Shown: piece after piece, positions 1 through 64,000 of the stretch
Layout of the letters: each line of letters starts with the position of its first letter
Numbering within the stretch: the stretch's first letter is position 1
NCBI GenBank assembly: GCA_036924085.1
Contig: JAVGWX010000005.1
Span: 91,643,764-91,707,763 of the forward strand
Source: Ariolimax columbianus
Lineage: Eukaryota > Mollusca > Gastropoda > Stylommatophora > Arionidae
DNA: 64,000 nucleotides
Direction: 5' to 3'
Notes under the pieces: model-generated
Told to the model about the DNA's origin: nothing
Seen by the model: the letters and a program-made list of their open reading frames with translations, nothing else
Databases searched by the model: none
Program-made: the position numbers and the translations under genes

Positions 1-3000
1 ATAGTAAGAGCAAGCTGTAGCTACAATACTTCAATATGTAACAGAGAATAAGAGCAAGCTGTAGCTACAATACTTCAATATGTCACAGATAGTAAGAGCA
101 AGCTGTAGCTACAATACTTCAAAATGTCACAGATAGTAAGAGCAAGCTGTAGCTACAATACTTCAATATGTCACAGATAGTAAGAGCAAGCTGTAGCTAC
201 AATACTTCAATATGTCACAGATAGTAAGAGCAAGCTGTAGCTACAATACTTCAATATGTCACAGATAGTAAGAGCAAGCTGTAGCTACAATACTTCAATA
301 TGTCACAGATAATAAGAGCAAGCTGTAGCTACAATACTCCATCTTTGACACAGATAATAAGAGCTAGCTGTAGCTACAATACTCCATCTTTGACACGGAT
401 AAGAGAAAGCTGTAGCTACAATGCTCCATCTTTGACACAGATAATAAGAGCAAGCTGTAGCTACAATACTCCATCTTTGACACAGATAATAAGAGCAAGC
501 TGTAGCTGCAATACTCCGTCTTTGACACATAAAAGAGAAAGCTGTAGCTACAATACTCCATCTTTGACACGGATAAGAGAAAGCTGTAGCTACAATACTC
601 CATCTTTGACACAGATAATAAGAGAAAGCTGTAGCTACAATACTCCATCTTTGACACGGATAAGAGAAAGCTGTAGCTACAATACTCCATCTTTGACACG
701 GATAAGAGAAAGCTGTAGCTACAATACTCCATCTTTGACACAGATAATAAGAGCAAGCGGTAGCTACGATACTCCATCTTTGACACAGATAATAAGAGCA
801 AGCTGTAGCTACAATACTCCATCTTTGACACAGATAATAAGAGCAAGCTGTAGCTACAATACTCCATCTTTTGACACAAATAATAAGAGCAAGCTGTAGC
901 TACAATACTCCATCTTTGACACAGATAATAAGAGCAAGCTGTAGCTACAATACTCCATCTTTGATACAGATAATAAGAGCACGCTGTAGCTACAATACTC
1001 CATCTTTGACACGGATAAGAGAAAGCTGTAGCTACAATGCTCCATCTTTGACACAGATAATAAGAGCAAGCTGTAACTACAATACTCCATCTTTGACACA
1101 GATAATAAGAGCAAGCTGTAGCTACAATACTCCATCTTTGACACAGATAATAAGAGCAAGCTGTAGCTGCAATACTCCATCTTTGACACAGATAAGAGAA
1201 AGCTGTAGCTACAATACTCCATCTTTGACACGGATAAGAGAAAGCTGTAGCTACAATACTCCATCTTTGACACGGATAAGAGAAAGCTGTAGCTACAATA
1301 CTCCATCTTTGACACGGATAAGAGAAAGCTGTAGCTACAATACTCCATCTTTGACACAGATAATAAGAGCAAGCGGTAGCTACGATATTCCATCTTTGAC
1401 ACAGATAATAAGAGCAAGCTGTAGCTGCAATACTCCATCTTTGACACAGATAAGAGAAAGCTGTTGCTACAATACTCCATCTTTGACACGGATATGAGAA
1501 AGCTGTAGCTACAATACTCCATCTTTGACACGGATAAGAGAAAGCTGTAGCTACAATACTCCATCTTTGACACAGATATGAGAAAGCTGTAGCTACAATA
1601 CTCCATCTTTGACACGGATAAGAGAAAGCTGTAGCTACAATACTCCATCTTTGACACATATAATAAGAGCAAGCGGTAGCTACGATACTCCATCTTTGAC
1701 ACAGATAATAAGAGCAAGCTGTAGCTACAATGCTCCATCTTTGACACAGATAATAAGAGCAAGCTGTAGCTACAATACTCCATCTTTGACACATATAATA
1801 AGAGCAAGCTGTAGCTACAATACTCCTTCTTTGACACAGATAATAAGAGCAAGCTGTAGCGGCAATACTCCATCTTTGACACAGATAAGAGAAAGCTGTA
1901 GCTACAATACTCCATCTTTGACACGGATAAGAGAAAGCTGTAGCTACAATACTCCATCTTTGACACGGATAAGAGAAAGCTGTAGCTACAATACTCCATC
2001 TTTGACACGGATAAGAGAAAGCTGTAGCTACAATACTCCATCTTTTACACGGATAAGAGAAAGCTGTAGCTACAATACTCCATCTTTGACACAGATAATA
2101 AGAGCAAGCTGTAGCTACAATACTCCATCTTTGACACGGACAAGAGAAAGCTGTAGCTACAATGCTCCATCTTTGACACAGATAATAAGAGCAAGCTGTA
2201 GCTACAATACTCCATCTTTGACACAGATAATAAGAGCAAGCTGTAGCTGCAATACTCAATCTTTGACACAGATAAGAGAAAGCTGTAGCTACAATACTCC
2301 ATCTTTGACACGGATAAGAGAAAGCTGTAGCTACAATACTCCATCTTTGACACGGATAAGAGAAAGCTGTAGCTACAATACTCCATCTTTGACACGGATA
2401 AGAGAAAGCTGTAGCTACAATACTCCATCTTTGACACGGATAAGAGAAAGCTGTAGCTACAATACTCCATCTTTGACACAGTTAATAAGAGCAAGCGGTA
2501 GCTACAATACTCCATCTTTGACACGGATAAGAGAAAGCTGTAGCTACAATACTCCATCTTTGACACGGATAAGAGAAAGCTGTAGCTACAATGCTCCATC
2601 TTTGACACAGATAAAAAGAGCAAGCTGTAGCTACAATACTCCATCTTTGAAACAGATAATAAGAGCAAGCTGTAGCTGCAATACTCCATCTTTGACACAG
2701 ATAAGAGAAAGCTGTAGCTACAATACTCCATCTTTGACACGGATAAGAGAAAGCTGTAGCTACAATACTCCATCTTTGACACGGATAAGAGAAAGCTGTA
2801 GCTACAATACTCCATCTTTGACACGGATAAGAGAAAGCTGTAGCTACAATACTCCATCTTTGACACAGATAATAAGAGCAAGCGGTAGCTACAATACTCC
2901 ATCTTTGACACGGATAAGAGAAAGCTGTAGCTACAATACTCCATCTTTGAAACGGATAAGAGAAAGCTGTAGCTACAATACTCCATCTTTGACACGGATA

Positions 3001-3735
3001 AGAGAAAGCTGTAGCTACAATACTCCATCTTTGACACGGGTAAGAGAAAGCTGTAGCTACAATACTCTATCTTGGACACAGATAATAAGAGCAAGCTATA
3101 GCTACAATACTCCATCTTTGACACAGATAATAAGAGCAAGCTGTAGCTACAATACTCCATCTTTGACACAGATAATAAGAGCAAGCTGTAGCTACAATAC
3201 TCCATCTTTGACACAGATAATAAGAGCAAGCTGTAGCTACAATACTTTATCTTTGACACAGATAATAAGAGCAAGCTGTAGCTACAATACTCCAGCTTTG
3301 ACACGGATAAGAGCAAGCTGTAGCTACAATACTCCAGCTTTGACACGGATAAGAGCACGCTGTAGCTACAATACTCCATCTTTGACACGGATAAGAGAAA
3401 GCTGTAGCTACAATACTCCATCTTTGACACGGATAAGAGCAAGCTGTAGCTACAATACTCCAGCTTTTTTACAGATAAGAGAAAGCTGTAGCTACAATAC
3501 TCCAGCTTTGACACAGATAATAAGAGCAAGCTGTAGCTACAATATTCCAGCTTTGACATAGATAATAACAGCAAGCTGTAGCAACAATACTCCATCTGTA
3601 ATATAGGTAATAAGAGAAAGTTGTAGAAACATTACTCTCTATTTTACACATGTAATAAGAGAAAGCTGTAACAAAAGTACCCTATATGACACAGGCAATA
3701 AGAGACACGTTGTAACTACGAAGCCTTCCAGATAT
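1..3735. repeat. Satellite array of mixed 42/45-bp monomers (44-bp variant at left end)
   Basis: About 80 tandem monomers. From about 300 on, two types alternate: 45 bp (containing gataataagagcaagc) and 42 bp (containing ggataagagaaagc), otherwise identical. The first 300 bases are a 44-bp variant with tacttcaatatgtcac. Each monomer carries the perfect 10-bp palindrome TGTAGCTACA. Marked variants (ctgcaatac, gcaagcggtagctacgat) recur at irregular spacing, which points to a loose higher-order structure. The array decays between 3540 and 3735 and continues off the left edge. Since 42 and 45 are multiples of 3, both strands give long open frames by arithmetic; I see no sign that these are genes. 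Confidence 0.97.
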
Positions 3736-3741
3736 CTTACA

Positions 3742-4180
3742 TGATGATTATCAACGACGTCAGTCCGGCACATCGTATGCGAGAAAGCCAACAATATTCT
3801 GTACGCATCCTGATCTTTTGCAACGCTACTAATGTAGGCCTAGGTCTTTGGTCAATTCATCTCGCCATCGAATAGGTGGGCGACCCTGTGGACGTGTACA
3901 GACAATTGACCACCAAAACGTTGTTCTATGTGTCCGTCTGTTGTCAGCTATGTTTACCACGTGTCTAGCTCAACGATGTTCACGTGATATCGCTGCTTCC
4001 ACAACTTGCTGAAACAAAGTTTGTTGTCGAATTTCTTCGGTTTGGATCTTATCTCGAATCGAAATATTTAGTACGCGCCGTTCCACTGCTTTCTTAGTGA
4101 CTCTCAGGCTTTCATCATCTCTTTTGCCCAAGTTCCACACTTCGCATCCGTAAATCATTGCTAGTGTGACCATGGCATTT
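3742..4180 (-). pseudogene. RTE-like LINE, 3'-terminal fragment of the reverse transcriptase ORF
   Basis: Read on the minus strand from 4173, the translation gives the RT C-terminal block (YGCEVWNLGKRDDESLRV, then KKAVERRVLNISIRDKIQ), which is typical of LINE RTs of the YGCETWTL type. After a break it continues with GRPPIRWRDELTK, the usual distal motif. The sequence ends at a degraded ATCATC-like tail near 3742. The copy is 5'-truncated near 4180 and has stop codons, so it is dead. Clade assignment to RTE-like is by motif recognition only. Confidence 0.75.
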
Positions 4181-4449
4181 GAAAGTGTGTGCTCTTTCCG
4201 TTGTGTCTATCATATCGTGGAGTATATGGCTTAACGGAGTTAAAGGAAAACCCAGCTATTTTTTGTCGTCTAGAGACTTCATGTTGTTGTATGTTTTCTA
4301 TATCCTTTCATGTTTCTACTATGTATCTTCCTTTATCTTTTCATATTTCTCTTCTAACTTTTCTTGCGCAGTTTTTATATGCTGTGTTGGTCCCCTTACT
4401 TCCCATTTGTTTTAATTGTTGCCTTTCTGCAATAAGTTTCTGTACAAGG

Positions 4450-6125
4450 GAATTCCGTCCGGTTCCACATGTCATAAATGACAAAGAGGATAACACATTA
4501 ACAAAAACCAAAGACATACTGAATAGATGGAGAGAGTACTGCAGAGCCATGTATGGAGATAGCACAAAGCGCTCAGTTACAATCCTACCAAAGGATGAGA
4601 AAGAACCCGAACCAACATTGGAAGAAGTACGCTCTGCAATTAAAAGTCTGAAAAAGGGAAAGTCCCCAGGATGCGATGCAATCCCAGCAGAGCTAATACA
4701 AGCAGGAGGAGAGGCATGTGCTCGAGTCTATCACAAGCTGTGTAAACAGATATGGCACAGTGCAGAGTGGCCAGAAGCATGGAAGAAATCAATTTATATT
4801 CCCCTCCCCAGAAAGGCAACCTGAAGCTGTGCACGAACTACCGAACTATCGCACTGATCAGCCATGCTAGCAAGATACTCTTGCGAATCCTATTAAGAAC
4901 GATAGAGAAAAGTTTTGAATCTAAATTTCCAGTAGTCCAGGCAGGTTTTAGGAAAGACAGAGGGACCCGGGACCACATAATCAATTTAAGGAATATCTAT
5001 GAAAAATGTTTTAATGTAGACCTGTACACATGTTTCATTGATTACACTAAGGCATTCGACATTGTAAAACATCAAAATATGTAGAGAATCATGAAGGAAA
5101 TGTGGCTTCCTTTGCATATAGTCCATCTCATTGAAACATTATACCAAGATCAACAAGCCGTTGTCCGAGTATCTGGGCAAACATCAGATTGGTTTGCAGT
5201 ACAAAAGGGAGTCCGACAGGGATGTATCCTCTCACCTTATCTGTACAACTTATATGCGGAATTTATAATGAGAAATGTACGAGAAGATGAGAACATTGAA
5301 AGTTTCGACCCATTTACGATTGGGGGTTACGAGATTCCAGAGTTACGATACGCAGATGACACAGTGATACTATCAAGAAGTGCGGAAGGGCTAGAGCAGC
5401 TACTTTCAGCCATTAATGGACATAGTAAAGATCAAAATCTGTTCATAAACATAAACAAAACAAAGATAATGACCACCGATAAAACACAATGTCAGCATAA
5501 ATTTACAGTGGGTGGTGAGGAAATTGATCAGGTTACACATTTTAAATTTCTGGGCTCCAGAATTGACAAAAATGGTGACTGCTCGAAAGAAATCAGAAGA
5601 AGACTAGCTATGGCAATGCAGAGACTGAACAGCCTGAAGAAATTATGGCAGGGCACCAACAAAACGATAAAAGTAAAAGTCTTGAGAGCCTGTGTTTTTC
5701 CTGTGGCAGCTTATGGATGTGAAGCATGGACGATTACTAAAACTTCTAGATAAAGAATCGAATCCTTCGAGTCAAAATGTTACAGAAAGATCCTCAGAAT
5801 ACCCTGGACAGAGAAAAGAACAAATGTAGACATTCGGCAAGAGTTGAGCATAGAGGAGAACTGGTTTATCAATTCCATTTTTGGCTAGAAAATGCAAATA
5901 CTTTGGTCACATCAAGAGACACAACGGTCTGGAGAGAACGGTGATGGAAGGTGTGGTGTGAGGCAAAAAAGGAAGGGGTAGACCAAGAAGACGATGGCAC
6001 CAAGATATCCAGAAGTGCCTGAGTATGACAGTGGCGGAAGCTGGTGTTTCGGCAAGGGAACGAGTTTCTTTCAGACAGACTGTGATGGGAGCGACGTTCT
6101 ACAAAGGACATGCTACATGATGAAA
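4450..6125 (+). pseudogene. LINE reverse transcriptase ORF remnant (RTE-like), 5'-truncated
   Basis: Several open pieces join into one RT. N-terminal block: LEEVRSAIKSLKKGKSPGCD at about 4619. Middle: NYRTIALISHASKILLRIL and FIDYTKAFDIV (motif A) to 5084. Then GVRQGCILSPYLYNLYAEF, the catalytic YADD box in ELRYADDTVIL near 5345, and YGCEAWTIT near 5713. The distal part (KYFGHIKRHNGLERTVMEG, then GRGRPRRRW) runs to about 6125. Frame changes or stops occur near 4823, 5084 and 5753. The endonuclease is absent, as expected for 5' truncation. The protein would have reverse-transcribed LINE RNA at a nicked chromosomal target. Confidence 0.88.
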
Positions 6126-7760
6126 GAGATTTCTTGGTCGTCTTTGTGGTCGGCATTTATCTCTTGGCTTAGGTAGAAATATGAGTTGACATTTTCGACG
6201 GTTTCCTCTTCTAGCTTAATGTCCTGCTTTGGGCAGTAAGAGTTTCTGAGGTATTGTATTTCACATTTGTTTATATTCAGACCAACAGCTCTATTGACCT
6301 TATTTATTTTTTTCAAGGATTAATGGGCTTCCTCGATTGTATGATTGATGAGCACGATGTCATATTGCAAATCCTAAATGGGTGAGCCACTCTCCATCTA
6401 TTTTTACTCCTCTGTTAAAATCTCTTTGAAAGCAGCTGTAAATAGCTTCGGGAAGATGGTGTCGCCCTGTCTAACTCCTCTTGCTTGTCAGAACATAAAC
6501 TGGACGGCAGTATAGCGTGATGGCTGTATTGCAGTCCTTATTAGTTTCCTCAATCAGTCTTATATATTTTTCAGATGCCCTGATTTCTGAGAAGATTTAA
6601 CACAGCATTGATCTCGTTACTGTCAAAGGGTTTCTCGTAATCGATAAATACAAGACAAACGGGTATGCGCAGTTCGCGTGCTCTCTCCATCAGTTGATTG
6701 ATCGTGAGTAGCTGGTCAATGGTGGATAACCTTTTTTCTGATTCCGGCGTGTTCTCGAGGTTGATGTTGTCTGTCGATGCTGTTGACAATGACTCTAGTG
6801 AATACCGTGCACATTATCGTAACAAGCAAGTTGGACGGTAGTTTCCAAGATGTTCAGTATCTCCTATTTTGTGGATGAGAACAATTTGTGATGATTTCTA
6901 GTCAAGAATTTGTACCGAATTGAGACATTTATTTAACAGCTTTGATAGATGAGCTGCTAGATGTCCTCTCTCTGCTAGAGGTTCCCTCTCTGCCAGAGGT
7001 CCTCTCTCTGCTAGAGGTTTTCTCTCTGGTAGAGGTATTCTCTCTGGTAGAGGTTCTCTCTCTGCTAGAGGTCCTCTCTCTGCTAGAGGTCCTCTCTCTG
7101 CTAGAGGTCCTCTTCTGCTAGAAATCCTCTCTCTGCTAGATGTCCTTTCTCTGCTAGAGGTCCTCTCTCTGCTAGACGTCCTCTCTAGAGGTTCTCTCTC
7201 TCTGCTAGAGATCCTCTCTCTACTAGAGATCCTCTCTCTGCCTTAAGAACGTCTAAGGTGATTCCATCTGATCCCGGAGTAGTACAGGTTTCGACTGTTC
7301 AGTAGTGTGTAGGATTCGTCATGTTTGACTGGTTCAATGGGATCTCTCTCTGTTACCATAAACATTTTTGTGATGTTAGCCTATGAGGAAAAAAGGTAAG
7401 TGTGGTGTAATACTATCTGCACTCTGCTTCGATGATTCATATAACTTCTATGGTGGTATTGTCGTTCCTTTTAAGTGCTTTACGATGATCTCTTTTCTGC
7501 TGCATAGTTTTCCGACACTTAATGAGGCTGATCCTGGTTTCAACCGCTTTTATTAGTAGCTGCGTTTGATGCTGCTCAAAGTCGCTCGTGAGCTGGAGAC
7601 GGAATTTGTAATTTAGTTCGCATAGTACGATTTTGTCGATCACCCTCAGACCTTTAGTTGTCTTCGCATGTCTTGCAGTTTTCTTGTTTGTTTTGTAATA
7701 CGTGTGCACCTTTTTGATTTAGGAACATTGGCTATTCGAGTTCAAGTCTAGCGTATACAC
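6126..7760 (-). pseudogene. Degenerate RTE-like LINE on the minus strand, split by a minisatellite
   Basis: Reading down the minus strand: a linker block (IKCRKTMQQKRDHRKALKR) at 7437-7709, then a block resembling GSDGITLDVLKA just above 7245, then a minisatellite (6953-7245). RT sequence resumes with LSKLLNKCL and TIDQLLTINQLMERARELRI, and motif A CLVFIDYEKPFDS at 6571-6789. The distal part GLNINKCEIQY is at 6113-6316. Multiple stops and frame changes make it inactive. It lies tail-to-tail against the LINE ending at 6125. Confidence 0.75.
6953..7245. repeat. 18-bp minisatellite inside a LINE RT reading frame
   Basis: About 16 imperfect copies of cctctctctgctagaggt. On the minus strand, in the LINE reading frame, the unit is six codons (like RTSSRE). 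It sits between recognisable RT blocks on both sides, so it appears to have expanded in place. Confidence 0.9.
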
Positions 7761-7779
7761 TATATTTACCTGCTTATAA

Positions 7780-7985
7780 AAAGATATTCTTGGTTACTTC
7801 AATGCCAGAACTTGCCTCAAGCAAATAAGCGAAAACTACCTGGGAAATTTCTCCGATGACTACAGAAATAATCTAGTAGAACGTCTAACTATCTTCGCAG
7901 AAATCCATAAATTATTCGTGATGAACACTTTATTCAATATGCACTATGGGAAAAGATGGTGTAGTACTCACATGATAAATGTCTA
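7780..7985 (+). pseudogene. LINE endonuclease fragment
   Basis: One open stretch reads ILGYFNARTCLKQISENYLG and then RLTIFAEIHKLFVMNTLF. This matches the C-terminal part of the APE-type endonuclease of RTE-like LINEs (family form: ILGDFNA... and FAEQHKLFI.NT.F). The catalytic Asp of GDFNA is Tyr here. It lies head-to-tail with, but on the opposite strand from, the LINE at 6126-7760, so it is a separate insertion. Confidence 0.7.
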
Positions 7986-8117
7986 CTTAGGTAGAAACGT
8001 CTGTACAAGTCAGTGCTCACATGATAAATGTCTACTTAGGTAGAAACGTCTGTACAAGTCAGTGCTCACATGATAAATGTCTACTTATGTAGAAACGTCT
8101 GTACAAGTCAGTTGTTG
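7970..8117. repeat. Three tandem copies of a 49-bp unit
   Basis: The unit cacatgataaatgtctac... ending gtcagtgct occurs at about 7970, 8019 and 8068, almost unchanged. It starts inside the LINE endonuclease fragment and ends about 70 bp before the splice acceptor of the giant host exon. Confidence 0.9.
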
Positions 8118-8189
8118 TTCGCATGAAAAATGTATATTCACCTTACTAATTTTCTCAGCAAATTCTCTAAATATTTCTCCTTCTAACAG

Positions 8190-11100
8190 AAAACATGCCG
8201 TCTGTGACCAGAGTAGAGCCACTTCCTGTGTGCCAGCACTTGCCAGACCAGAATCTCGGCAGCAGTAGCTATGTAACTTTTAGGCACAGTCGAAGTTGGA
8301 AGATGGCAATGTCTGCTTTGACTTATCTTCAATATCTCTTTGGGTCAGTACATTCAAACAAACAGGACAACGCGATCAATGTCCCAAAATCTGATACCGA
8401 AACTTCTATTGCGACATTTAGTCGCAACTGTATTCGTGAGAAGATAGCCAGTGTTTCCTCTGGGAACATTGGATCAACTCCACCAATGAGTGAGATCGGT
8501 GCACTGGAGAACACATCCACAATTAACATAACCCTTGCCAGTCAATCATTATCAAATGCGGACTTTAAAAGTCCTCAGTCGTCAAATGAAGGTTTTCAAA
8601 ATGGTATATCCCCATTAGAAGTACTCGAACCTCCGTCTGGGTTATCGAGGTTCCAAATGGCTAACAATGTTACTGCAGTAACGGACTATGTTGAAGCAGA
8701 ATTATCCGTAACTAAATTCGAGCGGAAATTCAATTCAGAAAGAAGTAGTTCGCTTATTTCGACTTCAGTAACAAGAAACGTTATTTGTCTGCAACCATCA
8801 CTTGTCAGTGGAAGCTCGCTGAGTTCTCGTGACAATTGCCAGCAACAATCGGTAATTGGCGGGCTGGAGAGGGACAAAGTTTATGCAATCGACCTTGAAG
8901 AGTTCCAGAATACGCAGAGCAATAACGAAGCATCGTTGAAAGTGCCCGAACAGACAAACAGCAGATGCAATGATTCTCGAGGAGAGCGAATGATATGCTG
9001 GAATGAAGAAAACTTACCTAGCTTGATAAAAGGGCTGGGTATGCAGCACATAATGACATGTGACATGAGCAGTGAGACGTGCACCAATCATACAGCAGCA
9101 TGCTACATGTGCAATAGAACGTCCACGAATCACAAAGTTTCATGCTGCACGTGCAAAGAACCAACCACGAATCAAAACGAACAGAATGCCGTATGCTCAG
9201 ATTCTAGTTCGAATGACACAACCTCTGTTGCCGAGCACAAGTGGCGTAGCATGAACCGCGATGAGCTATGTGGTGTATGCAGGCAGCCATATTTAAATCA
9301 CAGAGAACTGGTCCTCATTAGTCCAGGACTGTATCGAGTACAGAATAAAAGTAGAAAATCAAGGTTCAGATCCAAAATGAGCCACACAGGCCACAAAACG
9401 ACGTATCGTAAACAAGACATCTGGAAAAAACCAGGAATAAGCTACCGCTATGCGCCCCATACATCCGCCGCGTCAGTTGGACATCCAGAATGTTACCAGG
9501 TATCTCAGGGTCTCGACAGTGAAGCGTCCAACGGATCAAGTGTTGAGAGAGAAACGTTCTCTGGGCGAATACGATCAAAATTATATGAGCTGCTAATGAG
9601 AATAAAAGCAAACACGGACCAGACAGATTCAGCAAGCCTTATTTCTGGGGACGATACAAAGATGGATTTTCAATACCCTGGAATTACAAGAAACCTGAAC
9701 ATTACGTCTGAAGTAAGCTCCTCCAAGAATGTGTCTGTTGGTGGTTCTACGAAAAACACAAAAGCGGCTGGTGGCTCAGTTGTAAAAAGTGTCATAACAT
9801 CACCATTAGAGGAGGCGGGAAAGGTAGGTTTTGGTGGGTTAAGACAACAGTCGCAAGAAAACGAGCCACTGGAGAAGAGTTCTGAGAGTATTGAAGAGTT
9901 TTATCGGCATAGTGTCTTTCTGACCCCCAGACAAGGTTATATAACTAATAGAAGGAAGAAAAAAGAGAATATTGATGAAAGAAAAGTAAAGGGCGTGGAA
10001 AGGTTTATGAAACAAGTAAATGAAGATAAATTAAAGAATTTGAAGAGAATAGAGGAAGAGATCGATGAAATGTTGATTCAGCCGAAACATCTTCTAGAAA
10101 GAAAAATGAGTGAGGTTAATGGCACATCAGAAACACGAAAGAGTGAGAAGGGATGTAAGAAAGTAAGAGATGTAAACAGAATAGTAAGGCAACAGGTACC
10201 GGACGAGATGAATAGAAGCGATGGACAGAACGTGAAGAACACGATAAAAGTGGCCACGAAAGGAAAGAGTTCGGTAAATCATGAGGTTGATAACAGAGGT
10301 AGAGAGGGTATAGAGAATGATCTGAAAGAAGACACAAACAAGAATATACATGATAAATCAAAGTGTGTGAAAAATGTAACAGAAATTGCGAAAAATGAAA
10401 AAGCAGCAAGAGAAGCTGATGAAAAGAAGGATAAGGAAAAGAAAGACGATGAGGAAACGAATATTCGACCGAAATATAGACATGAGCATGTCAAGAAGTT
10501 TCACATACAATGTGTTGGGGAGGGAGATAAGGTCAAAATTGTGTACAAGGAACATGCTTCCAGCAGTCCTGTCGTAGATAACATCGACAAGAAACCCTTA
10601 GAGGGAAACAATAGCCCCTACATCTATGGTCTTACAGCACCTAGTGATGAGTTTGTTGAAGACAACGTATATAAGAAAATGGAATCAAAAGAGAATGAAG
10701 GAAATGAGACAAATGTCGAGGATACGTCCAGCTTAATTTTCACAGCACCTAGCAATACATTTGTTGAGGGAGATTTGAGAGAAGAATCAGAAGTGAACAA
10801 AACAGCGGAAACAGAATTTGTCCCTGCGTCTAGTGAAAGTCTTAACAAACCTAGCATGAATTATATGGAGGAAGATGGGAATAAGGAAAATTTACTACAA
10901 CAAAATATAGAAATGGAAAAAGTACAGATTGAAAACAAGAAATTAGATCAAAATGACGTAAAGGTATCAGTACAGAGCAACGAAAAGGACTCACTAATCA
11001 AAATTGTACCTAGTGAATTTCTTAGAACACCAGGCACTTTAATTATTAAGGGATACGAAGAGAAAGAAAATGAGTCAAAACAGATTATAGAAGAGGAGTC

Positions 11101-12079
11101 GGAAGTCGATGCCACACATAGTGAAACCTTTAACAACCGCAGACAGGAATTAGTTGAGGGCGACCTACAAAGTGAACGAGATATGAATTTGGACAAATAC
11201 AATATAGATAAAGAGGACTCTGTGTCCATGAAAGGTTTAAACATCGCCAGCGAGAAATATGGAGAAGAAAGTGTGATGGAGGATGCAGTGCCAAAAAAAG
11301 CTGAAAACGAGCAAGATTCCAAATTTGGGCGCAAGGGGAGTAACATTTTTTGCAAAAAGAGCTCCAGAATTGAGGAAGATAGAGAATGGCAAATCTTGAG
11401 AAATCTAGCACGAGAAAAGGGTTATTTAAAATCAGAAAAAGTTGGTACAGACGGAGATAAATATTCAACCAGAAGTCATTTGGCATGTCAGAATAAAATT
11501 CCGGAAAATGAAGACAAAGATAGACAAAATGTCCAGAAAAAGTTGTTAAAGCACGGACAGGAAACACAAATCAATGAATCACCCGTGACAATGTTAACCA
11601 ATGCTGTGTACATCACAAGCAAAAGCACAGAGAAACTGCGTGTTCTTTCAGAGGTGGACATGCCAGGTGTTTCAATTGATGCTTTGGAAATGGGAGAACT
11701 ATCAGAAGCTCCCCTAAGTCTGTACGAATCTGCTGATAGCATCACATGGAAGACATCGGATGCTTCATGGCCAACGAAGGAGGCCATAGATATTAATGAG
11801 TATCTGTACACTACGTTGAAAAACACGGCAAGGCCTGAAACAATTTTGTCTCCGTGTGCAAATAGCAAGTTACAAGCTAAGAACTGGACAACTGAAGAGC
11901 CCGTTGAAGGATTATGCAGCGTTCAGATGCCATCATCATCTGCAACTGAGAGCGAAGAGCTATCTCCTGAAAGAGAAGTGGATCTGAATAAACCACAAGC
12001 CCCATCCCAGAGAAGCCCAAGTTCTAAAGAGAGCTTTTTTCAGCAGATCTACAACAAAATGATTGAACCTGTTGGCATG
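8190..12079 (+). CDS. Giant host exon, probable first coding exon of a lysine/glutamate-rich protein (1295 codons)
   Basis: Not recognised as a named family. A good acceptor (tttctccttctaacag) precedes 8190, the first ATG is at 8195, and the donor ATG|gtaagtag follows 12079 in phase 0. No signal peptide or membrane segment is visible. Residues ~289-369 hold repeated Cys/His motifs (CYMC, CCTC, CGVC, each followed by x5-N-H/Q). Residues ~590-780 are very basic/acidic and look helical (RRKKKENIDERKVKG, then NLKRIEEEIDEML). Residues ~810-1010 repeat an APS-x2-FVE-type motif. Residues 1049-1071 (SNIFCKKSS...REWQILRNL) and 1279-1295 (ESFFQQIYNKMIEPVGM) resemble the two signatures of the exons at 38661 and 57752, which places them in the same gene. 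A 3.9-kb open frame among decayed repeats strongly suggests selection. If 8195 is the true start, a 5' UTR exon lies upstream. Confidence 0.85.
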
Positions 12080-12745
12080 GTAAGTAGATGTTGAGACATT
12101 CAGAAAGTAAATAGTTCAGGCATTTAGAAGTTTATAGTATAACTATTTGAGCTACCTGTAGAGCATATGTCTTTTACATATATACATCCAGTGTTCTAGG
12201 TTCGAGTCATCCGTTTCAGCTCTGTCCACGAACTCTTTATGTCTTTAATGTTTGTTACGAGCTATCCGCTCTATTCTGTTTTTGTGTCCTACAGTTTGTC
12301 TTACCCTTGGGATTCCAGAGCAGTAACTATCCGCTCTATTCTGTTTCTGTGTCCTACACTTTGTCTTACCCTTGGGATTCTAGAGCAGTAACTATCTAGT
12401 AACTATATATCTTGTTTCCATAATATGATCTATTTAACACAACAGTCGTCTCATCAACTGCCATCCCACTGTTCTCTGACTGAATAATTCAAAAAGTTCC
12501 GCTTTTGTGATTGTCTCATACCAGTGCAATCCTTCTATTCTGCACAATAACCCATTTATTAAAATATATACTGTTTTGATGGTTTATGTGTGTTATCTTC
12601 CATGTTTCAGAGACATTCCCTAGGACTGTTTAGTCCGTATTCAGCAGTGACAACCATGTAACAATATAAATAAATAAGTGACACATCAGTACGATTATAT
12701 CTGATAAATCCACTAGGTTCACCTAGAATCTAATGCACACACATA
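12080..12745. other. Intron sequence with a 65-bp tandem duplication
   Basis: This follows the giant exon's donor. A unit beginning ccgctctattctgtttttg and ending agcagtaactat is present twice, at about 12267-12331 and 12332-12396. Nothing else is recognisable. Confidence 0.7.
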
Positions 12746-13388
12746 TGAGGCGTGTTCAAATGAAACCAGACCCAGTGGCTTTATTACAAACATCATCTGT
12801 TACATCATCTGGTGTGATAGAATTAAATATAGCAATTGTTATGAAGCAAATATACGCAGGGCTACTTAGAAAAAGTCGCCATATCCATTCAGACACGTAT
12901 TCCACTGCTTCGGTAGACGACGGATGCCGTCCGAAAAAATAAATGACTTTGGCTGCTCTTTGAACCACTTGGTCGTGCCATCTGCATCGGAGTCGAATCT
13001 TTGTCCCTTCAGAAATTTTGTTGATGGTCCTAACAAATGGAAGTCACAAGGAACATATCATGGCTACAGGATGGGTGTGGCAGTACTTCCCACCTTTTCT
13101 GTGCTAACGCTTTCTGAACAATATTCACGACATGTAGACATGCATTGTCGTATAACAGAATCGCACAACCCGAAAGCATGCCGGGTCGTTTATTCTAGAT
13201 TGCTGTATGCAGCTTGTCTAGTGTGCATTGATGTTCAGGCTATTTAAAGTCTACCAACAAAAGCACCTCATGGTCAAAAAACGCTGTCAGCATAACCTTA
13301 TCATCAGAAATTGAATGACTTGAATTTATTTGGTTTCGGTGATCCGGGTTGTTTCCATTGCATGTTAGTAGTTTTGCTGCTTGGCTCA
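12746..13388 (-). pseudogene. mariner transposase, C-terminal part with terminal repeat
   Basis: Minus-strand reading gives FEPSSKTTNMQWKQPGSP just below 13388, then MLTAFFDHEVLLLVDF, LLYDNACLHVVN, and WEVLPHPSCSHD. The last two correspond to the mariner LLHDNARPH...WE.L.HPPYSPD catalytic region, and its Asp is kept in YDN. Stops interrupt the frame (one right after LLVDFK). The end near 12746 is the terminal sequence gaggcgtgttcaaatgaaacc, preceded by TA. The N-terminal half, including the first catalytic Asp (DETW), is missing because the sequence joins composite A at about 13388. Confidence 0.85.
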
Positions 13389-16322
13389 AATCCAGTCCAT
13401 GCTTGGGTAGCTTTTCTTTATGAAGCTTAGGGTAGTATCTCTCCTTTCTTTTTCAGTCTGGCAGTTTTTGTTTGCAATACCTGGTATATTTTCTACCACC
13501 TCTGGAAATATATCCTGCCTCCAGGTAGGTTTTCGTACAGTAGTGATGGGTTTAGGTGTTGTTAGTGCGTTTATGGGATCTTCGTGCATCTTTGCTTTGG
13601 CTATATCTGCAAAGTTTCTCCGCTTTAGTTTCCCATTTCCCAAATTGTTTAGTCTCTGGTGCATTGGATGGTCAGTCAGTCTTCGGAGTGTCTCTGACTG
13701 CAGCTGGGCTCTGCAGTCTCTTCTATCGGTCATGGATTGCAGTTTTGTAATCTTTTCAAGTTCTACAATTGGCGTTGACTTCATGCCACGTGTTATAATT
13801 CTCATGGCTTGGTTTTGAAGTTTGTTAACTTTATCGAAGTTCGCCTTCGCTGCTGTTGTCCATGCCGCAATGCTATACTCGAGAACTGGTCTCACTCTTC
13901 CAGTGTACAGTTTCTTTAGTATGCCTTCGTCTGCTCCCCAGCTTGTGCCAGCAAGTTTCCTCATGATTGCCATTCTTTCTCTGGCTTTCATTCGGTTTCT
14001 CTCAATCTGACTTTTCCATGTCATGCGCCGATCAAATGTGACTCCCAGATAGGTTGGGTTGTCGTTTGGCTGCAGGAATTTGCCATTTAGACTTAATTTG
14101 GTACTTTGGGGTTTTAATGAAAGCGAGAATATTGTGCATGTGGTTTTCTCCTCGTTTATTTTGACCAGCCATGAGTTCGCCCACTCTTCCAGCGATGTTA
14201 GGGCCGTCTGCATCCGATTTCTTGCTATGGTGAGATTTTTTTCAGAGGTCCACATAGCCAGATCGTCTGCAAACATTGAGCTATGGACTCTTCTTGGTAT
14301 ATTCTCTGTAATATCGTTTATATATACCAGGAAGAGTGTGGGTGACAATACTCCCCCTTGGGGTACTCCCTGCTCGAGTGTCACCTTTTTGCTCATCTGC
14401 CCTTGTACTTGGACTCTGGCCGTTCTTTGTTTGAGGTAGTGGTTGATCCACTTGTACATCTTCCCACAGACATCACTTCTTCTTAGCCTGACTCTAAGTC
14501 CATCCTTCTAGACTTTGTCAAATGCCTTTTCCAGATCAACCCAAACAGCTACTGTGTGTTTCTGTGCCTGGTAGGCATCTTCTATCTCCTGGGCTATGAG
14601 GATGACCTGGTCCTCAGTGGATCTGTGCTGTTTAAAGCCGGCTTGCTGTGTAATTAGTATTCGTTTTTCTTCCAGATGCCACATCAGTCTGGTGTTTATC
14701 ATCCGTTCCATCAGCTTGCCGACACAGCTTAGTAGGCTTATGGGCCTGTATCCATTTGGATCTGTTTTGTCCTTTCCTGTTTTTGGTACTGGTACCAGTA
14801 TTGCATCTTTCCATGCCTGTGGTACAGTTCCCTTTTTCCAGCTTTGGTTCAGGACCGATAGCAGTTTCTTCTTCGCTGTTTGGCCCAGCCCCTTCAGCAT
14901 TTCGTTTGTTATCCCGTCTTTTCCGGGAGATTTCCTTTTCTTTAGTGTTCTCATAGCCTCTTCCATTTCGCGCATTGTTAGTTTGGCCATTATGTGCTCT
15001 TCAGGAGCCGTATTTGTGTTTTCGTGTCCCTTTAGCTCTTCGCTAATGTCTGTATGCTTATCTGCAGGGACCTCGATGTGGTTTGCTCTGGCATAGTGAT
15101 CGACAAAGGCGTTTGCGGCTTTCTTACCTGTGATCAAGTTCTCGCCCTGCTTGATAGTAATCTGTTTATTTGACGGGGTTTCGTCGTTCATGGCTCTGAC
15201 TAGCTTCCATAGCTTGTTCCCGTCTTTGTCCAGGTTTACACTTTCCGTTTTATTTTTCCAGCTTTCTCTTGCTGTTTGCTTGAGAGTGTGTTTGTACTTC
15301 GCCGCGGCGGCTTTGAGGGCGATGTTTGCCTCCATGGATTTTTCTCGCTCTGCCATGTTCCTAGCATTTGTTACTGCATCTTCCACTTTCTGCAACTCAT
15401 CATTCTAGTAGGGCTTATAGTTTTTCCTAGCTCCTCTTGGGATGGTTTCAGTGGCGGCTTGCATTATTGCCTTGCTTAGGCTCTCTACCATGGGCTTCAT
15501 TTTTGTGTTTCGTGTGTTGATGGTTTCACACAGCCCATCTGTCAGGATTGCAAATCTGTCCCAGTCGGCTCGTTTGTAATTCCAACGTGGGAGCGGTTTT
15601 GTTTCCTGTGGGCCTACTTCCATGTCAATGGTTAGTCTGATCGGCCTGTGGTCGCTACCTGCCAGTTGGTTTAGCACCTGGCGGTCTATTTTATGGTGTA
15701 TGTCCTGTGTGTAGAAGGCCAAATCTGGAGTCGAGGTGGTATGCCATGTTCTTGAATAGAAGCTAGGGCTATCCTCCGGCCTATTGATTAGGGAGAGATT
15801 TGCATCTATCTCCCAATCTTCCACTTCGTCACCTCTGCTGTCTGTGTCAGAGTATCCCCATCTCTCCGAGTGGCTGTTGAAATCTCCAACTACTATGCAG
15901 TTGGAGTCTCTGACCTCCATACTCGAGAGCGATAGGTCTCTATTTGGTGGTCCGTACAGATTGAAAATGCGGAGCTTCGTCTCTTGAGTCATTATGTCAA
16001 CTCCTACAATTTCTGCTTGTCCGGTGTGATTGACAGATACCGCGCTACTCGGTATGCAGTTTCTGGTCAGTATCAGGACCCCTCCTTTGTGGCCTTCTCT
16101 ATCTAGACGGAAGGTCTGGTATCCTCTGATTGAGAATTTATGGTTATTGTTGAGGTGCGTTTCCTGGATACATGCCCCGTCAATCTTACCTTCATGCAGG
16201 TGGTGTGTTAGGGAAAGTTTTTTGTTAATGACTCCCTCCGCATTCCACTGTAGTATTTTGAGGGTCTTGAGGTTTTGGCCAATAGAAGTTGCCCATAGCC
16301 ATGTGCCTTGACTCCACGACAC
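13386..16322 (-). pseudogene. Endonuclease-reverse transcriptase ORF of copy A (I/Nimb-like), two TAG stops, no RNase H
   Basis: One reading frame runs through three open segments (16322-15405, 15395-14508, 14459-13386) broken by only two in-frame TAG codons, at 15407-15405 and 14510-14508. The second is TGG (Trp) in copy B (FDKVWKEG), so it is a point mutation. APE endonuclease motifs: ILQWNAEG, CIQETHLNNNH, NLYGPPNRD, VVGDFNSHSERWG, GSDHRPI. RT motifs: KRKSPGKDGITNEMLKG, NGYRPISLLSCVGKLMERM, VWVDLEKAFDKV (motif A), GVPQGGVLSPTLFLVYIND, and the catalytic box in MFADDLAMWTS. A distal block gives GRVRPVLEYSIAAWTTAAKA. The frame ends at an artificial stop where the mariner join occurs; the RNase H domain seen in copies B and C is absent. 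It is by far the best-preserved LINE ORF in the window. Confidence 0.9.
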
Positions 16323-17045
16323 ATGGGTGGGTGACCACCAGTAGTCAAGGGTGGGCCCCTTCGAGGCGTGAGGCCCGGCACTATCGCTGCCTGGCGGGAC
16401 TCCGCAGGATGAGCGCCATGCGTTTTTCTAATAGGTTGTACTGCCATCATACTGCGATTTACGTTGCACTGTTTTGTTAGGCTTGTGGCCCCGTGCATCC
16501 GATTTCAACAGGCGTTTCTGTAGGGATGCCCTCCTTAGCCTTTGGCTATCCCCAGCCTATCTGCAAGGCAGCAGTTGTTTATGATCAGAGTTGTCTCTCT
16601 TATGGAAGTTGTTTTACTAGACTATCGAGTCTTCACTACTCGTGTCTATAGGGTGCAATGATGATATGTGAGATGATAAATGAGATGGACTGGTTTACCC
16701 GGAAGAGAGGCAGTCCAGTGTGTCTGTATCCCAGGATCGTCACGTCCTGCCAGAAACGTAGCATTTGCATGTGAGTGGAGTATCTCTTTTTCCCTTTATT
16801 TTCTTGGCTTCTATGCAGGGATGGTACGCCTAGCAGTCCCCGCCACCTGGGGTGTTGACACAGTGGGGCAGGTGTGCAATGTCCGCTGGTCTGCATCTCT
16901 TTTGCGTCCAGCATGATAGTTATATTGCTGATAACGTACAGAGGTAGATATCGTAGCCGACGTGCATTTAGCCAGAGAACACGCCTGGTAATGTCACAGA
17001 GATGTTGTTCGCCTGGTGTGCGGACAGCTCTCATGGTCATTGGTT
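16323..17045 (-). other. Leader between 28S-derived segment and EN-RT ORF, copy A
   Basis: It aligns along its length with 42276-43060 in copy B, so it belongs to the element. It includes a 134-codon open frame (17040-16636) beginning at the 28S edge and a second frame (16498-16208) that overlaps the endonuclease start in another frame. Neither shows a gag/ORF1 motif (no CCHC, RRM or coiled coil), and copy B does not keep them open. I call it an untranslated leader, with a decayed ORF1 as the alternative. Confidence 0.6.
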
Positions 17046-17492
17046 GAGTCTCGACAGTTCACAGTGAGGTGGCTGCTCTACTGTTTTCGACACCCCGACC
17101 AGGTACTAAGTCTTTAGTTGGTGGTTTCGCACCCCATCGCCGTATAAGGTGAGTATCAAGCAGTTGTCCGCCCGCTTTGATCGGCGGACGGCAAGGACCT
17201 CTTGCTGCGGCTCTACCGGATATGGCTGGGGCGCAAGCCCCAGGTCTCGAGCATGTAGGAACCTCCCATTGCAGTGGTGCTGAGATTTTGGGCGAGATTG
17301 CGGCTTACAAGGGTTCGGCCGTAATCCCCCACATGGTAGCCTCGCGCCATTGGCTTATCAGCCTGGAACGTGAACCAAAGTGTCTGCGGCTCCTCTCGAT
17401 ATGAGCTGGTTTTCCGTAGCAATGCCCTGTCATTAGTAGGGTAAAACTGACCTGTCTTCAGATGGTCTATTTCCAGCACCCGTTCACTATTT
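17046..17492 (-). rRNA. 28S rRNA 3'-terminal segment, copy A (not a functional rRNA gene)
   Basis: Minus-strand sequence matches the last part of large-subunit rRNA. It has the gacaggtcagttttaccc block, a mutated sarcin-ricin loop (tcgagaggagccgcag, where functional rRNA has AGTACGAGAGGAAC), gctgataagccaatgg, gctaccatgtgggggatta, and the terminal ggtcggggtgtcg ... gcagccacctcactg. It ends close to the natural 28S 3' terminus. Most of 28S is missing upstream. Confidence 0.85.
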
Positions 17493-17729
17493 GGTCAGAC
17501 GAATTTACTGAGGGATTTTGTTTGTCAATGACCAGGTATTTGAAATCTGCGGTTTCTGCGGGGTTAAACACGATTTCCGTGGCGTTCTTTCATTAGAGTG
17601 TTTGAGAGCTGACTTGTCTTCCGTGAGTCTAATACCAGCGTACGTTCATTTTTAGACCCAAACGGTAGTGCTCTCGATTTGTCAGTCGTTCTACAGTATT
17701 GGCGTGTTCAGTCAAGTAAAGCCGCAGGT

Positions 17730-17765
<36 letters not shown>

Positions 17766-18070
17766 GCGAGACAATCAAGTTACTGGCCCCAGATTTTCGA
17801 GGGTATAATTCCAGCACATGTTCACTATTAGACCCCCCCGAATGTGCTCTCTTTTGACAGTCATTCTACAGTATTGGCGTGTTTAGTCAATTTTAGCCTC
17901 AGGCTCCACTCCTGATAGTGCTCTTCCGTCAATTCCTTTATCAAACACTGGATGCAGACCAACCGAGCCTCAGAGGGCATAACCCCAGATTTCTGAGGGT
18001 CTAAATCCAGCACCAGTTCCATATTAGACCCCAGAAAAGTGGTCTCGGCATGTCAGTCATTTCAGTGTTG
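17493..18070 (-). repeat. Tandem copies of the 18S/28S junction, copy A
   Basis: The 18S block ggaattgacggaag...cctgcggcttaattt, followed by the same unrelated ~40-nt joint and a stub of 28S (tctaat...tgctgg..ttagaccctc), occurs three times in total: once at the 18S end (~18150-18000) and again at about 17950-17820 and 17765-17640. Copy B has a single 18S block but two 28S stubs. The junction has thus been re-duplicated differently in each copy. Confidence 0.75.
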
Positions 18071-18095
18071 GCCGTGTTGAGTCAAATTAAGCCGC

Positions 18096-18144
<49 letters not shown>

Positions 18145-19303
18145 TTTGCAACCATACTTCCCCCGGAACCCAAACACTTTGGTTTCCCGGAAGCTGCCTG
18201 CAGAGTCATCGAAGCAACTCCTGCGGATCTCTAGTCGGCATCGTTTATGGCCAGAACTACGACGGTATCTGATCGTCTTCGCGCCTCTGACTTTCGTTCT
18301 TGATTAATGAAAACATTATTGACAAATGCTTTCGCAGTACCTCGTCTTGCGGCGATCCAAGAATTTCTCCTCTAACGCCGCAATACGAATGCCCCCGTTT
18401 GTCCCTGTTAATCATTACCTCCAGTTCCGAAAACCAACAAAATAGAACCGAGGTCCTATTCCATTATTCCATGCACCATTATTCAGGCAGCCGAGACCTG
18501 CTTTGAACACTCTAATTTTTCAAAGTAAACGCGTCGGCCACCCATGACGCTCAGCGAAGAGCACCCGTGGGAGAGAGCCGGCAGACGGTAGGGCAGGAGA
18601 CAACGGGCAGTGAACCGGCGCGAGCCGAACCGCCCGCCTGCGCCTGAGATCCAACTACGAGCTTTTAAACTGCAACAACTTTAATTTACGCTATTGGAGC
18701 TGGAATTACCGCGGCTGCTGGCACCAGACTTGCCCTCCAATAGATCCTCGTTAAAGGGTTTAAAGTGTACTCATTCCAATTACGGGGCCTCGAAAGAGTC
18801 CCGAATTGTTATTTTTCGTCACTACCTCCCCGTGCCGGGAGTGGGTAAGTTGCGCGCCTGCTGCCTTCCTTGGATGTGGTAGCCGTTTCTCATGCTCCCT
18901 CTCCGGAATCGAACCCTGATTCCCCGTTACCCGTTACAAACATGGTAGGCATGTCACGTACCATCGACATTTGATAGGGCAGACATTTGAAAGATGCGTC
19001 GCCGGCACATGAGGCCATGCGATCAGCACAAAGTTATCCAGAGTCACCAGTCACCAACCCCGCGAGGGGAAACGACGATTGGTTTTGAACTAATAAAAGC
19101 GCTTTTTCCGCGAGGGTCGGAGCTTGGTAAGCATGTATTAGCTCTAGAATTGCCACAGAAATCCAAGTAGGATCGTGTCATCTAAGGAACCTCGACTGAT
19201 GTAATGAGCCATTCGCGGTTTCACCGTGAGACAGTGTGAACTTAGACATGCATGGCCTAATCTTTGAGACAAGCATATGACTACTGGCAGGATCAACCAG
19301 ATA
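18071..19303 (-). rRNA. 18S rRNA 5' two-thirds, copy A (truncated, not functional)
   Basis: Minus-strand sequence starts at tatctggttgatcctgcc (natural 18S 5' end, + position 19303). It runs through the universally conserved 530-loop block gtgccagcagccgcggtaa and ends after gacggaagggcaccacc...tttgactcaacacgg at about 18071. It is about 1230 nt of the ~1800 expected, and the 3' third is missing. The retained part is well preserved, close to molluscan 18S as I recognise it. It is embedded in a retroelement, so it should not be annotated as an rRNA gene. Confidence 0.92.
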
Positions 19304-19945
19304 TCTGTCGGAGACGTACGTACAGCACACACCGGTCGGCGGAGGAAGGGTGTGTATAAAGCCTCGCTGGGACGACGGCCGCAGGGACCGACTGACGGGA
19401 CGGACGGACGGTTTGTTCCACCCGTCCCTCACTCCGTCGACCTAGGACCGCCTGAAGGGGCCTCCCACACGCACCAGACGACCGACCGACCGACCGACCG
19501 GGCTCGCTCGAGGAGGGATGGCAGCGCTCTGTGCAGAACGGATCCCAACGACCTCGGCGATGAATTTCACTGGGACTAGAGACAATTTGGCCTGACGGCC
19601 TGCCCTTCTCTGTTGGAGAACGCAGGGCCTCGAGGCAACGATTCCTGCTTTCCATTTGTCGGTCACAAGCTCTTTGCGAGAGTCGGACCACCAGCGAGAC
19701 GTACTGTCGAGCTCTGCTATAAGCCTTAGATAAATCACCATGGACGGACCACGTTTCCTGATACGGACCAGACGAGCGCACCTCGGTGGAGGAGCCGCTG
19801 CAACAAACCGCACCCAATTCGCTCTACGGGGAAAGGCAGGCGAGCGTTTTCCGCAAGCCCGCGCTTACGCTCCGCCTGGCGGGACTGAGATCGCTTTACG
19901 AACACTGGCTGAAATTGAGTCGCTGCGGCGAGACAACTACCCCAG
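19304..19945 (-). other. 5' external transcribed spacer-like segment, copy A
   Basis: GC-rich sequence with ccgtccgtcccgtcagtcgg and similar runs directly abuts the natural 18S 5' end. It is homologous to 39793-40401 in copy B, ending with the same ccgaccggtgtg...tctccgaca just before 18S. In an rDNA unit this position is the ETS. Whether it holds a Pol I start at its 5' end is inference. Confidence 0.75.
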
Positions 19946-22900
19946 ATTATGCCGAATGCAACTCTTGCTTTTTTATATCCTCGTCTGTCCCTACCTCCTT
20001 GTTAATGATACTTCATAGGCGTGTAAATACTTCCTAGGTGTGTAAATACTTCCTTGGTGTGTAAATACTTCCTAGGTGTGTAAATACTTCCTAGGTATGT
20101 AAATACTTCTTAGGTATGTAAATACTTCATAGGTGTGTAAATACTTCCTAGGTATGTACATACTTCCTTGGTGTGTAAATACTTCCTAGGTATGTAAATA
20201 CTTCCTAGGTATGTAAATACTTCCTAGGTGTGTAAATACTTCCTAGGTATGTAAATACTTCCTAGGTGTGTAAATACTTCCTAGGTGTGTAAATACTTCC
20301 TAGGTATGTAAATACTTCCTAGGTGTGTAAATACTTTCTAGGTATTAAATACTTCCTAGCTGTGTAAATACTTACTAGGTATGTAAATACTTCCTAGGTA
20401 TGTAAATACTTCCTAGGTATGTAAATACTTCCTAGGTATGTAAATACTTCCTAGGTGTGTAAATACTCCCTAGGTGTGTAAATACTTCCTAGGTATGTAA
20501 ATACTTCCTAGGTATGTAAATACTTCCTAGGTGTGTAAATACTTCCTAGGTATGTAAATACTTCCTAGGTGTGTAAATACTCCCTAGGTATGTAAATACT
20601 TCCTAGGTATGTAAATACTTCCTAGGTATGTAAATACTTCCTAGGTGTGTAAATACTTCCTAGGTATGTAAATACTTCCTAGGTATGTAAATACTTCCTA
20701 GGTATGTAAATACTTCCTAGGTGTGTAAATACTTCCTAGGTGTGTAAATACTTCCTAGGTATGTAAATACTTCCTAGGTGTGTAAATACTCCCTAGGTGT
20801 GTAAATACTTCCTAGGTATGTAAATACTTCCTAGGTGTGTAAATACTTCCTAGGTATGTAAATACTTCCTAGGTGTGTAAATACTCCCTAGGTGTGTAAA
20901 TACTTCCTAGGTATGTAAATACTTCCTAGGTATGTAAATACTTCCTAGGTGTGTAAATACTTCCTAGGTATGTAAATACTTCCTAGGTGTGTAAATACTT
21001 CCTAGGTATGTAAATACTTCCTAGGTATGTAAATACTTCCTAGGTGTGTAAATACTTCCTAGGTATGTAAATACTTCTTAGGTATGTAAATACTTCATAG
21101 GTGTGTAAATACTTCCTAGGTATGTACATACTTCCTTGGTGTGTAAATACATCCTAGGTATGTAAATACTTCCTAGGTATGTAAATACTTCCTATGTGTG
21201 TAAATACTTCCTAGGTATGTAAATACTTCCTAGGTGTGTAAATACTTCCTAGGTATGTAAATACTTCCTAGGTATGTAAATACTTCCTAGGTGTGTAAAT
21301 ACTTTCTAGGTATTTAAATACTTCCTAGCTGTGTAAATACTTCCTAGGTATGTAAATACTTCCTAGGTATGTAAATACTTCCTAGGTATGTAAATACTTC
21401 CTAGGTATGTAAATACTTCCTAGGTGTGTAAATACTCCCTAGGTGTGTAAATACTTCCTAGGTATGTAAATACTTCCTAGGTATGTAAATACTTCCTAGG
21501 TGTGTAAATACTTCCTAGGTATGTAAATACTTCCTAGGTGTGTAAATACTCCCTAGGTGTGTAAATACTTCCTAGGTATGTAAATACTTCCTAGGTATGT
21601 AAATACTTCCTAGGTGTGTAAATACTTCCTAGGTATGTAAATACTTCCTAGGTATGTAAATACTTCCTAGGTATGTAAATACTTCCTAGGTGTGTAAATA
21701 CTTCCTAGGTGTGTAAATACTTCCTAGGTATGTAAATACTTCCTAGGTGTGTAAATACTCCCTAGGTGTGTAAATACTTCCTAGGTATGTAAATACTTCC
21801 TAGGTGTGTAAATACTTCCTAGGTATGTAAATACTTCCTAGGTGTGTAAATACTCCCTAGGTGTGTAAATACTTCCTAGGTATGTAAATACTTCCTAGGT
21901 ATGTAAATACTTCCTAGGTGTGTAAATACTTCCTAGGTATGTAAATACTTCCTAGGTGTGTAAATACTTCCTAGGTATGTAAATACTTCCTAGGTATGTA
22001 AATACTTCCTAGGTATGTAAATACTTCCTAGGTATGTAAAAACTTCCTAGGTATGTAAATACTTCCTAGGTATGTAAATACTTCCTAGGTATGTAAATAC
22101 TTCCTAGGTGTGTAAATACTTCCTAGGTATGTAAATACTTCCTAGGTGTGTAAATACTTCCTAGGTATGTAAACACCTCTACCTCTTCCGGTGGCATTCC
22201 TCTCAGCCTGATTGGTTCTGTGTTTGCTGCATTTACCCTAATTATTTGTGTTTATTTCTCATGAATCTTCAACCCGATTGGTTTAAAGTTATAATCCAGT
22301 CTATCCAGATTCCTTTGCATTTGGTATTGGCTGTGGGACATAAGGGCTATATCATCCGCAAAATCCACATCTTCTAGCCATTCGTCCAAGGTCCATTGGA
22401 TTCCATTTGTTACTTTCATAATCCAGTCCACTGCCAGGATGAACTGAAAGGCGACAGCAGGCAACCCTGCCGAACCCCTTATTTAATGTTGAATGGCTAT
22501 GAGAGTTGTCCCCTGTGCATAAATCTACATTGAATATACGTCTGTCTAATTATGTTTGTGAGCTTTTGAGGAATTCTGTAGTGCCTCAATAGTTTCCAGA
22601 GTAAATCTCTGTCCAAACTGTCGAAAGCCTTTTCATAATCAACGAAATTTATTATACAAACTCGAGTTCCATTCCAAGGATTTCTTACCAATTATCCACT
22701 TTGTTGCAATCTGGTTAATGCATGATATATTCTGTCTGAATTCCACCTGCTCATCCCATATCTTGTTATCCACTGCCCTTTTCAACACTTCTGGTATTAC
22801 TCTATTTAACACTTTTTCCGGCATTGATAATATTATTCTTCTGTGGTTTTTGCATTCCTGCAAATCTCCCTTCTTAGACAATTTCATCCGGTAGCCGTCT

Positions 22901-24660
22901 CTGAAATATTTTGGTAAGCTTTCTTGCTCCCAGATGGCGCCTATGAAGTTGTGGAGCATGTTAGTAGAAGTTTCTTCATCTGCTTTTATGGCTTCCTGTG
23001 GTATTCCATTAGGTACTGCTGCTTTTCCGTTCCCTAGAAACTCTATTGCTCTTCTAATCTCTTCTTTACTTGGACTATCACAGTTGCTGCTGGGATGTTT
23101 AGTGGTTTATCTGGTGCTGGTCTTTTCAAAAGCTCTTAAAGTATTCTACTCATCTTTACTTCTGTTCTTCAATGTTAGTTATCTTTTCCCCAAGTTTAAT
23201 TTTGGTTGGTGTACCTTGTTGATAATTTCCCGAAAGTTTCTTGGTAGCCTCATAAAGACCTTTCATTTTTTTTGTCCTGCCGCCTTCTCCGCTGCCTCAG
23301 CCAGACCATCAATTCAACGTCTTTTGTCTGTCTTGATGCTCTTATTAACCTCCTCTCTACATACTCTTTCTATGCTGTACTTTTTGTGGCTCTCGTTTTA
23401 CTATTTAGTAAGGCCATTTTCTAATTTCGCCTCTTCTCGATCTTAGTGATTGTTTCTGCTGTTATCCATTCTTTATGCTGCCGTTTCTTCATTCCTAGCA
23501 CTTCCTAGCATGCAGTTTCCCATGTATTTTGTACTTGCTCCCATTTATGCTCAATGGTGGCCCCCTTCATCTAGCTGCTCCACTGCTTGATATTTATTCC
23601 TGAGTGTTTTACGGAACTCATTTTTCTTATTATCTTCATTTAGGTATTGTACACAGTACCGTGGCCTGCTGACTTGCATCGTTCAGTTTATCCGTATCTT
23701 CAACTGCACCTTTGCAATCACTAAAAAGTCTCAGGTCACATCTTCCCCGCTGTAGTCCCTGAAATCTAATAATGATTGTCTAAATTTGGAGTTTACGCAG
23801 ATCTAATTCATCGTGTTCTGGCCTGGGGATATCTATGTTGCCTTTTGAATGGCTCTGTCTGCAAACGTACTTACTCCTATTACCAATTAGTTTCCTGCAC
23901 ACAAATCTGCAAAGCGCTCTCCGTTTTCGTTTATAAGTCCTAGTTCCTTCCTTCTTATGATCTCCTCATATCCCACGTTGTCGTGTCCTATTTTTGTGTT
24001 GAAGTCTCCCATTAGTATGAAAATGTCACCACTCCCTGTCTCCTCCACTAGTTGTTGTAATCTGCTTTAGAAAAACTCTTTAATTCTTTCTTCTTTTTCA
24101 TCCGTTGGAGCGTAGCCCTGAATAAGATTTAGTTTAACCTTCGTCTTCTTTGTTCTAAATGTAGCCATCAACAGTCGTGATCCGGCTGCTCTCAACTCTT
24201 TGAGCGCACTTTGGACCTTCGCTAAAAGCATAAGGACCACTCCCTCTGTGTGTGTTGCGATTTTCTCTTAATCATGTCCTGAGTATATCACAGTCTTCCC
24301 TGTTGCCAATAGTACCTTCTAGTCGATCTAGTCTCACCCAGACCAAGAATACTAATGCCATACCGCTCCCTCTTATTTGCAATCTGTACTGTCTTCCCCT
24401 CCTCCCACATGGTTCTAACATTCCAGGTGTCAAGTCTGGAAGGCTTCCTTGTCGAAATAAAGGTAGTCGGCAGTTCAACTTCCTTTCGGGTTGACTGAGC
24501 CGCGTCATAGGCCCTGCTAAGGGACCTTTTAGTTCAAAAACGGCTTTTTGGTTTGTTTTGGTTATTGTTTTTTTGCAGCAAATGTGTTTTGACGAGGTGG
24601 GGTAGCTGGCTACACGCTCAACCTTCCTCCTTTCTCATCCGGGCATAGGACCGGCATGGT
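19946..24660 (-). mobile_element. RTE-like LINE on the minus strand with an internal 2.2-kb minisatellite
   Basis: From a 5' end near 24660 the minus strand shows endonuclease remnants (24508-24272, containing EGTIGNREDCDILRT), then GRTKKTKV/NLIQGYAPTDEKEE-like sequence near 24120. RT pieces follow: VEFRQNISCINQIATKWII (22959-22639), INFVDYEKAFDSLDRDLLW (motif A, 22691-22497), and the YADD-equivalent VDFADDIALMSHSQYQMQR (22464-22252). RT then reads EEVEVFTYLGS straight into the minisatellite, and beyond it resumes as SIINKE, GTDEDIKK and KARVAFGIIW down to 19946, where composite A begins. Many frameshifts; inactive. Confidence 0.8.
20013..22172. repeat. 19-bp minisatellite, about 114 copies, with a duplicated ~968-bp block
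   Basis: The unit is taggtatgtaaatacttcc (or taggtgtg...). A distinctive variant run (cttcttagg, cttcatagg, tatgtacatacttccttgg) occurs at about 20103 and again at about 21071, so a 51-unit block of ~968 bp has been duplicated. On the minus strand the unit reads tttacatacctaggaagta, which is the FTYLGS codon run of the surrounding LINE reverse transcriptase. Confidence 0.95.
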
Positions 24661-24661
24661 G

Positions 24662-25525
24662 GAGACCATACTACAATACCTACTATAATACTCACTATCA
24701 TACTTACTACAATATGTACTACAATATTTACTACAGTACCCGCTACAATACTTACTACAGTACTTACTACAATACTTACTACAAAAAAATTACTCCAAAT
24801 TATTACTAGTTTTTACTACAATACTTACTACAAAAAAATTACTCCAAATTATTACTAGTTTTTACTACAATACTTACTACAAAAAAATTACTCCAAATTA
24901 TTACTACAGTTTTTACTACAATACTTAATACAAAAAAATTACTCCAAATTATTACTACAGTTTTTACTACAATACTTACTACAAAAAAATTACTCCAAAT
25001 TATTACTACAGTTTTTACTACAATACTTACTGAAAGACTTTCAAGAACGTTTACATCAAGACTTGCTACTACATTACTTGCAAACAGTACTTACTTCAAT
25101 ATGTACTACACTCCTTACTGCAGTACTTACATTAATACTTGCTACAATACTTACTACAATATTAGCTACACTAATTACTTCAATACATCCAAAAGTCCTT
25201 ACTTCAATATGTAATACAATATTTACTTCAGTGCCTGCTTCAATACTTGTTAGAATACTTACTGCAAAACGTGTTACAGTACCTACTACAATACTTACGA
25301 CAAAAATTACTCCCAATTCTTACTACAATATTTACTACAATGCTTACTACATTCCTTACTACAATTATTACTACAATATTAACTACAATACTTACTGCAA
25401 TGCTTTATAAAATACTTACATCTAGAGTTACTACACTGCGTGCATCAATGATAAATGAGACAGTTAATTGAACACTAACCACAACATTGACAATTTGCTT
25501 TAGTGCTTACTGCAACACATATTAC
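24662..25525. repeat. Irregular tandem repeat based on tactacaatacttac
   Basis: About 15-bp units of tactacaatacttac. Inside lies a block of about 60-bp units (actacaaaaaaattactccaaattattactag) repeated five times between 24770 and 25030. It lies against the 5' end of the RTE-like LINE. ORFs across it are repeat artefacts. Confidence 0.9.
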
Positions 25526-25789
25526 AACACTTACTAGTTCAAACCTGGTACCTTATACCTATAAACAAAACAATCAACCCATTGGTCACACGTTCCCAGA
25601 CGGTTTCCAGGGCAAATAAAAATGGCCGCTGTTTCCTTTCCTGTATGTCGCAAGAGGAAAATACAGTAGATTGTAAATGTGGTTGGCAACATCACCATGT
25701 TAAAACCACTGCTATAAAACCGCAATGCAAATCATTGAAATGGAGCTAATTCGAAATGCTGGTTACTGTGAGACAAATGAAATTGTGAG

Positions 25790-26610
25790 ATCCATGTTAG
25801 ACCTGTGTTGGACCTTTGTTGGATCCATGTTCGACTTTTGTTAGATCTATTTTTGACTTATGTTGAATCCATCTTAGAACAATGTTGGATCCATGTTGGG
25901 CCTATGTTGAATCCATCTTGGAACAATGTTGGATCCATGTTGGCCCTATGTTGAATCCATCTTGGAAAAATGTTGGATCCATGTTGGGCCTATGTTGAAT
26001 CCATCTTGGAACAATGTTGGATCCATGTTGGACCTATGTTGAATCCATGTTGGACCTATGTTGAATCTATGTTGGATCTGTGTTGGATCCATGTTGGGCT
26101 TATGTTGGATCCCTGTTGTATCTATAGCGGATTCATGTTGGGCCTATATTGGAAACATGTTGTATCCATTTTGATTCCATGTTGGATCTATGATGATCCA
26201 TGTTCGACCTATATTGGACCGGAATAGGAGTCATGTTGGACGTATGATGGATCTTTGTTTAACCTATGTTAGATACATGTTGCAAATATGTTAGATTCAT
26301 GTTGGACCTTCGTTGAATCCATGCTGGACCTATGTTGGATACATGTTCATCCTTTGTTGGATCCAATTTTGATTATATGTTGAATCCATGTTGGATCTAT
26401 GGGGATCCATGTTCGACCTATATTGGATACACGTTGAACCTATGTTGAACTTATGTTGAATCTATGTTGATCCATGTTCTACCTATATTGGATACACGTT
26501 GAACCTATGTTGAACCTATGTTGAATCTATGTTGATCCATCTTCTACCTATATTGGATACATGTTGAACCTATGTTGAATCTATGTTGGACCTATGCTTC
26601 AACAAGTGAG
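25790..26610. repeat. Short-unit repeat based on atgttggatccatgttgg
   Basis: Units of about 15-16 bp (catgttggatc, cctatgttgaatc) vary freely. Near the right end a longer unit (gttgatccatgttctacctatattggatacacgttgaacc) repeats. The array ends about 55 bp before the first small host exon. Confidence 0.9.
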
Positions 26611-26665
26611 GGGAGTGGATTTTGATATATCGATGAGGTTAACTCTAAGGTTTAACGATTTTCAG

Positions 26666-26769
26666 AGAATTGCTGACGATTTGGAGCAGTTCAGTCGGAG
26701 CAACAAACCTCTGAGGTACAAGATTGCAGGGAGATGTGGGGTCAAACAACTTCCTGACATACAGCCAGT
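26666..26769 (+). CDS. Host gene, module 1, exon type 1 (104 nt)
   Basis: Acceptor cgattttcag|AGA and donor CCAGT|gtaagtg give a 104-nt exon entering in phase 0 and leaving with two bases over. It encodes about 34 residues, including DDLEQFSRSNKPLRYKI. The exon at 47682-47785 has exactly the same length and phases and aligns without gaps over the core (VESFRDKNVPLKYK), sharing E, F, N, PL and YK. Short exons like this are easy to miss by ORF search. The call rests on splice signals, the homologous exon and phase agreement with the next exon. Confidence 0.8.
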
Positions 26770-27180
26770 GTAAGTGTTTGTGGATGGGTAGGTGTTAGTA
26801 TGTGAGCAAATGTGTGTGTAGGGGGAGGGGTGTGATGGAATGTGTGTGAGTGTGAGGAAATGTGTGTGTGAAGGAGTATGTGAGAGATTATTTATGGGGG
26901 AGGGGGTGTATGGCTAAATGTGTATGGGTGGCGGGGATGTGGGGGGGGCGGTTTGGGGGAGGGTGTAGGCGAGAGTGAGTGTGTGGAGAAGGGGAGTATG
27001 TGATAGCGTGTGTATGAACTAGGATGAGTGTGTTGGGGGGGGGGGGGCGATGTTTTGCGAAAATGTAGGAGAGGAAGTGTATGTGTGTGTGAATGTATTT
27101 GTGTGTGTATTTGTGTGTGTGCTAAAGGGTGAGTGTATATGTTTGCAAGGCATACGGAATGGGTTCGATGCCGTACCAAC
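26770..27180. other. GT/G-rich simple sequence
   Basis: Intron after the first small exon: gtgtgtgag-type runs and poly-G tracts (for example around 27030). No gene or RNA feature seen. Confidence 0.7.
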
Positions 27181-27185
27181 ACGCT

Positions 27186-27521
27186 CTAGTCAATCAGATG
27201 AAACTGGGCACCTGGCTTAATGAAAGAGACTGAACTTCCCTGAAAGCTAAGGCCTAGTGCAATGAACTCTCTAGCACCAGTTATTTGCCCATCACAACCG
27301 ATGATTGCGACATGATCAGACGGTTTTGTCTTACGCTGTATGTGGATTATAGTAAGAAAGATATTGCGCTGGTCATCAACTTCACTGTCTGGTCCCGACC
27401 TATCTAGGAGTAGGGGAAAGAAATACGTCGAGGCGATTGGAGGTAACTCAAGATGAAGGCACTCTGATACCACCTCATAAGAGACCAGGTGTTGCTTGAA
27501 ACCTGTTGGACTCGATCGCAC
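27186..27521 (-). other. Unassigned 111-codon open frame
   Basis: A minus-strand frame reads normally in composition (includes ASTYFFPLLLDRSGPDSEVD and DHVAIIGCDGQITGARE) and is not repeat-derived. I do not recognise it. It lies inside a host intron, so a transposable-element fragment is the likeliest source. No flanking terminal repeats or partner ORFs were found. From 27530 to 27830 nothing is recognisable. Confidence 0.3.
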
Positions 27522-27834
27522 ACCGTTTCCGTTTATCGCTTTGAGGCACTAGTGCCTTATCTCTCGACCACAGCGACCATCTCTGAAGTCATACATCATC
27601 CTCGACCACAGTATCTGATATTATAAGAATACGAACATGGATAGGTATGGTTTAGACACCGGGCTGAAACAAAAGCAGGACCGAAGCGTAAGTCACTACC
27701 AAAAACCTTTAATCGGGGACAGAGAACAATACACGTAGGAACAACTAACACATTATGGAAATAGAGATGAATACATGCACACAATACTTATCTCAGGATG
27801 TGTAAGGATCGTCCGCCATGTTGGGGAGATTGCA

Positions 27835-28045
27835 CCATTTTTTGTTGTAGCCACCGTATGACTTTACCATTTTTTGTGATAGCCACCGTATGACTTTACC
27901 ATTTTTTGTTTTAGCTACAGGATAACTTTACCATTTTTTTCTGCAGCCACATATGACTTTACCATTGTTTGCTGTAGCCACATATGACTTTACTATTGTT
28001 TGCTGTAGCCACATATGACTTTACCACTGTTTACTGTAGCCACAA
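27835..28045. repeat. About six copies of a ~30-bp unit
   Basis: Units of the form tatgactttaccattttttgttgtagccac with small changes. The array stops about 35 bp before the acceptor of the next host exon. Confidence 0.9.
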
Positions 28046-28081
28046 TGCGACAGATGTGAACGTATTCACTGTCTCACTCAG

Positions 28082-28361
28082 GTACCTGTCACAGGTGCTT
28101 TCTCTGCTAGGAATGGAGACCTCAAACCAGAGGCTTACCGCAACAGCCGAGGAGAGCGCTCACAGTGACAGCACAGATGAGACTGAACCAGAACTAGGCG
28201 GAAAAGATTTTCACAGAAGCGATTCACTACCAAGAAACGTCAAAATGGCGGGCTCCCTGACTTATTTGAAAACTCGCAAATTTGACCCAAGGGAAATATA
28301 CATCCGTCAAGATAAGTCCCTCATTAAAGCGGCAGCCGTCCAGTCTGTTTCTCAAGAAATT
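28082..28361 (+). CDS. Host gene, module 1, exon type 2 (280 nt)
   Basis: Acceptor cactgtctcactcag|G at 28082 supplies the one base needed to complete the codon left open by exon 26666-26769. Donor GAAATT|gtaagt follows 28361 in phase 0. It encodes YLSQVLSLLGMETS near the start, an acidic Ser/Thr stretch (HSDSTDETEPELGG), then SLPRNVKMAG and ...IYIRQDKSLI. The exon at 50039-50312 matches in order: YLSE...GMKS, NDSTDSSDTD, SYPRNLRFPG. Two alternative in-frame acceptors lie downstream (after 28094 and 28109), but only 28082 fits the phase of the preceding exon and gives the conserved YLS start. Confidence 0.8.
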
Positions 28362-28499
28362 GTAAGTTTGAACGTTCCATATTGTTGTGCCTTTTTCAGT
28401 TATTTTCTACATTTATATTCAGAAGTAGAGACAAATTAAGTTCTCTCCAATATTCATTCCCTACTGTGGTTAAGATGTAATGGTCTTTCTTAAACGAAT

Positions 28500-29060
28500 A
28501 TGCGGGGCATAGAGTATTTTCCTACATTTTCTTACCGGGATCTCAGCGAGGAAAACTAATATGCAGGGCATAGAGTATGTGCTCACATGTTCTTACCGGG
28601 GTCTGAGCCAGGTAAACTAAAATGTAGGGCATAGAGTATGTACTCACATGTTCTTACCGGGGTCTGAACAAGAAAAACTAATATGCGGAGCATAGAGTAT
28701 GTACTCACATGTTCTTACCGGGGTCTGAACAAGAAAAACTAATATGCGGAGCATAGCGTATGTACTCACATGTTCTTTCCGGGGTCTGAACAAGAAAAAC
28801 TAATATGCGGAGCATAGAATATGTACTCACATGTTCTTACCGGGGTCTGAACAAGAAACACTAATATGCGGAGCATAGAGTATGTACTCACATGTTCTTA
28901 CCGGGGTCTGAACAAGAAAAACTAATATGTGGAGCATAGAATATGTACTCACATGTTCTTACCGGGGTCTGAACAAGAAAAACTAATATGCGGAGCATAG
29001 AGTATGTACTCACATGTTCTTACCGGGGTCTGAACAAGAAAAACTAATATGTGGAGCTAA
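28500..29060. repeat. 61-bp tandem repeat, about 9 copies
   Basis: The unit runs from ctaatatgcggagcatagag through tatgtactcacatgttcttaccggggtctgaacaagaaaaa. The first two copies are more divergent, the inner ones nearly identical. Each unit contains cttaccggggtctg, but no coding or RNA role is apparent. Confidence 0.95.
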
Positions 29061-30530
29061 CAAAACTATTAACGTCTTTATCTACCAGGAATGTAAAAAG
29101 AAGCACCGTCTACGGATGTTTGGGCATGGAGCCGATATCCTATCCTATAAAAACTATTGCGGTTGAAGAGGGGAGGGTTCAAATATAACCTAAATATGTC
29201 ATGCTCTGTTAAAACTTAAAAGGGATCAAGATGATATGCAGCGCATGAGCTGCAGTGGTTAGTGACCCATAGCTGACTGCTAGTGTGAGGGCCAGCGAAC
29301 CAGAGCTGCGAAGACCATTATAAACCTCCCCACAGTGATCCTGGATAGCAGGCTGCAGCAGGGCAGACTGGCTAAGGGAAAGGGACCGAAGAGGGAATAC
29401 TTACCCGGTACTAACAAAATATTTGCTGAAGTCGGATGGACCGATATGTGCAAATACCGTAGTCAAACTGTAAACTACGGCACAACGTATTCCGTTCTCT
29501 GGACTACATTCTGCTACTTAAGCCCTCTCAGGGTTTTGTAACGGAAGATTGAGAACGAATGAAGCCAAGCCAAGCCCAAAACCTAAATTTTTTTTTTATT
29601 TCTTGGACTTCTCTTTTTACAAGCCACAATTTAAATCAAATTAGACCGTTACACCCTAAAGATAGAAGAAGAGCTACTAACTTAAGTTAGGTTAAGAAAG
29701 ATTATGCATGAGGCTGTCTAAAATACATCATATAGAAACTAATCCACAACAGATGCGAACGAAGAAATTGACCTGATTGGTAGAAAAGGAGCTGTTATAC
29801 AAGTCAGTTATAAGTACTGGTAAGTTTAACCTCCAAAGCGTTGTTCAGACTCCCCGCTGTACGCTACAGCATCCAAGATGCGTCTAGAGAAGCACTTGCC
29901 ACGCACTGGACTTCCGTGGCCCATATCAGGGTCCGGTGGAGACGAAGTTGAGACCTGCGGCGACGTTGAGGAATGGGTCATCAAGATTAAGTTTAACGTC
30001 ATTACAGAAAATGAAACAGTTAGGTCAGCGACTAAATGGTCATCGTCAGTGACAGAGGGGAATTCGGGTAAGGTTCATCGACGACAATAATCAACGCAGA
30101 TGAAAACTAACAACGATATGTTGATATTCTCTCATTCATTATCCTTATTTGCCACCTATGAAGCATAGGCTCCACTCAAGCTGACCACTTCACAGAAAGC
30201 CTGTATCCGAGTTTTTTTTGCAGTGGCTGATTGTAACGGTACTACTTTTAAAAAATGTAAATAGATTGGCAGCTATCATCTTCGTGGTGTAATAAGTCAT
30301 GATTGGAAGGTTACAGTTGCTCTATTTCTATCATGTGGATGTGAAGCTCTTAGAACGCGAGACACGATATGTGATGTAAAAAGTTGATCATCTTAAGCTT
30401 TCTGACAGAACAGATACAATTATTTGTCAAGTTTTTCCATGTAGGAAAAGACGAAACGAAAGGAGAAAGAGTGGAAGAAGATAGAGATGACGAAGAGACA
30501 TGGCGACAGTTCGATATAGACAGATAATGT
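29061..30530. other. Intron sequence without supported genes
   Basis: Contains a possible decayed tRNA-like SINE head near 29235-29310 (gagctgcagtggttagtgacc), too weak to call. Small ORFs at 29335-29541 and 29878-30090 have no recognisable motif, flanking signals or matching exon. I see no gene here. Confidence 0.5.
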
Positions 30531-30531
30531 T

Positions 30532-30585
<54 letters not shown>
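30532..30585. repeat. (GA)n microsatellite
   Basis: About 27 uninterrupted GA units. Confidence 0.97.
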
Positions 30586-30588
<3 letters not shown>

Positions 30589-31247
30589 AGACGCATCAGA
30601 GGAACGCATAGAAAAGTTAATGTTGGCCTTGAACTTATGTTTATAGCACATAAAGCAGTATGACAGTTTTCTAGCACCAACAAAAACATATTTGGGTATC
30701 GTATCTTTGATGTTGTTGCTATGTAATTAACCGGTACTATCATCCAGTATTTCAATTCATTGTTAACAATCGCCCGGATAAATTCAAAGCCACATTCTGT
30801 ATGATCTTGTTCGTGTACGAATCGACTGAAGTATCGGACGGTTAAGAAAACTGTGTAGAAACTACTGATCTCCGCTGTTATGTTTTGTCGAGCCTGTCCC
30901 GTTTTCTTTGCCCACACTCGGTTAAATAGATCTGGCTCTTTAATTACGGTTTTGGCACATAGCGAACAATTTCATGAAATCGTTGCCTTTGTATCTATAT
31001 ATTTGCTATGTTGAGAATCGATGTCATTACAAACCATGGGAGATGCTCAGCCTCACTCATCAGATAAGGAATAAGGCTTCCATAGCTCGCTAGTTACACA
31101 CACTCCTGCTTTGTCCTCTTTGGCGTTTTTTTGTTGTTGCACCCACATATGATTTCAGAACGTTTAAATCTAGGCCTTGCTGTTACATCGATTGTAGATT
31201 CGAAATCCAAGAGGCGATCTTTGATCAATTTCAAAATATAACCGGGG

Positions 31248-31490
31248 AACGGCGTGGGCTAGTGATTAAGTGACACGGCTCACAATCCGAAGGTGCTGGG
31301 TTCGATCCCCTTCACAGCCCTGGCCGTTACCCCGACAAAACAAACCCTTAGAAAATGCAGGAGGAAGCAGACCCGTACATAAAATTCATCAAGTCGGATG
31401 CACTAGGCAGACAGACTCAAAATAAAAACCATAGTGCAACGCACACTGCCTTGGGGAATAGAGAAATAAGGCGAACGAAAGAAATAAAAG
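31248..31490 (+). mobile_element. tRNA-derived SINE, copy 1
   Basis: The head has Pol III internal promoter boxes: A-box-like gtgggctagtgattaag and B box ggttcgatccc with normal spacing. A unique body follows (ccgttaccccgacaaaac, then cccttagaaaatgcagg), ending in an A-rich tail (gaaagaaataaaagaaaac). A second copy, in minus orientation and interrupted by LINE copy C, is at 36690-38225 and aligns from the A-box region to the tail. The tRNA fold is degraded, so it is not a tRNA gene. Confidence 0.85.
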
Positions 31491-32740
31491 AAAACAAGAT
31501 CATTAACCCAATGTCAATTCCCCCATAAGACCTGGATGTCAGATCTTTCCTTTCTCCAAACTGCAGCACGGCAATGGCATTAGATCCAGCTGAGATCAAC
31601 AAGTTTCGAGGCATCTATGTCTGATATCTTACCTTGCCATACACAGCAGTGGTGTACATTCCAAAAAGGAAGGATTGAGTCATAATCTTTTAAAGTTCTC
31701 ATTAAAGAGGTCATAGAAATCTACCTGAAAGCCGGTCATTGTCTCACACTTCCTTCTTGTACTGACCGCTATTATTGAGCTCAGTAACGACCTTGACTCT
31801 TACTCTAGTTTGGAAGCCTTTCACTGCACAGGTAAGAACCATCGGTAAAAATTACAGCATGACTCTCTCCAGCCTTATCACTTATCCGCCGTTGAGCCTG
31901 GAAGTCCAGTTTCTCGTTGGACCATTTTGTGAATCCCTTTCCCAGAATGGTGATATTTATTAGTAATCATTCGGGCATCTGTAACGCCTTCAATAGTAAT
32001 GAATTAGAATCAGCGTGCATTAATTGATTGTTCTAAGAGTCCGACTTTATATACACGGTTCCTGAACATCAATTGTCGTGCCTCAACAATGTTTTTAGCA
32101 GCAATCTGTCCTTTCAGCAGGATAGACCTTCAGACGTTCTCTGTTTTTCCATTAAGTTTGTCACGGGGTCTAAAGATTATCTGTACATCATGTCTAGCCA
32201 GGGAGCATTAATTATTTTAGCACACTAGTCTTACGATGCCGTTGCATAGCGACGGCCCTTCTAATCAGATATAAATACACCGGATACATATAAATAATCT
32301 GAACATATTGCTAATTTGTTTGTAGAGAGTTAAACTTCCTTCTCATCCGTTTTAAAAACGATGGCGATTTTGATGTTTAATGTGAGACTTTTGAAAATGA
32401 TTCATTTTTACGTATTCTCGTTTGGATTTGAAGATTCCCCCCTTTTTTTATAATGTGGTAGCTACATTTTTGCAACGGATTTTTCTGAGGTAGATCTATT
32501 TAGATTGTTTATATAGATACACGAATTGCGTTTATGGTGGAAACTGACAGATTGTAAACATTGATAATCCGTTTTCAGCGAATTTATGTGTTTGTTTTTC
32601 AAAGCAAGGGAATGGAAAAACCGAGTGAGTCCAAATGTTTGTGATGTTAATCATTTTCGCCTTCTTCATTAGTATCTCAGAAACTAACACACACAATAAT
32701 AGCTGTCCATCGTTGTCGATGGGGACCGACGAAATCATCC
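31491..32740. other. Intron sequence without supported genes
   Basis: Several short ORFs, none recognisable. A minus-strand stretch near 31560-31620 reads NLLISAGSNAIAVLQFGERK but has no continuation that I can place. Region 30590-31245 to the left is equally featureless. Confidence 0.5.
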
Positions 32741-32744
32741 TTGT

Positions 32745-34120
32745 CACAGATTTCCCTGTTGGGTGTGGGTGCGCATGTGGCCGAACAGGCCAATACGGGC
32801 ACGAAAACATCTGCTGCGTAACGGGCATACGAGGTTTGTAGAAGGTGATGGTGTTCCCGCTGTTCGGGATTTCCGGGTCTCGCGTCTGCTCTGGGCTTTC
32901 ACAACACGGTCGTCTTCGCCGGTAGCTACACCCGATTTGACTGCGCTTCTCCAGTCAGATCTGTTTTGCGCAAGACATTCCCAGGTGTCGATGTCTTTCT
33001 GGCAACTTTTCAGTGAGTCCTTCAGACCGTCTTTAAAATGTTTCTTTGGGCGCCATCCCTCTCTCAGCTCGCCGTGAGAAGCTTCTTTGGGAGCCGCTCG
33101 TCTGACATACGAACGAGGTCTCCGGCCCATCCTAGTCATGCTTTTTCTAGCACTGCATGGATGCTGGGCATGTTAGCCCTGGAAAGAACCTCGATGTCAG
33201 TGACACGATCTTGCCATCGGATGTGGAATATTCGCCTCAGGCAACCTGTGTGGAATCGGTTGAACCTCCTTGCATGTCCAGAGTAGACAGTCCAGCTTTC
33301 GCAAGCGTATAGTAGGGTTGGAATGATGGTTGCACGGTAGACTTTGAGGTTGGTCTTGATGCTGATGCCACGACGTGCCCAGACCATCGAGCGCATTCTA
33401 CCAAAGGATGTGCTGGCCTTTGCTATTCTGCTTGGCACCTCATCGTCTAGGCTGACAGATCTCGACAGCGTGCTGCCCAGATATGTGAATTTGTCTACGG
33501 CATTCAGCGTCTGCCCGCTGACTGTAGTCTCTGGTTTTGTGTACGGCATGCCTGGTGCTGGTTGGTACATGATCTTTGTTTTTTGGCATTTATGATCAGG
33601 CCAAAATTTTCGCACGCGGCAGAGAACCGGTCCATTCAAACCTGCATGTTCAGTTCTGAGTTGCTCATTAGAGCGCAGTCCTCAGCAAATCAGTTCCCTG
33701 ATTATGTCACCAGCCACTTTGGTTTTGGCCTTCATTCTTCTGGGATTGAGTAACTTGCCATCTGTGCGGTACTTTATGGGTATTCCAAGCTCCAGTGATC
33801 TGAAGGCGTCTGTCATTGTGGCCTCGAACATCATGCTGAGCAAAGTCGGGGCGAGTACACATCCTTGTTTTACTCTGTTTGATACTAGAAACGTTTTAGA
33901 GATTGCACCGCTGTCCAGTGCACGAGCACACATGCCTTCGTGTAGCTGTTTCACCGTGGATATGAACTTGTTGGGGCATCCAAACTTGGACATTATCATC
34001 CACAGCCCTCCTCTGTTTACTGTTTCAAATGCCTTTGTCAAATCAATAAATGCGGTGTACAAGGCCTGATTTTGTTCCCGACACTTCTCTTGTTCTTGGC
34101 GATGGCAAAAATCATGTCCA
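32745..34120 (-). pseudogene. LINE reverse transcriptase remnant with a C-terminal zinc-finger-like motif
   Basis: Minus-strand blocks: MYTAFIDLTKAFETVNRGGL (motif A, 34062), VKQGCVLAPTLLSMMFEA, the catalytic region disrupted after IIRELIC near 33682, then NAVDKFTYLGSTLSRSVSLD, YRATIIPTLLYACESWTVY and RRIFHIRWQDRVTDIEVLSR (33639-33136). The distal end, 32840-32770, reads CPLRSRCFRARIGLFGHMRT, the CxxC...H..RTH-type finger common at the C-terminus of this molluscan LINE type. Frameshifts near 33680 and stops near 33135; the 5' part (endonuclease) is absent. Confidence 0.85.
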
Positions 34121-34642
34121 CTGTTCTTCTTCCGGCTCTGAATCTACATTGGCTTTCTGGGAGGTGGTGGCTTTGTTCAATAACAACAACAATAACACCA
34201 ACAAGGTCTTTATTCATTGATGTCTCTACACACAAACAACTCATATCATACAATAAAAAACAAACAAGATATAGGCTTTCAAAGTCATAACCATTAAACA
34301 CGTTACACGTTGAAAAATAATTCAGTGGCAGGGAAAATTGCATACCTGTTTTATTGGGTGTCGCAAACGTCGTTGATATCAAGCAACTTTATTTTCTGTG
34401 CCCTCCGTGCGACCTTTAATGTCCTAGCTCATGAATTCGTATTGCTTTTATTTCAAAAGCCATCAATCTATATATTGTGTGGCGTCTTTTTATTTCTGAA
34501 GCTCCGCTGTCTGTTGTCATAGTCTCGGGCAGCTGAAACAGTTGTCGACGTCATTGTCAAATGTCAAAACATGACCCTCTCTATCTGTCTATGTAATGAT
34601 ATGCGTGTAAATATTCAATTTCTCTGCCTGTCTATGTAAGAC

Positions 34643-35030
34643 ATCATCACCATCAGGTGCCTTGCCAATTAGTGTTGGCGATCATGGACATCCATCCGAT
34701 TCTATCACGTGTGTAGTTTACCAACTCTGTTCTTGATTGCCCCCCGTGCCATTCTCTCAGGCTGTCCTACGTCTTCTCTTTCTGCCTTCCTCTGCCTCTC
34801 TTTCCTCCTATCTTTCCTCCTATTTTTTGTCACAACGTGCTCCAAACCGCCTCTTCTCAATGCATGCCCAAAACACGATGACTGCCTTGTTCTGATCTTT
34901 GCAATGAGTTGTCTTTCTGTTTGTGCCTCGTCGAGTACTGTATCATTAGTCTTCATTGCAATCAATGGGACCCGCAGCATAAGACAAGCATGCCAACATT
35001 CCAAATGTCTCTTTCTGTCTATGTTTGACA
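34643..35030 (-). pseudogene. LINE 3' fragment with (ATG)n-type tail
   Basis: Minus-strand frame contains KIRTRQSSCFGHALRRGGLE, matching the distal FGHVMRRGGLEHL block of RTE-like LINEs. The 3' end is the rc of acatcatcaccatcagg at about 34641, an ATG-repeat tail like the LINE ending at 50556. The flanking ORF 35109-34705 includes this fragment but is not a host gene. Confidence 0.7.
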
Positions 35031-36690
35031 TACATGACAATACTATCACTTTTGATGTCTGTCTATATAAGATAAGAATGGTAATATTCCATTTGTAACT
35101 ATGATTCATGATTGTATGTTGAACATAAAAACAATTAATATTTTGACATTAAGACTCAACATAGAAAACTCAAAGACTTGATTCAATATGAAACAAAAAG
35201 CAATTCATGTATTATAAAGTATTATTGTTACAACAATATCAAAAAGAAAAAGACACTAAACTAAACATGACAAACTCTATCTAACACACGTGATGTGACT
35301 AATTTACCTAGATTCTCTGTCTTCTATCGTAACTACATAATTCACTAAACTGTATATATATAAATCTTGTACTACAATTTAGTGACTAACTAGTTAAACT
35401 CGTTCTCTCTTACGTTTGTCTAGACCGTCGGCGTTGCGGTGAATCTGCCGCTCTGGATGAACCAAGCTGTAGAATAACATCTTGTCACATGGGTTAGGAT
35501 GAGCTCCCGGTGGAGACCTAAGATACAACTGACTGTTGGTTCAAAATGATTCCCACACGTTAGGAACTCGTCCCTCTAGTGCCCGCGTTAAACCCGTTCT
35601 GAGAGAAGGTGTACCATAAGGATTTTTAGAGTGTACCTCTCTTTTCTGACCAGGACATGAGATTTTTATCCCAGAGTTCTCCTGGCACTATTCTAACAAG
35701 ACGTGGGATAGTATCCCAGGGGTCTCCTGACACTATTCTAACAAGACGTGGGATAGTATCCCAGGGCTCTCCTGATACTTTTCTAACAAGACGTGGGATA
35801 GTACCCTATGGTTCTCCTGACACAATTCGACTCAGACATTGGATTCACCAGGCTCTTTTTGGTACGAGACTTTGAGATTTGTATCCCATGGTTCATCAAA
35901 CCCCTTTCAACTCAGACACTAGGTTCGCTAAACCATTTATCGACAAGAGACTTTGGGATGTGTATACCACGGTTCGCCAGATCCCTTTCAAATCAGACAG
36001 TGGTTTCTCCGGATCATTTGTTGAAGCAAGACATAACCTTCTCACTCGAAGTGATTAAATGTCCTTCTCATCTAGCTTATTACAGGAAATCCACCATTCA
36101 CACAAATGAGCAGTAGTGCGATTGCCCCAGATGCATAATGGGATAATTCCCTGTTAAACTCTGATCTTTCTGTCTTTAGCTTCCTACTTTTATTGGCTCT
36201 TTAGCCAATATGGCGCTGGTCACGAGGTACTCTGTCCCTTCCTCTTTGAGTGGTCAGCAGTCAATCTTAATCCAGCAACCTCCTTGTTTTTGCTGTTGTC
36301 TGTTGTCTACTTGTCACATTGTCCTTCTAAATGTGACATCCTGACGTTAAATTACATGTCGACTAACCCCTTTATACGCTCTCTGGACAGCGTATAATAC
36401 ACCAATTGGGCTGCCTAAAACCCCCACCATTTTTGGCTCAACACTCTTCAAGACTCGCCGGTCTCGCTAGTCTGGAGAGACTACGAGAGGGTGAACTGTA
36501 ACTGAACTGTTCCTGAATGAATTAAATATTATATAACTGTCCCAACTAATTTTAGCTCCAAAGAGTAAGCTGCTGGCTCTAACTCTTCTGCTCCCTGATA
36601 CATATCTTTGTTACATACTGCTCCATGGCACATAACTCTGTTGCAAATGTCCCTGTCTTTGTACTACAAGCATGTAGCTATTCCGACTGC
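35031..36690. other. Intron sequence with a small tandem repeat, no genes
   Basis: From 35660 to 35835 about four imperfect 45-bp units of gggatagtatcccaggg...ctaacaagacgt occur. Each holds an inverted repeat (gggatagtatccc). The rest, rich in pyrimidines, has no supported ORF. It may be a decayed non-coding element, but I could not define its ends. Confidence 0.5.
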
Positions 36691-36771
36691 CTTTTTCTGT
36701 CTGTGTATTTTATGTTTTAATTTTGTTTGCTTTCGCTTTATTTTTCTATTCCCCAGGGCAGTGTGCGTTTT
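36690..36771 (-). mobile_element. tRNA-derived SINE, copy 2, 3' part
   Basis: Minus-strand sequence cgcacactgccctggggaatagaaaaataaag matches the SINE tail at 31440-31480. It is the continuation of the SINE part at 38024-38225, split by LINE copy C. The shared 12 bases agtgtgcgtttt (+ strand, 36760-36771) form one half of the target duplication. Confidence 0.85.
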
Positions 36772-38023
36772 TTCTTCTACTTCTTCGTACGCTGTCAGAC
36801 GTCAACATGAATTTGTTCAAAGAAAGCAGTTGTCATCCTGAGGCTGACGACACTGCCATAGAGCTAGTCTAGTGTTGGCACTAGTGATGGCGACATGTGC
36901 TTTCTTTGGTCCTCGTATGTCGGGCAATTTTGCAGCAGATGTTCAACGGTCATTTTCCCTGTCCTACAGGTGCATTCGTCAGTGCCACCTATCTTCAGTT
37001 TATTGAATAGATGGTACCTCAGTCTTTTGTGGCCTGTGCAGAGTCTGAAGACCGCGACCTGCTCTCTTCTGTTCAACTGGTAATAGGCATCATTTTTTGT
37101 GTAGCCAGTATGCTCTGTTTCCCATTTGGCCATGTATCTGGCCCTAATAAACCTTTTGGACTCTTTGCTGGTCACACTAGAATCTGGTTGTGGTAATCTT
37201 GCATCTTCATTTGCCAGTGTGTCTGCCTCCTCTTTGTCTTGAATGTTACAGTGGGATGGAACCCACTGTACCACTACTCTTTTTGGTGCTGATTGCTGGC
37301 ATAGTTGACAGAGTACTGCTCTTAAATCATTAGGTTCTGTATTTTTCTAGCTTTTAGTGATGTAACCACGAACAGGGCATCTGTAAACAGGACTGTCTGG
37401 CATTCATTGCTTTCGCCTGTCAGCATTGCTTCTACTGCAACCTTCAGTGCCTCTGCCTCCGCTCTGAAATTGCTTGAGAATTTTCCAGTTGGCACTGACA
37501 GTGTTATTTTTCTACCGTTTGTTAGGCTCAAAAATACTCCTTCCCCTCCATTCTGTGTTATGTTTGTCACAGAACCGTCGGTGTTTCATGGGTCCAGTCC
37601 ATGCTTGGGTAGTTTTTCGCTAGGTACCTCAGGGTTGTCTCTTCTTTCTTTTTCAGTCTGGCTGTTCTTGTTTCCAATATCAGGTATATTTTCTGCCACC
37701 TCTGAAATAATATGCTGCTTCCAGATGGGTTTGCGTACAGTAGGGATGGGCTTTGGTGTTGTTATGGTGTTCATAGGGTCTTCGCTCATCTTTGCTTTGG
37801 CTATTTCTGCAAATTTTCTCCGCTTTAGTTGCTTTTTTCCAAATCTATTTAGTCTCTGATGCATTGGTTGGTCTGTCAGTCTTCTTAGTTTCTCTGCTTG
37901 CTGCTGGGCTCTGCTGTCTATTCTATCGGTCATGGATTGCAGATTTGTAATCTTTTCAAGTTCTACAATTGACGTTGACTTCATGCCTCCTGCTATAACT
38001 CTCATGGCTTGGTTTTGAAGTTT
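36772..38023 (-). mobile_element. LINE copy C: 5'-truncated RT/RNase H end of the composite's LINE family
   Basis: Minus strand: the RT tail (QAMRVIAGGMKSTSIVELEK onward), RNase H with DGSVTN, FRAEAEALK, LFTDAL and WVPSHCNIQDKEEADTLA (the four acidic active-site positions D, E, D, D are all visible, across a frame change), then a C-terminal CTCRTGKMTVEHLLQNCP knuckle. The 3' end is cagcgtacgaagaagtagaagaa. Flanked by 12-bp direct repeats agtgtgcgtttt at 36760-36771 and 38024-38035, so it inserted into the SINE by normal target-primed insertion. It shows where the family's 3' end lies. Confidence 0.9.
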
Positions 38024-38225
38024 AGTGTGCGTTTTATTATGTCGTTTTTTATTTTGCGTCTGTCGATCCACTCCATTCGACTGCAGCATGCATTTTATGT
38101 GAAGGTATACTTCTACCTGCATTTTCTAAGGGTTTGTTTCCCCTGGGTAACGGCCGGTGCTCTAATTGGGTAGCGAATCCAGCACCTTCGTCTTGTGAGC
38201 CATTTCACTTAACAACTAGCCCTCC
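38024..38225 (-). mobile_element. tRNA-derived SINE, copy 2, 5' part
   Basis: Minus strand: ggctagttgttaagtgaaatggctcac (A-box region), gaaggtgctggattcgctaccc (decayed B box), then ccgttacccaggggaaacaaaccctt, matching SINE copy 1. Interrupted at its 3' side by LINE copy C. Confidence 0.88.
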
Positions 38226-38660
38226 CTGTCCATCCTATGTATGACATTCATGACCATATTTCCACTTTCTCTGTGTCTATATATGACATGCATTACAATA
38301 CATTTTGTATGGCATTTCTTTTTTCCTCAGTCTGCCTCTTCTAGTGTTCGTCAATAGATATTTTAATTGCCCTGTTTTTTTAAATAGCTTCCTCTGTTCC
38401 TTAATCTCACATTTACTATATGTTTTTCCTGCTGCTATAACCAAGATTTATGTCTTTCTCTTATGCTGAGTTTTACACAATAATTCCTACTGTAGTTCTT
38501 AGCACTTGTTTGAATACAATTTGTTCAAGAATAAACAATAAAGAGGGAAAACAGGAGGAAGTGTTGGATGAGGAGTAAAACATACGCATATAAGTGACGA
38601 AGTGAGGCCAAACATATAACCTTTCCAAAATAAATTAACACACATTTTGAAATGTTTCAG

Positions 38661-39272
38661 GATGCCGTTGAGGAAGAAAACGCAAGACCAAACAACGATA
38701 TAATCGAATCAGCGCCTCCAGACTTGAACGAAGAAAACAACGAAAAACAAATCTCGATTACTAAAACTCCCAGCAAGATATTTCAGAAAAAGTATTCGAA
38801 GGAAGGAAAATTTAGAGAGCTAAAAAAGTTAGGAACATGGGGACAGAAGATTTGTAGAACCAATGACGGAGATGTAGCAAAAATAGAGGATGCGAACCCA
38901 AGCGTAAATCAGAAGCAGTATTCTGTGAAAGGTGTACTAGCAAAACAAGCGGTAAAGACGAAGATAAAGGAAAAACAAGAAAACCAGTTACAAAAAAAAT
39001 ACGAGAAACTATTTGGTGAAAAGATGCGTAGAGGTGGTAATGTTAAGACTTGCATAGAGCCACAGACAGAAGATGACAAAGAAATTAAAGTTAATGGTAA
39101 GAAATTCAAAAACGTTCCTGGAAATGTAGGAAAAGGTATTTTGCCCGAAGGTGTTTGGAACGAATATTCTTCAGGACTTCAGAAATTTATACGTGGAAAG
39201 ATCAAGAGTCATCCATTAGTGGAGACTGTTTTTCAGATGTTGTATGAAACTCAAATGGAATCTGTGCGCAAG
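38661..39272 (+). CDS. Host gene, module 1, exon type 3 (612 nt, 204 codons)
   Basis: Acceptor aaatgtttcag|GAT at 38661 and donor CGCAAG|gtaagtgg after 39272, phase 0 at both ends. The product is charged and lysine-rich. Two signatures are shared with the exon at 57752-58549: PSKIFQKKYSKEG at residues 37-49, followed by a Trp-Gly (GTWGQK), and a C-terminal HPLVETVFQMLY...MESVRK. A related but weaker pair is in the giant exon (1049-1071 and 1279-1295). No known fold or catalytic motif is seen. The composition and Lys/Arg runs would fit a structural or scaffold protein, but this is a guess. Confidence 0.85.
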
Positions 39273-39344
39273 GTAAGTGGCTGCATGCAGGCGCGTAAAT
39301 ATAGTGAATGAATCTCTGTGTATCTAAACCTGTAGCAGCCAAGA

Positions 39345-39778
39345 CTTGTTTCAGGGTAAACATACTGACCAAGACCCCTACATCATGTCATGCTCAGGCG
39401 AAATACACTGACCAAGATCCTCACCTCATGTCAGGGTAAGATAAAACATACAGACTTAGACCCCTAACTAATGTCAGGCTCAATTGAAATATACTGCTCA
39501 AGATCCTCATGTGAGGGTCATGTTGGATATAATGTCAAAGATCCCTACCTCTTGTCAGGGTCATGTTGGATGTACTGACTAAGATCACTACCTCATGTCA
39601 GGGGCATGTGACGTTTACTATCCAAGATCCCTTCGTCTTGTCAGGGTCAAGTGAGATATACTAACCAAGATCCCCCACCTCATGTCAGGGTCATGTGACG
39701 TATACTGAACAAGATCCCTACCTCATGTCAGAATCAAGTTGAATATACTGACGAAAATCCCCACCTCACGTCAAGATC
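39345..39778. repeat. Irregular repeat: tactgaccaagatccctacctcatgtcagg
   Basis: About eight units of roughly 55 bp alternate (tactgac)caagatcccyacctcatgtcaggg with variable linkers. The array ends where the composite element B target duplication begins. Confidence 0.85.
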
Positions 39779-39792
39779 AGATGAAACAAAAA
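39779..39792 (+). repeat. Target-site duplication, 5' side of composite B
   Basis: agatgaaacaaaaa lies directly before the element's first base. The partner at 45275-45288 (agatgaaagaaaaa) differs at one of 14 positions. Confidence 0.75.
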
Positions 39793-40401
39793 CTGGGGTT
39801 AGTCTCTCGGTGGCTCGATTGGCTCGCATCCAGTGTTCCAACAGTGATCTCAGTCCCGACAGGCAGAGTGAGAGCGCGGATTGCCTACAAAGCTCGCCCG
39901 CCTCCCCCCGGCACTCTAGCAGGACCAGTTTGGTGGAGTCGTGCCGCTGGTAAGGGTGCGTTACTGTAGTCCGTATCGAGAAGCTTTGTCAGTCCGTGTG
40001 GTTCGTCGAAGGCTAGCGCGTATAGCCAATCTCGACAGTTCGTCTCGCTTGTGGTCCTTCTCTCGCAATGAGCTTTGGACCGGCAAATGGAAAGCAGGAA
40101 TCGTGACTAAAGGCCCTGTCCTCGCCCGACCAACCGGTCAGAAAAGGGCAGGCCGTAGGTAAAATCATCTCCAGTCCGTTGGGATCCGTTCTGCACAGAG
40201 CGCTACCATCCCCCTCCGAGCCAGCCTGGTCGGTCTGTTGGTGTGTGTATGGGGGCCTGGTCCAGGCGGTCCCTAGGTTGACAGAGTGAGGGGCGGAACA
40301 ACCGTCCGTCCGTCAGTCGGTCCCTGCGGCCGTCCTCGTGAGGCTTTTTACACATCCATCCTTCGCCGACCGGTGTGAGTGGTTCGTCCGTCTCCGACAT
40401 A
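39793..40401 (+). other. 5' external transcribed spacer-like segment, copy B
   Basis: Begins ctggggttagtctctc, the same terminus as copy A. Shared blocks with A include cagtgttc, gatctcagtcccg, gcaaatggaaagcaggaatcg, ttgggatccgttctgcac and gtcggtccctgcggccgtc. It meets the natural 18S 5' end at 40402. Confidence 0.75.
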
Positions 40402-41528
40402 TATCTGGTTGATCCTGCCAGCAGTCATATGATTGTCTCAAAGATTAAGCCATGCACGTCTAAGTTCACACTGTCTCACGCTGAAACCGCGAATGGCTCA
40501 TTGAATCAGTCGAGGTTCCTTAGATGACACGATCCTACTTGGATAACTGTGGCAATTCTAGAGCTAATACATGCTTACCAAGCTCCGACCCTGGCGGAAA
40601 GAGCGCTTTTATTAGTTCAAAAGCAATCGTCGTTTCCACTCGCGGGGTTGCGGCGTCCCCACTGGGGACTCTGGATAACTTTGTGCTGATCGCATGGCCT
40701 CATGCGCTGGCGACGCATCTTTCAAATGTCTGCCCTATCAAATGTCGATGGTACGTGACATGCCTACCATGTTTGTAACGGGTAACGGGGAATCAGGGTT
40801 CGAATCCGTAGAGGGAGCATGAGAAACGGCTAACACATCCAAGGAAGGCAGCAGGCGCGCAACTTACCCACTCCCGGCACGGGAAGGTAGTAACTAAGAA
40901 TAACAATACGGGGCTATTTCGAGGCCCCGTAATTGGAATGAGTACACTTTAAACCCTTTAACGAGGATCTATTGGAGGGCAAGTCTGGTACCAGCAGCCG
41001 CTGTAATTCCACCTCCAATAGCGTATATTAAAGTTGTTGCAGCTAAAAAGCTTGTAGTTGGATCTCAGGCGCAGGCGGGCGGTCCGGCTCGCGCCGGTTC
41101 ACTGCCCGGTGTCTCCTGTTCTACCGTCTGCCCGCTCTCTCCCGCGGGGAGCTCTTCGTTAGAGTGTTCAAAGCAGGCCTCGGCTGCCTAATAATGGTGC
41201 ATGGAATAATGGAATAGGAGCTCGGTTCTATTTTGTTGGTTTTCGGAACTGGAGGTAATGATTAACAGGGATAAACGGGGGCATTCGTATTGCGGCGTTA
41301 GAGGTGAAATTCTTGGATCGTTGCAAGACGAGCTACTGCGAAAGCATTTGTCAAGAATGTTTTCGTTAATCAAGAACGAAAGTCAGAGGTGCGAAGACGA
41401 TCAGATACCGTCGTAGATCTGACCATAAACGATGCCGACTAGCGATCCGCAGGAGCTGCTTCGATGACTCTGCGGGCAGCTTCCGGGAAACCAAAGTGGT
41501 TGGGTTCCGGGGGAAGTATGGTTGCAAA

Positions 41529-41563
<35 letters not shown>

Positions 41564-41600
41564 AAGGAGTGCAGCCTGCTGCTTAATTTGACTAAATACG
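40402..41600 (+). rRNA. 18S rRNA 5' two-thirds, copy B (truncated and mutated)
   Basis: Starts tatctggttgatcctgcc and ends at about ttaatttgactaaatacg. Conserved positions are damaged: the 530-loop block reads taccagcagccgctgtaa instead of gtgccagcagccgcggtaa. About 45 nt present in copy A around cgtcatgggtggcc are deleted near 41160. This is a pseudogene copy and would mislead rRNA-based annotation or barcoding. Confidence 0.92.
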
Positions 41601-42275
41601 CAAACACTTTAATAAGTGTCAGGACGATAGCACTTTGGTTGGGTCTAATAGGGAACGTGTGCTGGAATTAGACCCTCAGAAGACAGGTCAGTTTTACCCT
41701 ACTAATGACATGGCGTTGCTACGGTAATCCTGCTCAATCCAAGAGGAATCGCAGATTTCAGACTCTTGGTCATGGACTGACTAATAACTCTCTCTTGATT
41801 CGTTGGGTCTAATAGGGAACGGCTGCTGGTATTAGACCCTCGGAAGACAGGTCAGCTTTACCCTACTAAAGACAGGGCGTTGCTACGGTAATCCTGCTCA
41901 ATTCGAGAGGAGTCGCAGGTCTCAGACACTTGGTCCACGTGCTTGGCTGATAAGCCAATGGTGCGAGGCTACCATCTGAGGGATTACTGCCGAATGCCTC
42001 TAAGCCGGAATCCCGCCCTGAATCTCAGCACCACTGCAACGGGAGGCAACGAAATGGTTGGGACCTGGCGCTCGCGCCTCAGCCCGACACGGTCGAGCCG
42101 CAGAAAGAGGTCTCTGCCGTGCCGCCGAGGATAGCGAGCGGGGAGCTGCTCGATATTCACCCCATACGGCGTTGAGGTGTGAAACCACTAGTAGAAGACT
42201 TAGTTCTCGGTCGGGGTGTCGTAAGCAGTAGAGCAGCCACCTCACTGCGAACTGTTGAGACTCAGCCCTTGATCA
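41601..42275 (+). rRNA. 18S/28S junction and 28S rRNA 3' end, copy B (not functional)
   Basis: After a ~35-nt joint of unknown origin, 28S starts at ctaatagggaacgtgtgctgg near 41645. The first stub runs into a second start of the same 28S sequence at about 41804 (period ~165). The second reads through gacaggtcag, a mutated sarcin-ricin loop (tcgagaggagtcgcag), gctgataagccaatggtgcg, and the 28S terminus (ggtcggggtgtcgtaag ... gttgagactcagccc) near 42265. ITS1, 5.8S, ITS2 and most of 28S are absent, as in copy A. Confidence 0.87.
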
Positions 42276-43131
42276 TGAGATATGTCCGCATACCAGGCGA
42301 ACAACATCTCCATGTCATGACCAGGCTTGTCCCCTAGTTAAATGCACTCCTGCCTCGCTCTATACCTCTGTCTGCTATCAGTCATCCCAATGGACGCAGA
42401 AGAGATGCAGGCCAGCGGACATTGCACCTCTGCCCTATTGTGACAACCTCCCAGGTGGCGGGGAATGCTAGGCGTACCATCACTGCAGAGGAGCCGAGAC
42501 AATATAGGGAGCAAGGAGATACCCCACTCATATGCATATGCTACGTTTCTGTCAGGACGTGACGATCCTGGGACACAGAGACACTGGACTGCCTCTCTTT
42601 CGGGATAGTACAAACTAGTACATAGTCCATCATATCATATCATATCATTGTCACACCCTATAGACACGAGTGGGGAAGACTCGATAGTCCTTCAAGACAA
42701 CTTCCCTAAGAGAGACAACTCTTACCACAAACAACTGCTGCCTTGCAGATAGGCTGGGGACAGCCAAACGCTAAGGAGGATATCCCTACAGAAACGCCTG
42801 TTGAAATCGGATGCACTGGGCCACAGGCTTAACGAAACAGTGCAACGTATATCGCTGTATGATGACGGTACAACCTAACATAAAAAAAGTGTGGTGCTCA
42901 TCCTGTGGAGTCCCGCCAGGCAGCGAGAATGCCTGGCCACACGCCTCGAAGGAGCCCATCCAATGCTACTGGTGGGCACCATCCCATGTGCTGTGGAGTC
43001 AAGGCACAAGGTGATGGGGCAAAAACTATTGACCAAAAACCCAAGACCATCAGAATACTTCAATGGAGAGCGGAGGGAGTCATTAACAAAAGCTCTCCCT
43101 AACGCATCACCTGCATGAAGGTAAGATTGAC
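42276..43131 (+). other. Leader of composite B
   Basis: Homologous to 16323-17045 of copy A (shared blocks such as tacgtttctgtcaggacgtg and gcctgttgaaatcggatgca). The endonuclease start (copy A: LKILQWNAEGVINKK) corresponds to about 43055-43090 but is shifted in frame here. Confidence 0.65.
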
Positions 43132-45250
43132 GTGGCATGTATCCAAGAAACGCACCTCAACAACAACCACAAATTCTCAATTAGAGGATACCAGACCTTC
43201 CGTCTTGATAGAGAAGGCCACAAAAGAGGGTTTCTGATACTGACACGTAACTGCATACAGAGTGGCGCGGTAGCTGTCAATGAAAAAAAACACACAATAG
43301 TGGTGTGGGTGGATTTAGAGAAGGCATTTGACAAGGTATGGAAAGAGGGACTTAAAGTCAAGCTACGAAGAAGTGAAGTTTGTGGGAAAATGTACAGATG
43401 GATCAGCCACTACCTCGAAAACAGAACAGCCAGAGTTCAAGTACAAGAGCAGATGAGCAAAAAGGTGACACTTGAGCAGGGAGTACCCCAAGGGGTAGTA
43501 CTGTCACCTACACTTTTCCAGGTGTATATAAACAAAATCACAGAGAATATACCAAGAAGAGTCCACAGCTCCATATTTGCAGACGATCTGGCTATGTGGA
43601 CCTCTGAAAAAAATTTCACTATAGCAAACAATCGGATGCAGCAGTCCCTAACATCGTTGGAGGAGTGGGCGAACTAATGGCTGGTCAAAATAAATGAGGA
43701 AAAAACAACATGTACGATATTAACGCTTTCAAATAAACCACAGAACACCAAAATAAGTCTTAACGGCAAATATCTGCTGCCAAACGAAAACCCAAACTAC
43801 CTAGGAGTCACATTTGAACGGCGCATGACATTGAAAAGTCAGATCGAGAGAAACCGAATGAGAGCCAAACAAAGAATGGCAGTCATGAGGAAACTTGCTG
43901 GCACAAGCTGGGGAGCAGACGAAAGTATACTAAAGAAACTGTTCACTGGAAGAGTGAGACCAGTTCTCGAGTATGGCATTGCGGCATGGACAACAGCAGC
44001 AAAGGCAAACTTTGATCAAATTAGCAAACTTCAAAACCAAGCCATGAGAGTTATAACAGGAGGCATGAAGTCAACGCCAACTGCAGAACTTGAAAAGATT
44101 ACAAATCTGCAATCCATGACCGACAGAAGAGACATCAGAGCCCATCAGCAAGCAGAGAAACTCAGAAGACTGACAAACCATCCAATGCATCAGAGACTAA
44201 ATAGTTTTAGAAATGGGAAACTAAAGCGGAGAAACTTTGCAGAAATAGCCAAAGCTAAGATGGGCGAAGACCCTATGAACACCATAACAACACCAAAGCC
44301 CATCCAAACCTACCTGGAAGCAGCATACCATTCCGTAGGTTGTAGAAAATATACCAAATATTGGAAACAAGAACAGCCAGATTGAAAAAGAAAGAAGAGA
44401 CATAACCCTGAGGTACATAGCGAAAAACTACCCAAGCATGAACTGGACCCATGCATATACCGACGGTTCTGTAACAAACACAATACAGAACGGAGGGGCA
44501 GGGCTATTCCTGAGCCTACCAAATGGTAGACAAATAACACTGTCAGTGGCAACTGGAAAATTACCAAGCAATTTCAGAGCGGAGGCAGAGGCACTGAGGG
44601 CTGCAGTAAAAGCAATGCTGATAGGCAAAAGCAATTAAAGCCAGATAATCCTGTTTACAAATGCCCTAGTCGTATTCACAGCACTAAAAAGCCAGAAAAA
44701 TACTGAACTTAATTATTTAAGAGCAGTACTCTGTCAACTATGCCAGCAGTCCGCACCAAAAAGAGTAGTGGTACAGTGGGTTCCATCCCACTGTAACATC
44801 CAAGGCAACGAGGAGGCAGACAGACTGGCAAAAGAAGGTGCAAGACTACCATAACCAGATTCTAGTGTGACCTACGAAAAGTCCTAAAGGCTTATTAGAG
44901 CCAGATCCATGACCAAATGGGAAACAGAACATACTGGCTACACAAAAAACGATGCCTATTACCAGTTGAACAGAAGAGAGCAGGTCGTGGTCTTCAGACT
45001 CCGCACAGGCCACAACAGACTGAGGTACCACCTATTCAATAAAATGAAGATAGGTGGCACTGACGAATGCACTTGTGGTACCGGGAAAATTATACCGCTG
45101 AACATCTGCTGCAAAACTGCCCGACCTACGAGGACTAGATAAAGCACATGTGGCCATCGCCAGTGGCAATACTAGACAAGCTCTATGGCAGTGTCGACAG
45201 CCTCAGGATGACCGCTGCTCTTTTCGAAAAAATACAGGTTGACGTTTGAC
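43132..45250 (+). pseudogene. Deleted EN-RT-RNase H ORF of copy B
   Basis: Opens with the endonuclease block CIQETHLNNNHKFSIRGYQT, but after NCIQSGAVAVN it jumps in frame to KKHTIVVWVDLEKAFDKVW. About 1.4 kb coding for most of the endonuclease and the N-terminal RT has been lost. RT then follows: GVPQGVVLSPTLFQVYINK, FADDLAMWTSEK, stop at 43675, then RVRPVLEYGIAAWTTAAKA (44385). RNase H is in other frames: HAYTDGSVTNTIQNGG, FRAEAEALRAAVKAM (44438-44638), LFTNAL, WVPSHCNIQGNEEADRLAK. The third acidic active-site residue is Asn (TNAL) where copy C has Asp (TDAL). The final CTCGTGK...LNICCKTA is a decayed zinc knuckle. Confidence 0.88.
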
Positions 45251-45274
45251 AGCGTACGAAGAAGAAGAAGAAGA

Positions 45275-45288
45275 AGATGAAAGAAAAA
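45275..45288 (+). repeat. Target-site duplication, 3' side of composite B
   Basis: agatgaaagaaaaa follows the (gaa)n tail; it pairs with 39779-39792. The A-rich, purine-rich nature of both tail and repeat makes the exact edge uncertain by a few bases. Confidence 0.7.
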
Positions 45289-45700
45289 TACATTCAAAAA
45301 CCCCCACTACACCCTCATCATGTGCTCCTGGAAGGTGGATGTATTACATCAGTCTGGTCAATGAGGTGGGCGTCATATTGATGATCCATCTGTGAAGAAA
45401 TACGTTGCATTACATCCAGGAAGGACAGGCCCATCTTCTTTAGTAGGCTTTATGAATTTCAAAAGACTTATTTGAACAAACTACTTAAAAAAACTTGTCA
45501 AGTCAATCAACTAAGCAGCAGTAGCCTCGAACAACGACATCCAGTGTCCATGGCTTATAACAATTCCAGGGTAGAAAACGATACAACTAATGACATTTAC
45601 GTTCACATAGAACCAAAATCCAAATGAGTGCTTAGTTATCGTCTGGGTATGAAAGAAATATCAGGAAACATTACTTCAGTTTTTAAAGCCCGTTTCTCGT
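45289..45700. other. Intron sequence, nothing recognised
   Basis: No supported ORF, repeat or RNA gene between composite B and the mariner fragment. Confidence 0.5.
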
Positions 45701-45985
45701 TTTTCGTTTATACACTGATGGCATTCTGCGATGAATGTCAACTGGTCGACACACTTTAGCTGCTAGAAACCGAATCACCGCTCGATGAACAATTGGACGG
45801 ACTTGATATCAAATTCGCCATGTTTTCAACGGTCTGCTGAGGAAACTACGAGTCGGAGAATAATGAAATTTTGCAAACTTGACAGTTAGTATATGCTGTT
45901 TAAACCAGAAGTGACGTCATCGTGCACATCGTACGTATGTTCACTTTGTGCAGTTAGGTCCGGTTTCATTTGAACACGCCTCGTA
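45701..45985 (-). pseudogene. mariner N-terminal fragment with terminal repeat
   Basis: The minus strand starts with tacgaggcgtgttcaaatgaaacc (terminal repeat, the same as at 12746), then a short leader and a frame-broken N-terminal helix-turn-helix part readable as ERVIRFLAAKVCRPVDIHRRM followed by PSVY. This matches the mariner RAVIRFL.AKG..A.EIHR.M..VYG region. Sequence beyond about 45700 is unrelated. Confidence 0.75.
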
Positions 45986-46224
45986 TATATGTTTATATTT
46001 AGGTACATGAACAGAAAAGGTGCATACCAACATATATTGGTAAGTAAACAAAAACAGGCGCATACCTTCATATATAGATACCTGAACAGAGAAACGTGCA
46101 TACCCTCAAGTATAGGTACTTGAACAGAAACATGAATATACATTCATATACAGGTACCTGGACAGAATAGATAAATTATGTTGCATAATAATATCATAGA
46201 TATGAAACTGTTGCAAAGAACTGT

Positions 46225-46490
46225 ACATAAATGAGAAGAAGGCTCTGGCGTTGGATAGGACACATATTGAAGACACCAACGGATACCATTGCAAGGCAAT
46301 ATCTTTCAGTGCAAGAGAAGTACAAGCAGACCAAAACACACAAAGAGACGAGAGATCAAGATAAGAGAATTAGAGGCAGATCAAAACGCACACAGAGAAG
46401 AGAGATCAAGACAACAGATATAGAGGCAGATCAAAACGCACACAGAGACCGAATGTCTGGCATGGTGACAGCCTTGGATAAATAGGTTGC
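46225..46490 (+). pseudogene. LINE RT distal fragment
   Basis: MRRRLWRWIGHILKTPTDTI matches the RRLRWIGHILR.P.DTIAR block found after the RT domain in LINEs. It then degrades into repeated agagatcaagac-type sequence and ends near DRMSGMVTALDK. No catalytic part is present. Confidence 0.65.
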
Positions 46491-47681
46491 AGAATTGTGT
46501 GAGTTGGTTGGGGCGGGGGTGGGGGGTGTGGGGTGGGAGAAGGGACGAGGTGAGGGAGGGGAGAGTCTACATATCCCATTCCTAAGCCACACTGCTCATA
46601 AACCAAACATGTGTATCTTTGGACCCAGCACTGTAGTACCCCCATCGGATCTAAATCCATTTAACAAATGAGTACTGCAAGCCGATACTCTGGGCAGGAA
46701 GACGCAAAACACAGTTCAACGCAGTCAGACATGGAAAACAAAGCGATAGTAAAATGTGGTTCTTCTTTATTAGCCACGTTTGTCAAATTTAATTGTGCGC
46801 TATGCTGTGTTTTGGTTCACACGATCCTGTGTTACCTGTTTCGACACGAATTTATAAAAATGAATTATTTGCCATAGAAGTACGGCCTTACTATATCATG
46901 AATTCGAAAACAACTCATTTAAGATTTCGCAGCAGCCTCTCGTCCAAATGTCTTACCAAACTTTAAGCCATTAATGTTTCAACTTGCAAGTGTATGAACC
47001 ATCAACAGTTTTAGTTCCTAGGTAACACATTTGTATTTTATCGTGAAAGGAAATGAGGAGATGAAGAGATCGCCGTAAGGAATCGTTTCTTTGGCTTACC
47101 TAGCTTATTCTAAGAACATCTTGAGGTTTGAGAAATGGAACGTTAGGAAAAGAAAGGTTGCGACAAATATTAAGGAAACACAGACGTCACACACAGAGTT
47201 AGACTGGGTTGTTCAGTACATGAAGACATGACGTGCATTTGTCGAAGATCTGTGTATTACAAAAAGCGGAACGGTTTTATTTTATTGATTAAATGATTAA
47301 TTAATTAATTAATGTATTTATTTATTAATTTAATCATGAACTGATTTATTGATTTATTTCATTCATCAACTGACTGATGAATTTGTAAAATTAATTTATC
47401 CATTTAATTATTCCTTCATTTATTTATTCATTCGTTAAATGATTAATTGATTGATGCCTTCATTATTTCATTAATTTATTTATGTATTTGTTTCTTAAAT
47501 GTTTGTTTAATTGATTGAATTGATTAATTTTTTTCATTAATTAATTGATTGATTTGAGTAATTGAAAAATACTATATAAATATGTGTTACTAAAATAACA
47601 GGGACTTATTCTTTCCTCCCCAAACACAACTCAGGAGATATGACAATAGTATTGTAATATGATTTACATTTTTGTTTCTAG
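46491..47681. other. Intron: G-rich tract, then AT-rich simple sequence
   Basis: 46500-46560 is poly-G/GT rich. From 47275 to about 47590 a run of ttaattaatt/tttatttatt-like 4-bp units dominates. The ORF at 46668-46877 has no recognisable feature. Nothing else seen. Confidence 0.6.
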
Positions 47682-47785
47682 AAAATTCAAACAAAGGTAG
47701 AAAGCTTTAGGGACAAGAATGTTCCTTTGAAGTACAAAACGCCGTCCTCCTTTGATATTTACCAGACACCAGAAGCACATCCTAT
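47682..47785 (+). CDS. Host gene, module 2, exon type 1 (104 nt)
   Basis: Acceptor tttttgtttctag|AAA and donor CATCCTAT|gtatgt give 104 nt, phase 0 in and two bases over, identical in length and phase to the exon at 26666-26769. Protein KIQTKVESFRDKNVPLKYKT aligns with the module 1 exon (E, F, N, PL, YK conserved). The donor gtatgt is itself the start of a (tatg)n microsatellite, which is unusual. The residual AT is completed by the T at 50039 to give Ile. Confidence 0.82.
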
Positions 47786-47824
47786 GTATGTATGTATGTA
47801 TGTATGTATGTATGTATGTATGTA

Positions 47825-47861
<37 letters not shown>

Positions 47862-47915
47862 ATGTATGTGTGTATGTATGTATGTGTGTGTGTGTGTGTG
47901 TGTGTGCATCTGTGC
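47786..47915. repeat. (TATG)n/(TG)n microsatellite beginning at an exon donor site
   Basis: About ten gtat units, then alternating (gt)n and (gtat)n blocks up to about 47915. The first unit is the donor of the preceding exon. Confidence 0.95.
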
Positions 47916-47949
47916 CTTAGGTGTGTATGTGTGTAACTATGTGTGTGTG

Positions 47950-48160
47950 CGGTTTCGCAGTAGTCAAGAGGGTAAGGCACTCGCCTCTCACAGTGATAAA
48001 CGGAAACCCTGGGCGATAGAATCCCGCAAGTTTCAAGCGACCCCTTGGTGTCACGGGAGGTAACACCAGAGTGCCTGCATACCAAGTTACCTCCTGTCGT
48101 CTCCACCAATAGTCTTCCCACTGAGCCAAGGTAACTCGGGATAAGAGTGAGATTGATGAC
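47950..48160 (+). mobile_element. Probable second tRNA-derived SINE type
   Basis: cgcagtagtcaagagggtaaggcactcgcctctcac resembles the 5' half of a tRNA with A box, and gggcgatagaatcccgc a decayed B box at suitable spacing. The body continues to about 48160. No second copy in the window, so the ends are not fixed. Confidence 0.5.
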
Positions 48161-48207
48161 CAGCGCATATTCTTCCTCATTATAATTCAAATACTGCGCA
48201 CATCATC

Positions 48208-48870
<663 letters not shown>

Positions 48871-49300
48871 GCTAAGATATGTTACATGTGTATGTGCGTG
48901 TCTGTGTGTGTGTGTCTGTGTGTATCTGTGTATATACGTTATGCATGTGTATCTGCGCGTCTCTGTGTGTGTCTCTTTGGTTATGTGTGTGTGTGTGATC
49001 GTGTCGCTGTGTGTCTGTGTGTGAGGCAGTGTGTCTTAGCGTGTCTGTATATCTCTGCGTGGGACAGTGTGTATGTATTTGTCTGTGTGTGTTTCTGTGT
49101 GTTTGCGCTTGTTTGTGTGTCTCTGAGTGTGGCTGTGTGCGGGGCAGTGTGTCTGCGAGCGTCTGCGTATGTGTCTATGTGTATATACGTGATGCCTGTG
49201 TGTCTGTGTGTATGTGTATATACTTGATGCCTGTGTGTCTGCGCGTGTCTTGGCGTATATGTGTATGCATGTGTAACAGCTCTGCGTCTGTTGTTTGTGT
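48871..49300. repeat. GT-rich imperfect microsatellite region
   Basis: Long stretch of gtgtgtctgtgtgt-like sequence. Overlapping ORFs in two frames (Cys/Val-rich) are a by-product. Confidence 0.85.
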
Positions 49301-49354
49301 GAGACTATGGGAAGGCGTATGTAGGTGGATGTTTTGAGAGAATGGGCTGTAGGA

Positions 49355-49797
49355 CTTAGGTAGGTGCTTTGAAGGGTTTATGTGGGCAGGTATGTAGTGC
49401 TTTGAAGGGTTTATGTAGGCAGGTATGTAGTGCTTTGAAGGGCTTTTGTGGGCAGGTATGTAGTGCTTTGAAGGGCTTATGTGGGCAGGTATGTAGGGCT
49501 TTGAAGGGTTTATGTGGGCAGTTATGCAGTACTTTGAAGGGTTTATGTGGGCAGGTATGTAGTGCTTTGAAGGGTTTATGTGGGCAGGTATGCAGTGCTT
49601 TGAAGGGTTTATGTGGGCAGGTATGCAGTGCTTTAAAGGTTTTATGTGGGCAGGTATGTAGTGCTTTTAAGGGTTTATGTGGGCAGGTATGTAGTGCTTT
49701 GAAGGGTTTATGTGGGCAGGTATGTAGTGCTTTGAAGGGTTTATGTGGGCAGGTATGTAGTGCTTTGAAGGGTTTATGTGGGCAGGTATGTAGGGAC
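49355..49797. repeat. 33-bp tandem repeat containing a consensus splice-donor motif
   Basis: About 13 copies of gctttgaagggtttatgtgggcaggtatgtagt. Each contains CAG|GTATGT, a strong 5' splice-site consensus. The 33-bp length keeps a frame open (ALKGLCGQVCS), which I regard as an artefact. It lies 240-680 bp upstream of the exon at 50039. Confidence 0.93.
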
Positions 49798-50038
49798 GTT
49801 TGTCTGTCTCTCCGTCAGAATGTCTTTCTCTCTGTGTCTCTCTGTTTGTATCTCTGTTTGTTTCCTTTTTTCTGCCTGTCAGTAGATCAGTCTGTTTGTA
49901 TGTCAATCTGTCGTTTCTCTATATGTATGGTGTCTCTGTCTGTCTGTCAGTCTGTCTGTTTTTCTATCAGTCTTTCTGTTTTTCTACCCTCTGTACTTTC
50001 ATGCTTTATGAAGGTTCTCTATATTCTGTCTCTTTCAG

Positions 50039-50312
50039 TTATCTCTCGGAGTTTATAAACATAACTGGAATGAAGAGCCCAGTAGCACCTGAGGGCTATC
50101 CATCTGCTAATGACAGCACAGACTCCTCTGATACAGATCATGGTCATGGGCGTGATGGTAGAAGAGAATCATATCCAAGAAATCTCAGGTTTCCAGGCCC
50201 TCAGACGTATAAAAGCCCTCAAAAACATGATCTTCGTCTCAACAACTTCGATCAAGACACGCTCCTGTTTCGGGAAGGATCTATTGATTCTTTGCCGCTC
50301 GATTTGAGCAAG
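50039..50312 (+). CDS. Host gene, module 2, exon type 2 (274 nt)
   Basis: Acceptor ctgtctctttcag|T at 50039 supplies one base to complete the codon left by 47682-47785. Donor AGCAAG|gtacga follows 50312 in phase 0. The protein begins YLSEFINITGMKSP (compare YLSQVLSLLGMETS in 28082-28361), then DSTDSSDTDHGHGRDG, SYPRNLRFPGPQ and LDLSK. Length is 6 nt shorter than its partner, so the frame is kept. Selection for frame and order across two copies supports a real exon. Confidence 0.85.
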
Positions 50313-50555
50313 GTACGATGTTTCTAATACCTCAGTAGTACCTGGTGTGAAAAGAATAGAGCCACTGTTATCTTACTATGATATCGTAAAAAAATTAACT
50401 TAGGTTGAATTTTCTTGGTGAAAGCAACCGCGTGTAAATAAAATATTGCCACTGCAAAAGCTTAGAAACTCAATTTATATAAAAGGACAAGAAACAGTCA
50501 AGACCTATGCTTCATATTCGAGCGAAGTGGTGAATGATTGCAAATGCTGGGAAAC

Positions 50556-52318
50556 ATCATCATCATCAGGTTAATCAGTCCGGAGACTTCTGTTGATTTC
50601 TTGTAATGATGTCATGCGACTGTCTTCTGTTCCCAGCAAATGTCTTCAGCTCAGTATAAATGTGCACCCTTCCTATGCTCTTGCAAGCCTGTGCGATGTA
50701 ATTGATTCTTGGAAGTCCACTTCCTCTTTTCCCATGCATGTTGTCTTCTAGTACTTTCAATAGTAGGCATCTATGTCTCATTGTATGACCAAACCAAGAC
50801 AATCCACCTTTGTGTATTCTCGTCTTTAATTTTCTACGTGCCTTTATACCTTTAAGCCTTTGTTTATTTGACTTTTTCTTTGTCCAACTTACTCTTAGCA
50901 TCCTGCTATAGCCCACATCTCATAAACTTCTAATGTTTGTTCATCCTGTTTGTTTAGTGCTCATGTTTCAGGGCCGTACAATGCGATGGGCTAGATATGT
51001 GTAGTGATTATTCTTTTCCGAAGCTCAATATTGATATTATTTGTAGTTAGACGTTTTTGTTTCTCACAGAAAACCTTTTTCGTTACTGCGATCCGAGTTC
51101 AAATTTCAACCTCACCGCAGTCGTCGTCAATAATAATTTGTCCTAAATTTTAAAATCTCTGCACTTGTTCAATAATCTGTCTCTTGGTACTGATATTTAA
51201 TTTAATGTCAGTTTGTTTGGCTATTACCATCGCTTTTGTTTTGCTAACATTTATTCTCATAACGAAGGCTTTGACCCTGTCGTTGATCCGGGTGAGTAGT
51301 TGTTGTGATAATTTCTTTGTTCTTTCTATGATGGCTTGATCTTCCACAAATTTGATGACACTTATTCGTTCTTCATTTACCTTTATCCATATGATGCAGT
51401 TTCCGATGGTTTCTTCCATCATCACCTCCAAATGCAGATTAAATAGACTTGGAGATAATATACATGCCTGTTTCACCCCTTTCTTGATTTCGACTGGGTT
51501 TTCTAATCTCTCTGTGAGTGTTATATTCGCTGTTTGGTTTTCGTACGTTCATCATAAGTTGTTCTAAAAGTGTGAAAAGTTTGGTCAATTACATGATGTC
51601 AAAGGCCTTTTCAGGGTCAATAAAGCAGATGAAGAGCCCTCTACCCTGTTTCTACATTATATCTACAAGAAACCTCAGTGCTTCTACTGCATCTCTAGTG
51701 TCTCTTTTCTTGCGAAACCCAAAACTGGTTTTAATTTAGCAAAGATTAAATCCCTGTCCTATTCTTATTTTAATTATTCAGTAGAATTCTCGAAGAATGG
51801 TATATTAGGCTGATCGTACAAAATTGACTTCGATCAATTGGTTTCGACTTTTTGGGTATTGAGATTATAACTAATGTTGTGGGATCTGTAGGTCATATTC
51901 CTTATTGGTAAATATTGTTCACATGTTGTAAAATTATATCTTATAGCGTTTGACCTGTTAGTTTGATGAGCTCAAGGGATATATCATATATCTGCGGGGC
52001 TTTGTTTAGCGGGATAGAATGAAGAGCTGTGTCAAATTGCACTCTACTTATTGGCAGATTTTGCTTTTCCAAATCAGCCTCCTTAAAAACTTGGGTAGTC
52101 TAGTTTTCATTTTTATGTAAGTATATTAGGTATTTTCTGAACCTCTCCATTTTTGTTATATTTCGTCTATAAGAAAATCTCAATTTTTTTGTTCCGAATT
52201 GTTCTTCGTTGAATCACCCTGATCTTTCTGCATGTTTCTTTGATTTTCTTATGTATCAGATCCGACCTCTCTTTTTCCTTTAAATCTTCAATTTCATCGC
52301 GCCTCTTCTTCCACCAGT
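50556..52318 (-). pseudogene. Degenerate RTE-like LINE with (ATG)n tail
   Basis: The 5' side (about 52318-52200, minus strand) reads WKKRRDEIEDLKEKERS-like linker. RT remnants at 51476-51150 include KQACILSPSLFNLHLEVMME and VIKFVEDQAIIERTKKLSQQ (the YADD box decayed to FVEDQ). The distal part gives MLRVSWTKKKSNKQRLKGIK and LSWFGHTMRHRCLL (50916-50575). The 3' tail is the rc of catcatcatcatcagg near 50556. Many stops; inactive. Confidence 0.8.
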
Positions 52319-53705
52319 TAGTCGTGTGGCTGCCAGAGACTGATCTATGTTTGAGGTTAGTCGTGTGTGTCTGCCAGAGACTGATCTATGTTTGAGGTTA
52401 GTCGTGTGGCTGCCAGAGACTGATCTATGTTTAAGGTTAGTCGTGTGGCTGCCAGAGACTGATCTATGTTTGAGGTTAGTCGTGTCTGCCAGAGACTGAT
52501 CTATGTTTGAGGTTAGTCGTGTGGCTGCCAGAGACTGATCTATGTTGGAGGTTAGTCGTGTGGCTGCCAGAGACTGATCTATGTTTGAGGTTAGTTGTGT
52601 GGCTGCCAGAGACTGATCTATGTTTGAGGTTAGTCGTGTCTGCCAGAGACTGATCTATGTTTGAGGTTAGTCGTGTGGCTGCCAGAGACTGATCTATGTT
52701 TGAGGTTAGTTGTGTGGCTGCCAGAGACTGATCTATGTTTGAGGTTAGTCGTGTCTGCCAGAGACTGATCTATGTTTGAGGTTAGTCGTGTGGCTGCCAG
52801 AGACTGATCTATGTTTAAGGTTAGTTGTGTGGCTGCCAGAGACTGATCTATGTTTAAGGTTAGTCGTGTGGCTGCCAGAGACTGATCTATGTTTGAGGTT
52901 AGTCGTGTGGCTGCCAGAGACTGATCTATGTTTGAGGTTAGTCGTGTGGCTGCCAGAGACTGATCTATGTTTGAGGTTAGTCGTGTGGCTGCCAGAGACT
53001 GATCTATGTTTGAGGTTAGTCGTGTGGCTGCCAGAGACTGATCTATGTTTGAGGTTAGTCGTGTGGCTGCCAGAGACTTATCTATGTTTGAGGTTAGTCG
53101 TGTGGCTGCCAGAGACTGATCTATGTTTAAGGTTAGTCGTGTCTGCCAGAGACTGATCTATGTTTAAGGTTAGTCGTGTGGCTGCCAGAGACTGATCTAT
53201 GTTTGAGGTTAGTCGTGTGGCTGCCAGAGACTGATCTATGTTTGAGGTTAGTCGTGTGTCTGCCAGAGACTGATCTATGTTTAAGGTTAGTCGTGTGGCT
53301 GCCAGAGACTGATCTATGTTTGAGGTTAGTCGTGTGGCTGCCAGAGACTGATCTATGTTTGAGGTTAGTCGTGTGGCTGCCAGAGACTGATCTATGTTTA
53401 AGGTTAGTCGTGTGGCTGCCAGAGACTGATCTATGTTTAAGGTTAGTCGTGTGGCTGCCAGAGACTTATCTATGTTTGAGGTTAGTCGTGTGGCTGCCAG
53501 AGACTGATCTATGTTTGAGGTTGGTCGTGTGTCTGCCAGAGACTGATCTATGTTTGAGGTTAGTCGTGTCTGCCAGAGACTGATCTATGTTTGAGGTTAG
53601 TCGTGTGTCTGTTAGAGACTGATCTATGTTTGAGGTTAGTCGTATGTCTGTTAGAGACTGATCTATGTTTGAGGTTAGTCGTGTGTCTGTTAGAGACTGG
53701 TCTAT
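52319..53705. repeat. 39-bp minisatellite, about 36 copies
   Basis: The unit gtggctgccagagactgatctatgtttgaggttagtcgt is mostly 39 bp; some copies lack gtggc (35 bp) or read gtgtctgcc or gtgtctgttag. It abuts the linker end of the LINE. Frames such as RLVVWLPETDLCL stay open only because 39 is divisible by 3. Confidence 0.95.
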
Positions 53706-55640
53706 GTTTTCATCCCAGTGGACGTGTTGTCCCGGAGGTCTGGATCACTGACTATCTCCATGATTGTCGCCGTCACTTGTCTTTCATTCTACAGACATAT
53801 CAAACCACCTTTGACAAAGTTCATATACTGCAGTCAGAAGCGGTTGGGTTGTTTTGTATTTGTCTTGCAGAAAACCTTGTCCCTTCCTGTTACTTGTTTT
53901 ACATTTCTTACTTACCACACATCTTTTAGGTTTTGGAATGGCTTTGCTGTGGGATGTGGTAGCTCTATTTCTTAAGTCAAGACCGATTCATTGATAGTGA
54001 GGTGTCTTCATCATGTCTGTGTCGCTCCAAGTGGCTGAGTATGAGTCCAACATTCGTATTGCTTTTCACTAACCAGTGTTTATTGAATCAGCACTACAAT
54101 TATTTTCAGTTTTATTTCATTGTAATGGTGAGGTTGCAAATCCCATTCACAATTTCCTGTAGTCGCCTATCACGGCATGTCGGGAAGGAAACAGTGGCAC
54201 TGTGATGTTTAACCTGTGAATCATTCAGGTGTGTCGTGTCGAGAGGTACGATCAGCACTATCAGCGGACGGCGATGATGTTGAACGTCTGCTGTGCCAAC
54301 AAAGCTCACAGTTCAGGATGAATCTCAACCGAACAATGATGTTGTTGTTATTGTTTAATAACCACGATGAGAAAGTTTTGTGCGCCCTGAAAAAAGGAAC
54401 TAAGGACCGGATTACAGTAGCGTTCGTCATCTCCCGAGCGTGCTAATGTAGGTTGGCCTTCATCCGGTTGTGCTTTGCTTGGCTTCACATGCGTGGCGCT
54501 CACTACTGCTGGGATCATGTCGATTCACATCTCCTCATCCAAATGTCTTGAAAACAGTCTGTTTCCAGGAACGATACATGGAAGAGAGACACGGGTCTTC
54601 GTCAGTACAATTTGCCTGAACATGAAGCGAGGTACTGGTCAGTATGTTGTGTACCAATCCGGGCAAAGAAGCGTCTTCCACGGTGTATGCATGGAAAGTC
54701 AGGACCGTTTGCTGCATCGCATAGTGTGGCGTGTCTTTTCAAACGCTGAATCTTTAACCTATCAGCAATCAGTATTTCCTTTGTATATATCCCATGCTTA
54801 ATCCTGCTCCGTCATGAAACACGATAATGGCTAGAGAGCTAGAGAGTCATAGATAATCTTGCACTTTACACATCCTTGGTTGATATCCGTTACTTTGACA
54901 ATCAGAGCAATTAGCAGAAATCACATTGCATCAAATGACTTGTGTCCGGTTTTGGGAGCAGTACTGTGTCTTGCATGCAATTTACCTTCAGTACGATTTG
55001 AAATAAGTGGGGCTACCAAATCAAAAAAGTAATGAGTTGTTCTCTCAACAACCAACGGACAATACAACGAGTGTTCTACTGCCGTACGCTTCAAGCCATC
55101 CGTGACTTCAAGGGAGGCGCGAACGGGTGTCACTTGTAAATGAACGATAAACACGGGGATCCCGCACACACATCAGGCGTTGTGGACAGCATCACAAAAC
55201 GAACATGCTGCGAATAGCCTTCAGCTACCTTGCTGCAGGTATATCTGCCTGGTAAATACCAATATTCTAAGTATTCAAACGATTTACTTCACATACGGAT
55301 AAACACTTTATATTTCATTGCTACGAACAAGCACGCTTGAGTTGCGACCCGTACCCTAGTCCGCTTTGCTCCGTTGAAGAACATCTTCGATAGTGTCCAT
55401 AATGGGGAGATAAGACTGAAATGCGATGTGCAATAAAACAATTAATGTCCGTCTATTAGATGGGGAAACATCAAAGATAAATTGATAATCCACATCACAT
55501 AGGCGTGCGTCAAGTAGGCAGCGAAGTTCATCAAGGCAAATCAAGAGTATGTACAGCCAGCGAGCTACACAGACATCATTATCACACATCACTTTTTGTT
55601 TATGAGAGATTAGACACAACGTCTGCTCAAAGTGTAGTCA
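53706..55640. other. Intron sequence with unassigned short ORFs
   Basis: Several 60-110-codon frames on both strands (for example + 54475-54801, - 55169-54921 and - 55619-55356) without repeats or recognisable motifs. Non-repetitive composition suggests an old transposable element or nothing; I found no domain or terminal structure. Confidence 0.4.
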
Positions 55641-55644
55641 TATA

Positions 55645-56370
55645 GCGATTTTATATTACATGAAATGATCATATTGTGGGACAACTACATGAAATAATCA
55701 TATTGTGGGACAACTACATGAAATGATCATATTGTGGGACAACTACATGAAATGATCACATTATGGGACAACTACATGAAATGATCATATTGTGGGACAA
55801 CTACATGAAATGATCATATTATGGGACAACTACATGAAATGATCATATTGTGGGACAACTACATGAAATGATCATATTATGGGACAACTACATGAAATGA
55901 TCATATTGTGGGACAACTACATGAAATGATCATATTGTGGGACAACTACATGAAATGATCATATTGTGGGACAACTACATGAAATGATCACATTATGGGA
56001 CAACTACATGAAATGATCATATTGTGTGACAACTACATGAAATTGTGTGGAACTACATGAAATGATGACATTGTGTGACTACTACATGAAATGATCATAT
56101 TGTGTGACAACTACATGACATGATCATATTGTGTGACAACTACATGAAATTATGAAATTGTGTGGAACTACATGAAATGATGAAATTGTGTGACAACTAC
56201 ATGAAATGATCATATTGTGTGACAACTACATGAAATGATCATATTGTGTGACAATTACATGAAATAATCATTTTGTGTGAAAACTACATGAAATGATCAC
56301 ATTGTTTGACAACTACATGAAATGATCACATTGTGTGACAACTACATGAAATTATCACAATGTGTGTCAA
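55645..56370. repeat. 29-bp minisatellite, left part
   Basis: Units of actacatgaaatgatcatattgtgggacaa (29-30 bp; later copies with gtgtgac and some short). Interrupted at about 56370 and resumed at 57640. Confidence 0.95.
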
Positions 56371-56569
56371 TGTGGCAGCGTAGGGCGTTTCCACAGTAGT
56401 TAGCTATCTAGATTGTTACTACATGCATCCACATCATTCCCGACACAACCACACTCAGAAATTAACACAGCAACACTCTTCATTAAGATATGTCATGTTT
56501 AATAATGTTACATTTAAACAAACGATCCATTTACAAACAACTGGTGAAATACATCTTAACTAAGTAATC

Positions 56570-56644
<75 letters not shown>

Positions 56645-57637
56645 TAATATAATTATTAATTACTTCTGAGGTTTTAAGCACAAGCTTTTGAATATTGCTC
56701 CCAACTAATACAACCAAGTTCTAGCCGCTACACTCCTCTCCGCTTATCTGCACCCTTAACAAACTCTCACAAACTCGTAGTCACGATCGTATTCTGTGCA
56801 TTCACTCACACTTAGATCTCTTCAGGCAGGTGATCTTTTCATTACACATTCAGATCGCTTCAGGCAGGTGATCTTGACATTATAAATTTCATTCTGTTCA
56901 ACCTGTACTCACAAGTGGCCACACTCCGGAACATACTTCGTTCCCTCGGTGTCCTGCATACACTACACACACATTCAGATCTCTTCTACTCTCAGGGTGT
57001 CCAACACACACCATATAGAGCGACTGGCAAAGACTCCAAGTCGTATGCTGGTTCAGTCATCCTGCAACTCATTCCAGCTTTCACACATTCGTAAAACAGC
57101 CTACTATCAATCGTTTTTCCACAAAGTCGGTGAGCTAAACTCTTATTCCTTTTCAGGCAGTCTCCTAGCTAAACACTCAGTCTCTCTCTCCATGGCCAGT
57201 CTCTTTGAGTTAAACTTTGCGTGGTATTATATAGTCTCAAGCAGTATCAGGGCTCTCCAATGGTCTTCAAAGGGTTTTGTGACATCCATCACTCTAGTTT
57301 GGCTCTACCTCCAACTAGTTGTTATTGGAACGAATCACTCTGAATTCCTGTCACTCTAAAATGTCTCAGCAAGACCTGGTGGCCTCTGTCTGTCACTAAC
57401 CTCCTACTACCCAAACTGGAGCGTCAGAGTTTTCAGCTCCTAATCTCTACCTGTACTTGACAAATTACTCCCCTCAAATCCCACCCCACCCACCCCGCCC
57501 CCGGTTTTCCTTTGTCGACTTAGTGTCGAGACGGTGAGTGACCTTGGCACACATTCAGGTACCTTTGTTTCCAGACTCGCCGGCCCCATTACTCCTGCGC
57601 TTAACGCCCATGCTCAAGCTGGAACTGTTACAACAAC
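56371..57637. other. 1.27-kb non-repetitive segment inserted in the 29-bp minisatellite
   Basis: Unrelated sequence separates two stretches of the same minisatellite, so it is an insertion or an older island. It includes an (AT)n run at 56573-56638 and two similar blocks (ttagatctcttcaggcaggtgatct and cagatcgcttcaggcaggtgatctt). No transposase, RT or clear terminal inverted repeat was found. The ORF at 56949-57359 is not recognisable. Confidence 0.55.
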
Positions 57638-57639
57638 CT

Positions 57640-57735
57640 CATGAAACGAACACTGCGTGACAATTACATGAAGTGACAATATTGTGTGACATCTATATGA
57701 AACGATAACATTGTGTGACAACTAAGTAAATAAAT
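57640..57735. repeat. 29-bp minisatellite, right part
   Basis: Three diverged units (catgaaacgaacactgcgtgacaatta and similar) end 16 bp before the next host exon's acceptor. Confidence 0.85.
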
Positions 57736-57751
57736 ACATTTACAATTGCAG

Positions 57752-58549
57752 GTTGAGTTGATTGATCACGCTTCAAAAATCATCTCTGCCACATTTGCAG
57801 AAACGACGGATGCCAAAGTTGGGAAAGGTACTGGTGCTACATCTGGAGAACTAGTCGATGCCAGTCCTTCTGAAGTGACCGATGTACCAACTGCAGAAAC
57901 GATTGACGCCCAACCCGCACAAGGGATCGATGATAGAGCTACAGAAGTGATCGATACTGAGCCTATGAATGTGAAGGAGGAGACCATCACAAACGACCCA
58001 CCTCCCAAACCTTCGTCTGCAAAACCCCCAAGCAAAGTATTTCACAAAAAGTATTCATCAGAAGGACGACAAAAGGAAAATAAAATGTTGGAAAACTGGG
58101 GAAAGGCGCCGTGTCGCAGACCTGTTGTGACTGTACAGAAAAAAGAAGAAGAAGAAGAAGAAGAAATAGTTAGGGTGTGCAAGTGCTGTCCGTCTGAGAA
58201 AAGGGAATTGTCAAAACACGTGGAGAAGACACAGGGGAAAGAGGAGCACGAGAAGACGTTTCATGAGAGAAATGAAGAGATATTCAATAGAAGACCTTGT
58301 CGTAGTTCCGACGGGAAGGACACCCACCAGAAAGAAGCAATATTGGAATACAATGATGTAGAACAAGTGGATGATAGTAAAGAAATGCCTGAAAAAATGC
58401 CTGCTAAGGTGGATGTTGATTGTGCCAAAGAAATCACAGATTGTTCCTTTGGCGTTAAGGAAATGATCGGTGGTACACTGATGAGTCATCCCTTGGCGGG
58501 CAAAGTTCTCCAGATGGTACAGGGCACGGGCATAGAATCTGTCAGCAAG
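57752..58549 (+). CDS. Host gene, module 2, exon type 3 (798 nt, 266 codons)
   Basis: Acceptor tttacaattgcag|GTT at 57752 and donor AGCAAG|gtatgtg after 58549, phase 0 at both ends. An N-terminal repetitive acidic part (VTDVPTAETIDAQPAQGIDD) precedes PSKVFHKKYSSEG at residues 93-105 with a following NWGK, an E-run, a KCCPSEKRELSKH stretch, and the C-terminal HPLAGKVLQMVQ...IESVSK (residues 250-266). The signatures match the exon at 38661-39272. Reading into the intron meets TGA at about 58592, so a further exon must lie beyond; none was identified to the right edge. Confidence 0.87.
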
Positions 58550-58629
58550 GTATGTGTGTTGGTTGGTATTGTTGATGGAAGGTACTCTCACTGAATTCAA
58601 TTAACTCTTGATCACGATTCATAGGTAGC

Positions 58630-61120
58630 AGGTTACTTAACTTAACTTAACGTTTTTATACTGGTTTAGAAGACCCTGCAGAGTCTGTATACAACCAGTT
58701 ACATTTACATCACCTTGCTCTAAAAGTTATGCGCATCCAGTTTATTCTTAAATGCATTAACTGTCCCTGCATCCACTACCTCCCCTGGCAATGCATTCCA
58801 AGCAGACACCACTCTCTGACTAAAAAAATATTTCCTAATATCTAACCTGGACCTCTCTTTAGTCAGCTTGTAGCTATGCCCTCGTGTTATTATAGGTGGC
58901 TGTATTTTAAAAAAAAACTTGTTATAGTCTAATTTATCGATTCCTCTGATCATCTTATAAACCTGTATTAAGTCACCACGAATTCTTCTCTCTTCGAGAC
59001 ACTGTAGGCCAGTTTTTCTGAGTCGTTCCTCATAACTGTAATTCTGGAATCCCACTATCATCTTTGTCGCTCTTTTCTGTATTCTTTCTAGCATGTTTAT
59101 GTCCCCTCTATGATAAGGACTCCACACCTGTACACAGTACTCCAATCTAGGTCTAACTAAAGCTTTATACAGTTTGACGATCACTTCCTTGCTCCAATTT
59201 TTATTTTTATTTTTATCATACCTAACATTGCATTTGCCTTTTTCACTGCTACCTTAACTTGCTCACTCACCTTTCATGTATGATCTATTAAAACCCCTAC
59301 GTCCCTTTCCTTATCTATCTTTCTATTATTGTTTTCTCTCATTCTGTAATTATGTTCCATATTGGATCTACCCATGTGGATGACTGTACATTTATCTACA
59401 TTAAACTCCATTTGCCAGCTTACAGAGCATTCTCGAATTTTATTTAAATCCGACATCAATATATCCACTTCCGCTTTAGATGAGACACTACTGCATAGTT
59501 TTGTGTCATCAGCAAATTTTGCAATCATGGATCTCATATCAATGTCCAAATCATTTATATATATCAAAAACAAAATTGGTCCCAAAACCGAGCCCTGTGG
59601 CACACCACTTTTCACTTCACACCACTCAGAGTACTCCTTATTTATGCCCACCCTCTGCCTTCTTCCCGTTCACCAATTTTCAATCCATTTGGCAACTTCC
59701 CCACCTATTCCATGTTATTTTAACTTTCGAAATAATCTTTGATGAGGTACTCTATCAAAGGCCTTTGCAAAGTCTAGATAAATAACATCCACTGGCTCCC
59801 CTTTATCTATGACTTTAGTAACCTCCTCCATGAATTCTAATAGATTTGTTAAGCATGATCTCCCTCTAGTAAACCCATGCTGACTATTTCTAATTAGAAT
59901 AAATTTGTCTAAATGCATTAGAATGTTTTCTTTGATTATTGACTCTAACAATTTACAGACTATGCTCGTTAAACTCACCGGTCTATAATTTGCTGGATCT
60001 GATTTTTTGCCTTTTTTGAATAAGGGGATCACTCCTGCATCTTTCCAATCCCGTGGAACAATCCCTTTTGTCAGTGATTGAGAACATAATATAGCCAATG
60101 GTTTTGCTAGTTGGTCTCTAATTTCATACAGCAATTTTGGATGAATACCATCTTGACCTGGACATTTATTCACTTTCAACCCCTCCAATTTTTTAAAAAC
60201 CATTTCCTCTGTAATACAGATTGATCTTAATCCCACTGTATCCATGTCTCTTTGTAAAATATCTATGGGCTCTGGGATCTTGGAGCAGTCCTCTTTTTGT
60301 GAAGACTGGGCCAAAGTACTGATTGAGCAGATTAGCTGCCTCCCTATTCTGACTTATTATTTTCCCTGTATTGTCTATGAGAGGGCCTACTTTGTCTTTC
60401 GTTCTTTGTTTATTTCTAACATAAGAGAAGAAGCTTTTACTGTCAGTCTTGATCCTCTGAGAAAGTTTTTTTTAAAGTCTATTTTTGCTGTTTTATTAGC
60501 TTTCTGAGATATGTTCTGCTTTTCCAAATAATTTACATATCTTTCTTTTGATTTTCCTGCCTCTATATATTTTGTCCATGCTTTATTTTTTGCTCTTCTA
60601 CATTTCACTACAAATCTAGTTATCCACTTTTTACGCTTTGGTTTTACCTCCCTACATGGAACACATTCCACTTTTAGCGTTTCTAGAACTGTTTTAAAAC
60701 TTTCCCACTCCTGTTCAACATCTGTTCCTACGACAATATCTTTCCAGATTATGTGGTTCTCTGCCTCTTTCATCCTCTTAACATCTGCCTTAGAGTAGTC
60801 GTATGTTCGCGTGTTTATGTTTACTTCTCTCCCTGCAATAAGATCCCAACGGATGATTTGATGGTTACTTGAGCCAAACAGTTCCCCAACGGTAACGTTT
60901 TCAATCATATTTTCCTCTGTGGTAAAAACTAGATCGAGTATGTTTTTGCCTCTGGTGGCTGCTTCTACATGTTGAATTACAAAATTGTCAGTTATGCACT
61001 TAACAAAAGGTTTTGACTCTACAAGTGCTTCTGCCATATCCCATTTTATTTCTGGATAGTTGAAATCTCCCATTAATAATACACTGGCTCTTTTTATTCC
61101 TGATTTTAATTTGATAAGGT
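58630..61120 (-). mobile_element. CR1-clade LINE, 5'-truncated
   Basis: Minus strand: endonuclease second half (SVLLMGDFNYPEIKWDMA, NILDLVFTTEENMI, SNHQIIRWDL where family members have SDHEMI) at 61151-60387. RT follows at 60314-59715: KCPGQDGIHPKLLYEIRDQL, NYRPVSLTSIVCKLLE, VIYLDFAKAFDRVPHQRL. Then GVPQGSVLGPILFLIYINDL and KFADDTKLCSSV at 59651-59274, and LEYCVQVWSPYHRGDINMLE at 59184-58720. The 3' end near 58634 is a short tandem tail (gttaagttaagttaag), typical of CR1. It lies about 80 bp inside the intron after exon 57752-58549. Few frameshifts, so relatively young. Confidence 0.93.
58720..61115 (-). pseudogene. CR1 endonuclease-reverse transcriptase ORF2 remnant
   Basis: Four open segments (to 60387, 59715, 59274 and 58720) are separated by single frameshifts or stops. 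Motif A (YLDFAKAFD) and the catalytic box FADD are intact, but the endonuclease N-terminus is missing and SDH is SNH. The protein would nick target DNA and copy CR1 RNA; this copy cannot. Confidence 0.9.
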
Positions 61121-62040
61121 GGACCAAGATCCTCCGTGTAGTACAATGCAAGGTTCCTCAGTCAGCTCACCACTATGGGAATTACAGTGTCAATCCCCAA
61201 TTCATTGGTTAGACTTGTGTTACAACCTGTTCTCGTGTGCATTACGTGGATGTGAGCTGGAGAGTTTCATCAATATGTTTGACCTAACCATGATTATCTC
61301 TCGCTCCCATGCATGCCAGTAAAATTCATGTAGAATCTGTAAGACTTCTGGTCTTCGCTTGTTTTGCTTCTCATAGAGCATAGGAGACAACTACAACATG
61401 TCTTCTTAAAGGAAGCGCGTATCAAAACATTTAATTGGAAGTACTGACTTATGTATTACTATCACCATCTACAACCCTCCTTGGTGGTCATTTACAGAAT
61501 GCTCGGAATGTGAAATTGACCATTGTTTTACCTTCACAGCTACCGCCGAAAAACAGCCATCTCGGCGTATACTTCTTTTGCTGAGGTCCAAGAAGGATGC
61601 ATAAGGGTGAACAAAATAGGTCACTTACCCCTGCAGTCACCACGCACTGCACTTGCTAAATACTTGCTGTACCTGCTCTCCGAAGTTTTCAACGAGCGTC
61701 CCATGGTCGGATGACCAACATACAAACCGCTCTGCCAACCTTTCCTCTTCTATATTTAACACATTCTCAACAGATGTATTGCTTCTTACTGTGGTGTACC
61801 GAGAGGGAGGGGCGGTGTGGTGCACCGAGGGGGGTGGTGTGGGGGGGGGGTGGCTCTTTAAGTCAGACGAATAAAAGGAGACTTCAAACTGGCAGCAGCC
61901 ACCAGGGTGAGCGTGCAAGGAGTTTAATACTCTCAGCCCCTTCGAAGAAATGCACAGTTCACCAAATTTAACCATCTGTGACTTAGTATCATCTGATAAT
62001 ATATATGGCACTCCCACGCTAACCTCGTATTTCATCTTCC
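61121..62040. other. Sequence without supported genes
   Basis: Contains a G-rich tract near 61800-61850. The minus frame 62053-61637 (138 codons) has a Pro/His-rich middle caused by that tract and no recognisable domain. Confidence 0.45.
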
Positions 62041-62044
62041 GAAA

Positions 62045-62258
62045 TAATGACAAATCCTACATAGAGCAACAAGAACTGTGAATCCATAATGACAAATCTT
62101 GCATGGAGCAACAAGAACTGTGAATCCATAATGACAAATCTTGCATGGAGCAGCAAGAACTGTGAATCCATGATGACAAATCTTGCATAGAGCAGCAACA
62201 AGAACTGTGAATCCATGATGACAAATCTTGCATGGAGCAGCAAGAACTGTGAATCAAT
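62045..62258. repeat. 42-bp tandem repeat, five copies
   Basis: Units of aatgacaaatcttgcatggagcaacaagaactgtgaatccat with lengths of 39-45. Confidence 0.92.
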
Positions 62259-62640
62259 GATCGAAGTGTGAAGTGCATGCGCACGAACAGTGCCGTGGCC
62301 GGTTTAAGTGTGAAAGAGATTGGCGGGAAGATGGGCTAGGTTTTGAACAGGATGAAAAGTTGACAGAGAACTGGAAGAAAGGATGGAATAGGAGATAGAT
62401 CAAGGGCTGGGTGGTTAGGGTGGGTAGAGACCAGCAATTGAGGATGAAAGGAGGGACAGTAACGGGCTGTTTGAAGTGGGCTGAGAGGAACAAAGAGGAA
62501 ACGAAATTGGAATTTGAGAGAGGAGGGAATGTAGGAAGTAATTTGGGGGGGGGGGGGAGGCGAAGGGATTTGTGCGTTGAGGGGAATCGACGAGTGGGTG
62601 AAATTGGATAGATCGGATGGGGGATGGTCATGTTGATGAG
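62259..62640. other. Purine-rich sequence
   Basis: G/A-rich, with a poly-G run at about 62548; no gene seen. Confidence 0.5.
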
Positions 62641-62935
62641 GGAATGAGGTGAACTAGATGTAGGGGAGGGGTAAGAGATGAACTAGATGTAGGGGAGGGG
62701 TAATATATGAACTAGATGTAGGGGACGGGTAAGAGATGAACTAGATGTAGGGAAGAGGTAAGAGATGAACTAGATGTAGGGGACGGGTAAGAGATGAACT
62801 AGATGTAGGGAAGGGGTAAGAGATGAACTAGATGTAGGGGAGGGGTAAGAGATGAACTAGATGTAGAGGACGGGAAAGAGGTGAACTAGATGTAGAGGAG
62901 GGGTAAGAGATGAACTAGATGTAGGAGAGGAGTGA
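62641..62935. repeat. 29-bp tandem repeat, about ten copies
   Basis: Unit gatgaactagatgtaggggaggggtaaga, with acg or aag variants. It is followed by G-rich DNA, including a 16-base poly-G near 63002-63017. Confidence 0.95.
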
Positions 62936-63261
62936 GAGATTTTTGGGATTTTTTGGGAAAAGGGGTGGGGAAGTTTGAGTGGAAAGGGGCGTATTGGCGT
63001 GGGGGGGGGGGGGGGGTAAAAGGACGGGTTGGAAGTCGGTAGGTATAAGAGAGATTGGCAGTTGGGGAGAGGGGATAAATGGGTGGGTTTAGAGGGGTGA
63101 TGTGATTGGCAGTTTGAGGAGGGGGAAAATGTGCAAAGAGATAAGTGGACTGAGGGACGATGAGATGTCGGGTCAAAGGGCAGGATGGCAGTGCAATGGG
63201 TGTATGAGGAAGGGAGGAGGTTCATACAACTTTCAAAATGATCTCCAGCAACGCCGAGCAG

Positions 63262-64000
63262 ACTAGCTAGTGACATCTACCGGACACTTGATCGGTGTGG
63301 ATTAGAACGTCTGTTCTTCACATATACCGGACACTTGATCGGTATGAACACAATTAGAACGTTTGTTCTTCACATCTACCGGACACTTGATCGGTGTGGA
63401 CACAATTAGAACGTTTGTTCTTCACATCTACCGGACACTTGATCGGTGTGGACACAATTAAAACGTTTGTTCTTCACATCTACCGGACACTAGATCGGTG
63501 TGGACACAATTAGAACGTTTGTTCTTCACATCTACCGGACACTAGATCGGTGTGGACACAATTAGAACATTTGTTCTTCACATCTACCGGACACTAGATC
63601 AGTGTGGACACAATTAGAACGTTTGTTCTTCACATCTATCGGACACTTGATCGGTGTGGACACAATTAGAACGTCTGTTCTTCACATCTATCGGACACTT
63701 GATCGGTGTGGACACAATTAGAACGTTTGTTCTTCACATCTACCGGACACTTGATCGGTGTGGACACAATTAAAACGTTTGTTCTTCACATCTACCGGAC
63801 ACTAGATCGGTGTGGACACAATTAGAACGTTTGTTCTTCACATCTACCGGACACTAGATCGGTGTGGACACAATTAGAACGTTTGTTCTTCACATAAACC
63901 GGACACTAGATCAGTGTGGACACAATTAGAACGTTTGTTCTTCACATCTATCGGACACTTGATCGGTGTGGACACAATTAGAACGTCTGTTCTTCACATC
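63262..64000. repeat. 52-bp tandem repeat running off the right edge
   Basis: About 14 units of cacatctaccggacacttgatcggtgtggacacaattagaacgtttgttctt. Alternation of cttgatcgg and ctagatcgg/ctagatcag variants, and of gtttgt/gtctgt, repeats with a period of several units (similar runs at about 63430-63680 and 63730-63990), suggesting a higher-order block. Confidence 0.95.

Follow-up and report, generated by a model that had tools for sequence, protein, structure and literature searches.

Why would a LINE carry pieces of a ribosomal RNA precursor ahead of its own open reading frame? The 5' end of a LINE is often lost, and the element needs a promoter; the question is raised by a 64,000-nucleotide stretch of the Ariolimax columbianus genome (hereafter the window), in which two copies of such a composite, A and B, had been predicted from the letters alone. 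The predicted layout, an ETS-like spacer, 18S, the 28S end, a leader and the LINE ORF, proved real by Rfam and Pfam matches and by the alignment of the two copies. From 5' to 3', the composite consists of the 5'ETS from position +1, the first ~1.2 kb of the 18S, an old 18S/28S joint, the 28S 3' end, the LINE leader and the ORF, while the LINE part of the family comprises endonuclease (EN), reverse transcriptase (RT), RNase H and a (GAA)n tail.

Copy A extends from 13391 to 19947, on the minus strand like all its parts; placed at 13389-19945 in the original prediction, it is a genuine copy, with its start probably at 19947 (ATCTGGGG) and its 3' end cut. The 5' ETS head (19304..19947), which begins ATCTGGGG, is of type 3, and is followed by the 5' two thirds of the 18S (18072..19300), where positions 4-1116 of 1831 of the Rfam eukaryotic SSU model match 19300-18164 with 894 bits. 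Among the tandem 18S/28S joints (17620..18071) stand two internal start-heads, one of 48 nt at 17988 and one of 27 nt at 17792, which look like former 5' ends. Downstream are a diverged 28S 3' end (17026..17428; LSU model 3005-3399 of 3401 at 17428-17026, 65 bits, the gathering score being 50 for both models), the leader between 28S and endonuclease (16283..17025), an open endonuclease frame (15405..16427; Exo_endo_phos_2, PF14529, 2.7e-19; Exo_endo_phos, PF03372, 8.3e-11) and the reverse transcriptase (13391..15404; RVT_1, PF00078, 6.6e-18 and 3.7e-14), in two open pieces with a stop between them, up to the point where the 3' end of the element is lost. No target-site duplication (TSD) was found around A.

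Copy B, on the plus strand, is bounded by an imperfect 14-nt duplication, AGATGAAACAAAAA at 39779..39792 and AGATGAAAGAAAAA at 45275..45288, a length reached in 0 of 1000 random windows. Its type-1 ETS head (39793..40404) and 18S 5' two thirds (40405..41590; SSU model 4-1116 of 1831 at 40405-41509, 818 bits) lead to the joint (41591..41640), an 18S with a short deletion and then 28S, and to the 28S 3' end (41635..42283; LSU model 3005-3399 of 3401 at 41874-42283, 144 bits), the first part of which is duplicated with a 164-bp period. The joint had been described as short; it is present, but its region is made of tandem pieces and holds no single simple join. The leader (42284..43045) is followed by the 5' part of EN with the RT (43046..44447), where ~1.47 kb of EN-RT is absent at 43281/43288, by the RNase H region and 3' end in broken frames (44453..45256) and by the (GAA)n tail (45257..45275). 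Pfam detected both RT and RNase H in B, the latter (PF00075) with 9e-08, and with 2.5e-06 in a third copy, C (36769..38023, minus strand), which is a 5'-truncated copy of the same LINE without the head and has a likely candidate TSD.

The AP-type endonuclease and RT domains identify a non-LTR retrotransposon (LINE), as do the variable-length TSDs and the simple-repeat 3' tail, and the RNase H domain downstream of the RT places it among the RNase H-bearing LINEs. Between A and B the RT has a dN/dS of 0.34, which was read as LINE constraint. In viral contigs, a search for the LINE RT gave two stretches, none confirmed, and the 18S pattern found nothing.

The alignment of A with B runs from the ETS through the 18S, the joint, the 28S and the leader into the ORF and ends with the element, the flanks being different; a segmental duplication was discarded on this ground. 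Of 4701 first-look candidates in the genome, 40 places, B among them, were scored, and they are spread over 19 contigs. The search for further copies in which this LINE follows the joint, proposed in the original prediction, returned such copies: the head keeps the order ETS-18S-28S in 20/20 copies fetched (the best-scoring 20 of 39 listed in the host genome), with 5' flanks unlike one another by eye, so that the absence of other joint-LINE copies, named there as grounds for refutation, did not occur. A and B are confirmed as members of a dispersed LINE family with an rRNA-precursor head. The composite exists in two size forms, of ~7 kb with the ORF and of ~3 kb without it; the short forms bounded by TSDs measure 3128 (L023), 2993 (L024), 3550 (L033) and 2429 bp (L028).

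Of 20 copies tested, 11, among them B, have head and LINE together inside one TSD, so foreign RNA is joined 5' of the LINE within a single duplication; the threshold was a match equalled by <1% of 380 mismatched flank pairs and adjoining a GAA-type tail. These duplications, of 9-15 nt, stand after that tail; the other nine copies had none at the 1% level. Because a single TSD encloses both parts, head and LINE moved as one unit, and did so to scattered sites. The same evidence bears on the idea that assembly errors, or rDNA orphons lying by chance beside LINEs, produced the arrangement. rDNA is often misassembled, which speaks for such an origin, but the structure is repeated at all 20 fetched sites, TSDs surround the whole composite in 11 of 20, and each copy bears its own changes; this explanation, of negligible probability, was set aside on the repeated structures and the TSDs.

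Where does the head begin? The host rDNA was found, and at L047 it reads TATATT followed by ATCTGGGG, the element sequence starting directly after the TATATT box. The 21-mer around this boundary has 130 matches genome-wide at <=2 mismatches (reversed control, 3); the 100 listed among them are all exact, 98 lie on small contigs, and their spacings are mostly ~12.3 kb or multiples of it. By reading of the TSD edges, the 11 TSD copies start exactly at the A after the box in five cases (L024, L026, L028, L030, L033), are compatible with it in four (L023, L025, L031, L038) and start 1-2 nt later in two (L021 and B). The comparison of the element start with the true rDNA start, which had been called for, thus gave equality with the unit start beside the TATATT box. 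The 5' end of the element fits a Pol I start, and, as far as the position goes, transcription by Pol I together with the rRNA unit would be compatible. The suggestion that the element may bring a Pol I-type start holds for the start, which is carried along, but not for the promoter, absent from ordinary copies: no rDNA sequence from upstream of +1 appeared in the 5' flanks of A, of B or of any of the 20 fetched copies, and the promoter core is present at two other dispersed loci. Taken with the further copies and the enclosing TSDs, this 5' end upholds the central proposal of a LINE whose 5' region is a shortened pre-rRNA and which is mobile as a composite.

How the head was acquired can be approached by comparison with the host, which covers ETS and 18S, the host 28S being N in the sequence obtained. 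The host ETS is represented by three rDNA units of one class, two from C222 that contain all of it and one from C50 that lacks its 5' half. The consensuses of types 1 and 2 (t1 and t2) differ from each other at 54/631 ETS positions (8.6%) and at 0/1196 in 18S; from the host they differ at 118/621 (19%) and 95/626 (15%) in ETS, respectively, and at 3/1196 each in 18S. The ETS of copy A, whose type is the nearest to that of the host today, is 4.9% from it (31/632), with an 18S 1.8% away (21/1188). Nearness to the host in ETS tracks nearness in 18S (rho 0.70 over 22 copies, which are not independent), the 18S variants are scattered across copies rather than diagnostic of subfamilies, and the divergence between A and B rises from 0.05 to 0.27 where the 18S meets the joint. 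Moreover, a t2 ETS stands on t1-type leaders in L027, L033 and L037, as well as in L026 (nested), and the coupling of ETS type to leader type is incomplete. Shared changes of the 28S part (23/183 columns, outgroups agreeing) were dropped as a sign of age, the 18S being similar at 58/594 and the host 28S being N.

The simplest history would be a single capture followed by inheritance, with selection acting on the 18S inside the element, for example for binding ribosome-assembly factors or ribosomes. A joint common to the copies that were compared, the linkage of ETS and leader types in most of them and the clustering of ETS differences in blocks (dispersion 2.14) agree with it; against it stand the closeness of the A ETS to the present host, the uncoupled copies, the identity of the t1 and t2 18S, and the fact that 18S differences between A and B are not significantly rarer at conserved (33/608) than at variable sites (15/196; p=0.30). 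The site counts and the t1/t2 identity disfavour in-element selection as the sole cause of the constant 18S, and we regard this history as improbable. That a pre-rRNA was captured as the 5' region is therefore right as to the rRNA head, which is real, while one capture with plain inheritance is doubtful and repeated renewal is suggested. Some observations count against renewal: the t1 ETS occurs with the t1 leader in 10/20 fetched copies, as simple inheritance predicts; within types, the ETS varies more among copies than the 18S; and t1 copies are 3.4% from the host in 18S, against the 19% change needed in the host ETS. Since these last values are so far apart, renewal would call for an ETS evolving ~5x faster than copies decay, or for several coexisting ETS classes.

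Other joins speak for renewal. Of eight dispersed loci in which the end of the 18S is complete, seven run on into ITS1, with element sequence further down (two of them, L040 and L043, are 99.3% and 99.7% identical to the host 18S); in four of the seven the exact join lies beyond ~300 nt, where the host reference is N. In L042 the last bases of 18S are joined exactly to +1, in L052 18S nt ~200-218 to EN, and internal start-heads, which look like former 5' ends, occur in 14/30 sequences. From the varied joins, the uncoupling of ETS and leader and the constant 18S, rather than from direct observation, we infer that recurrent template switching of the RT onto host pre-rRNA probably renews the head. 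The RT would copy the LINE RNA up into the 28S/18S region of the composite, change to host pre-rRNA as template, assisted by the shared 18S sequence or through an end-to-end jump, and copy it to its 5' end. The resulting head would be renewed from the current rDNA and end at the Pol I start; earlier heads would stay inside as fossils, and renewed composites could found new subfamilies. The composite RNA might come from a LINE promoter, from rDNA-resident copies or from rare dispersed copies with the rDNA promoter.

The second of these sources could also explain the heads by itself, if LINEs residing in shortened rDNA units were transcribed by Pol I, kept host-like in ETS and 18S by recombination, and sent out the dispersed copies as offspring. 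L053 on C12, a composite in which the promoter core and ~640 nt of rDNA spacer are retained, is what such masters might leave, and in C67 and C190 some promoters lie 3-6 kb further apart than the usual 12.2 kb. However, L053 is ~13% from the host rDNA and hence old, and the joins of 18S nt ~200-218 to EN, of the 18S end to +1 and of ITS1 to 28S or leader, together with the internal heads, resemble template jumps; a weaker point is that no composite was seen in an rDNA array, among the little array sequence obtained, part of it N. We consider resident masters rather unlikely. Within the template-switching reading, a stronger form is put forward only tentatively, though with less doubt than resident masters: in nearly all successful rounds the LINE would renew its 5' region through copy-choice onto current pre-rRNA, its own 18S providing the homology on which to land; its copies would be a dated fossil record of the host 5'ETS, and the element may propagate on Pol I transcripts.

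In this family a LINE ORF has been joined to the beginning of a highly abundant transcript, which the family seems able to renew. It offers a setting in nature in which to study RT template switching onto pre-rRNA, and possibly an example of a LINE on Pol I transcripts. From genomic DNA alone it hints, to the base, at where rDNA transcription starts, and its copies preserve past host 5'ETS sequences; it also cautions that chromosomal 18S and ETS sequences need not be rDNA.

In the PMC open-licence full text, no description of an rRNA-precursor-headed LINE was found. Among known elements, rRNA-derived SINEs are based on 5S or, as SINE28, on 28S. The non-autonomous ~3 kb form, with its rRNA head and LINE tail, resembles them, and the likeness is confined to this short form; here, in contrast, 5'ETS, 18S and 28S stand on an ORF-bearing LINE that also has a deletion form. 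The LINE of this composite may belong with I-superfamily LINEs such as Nimbus/Ingi. Those of molluscs share its endonuclease, RT and RNase H, and in a term search of the paper describing them 'rRNA' appeared once, in the reference list, and '18S' was absent (PMC11203168). R1 and R2 are likewise LINEs tied to rRNA, R2 being said to depend on co-transcription and R1 transcripts being able to include upstream 28S sequence (PMC2718515). They use fixed 28S sites, whereas this family lies at scattered sites (the 40 places on 19 contigs, with differing 5' flanks), which excludes it from the R1/R2 type, and here the element itself carries the rRNA along. Also close are the LINE-1 chimeras with 28S rRNA and other RNAs, for which template switching or RNA ligation is proposed; at the 18 loci given, the 28S fragments have a median length of 269 nt (PMC13174262). 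They too have an rRNA piece at the LINE 5' end, mostly sense, within one insertion. Isolated, independent events of that kind do not describe the present case, in which, although some other joins exist, a dispersed family with its own subfamilies shares a joint and an ETS+18S+28S head that begins at the rDNA start.

Copies A (minus strand) and B (plus strand) of the element share two matches to Rfam models: the initial 60% of eukaryotic 18S (positions 4-1116 of the 1831 in the model), at 19300-18164 in A and 40405-41509 in B, followed by the last 395 positions of 28S (model 3005-3399 of 3401), at 17428-17026 and 41874-42283, respectively. On the same strand, 3' of the rRNA part, A has the LINE endonuclease (EN; PF14529/PF03372) and reverse transcriptase (RT; PF00078), and B has RT and RNase H (PF00075). 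Their alignment runs from CTGGGG on, with ~1.47 kb of EN-RT missing from B and the 3' end missing from A. B is bracketed by a 14-nt imperfect duplication, a length reached in 0 of 1000 random windows, while flank comparison in the window found no duplication around A. A third LINE copy, C (36769-38023, minus strand), is 5'-truncated and lacks a head; its 5' end abuts one member of an unrelated 200-bp repeat pair (31256-31447 vs 38222-38024). Within 19948-22173 a 19-bp minisatellite (114 copies) lies ~60 nt from A, and within 39362-39792 a 43-bp one lies ~20 nt from B, other tandem arrays being abundant in the window (55 rows, e.g., 1-3670, 52317-53709, and 63273-64000). Outside the host, a 1764-bp Acinetobacter baumannii entry without annotation, submitted as circular plasmid pVB7036_2 (NZ_CP050525.1), matches the window's eukaryotic 18S over its first ~1.2 kb at 76-78%; the entry looks like a eukaryotic contaminant.

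The window (C5:91643764-91707763) belongs to a 2.29-Gb genome, in which B's ETS-18S-joint gave 47 match rows corresponding to at least 40 places including B, on 19 contigs (scoring covered 40 of the 4701 first-look candidates); the 39 others are 85-90% identical to the query. The best-scoring 20 of the 39 were fetched, a set biased to full-length heads because it was chosen by score with a query starting at the first base of the rDNA unit. ETS, 18S, and 28S have identical order and strand in all 20; EN, RT, and RNase H are present in six, part of EN in three (two of them, L026 and L036, nested), and EN is absent from 11. The start reads literally CTGGG in 15 copies and differs by one to a few bases in the other five, and by eye the 5' flanking sequences are unlike. 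Target-site duplications (TSDs) were sought in B and 19 fetched copies, L036 being excluded as a nested copy that extends past the end of the fetched sequence. In 11 of these 20 sequences a duplication directly follows the GAA-type tail, at a level equalled by <1% of 380 mismatched flank pairs; nine fall below that level. The 11 include ORF-bearing forms of 7081, 6768, 6982, and 6922 bp and ORF-less forms of 3128, 2993, 3550, and 2429 bp, the leader (the region between 28S and EN) being joined in short forms directly to the LINE's last ~30 nt. The composite is thus TSD-bounded and mobile, as the original prediction of an rRNA head and LINE mobilised together had it. A second shared rearrangement is an extra 28S piece (~nt 104-308) within the leader (L026, L027, L033, L035, L037).

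The conserved 18S 3' end matched the genome 37 times. In the host rDNA locus L047 (contig C222), GGAATGTATATT is followed directly by ATCTGGGGTAGTTG, then by ETS and by 18S from 6795. Over 3.1 kb, another unit on C222 matches it at 99.97% identity; for a unit on C50, compared over the ETS 3' half and 18S, the figure is 99.8%. The 21-mer CGGAATGTATATTATCTGGGG has 130 genome matches at ≤2 mismatches (reversed control, 3); every one of the 100 listed matches is exact, 98 of them lie on small contigs, and most are spaced ~12.3 kb apart or at multiples of this. On C67 and C190 some promoter-to-promoter distances exceed the usual 12.2 kb by 3-6 kb, which may reflect insertions such as R elements or the composite's LINE, or gaps; one C67 promoter is inverted. 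The element begins at the rDNA start: by TSD edges, the first base is exactly the A of ATCTGGGG in five copies (L024, L026, L028, L030, L033), compatible with it in four (L023, L025, L031, L038), and 1-2 nt downstream in L021 and B. Independently, in L042 the final bases of an 18S are fused to the same A. This shared position would correspond to the Pol I start, which the CTGGGG start had been suspected to represent.

The head follows the host rDNA: its 18S is host-like, and several ETS types exist. Between A and B, divergence is 5.1% in 18S, 23.4% in ETS, 19.5% in 28S, 16.6% in the leader, and 12.8% in EN+RT (RT dS 0.27, dN/dS 0.34), stepping from 0.05 to 0.27 at the 18S-joint border. Differences are spread evenly in 18S (dispersion 0.84, p=0.66), clustered in ETS (2.14; 0 of 2000 permutations), and mildly clustered in 28S (1.36, p=0.012) and the leader (1.35, p=0.0065). 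Selection on 18S within the element explains the data less well; A/B differences in 18S are not significantly rarer at conserved (33/608) than at variable sites (15/196; p=0.30). Among 22 copies, three ETS types were distinguished: t1 (n=13, including B), t2 (n=7), and t3 (n=2, A and L038). The t1 and t2 consensuses differ at 54/631 ETS and 0/1196 18S positions, and by 4.6% in 28S and 10.3% in the leader; pooling t3 with t2 gives 8.7% in ETS and ~1/1196 in 18S. Against the host, ETS and 18S differences are 118/621 and 3/1196 for the t1 consensus, 95/626 and 3/1196 for t2, and 31/632 and 21/1188 for A itself. Mean ETS and 18S distances to the host are 22.3% and 3.4% (t1), 17.4% and 2.7% (t2), and 6.6% and 1.7% (t3), and correlate across the 22 copies, which are not independent (rho 0.70, p 3e-4). 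The 18S variants common to at least three copies are scattered across copies, mostly C-T/G-A.

Several different rDNA-LINE joins exist, which suggests that the head was captured recurrently. Leader typing, covering 20 sequences (without A and L035), paired t1 ETS with t1 leader in 10 fetched copies and B, t2 with t2 in L034 and L036, and t3 ETS with t2 leader in L038; t2 ETS with a t1-type leader, an uncoupled combination, occurs in L027, L033, L037, and the nested L026. Eight dispersed loci were obtained in which the 18S end is complete; seven of them (all but L042) run on into ITS1, and sequence of the element appears beyond it. Host ITS1 stops before the end of the readable reference in L041 and L044, with the 28S part within ~15 nt, and in L046 the leader (nt 351) lies within 20 nt of the readable ITS1 end; in the other four the exact join is hidden because the reference is N beyond ~300 nt. 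The 18S stretch is 99.3% (L040) and 99.7% (L043) identical to the host, and the longest stretch matching host rDNA is ~91-98% identical in the remaining loci and 98.8-100% in L042. In L052, which starts 17 nt upstream of +1, 18S nt ~200-218 is fused straight to EN. Furthermore, 14 of the 30 sequences contain internal heads, i.e., 27-50-nt starts fused to 18S TAAAGGAATTGACGG, of which A has two; we interpret these as earlier 5' ends lying beneath more recent ones.

In the proposed mechanism, the RT would leave the LINE RNA template, switch to host pre-rRNA, and copy this as far as the 5' terminus. PMC2718515 cites end-to-end template jumping for the R2 enzyme, and 28S/LINE-1 chimeras are ascribed to switching or ligation in PMC13174262. 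Timing is a real difficulty for simple renewal: the host ETS would have moved 19%, with the t1 copies standing 3.4% from the host in 18S. This requires either that the ETS evolves fast or that ETS classes coexisted in the past; for zebrafish, distinct rDNA types within one genome are reported (PMC5513064). The main rival is that LINE-bearing rDNA units served as masters, driven by Pol I and kept homogeneous through recombination within the rDNA, which fits L053, where ~640 nt of spacer with the promoter, ETS, and 18S 1-362 precede 28S and the leader start. This promoter-bearing composite directly adjoins a 3' part of its LINE in inverted orientation (L053-L055, C12:62833260-62843260), an arrangement like that of twin priming or nested insertion.

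No description of a LINE family with a pre-rRNA head was found in the open PMC full-text literature, where the related cases are rRNA-derived SINEs, R1/R2, and L1/28S chimeras. Beside these, the composite family is rated as a LINE with unusual 5' biology.
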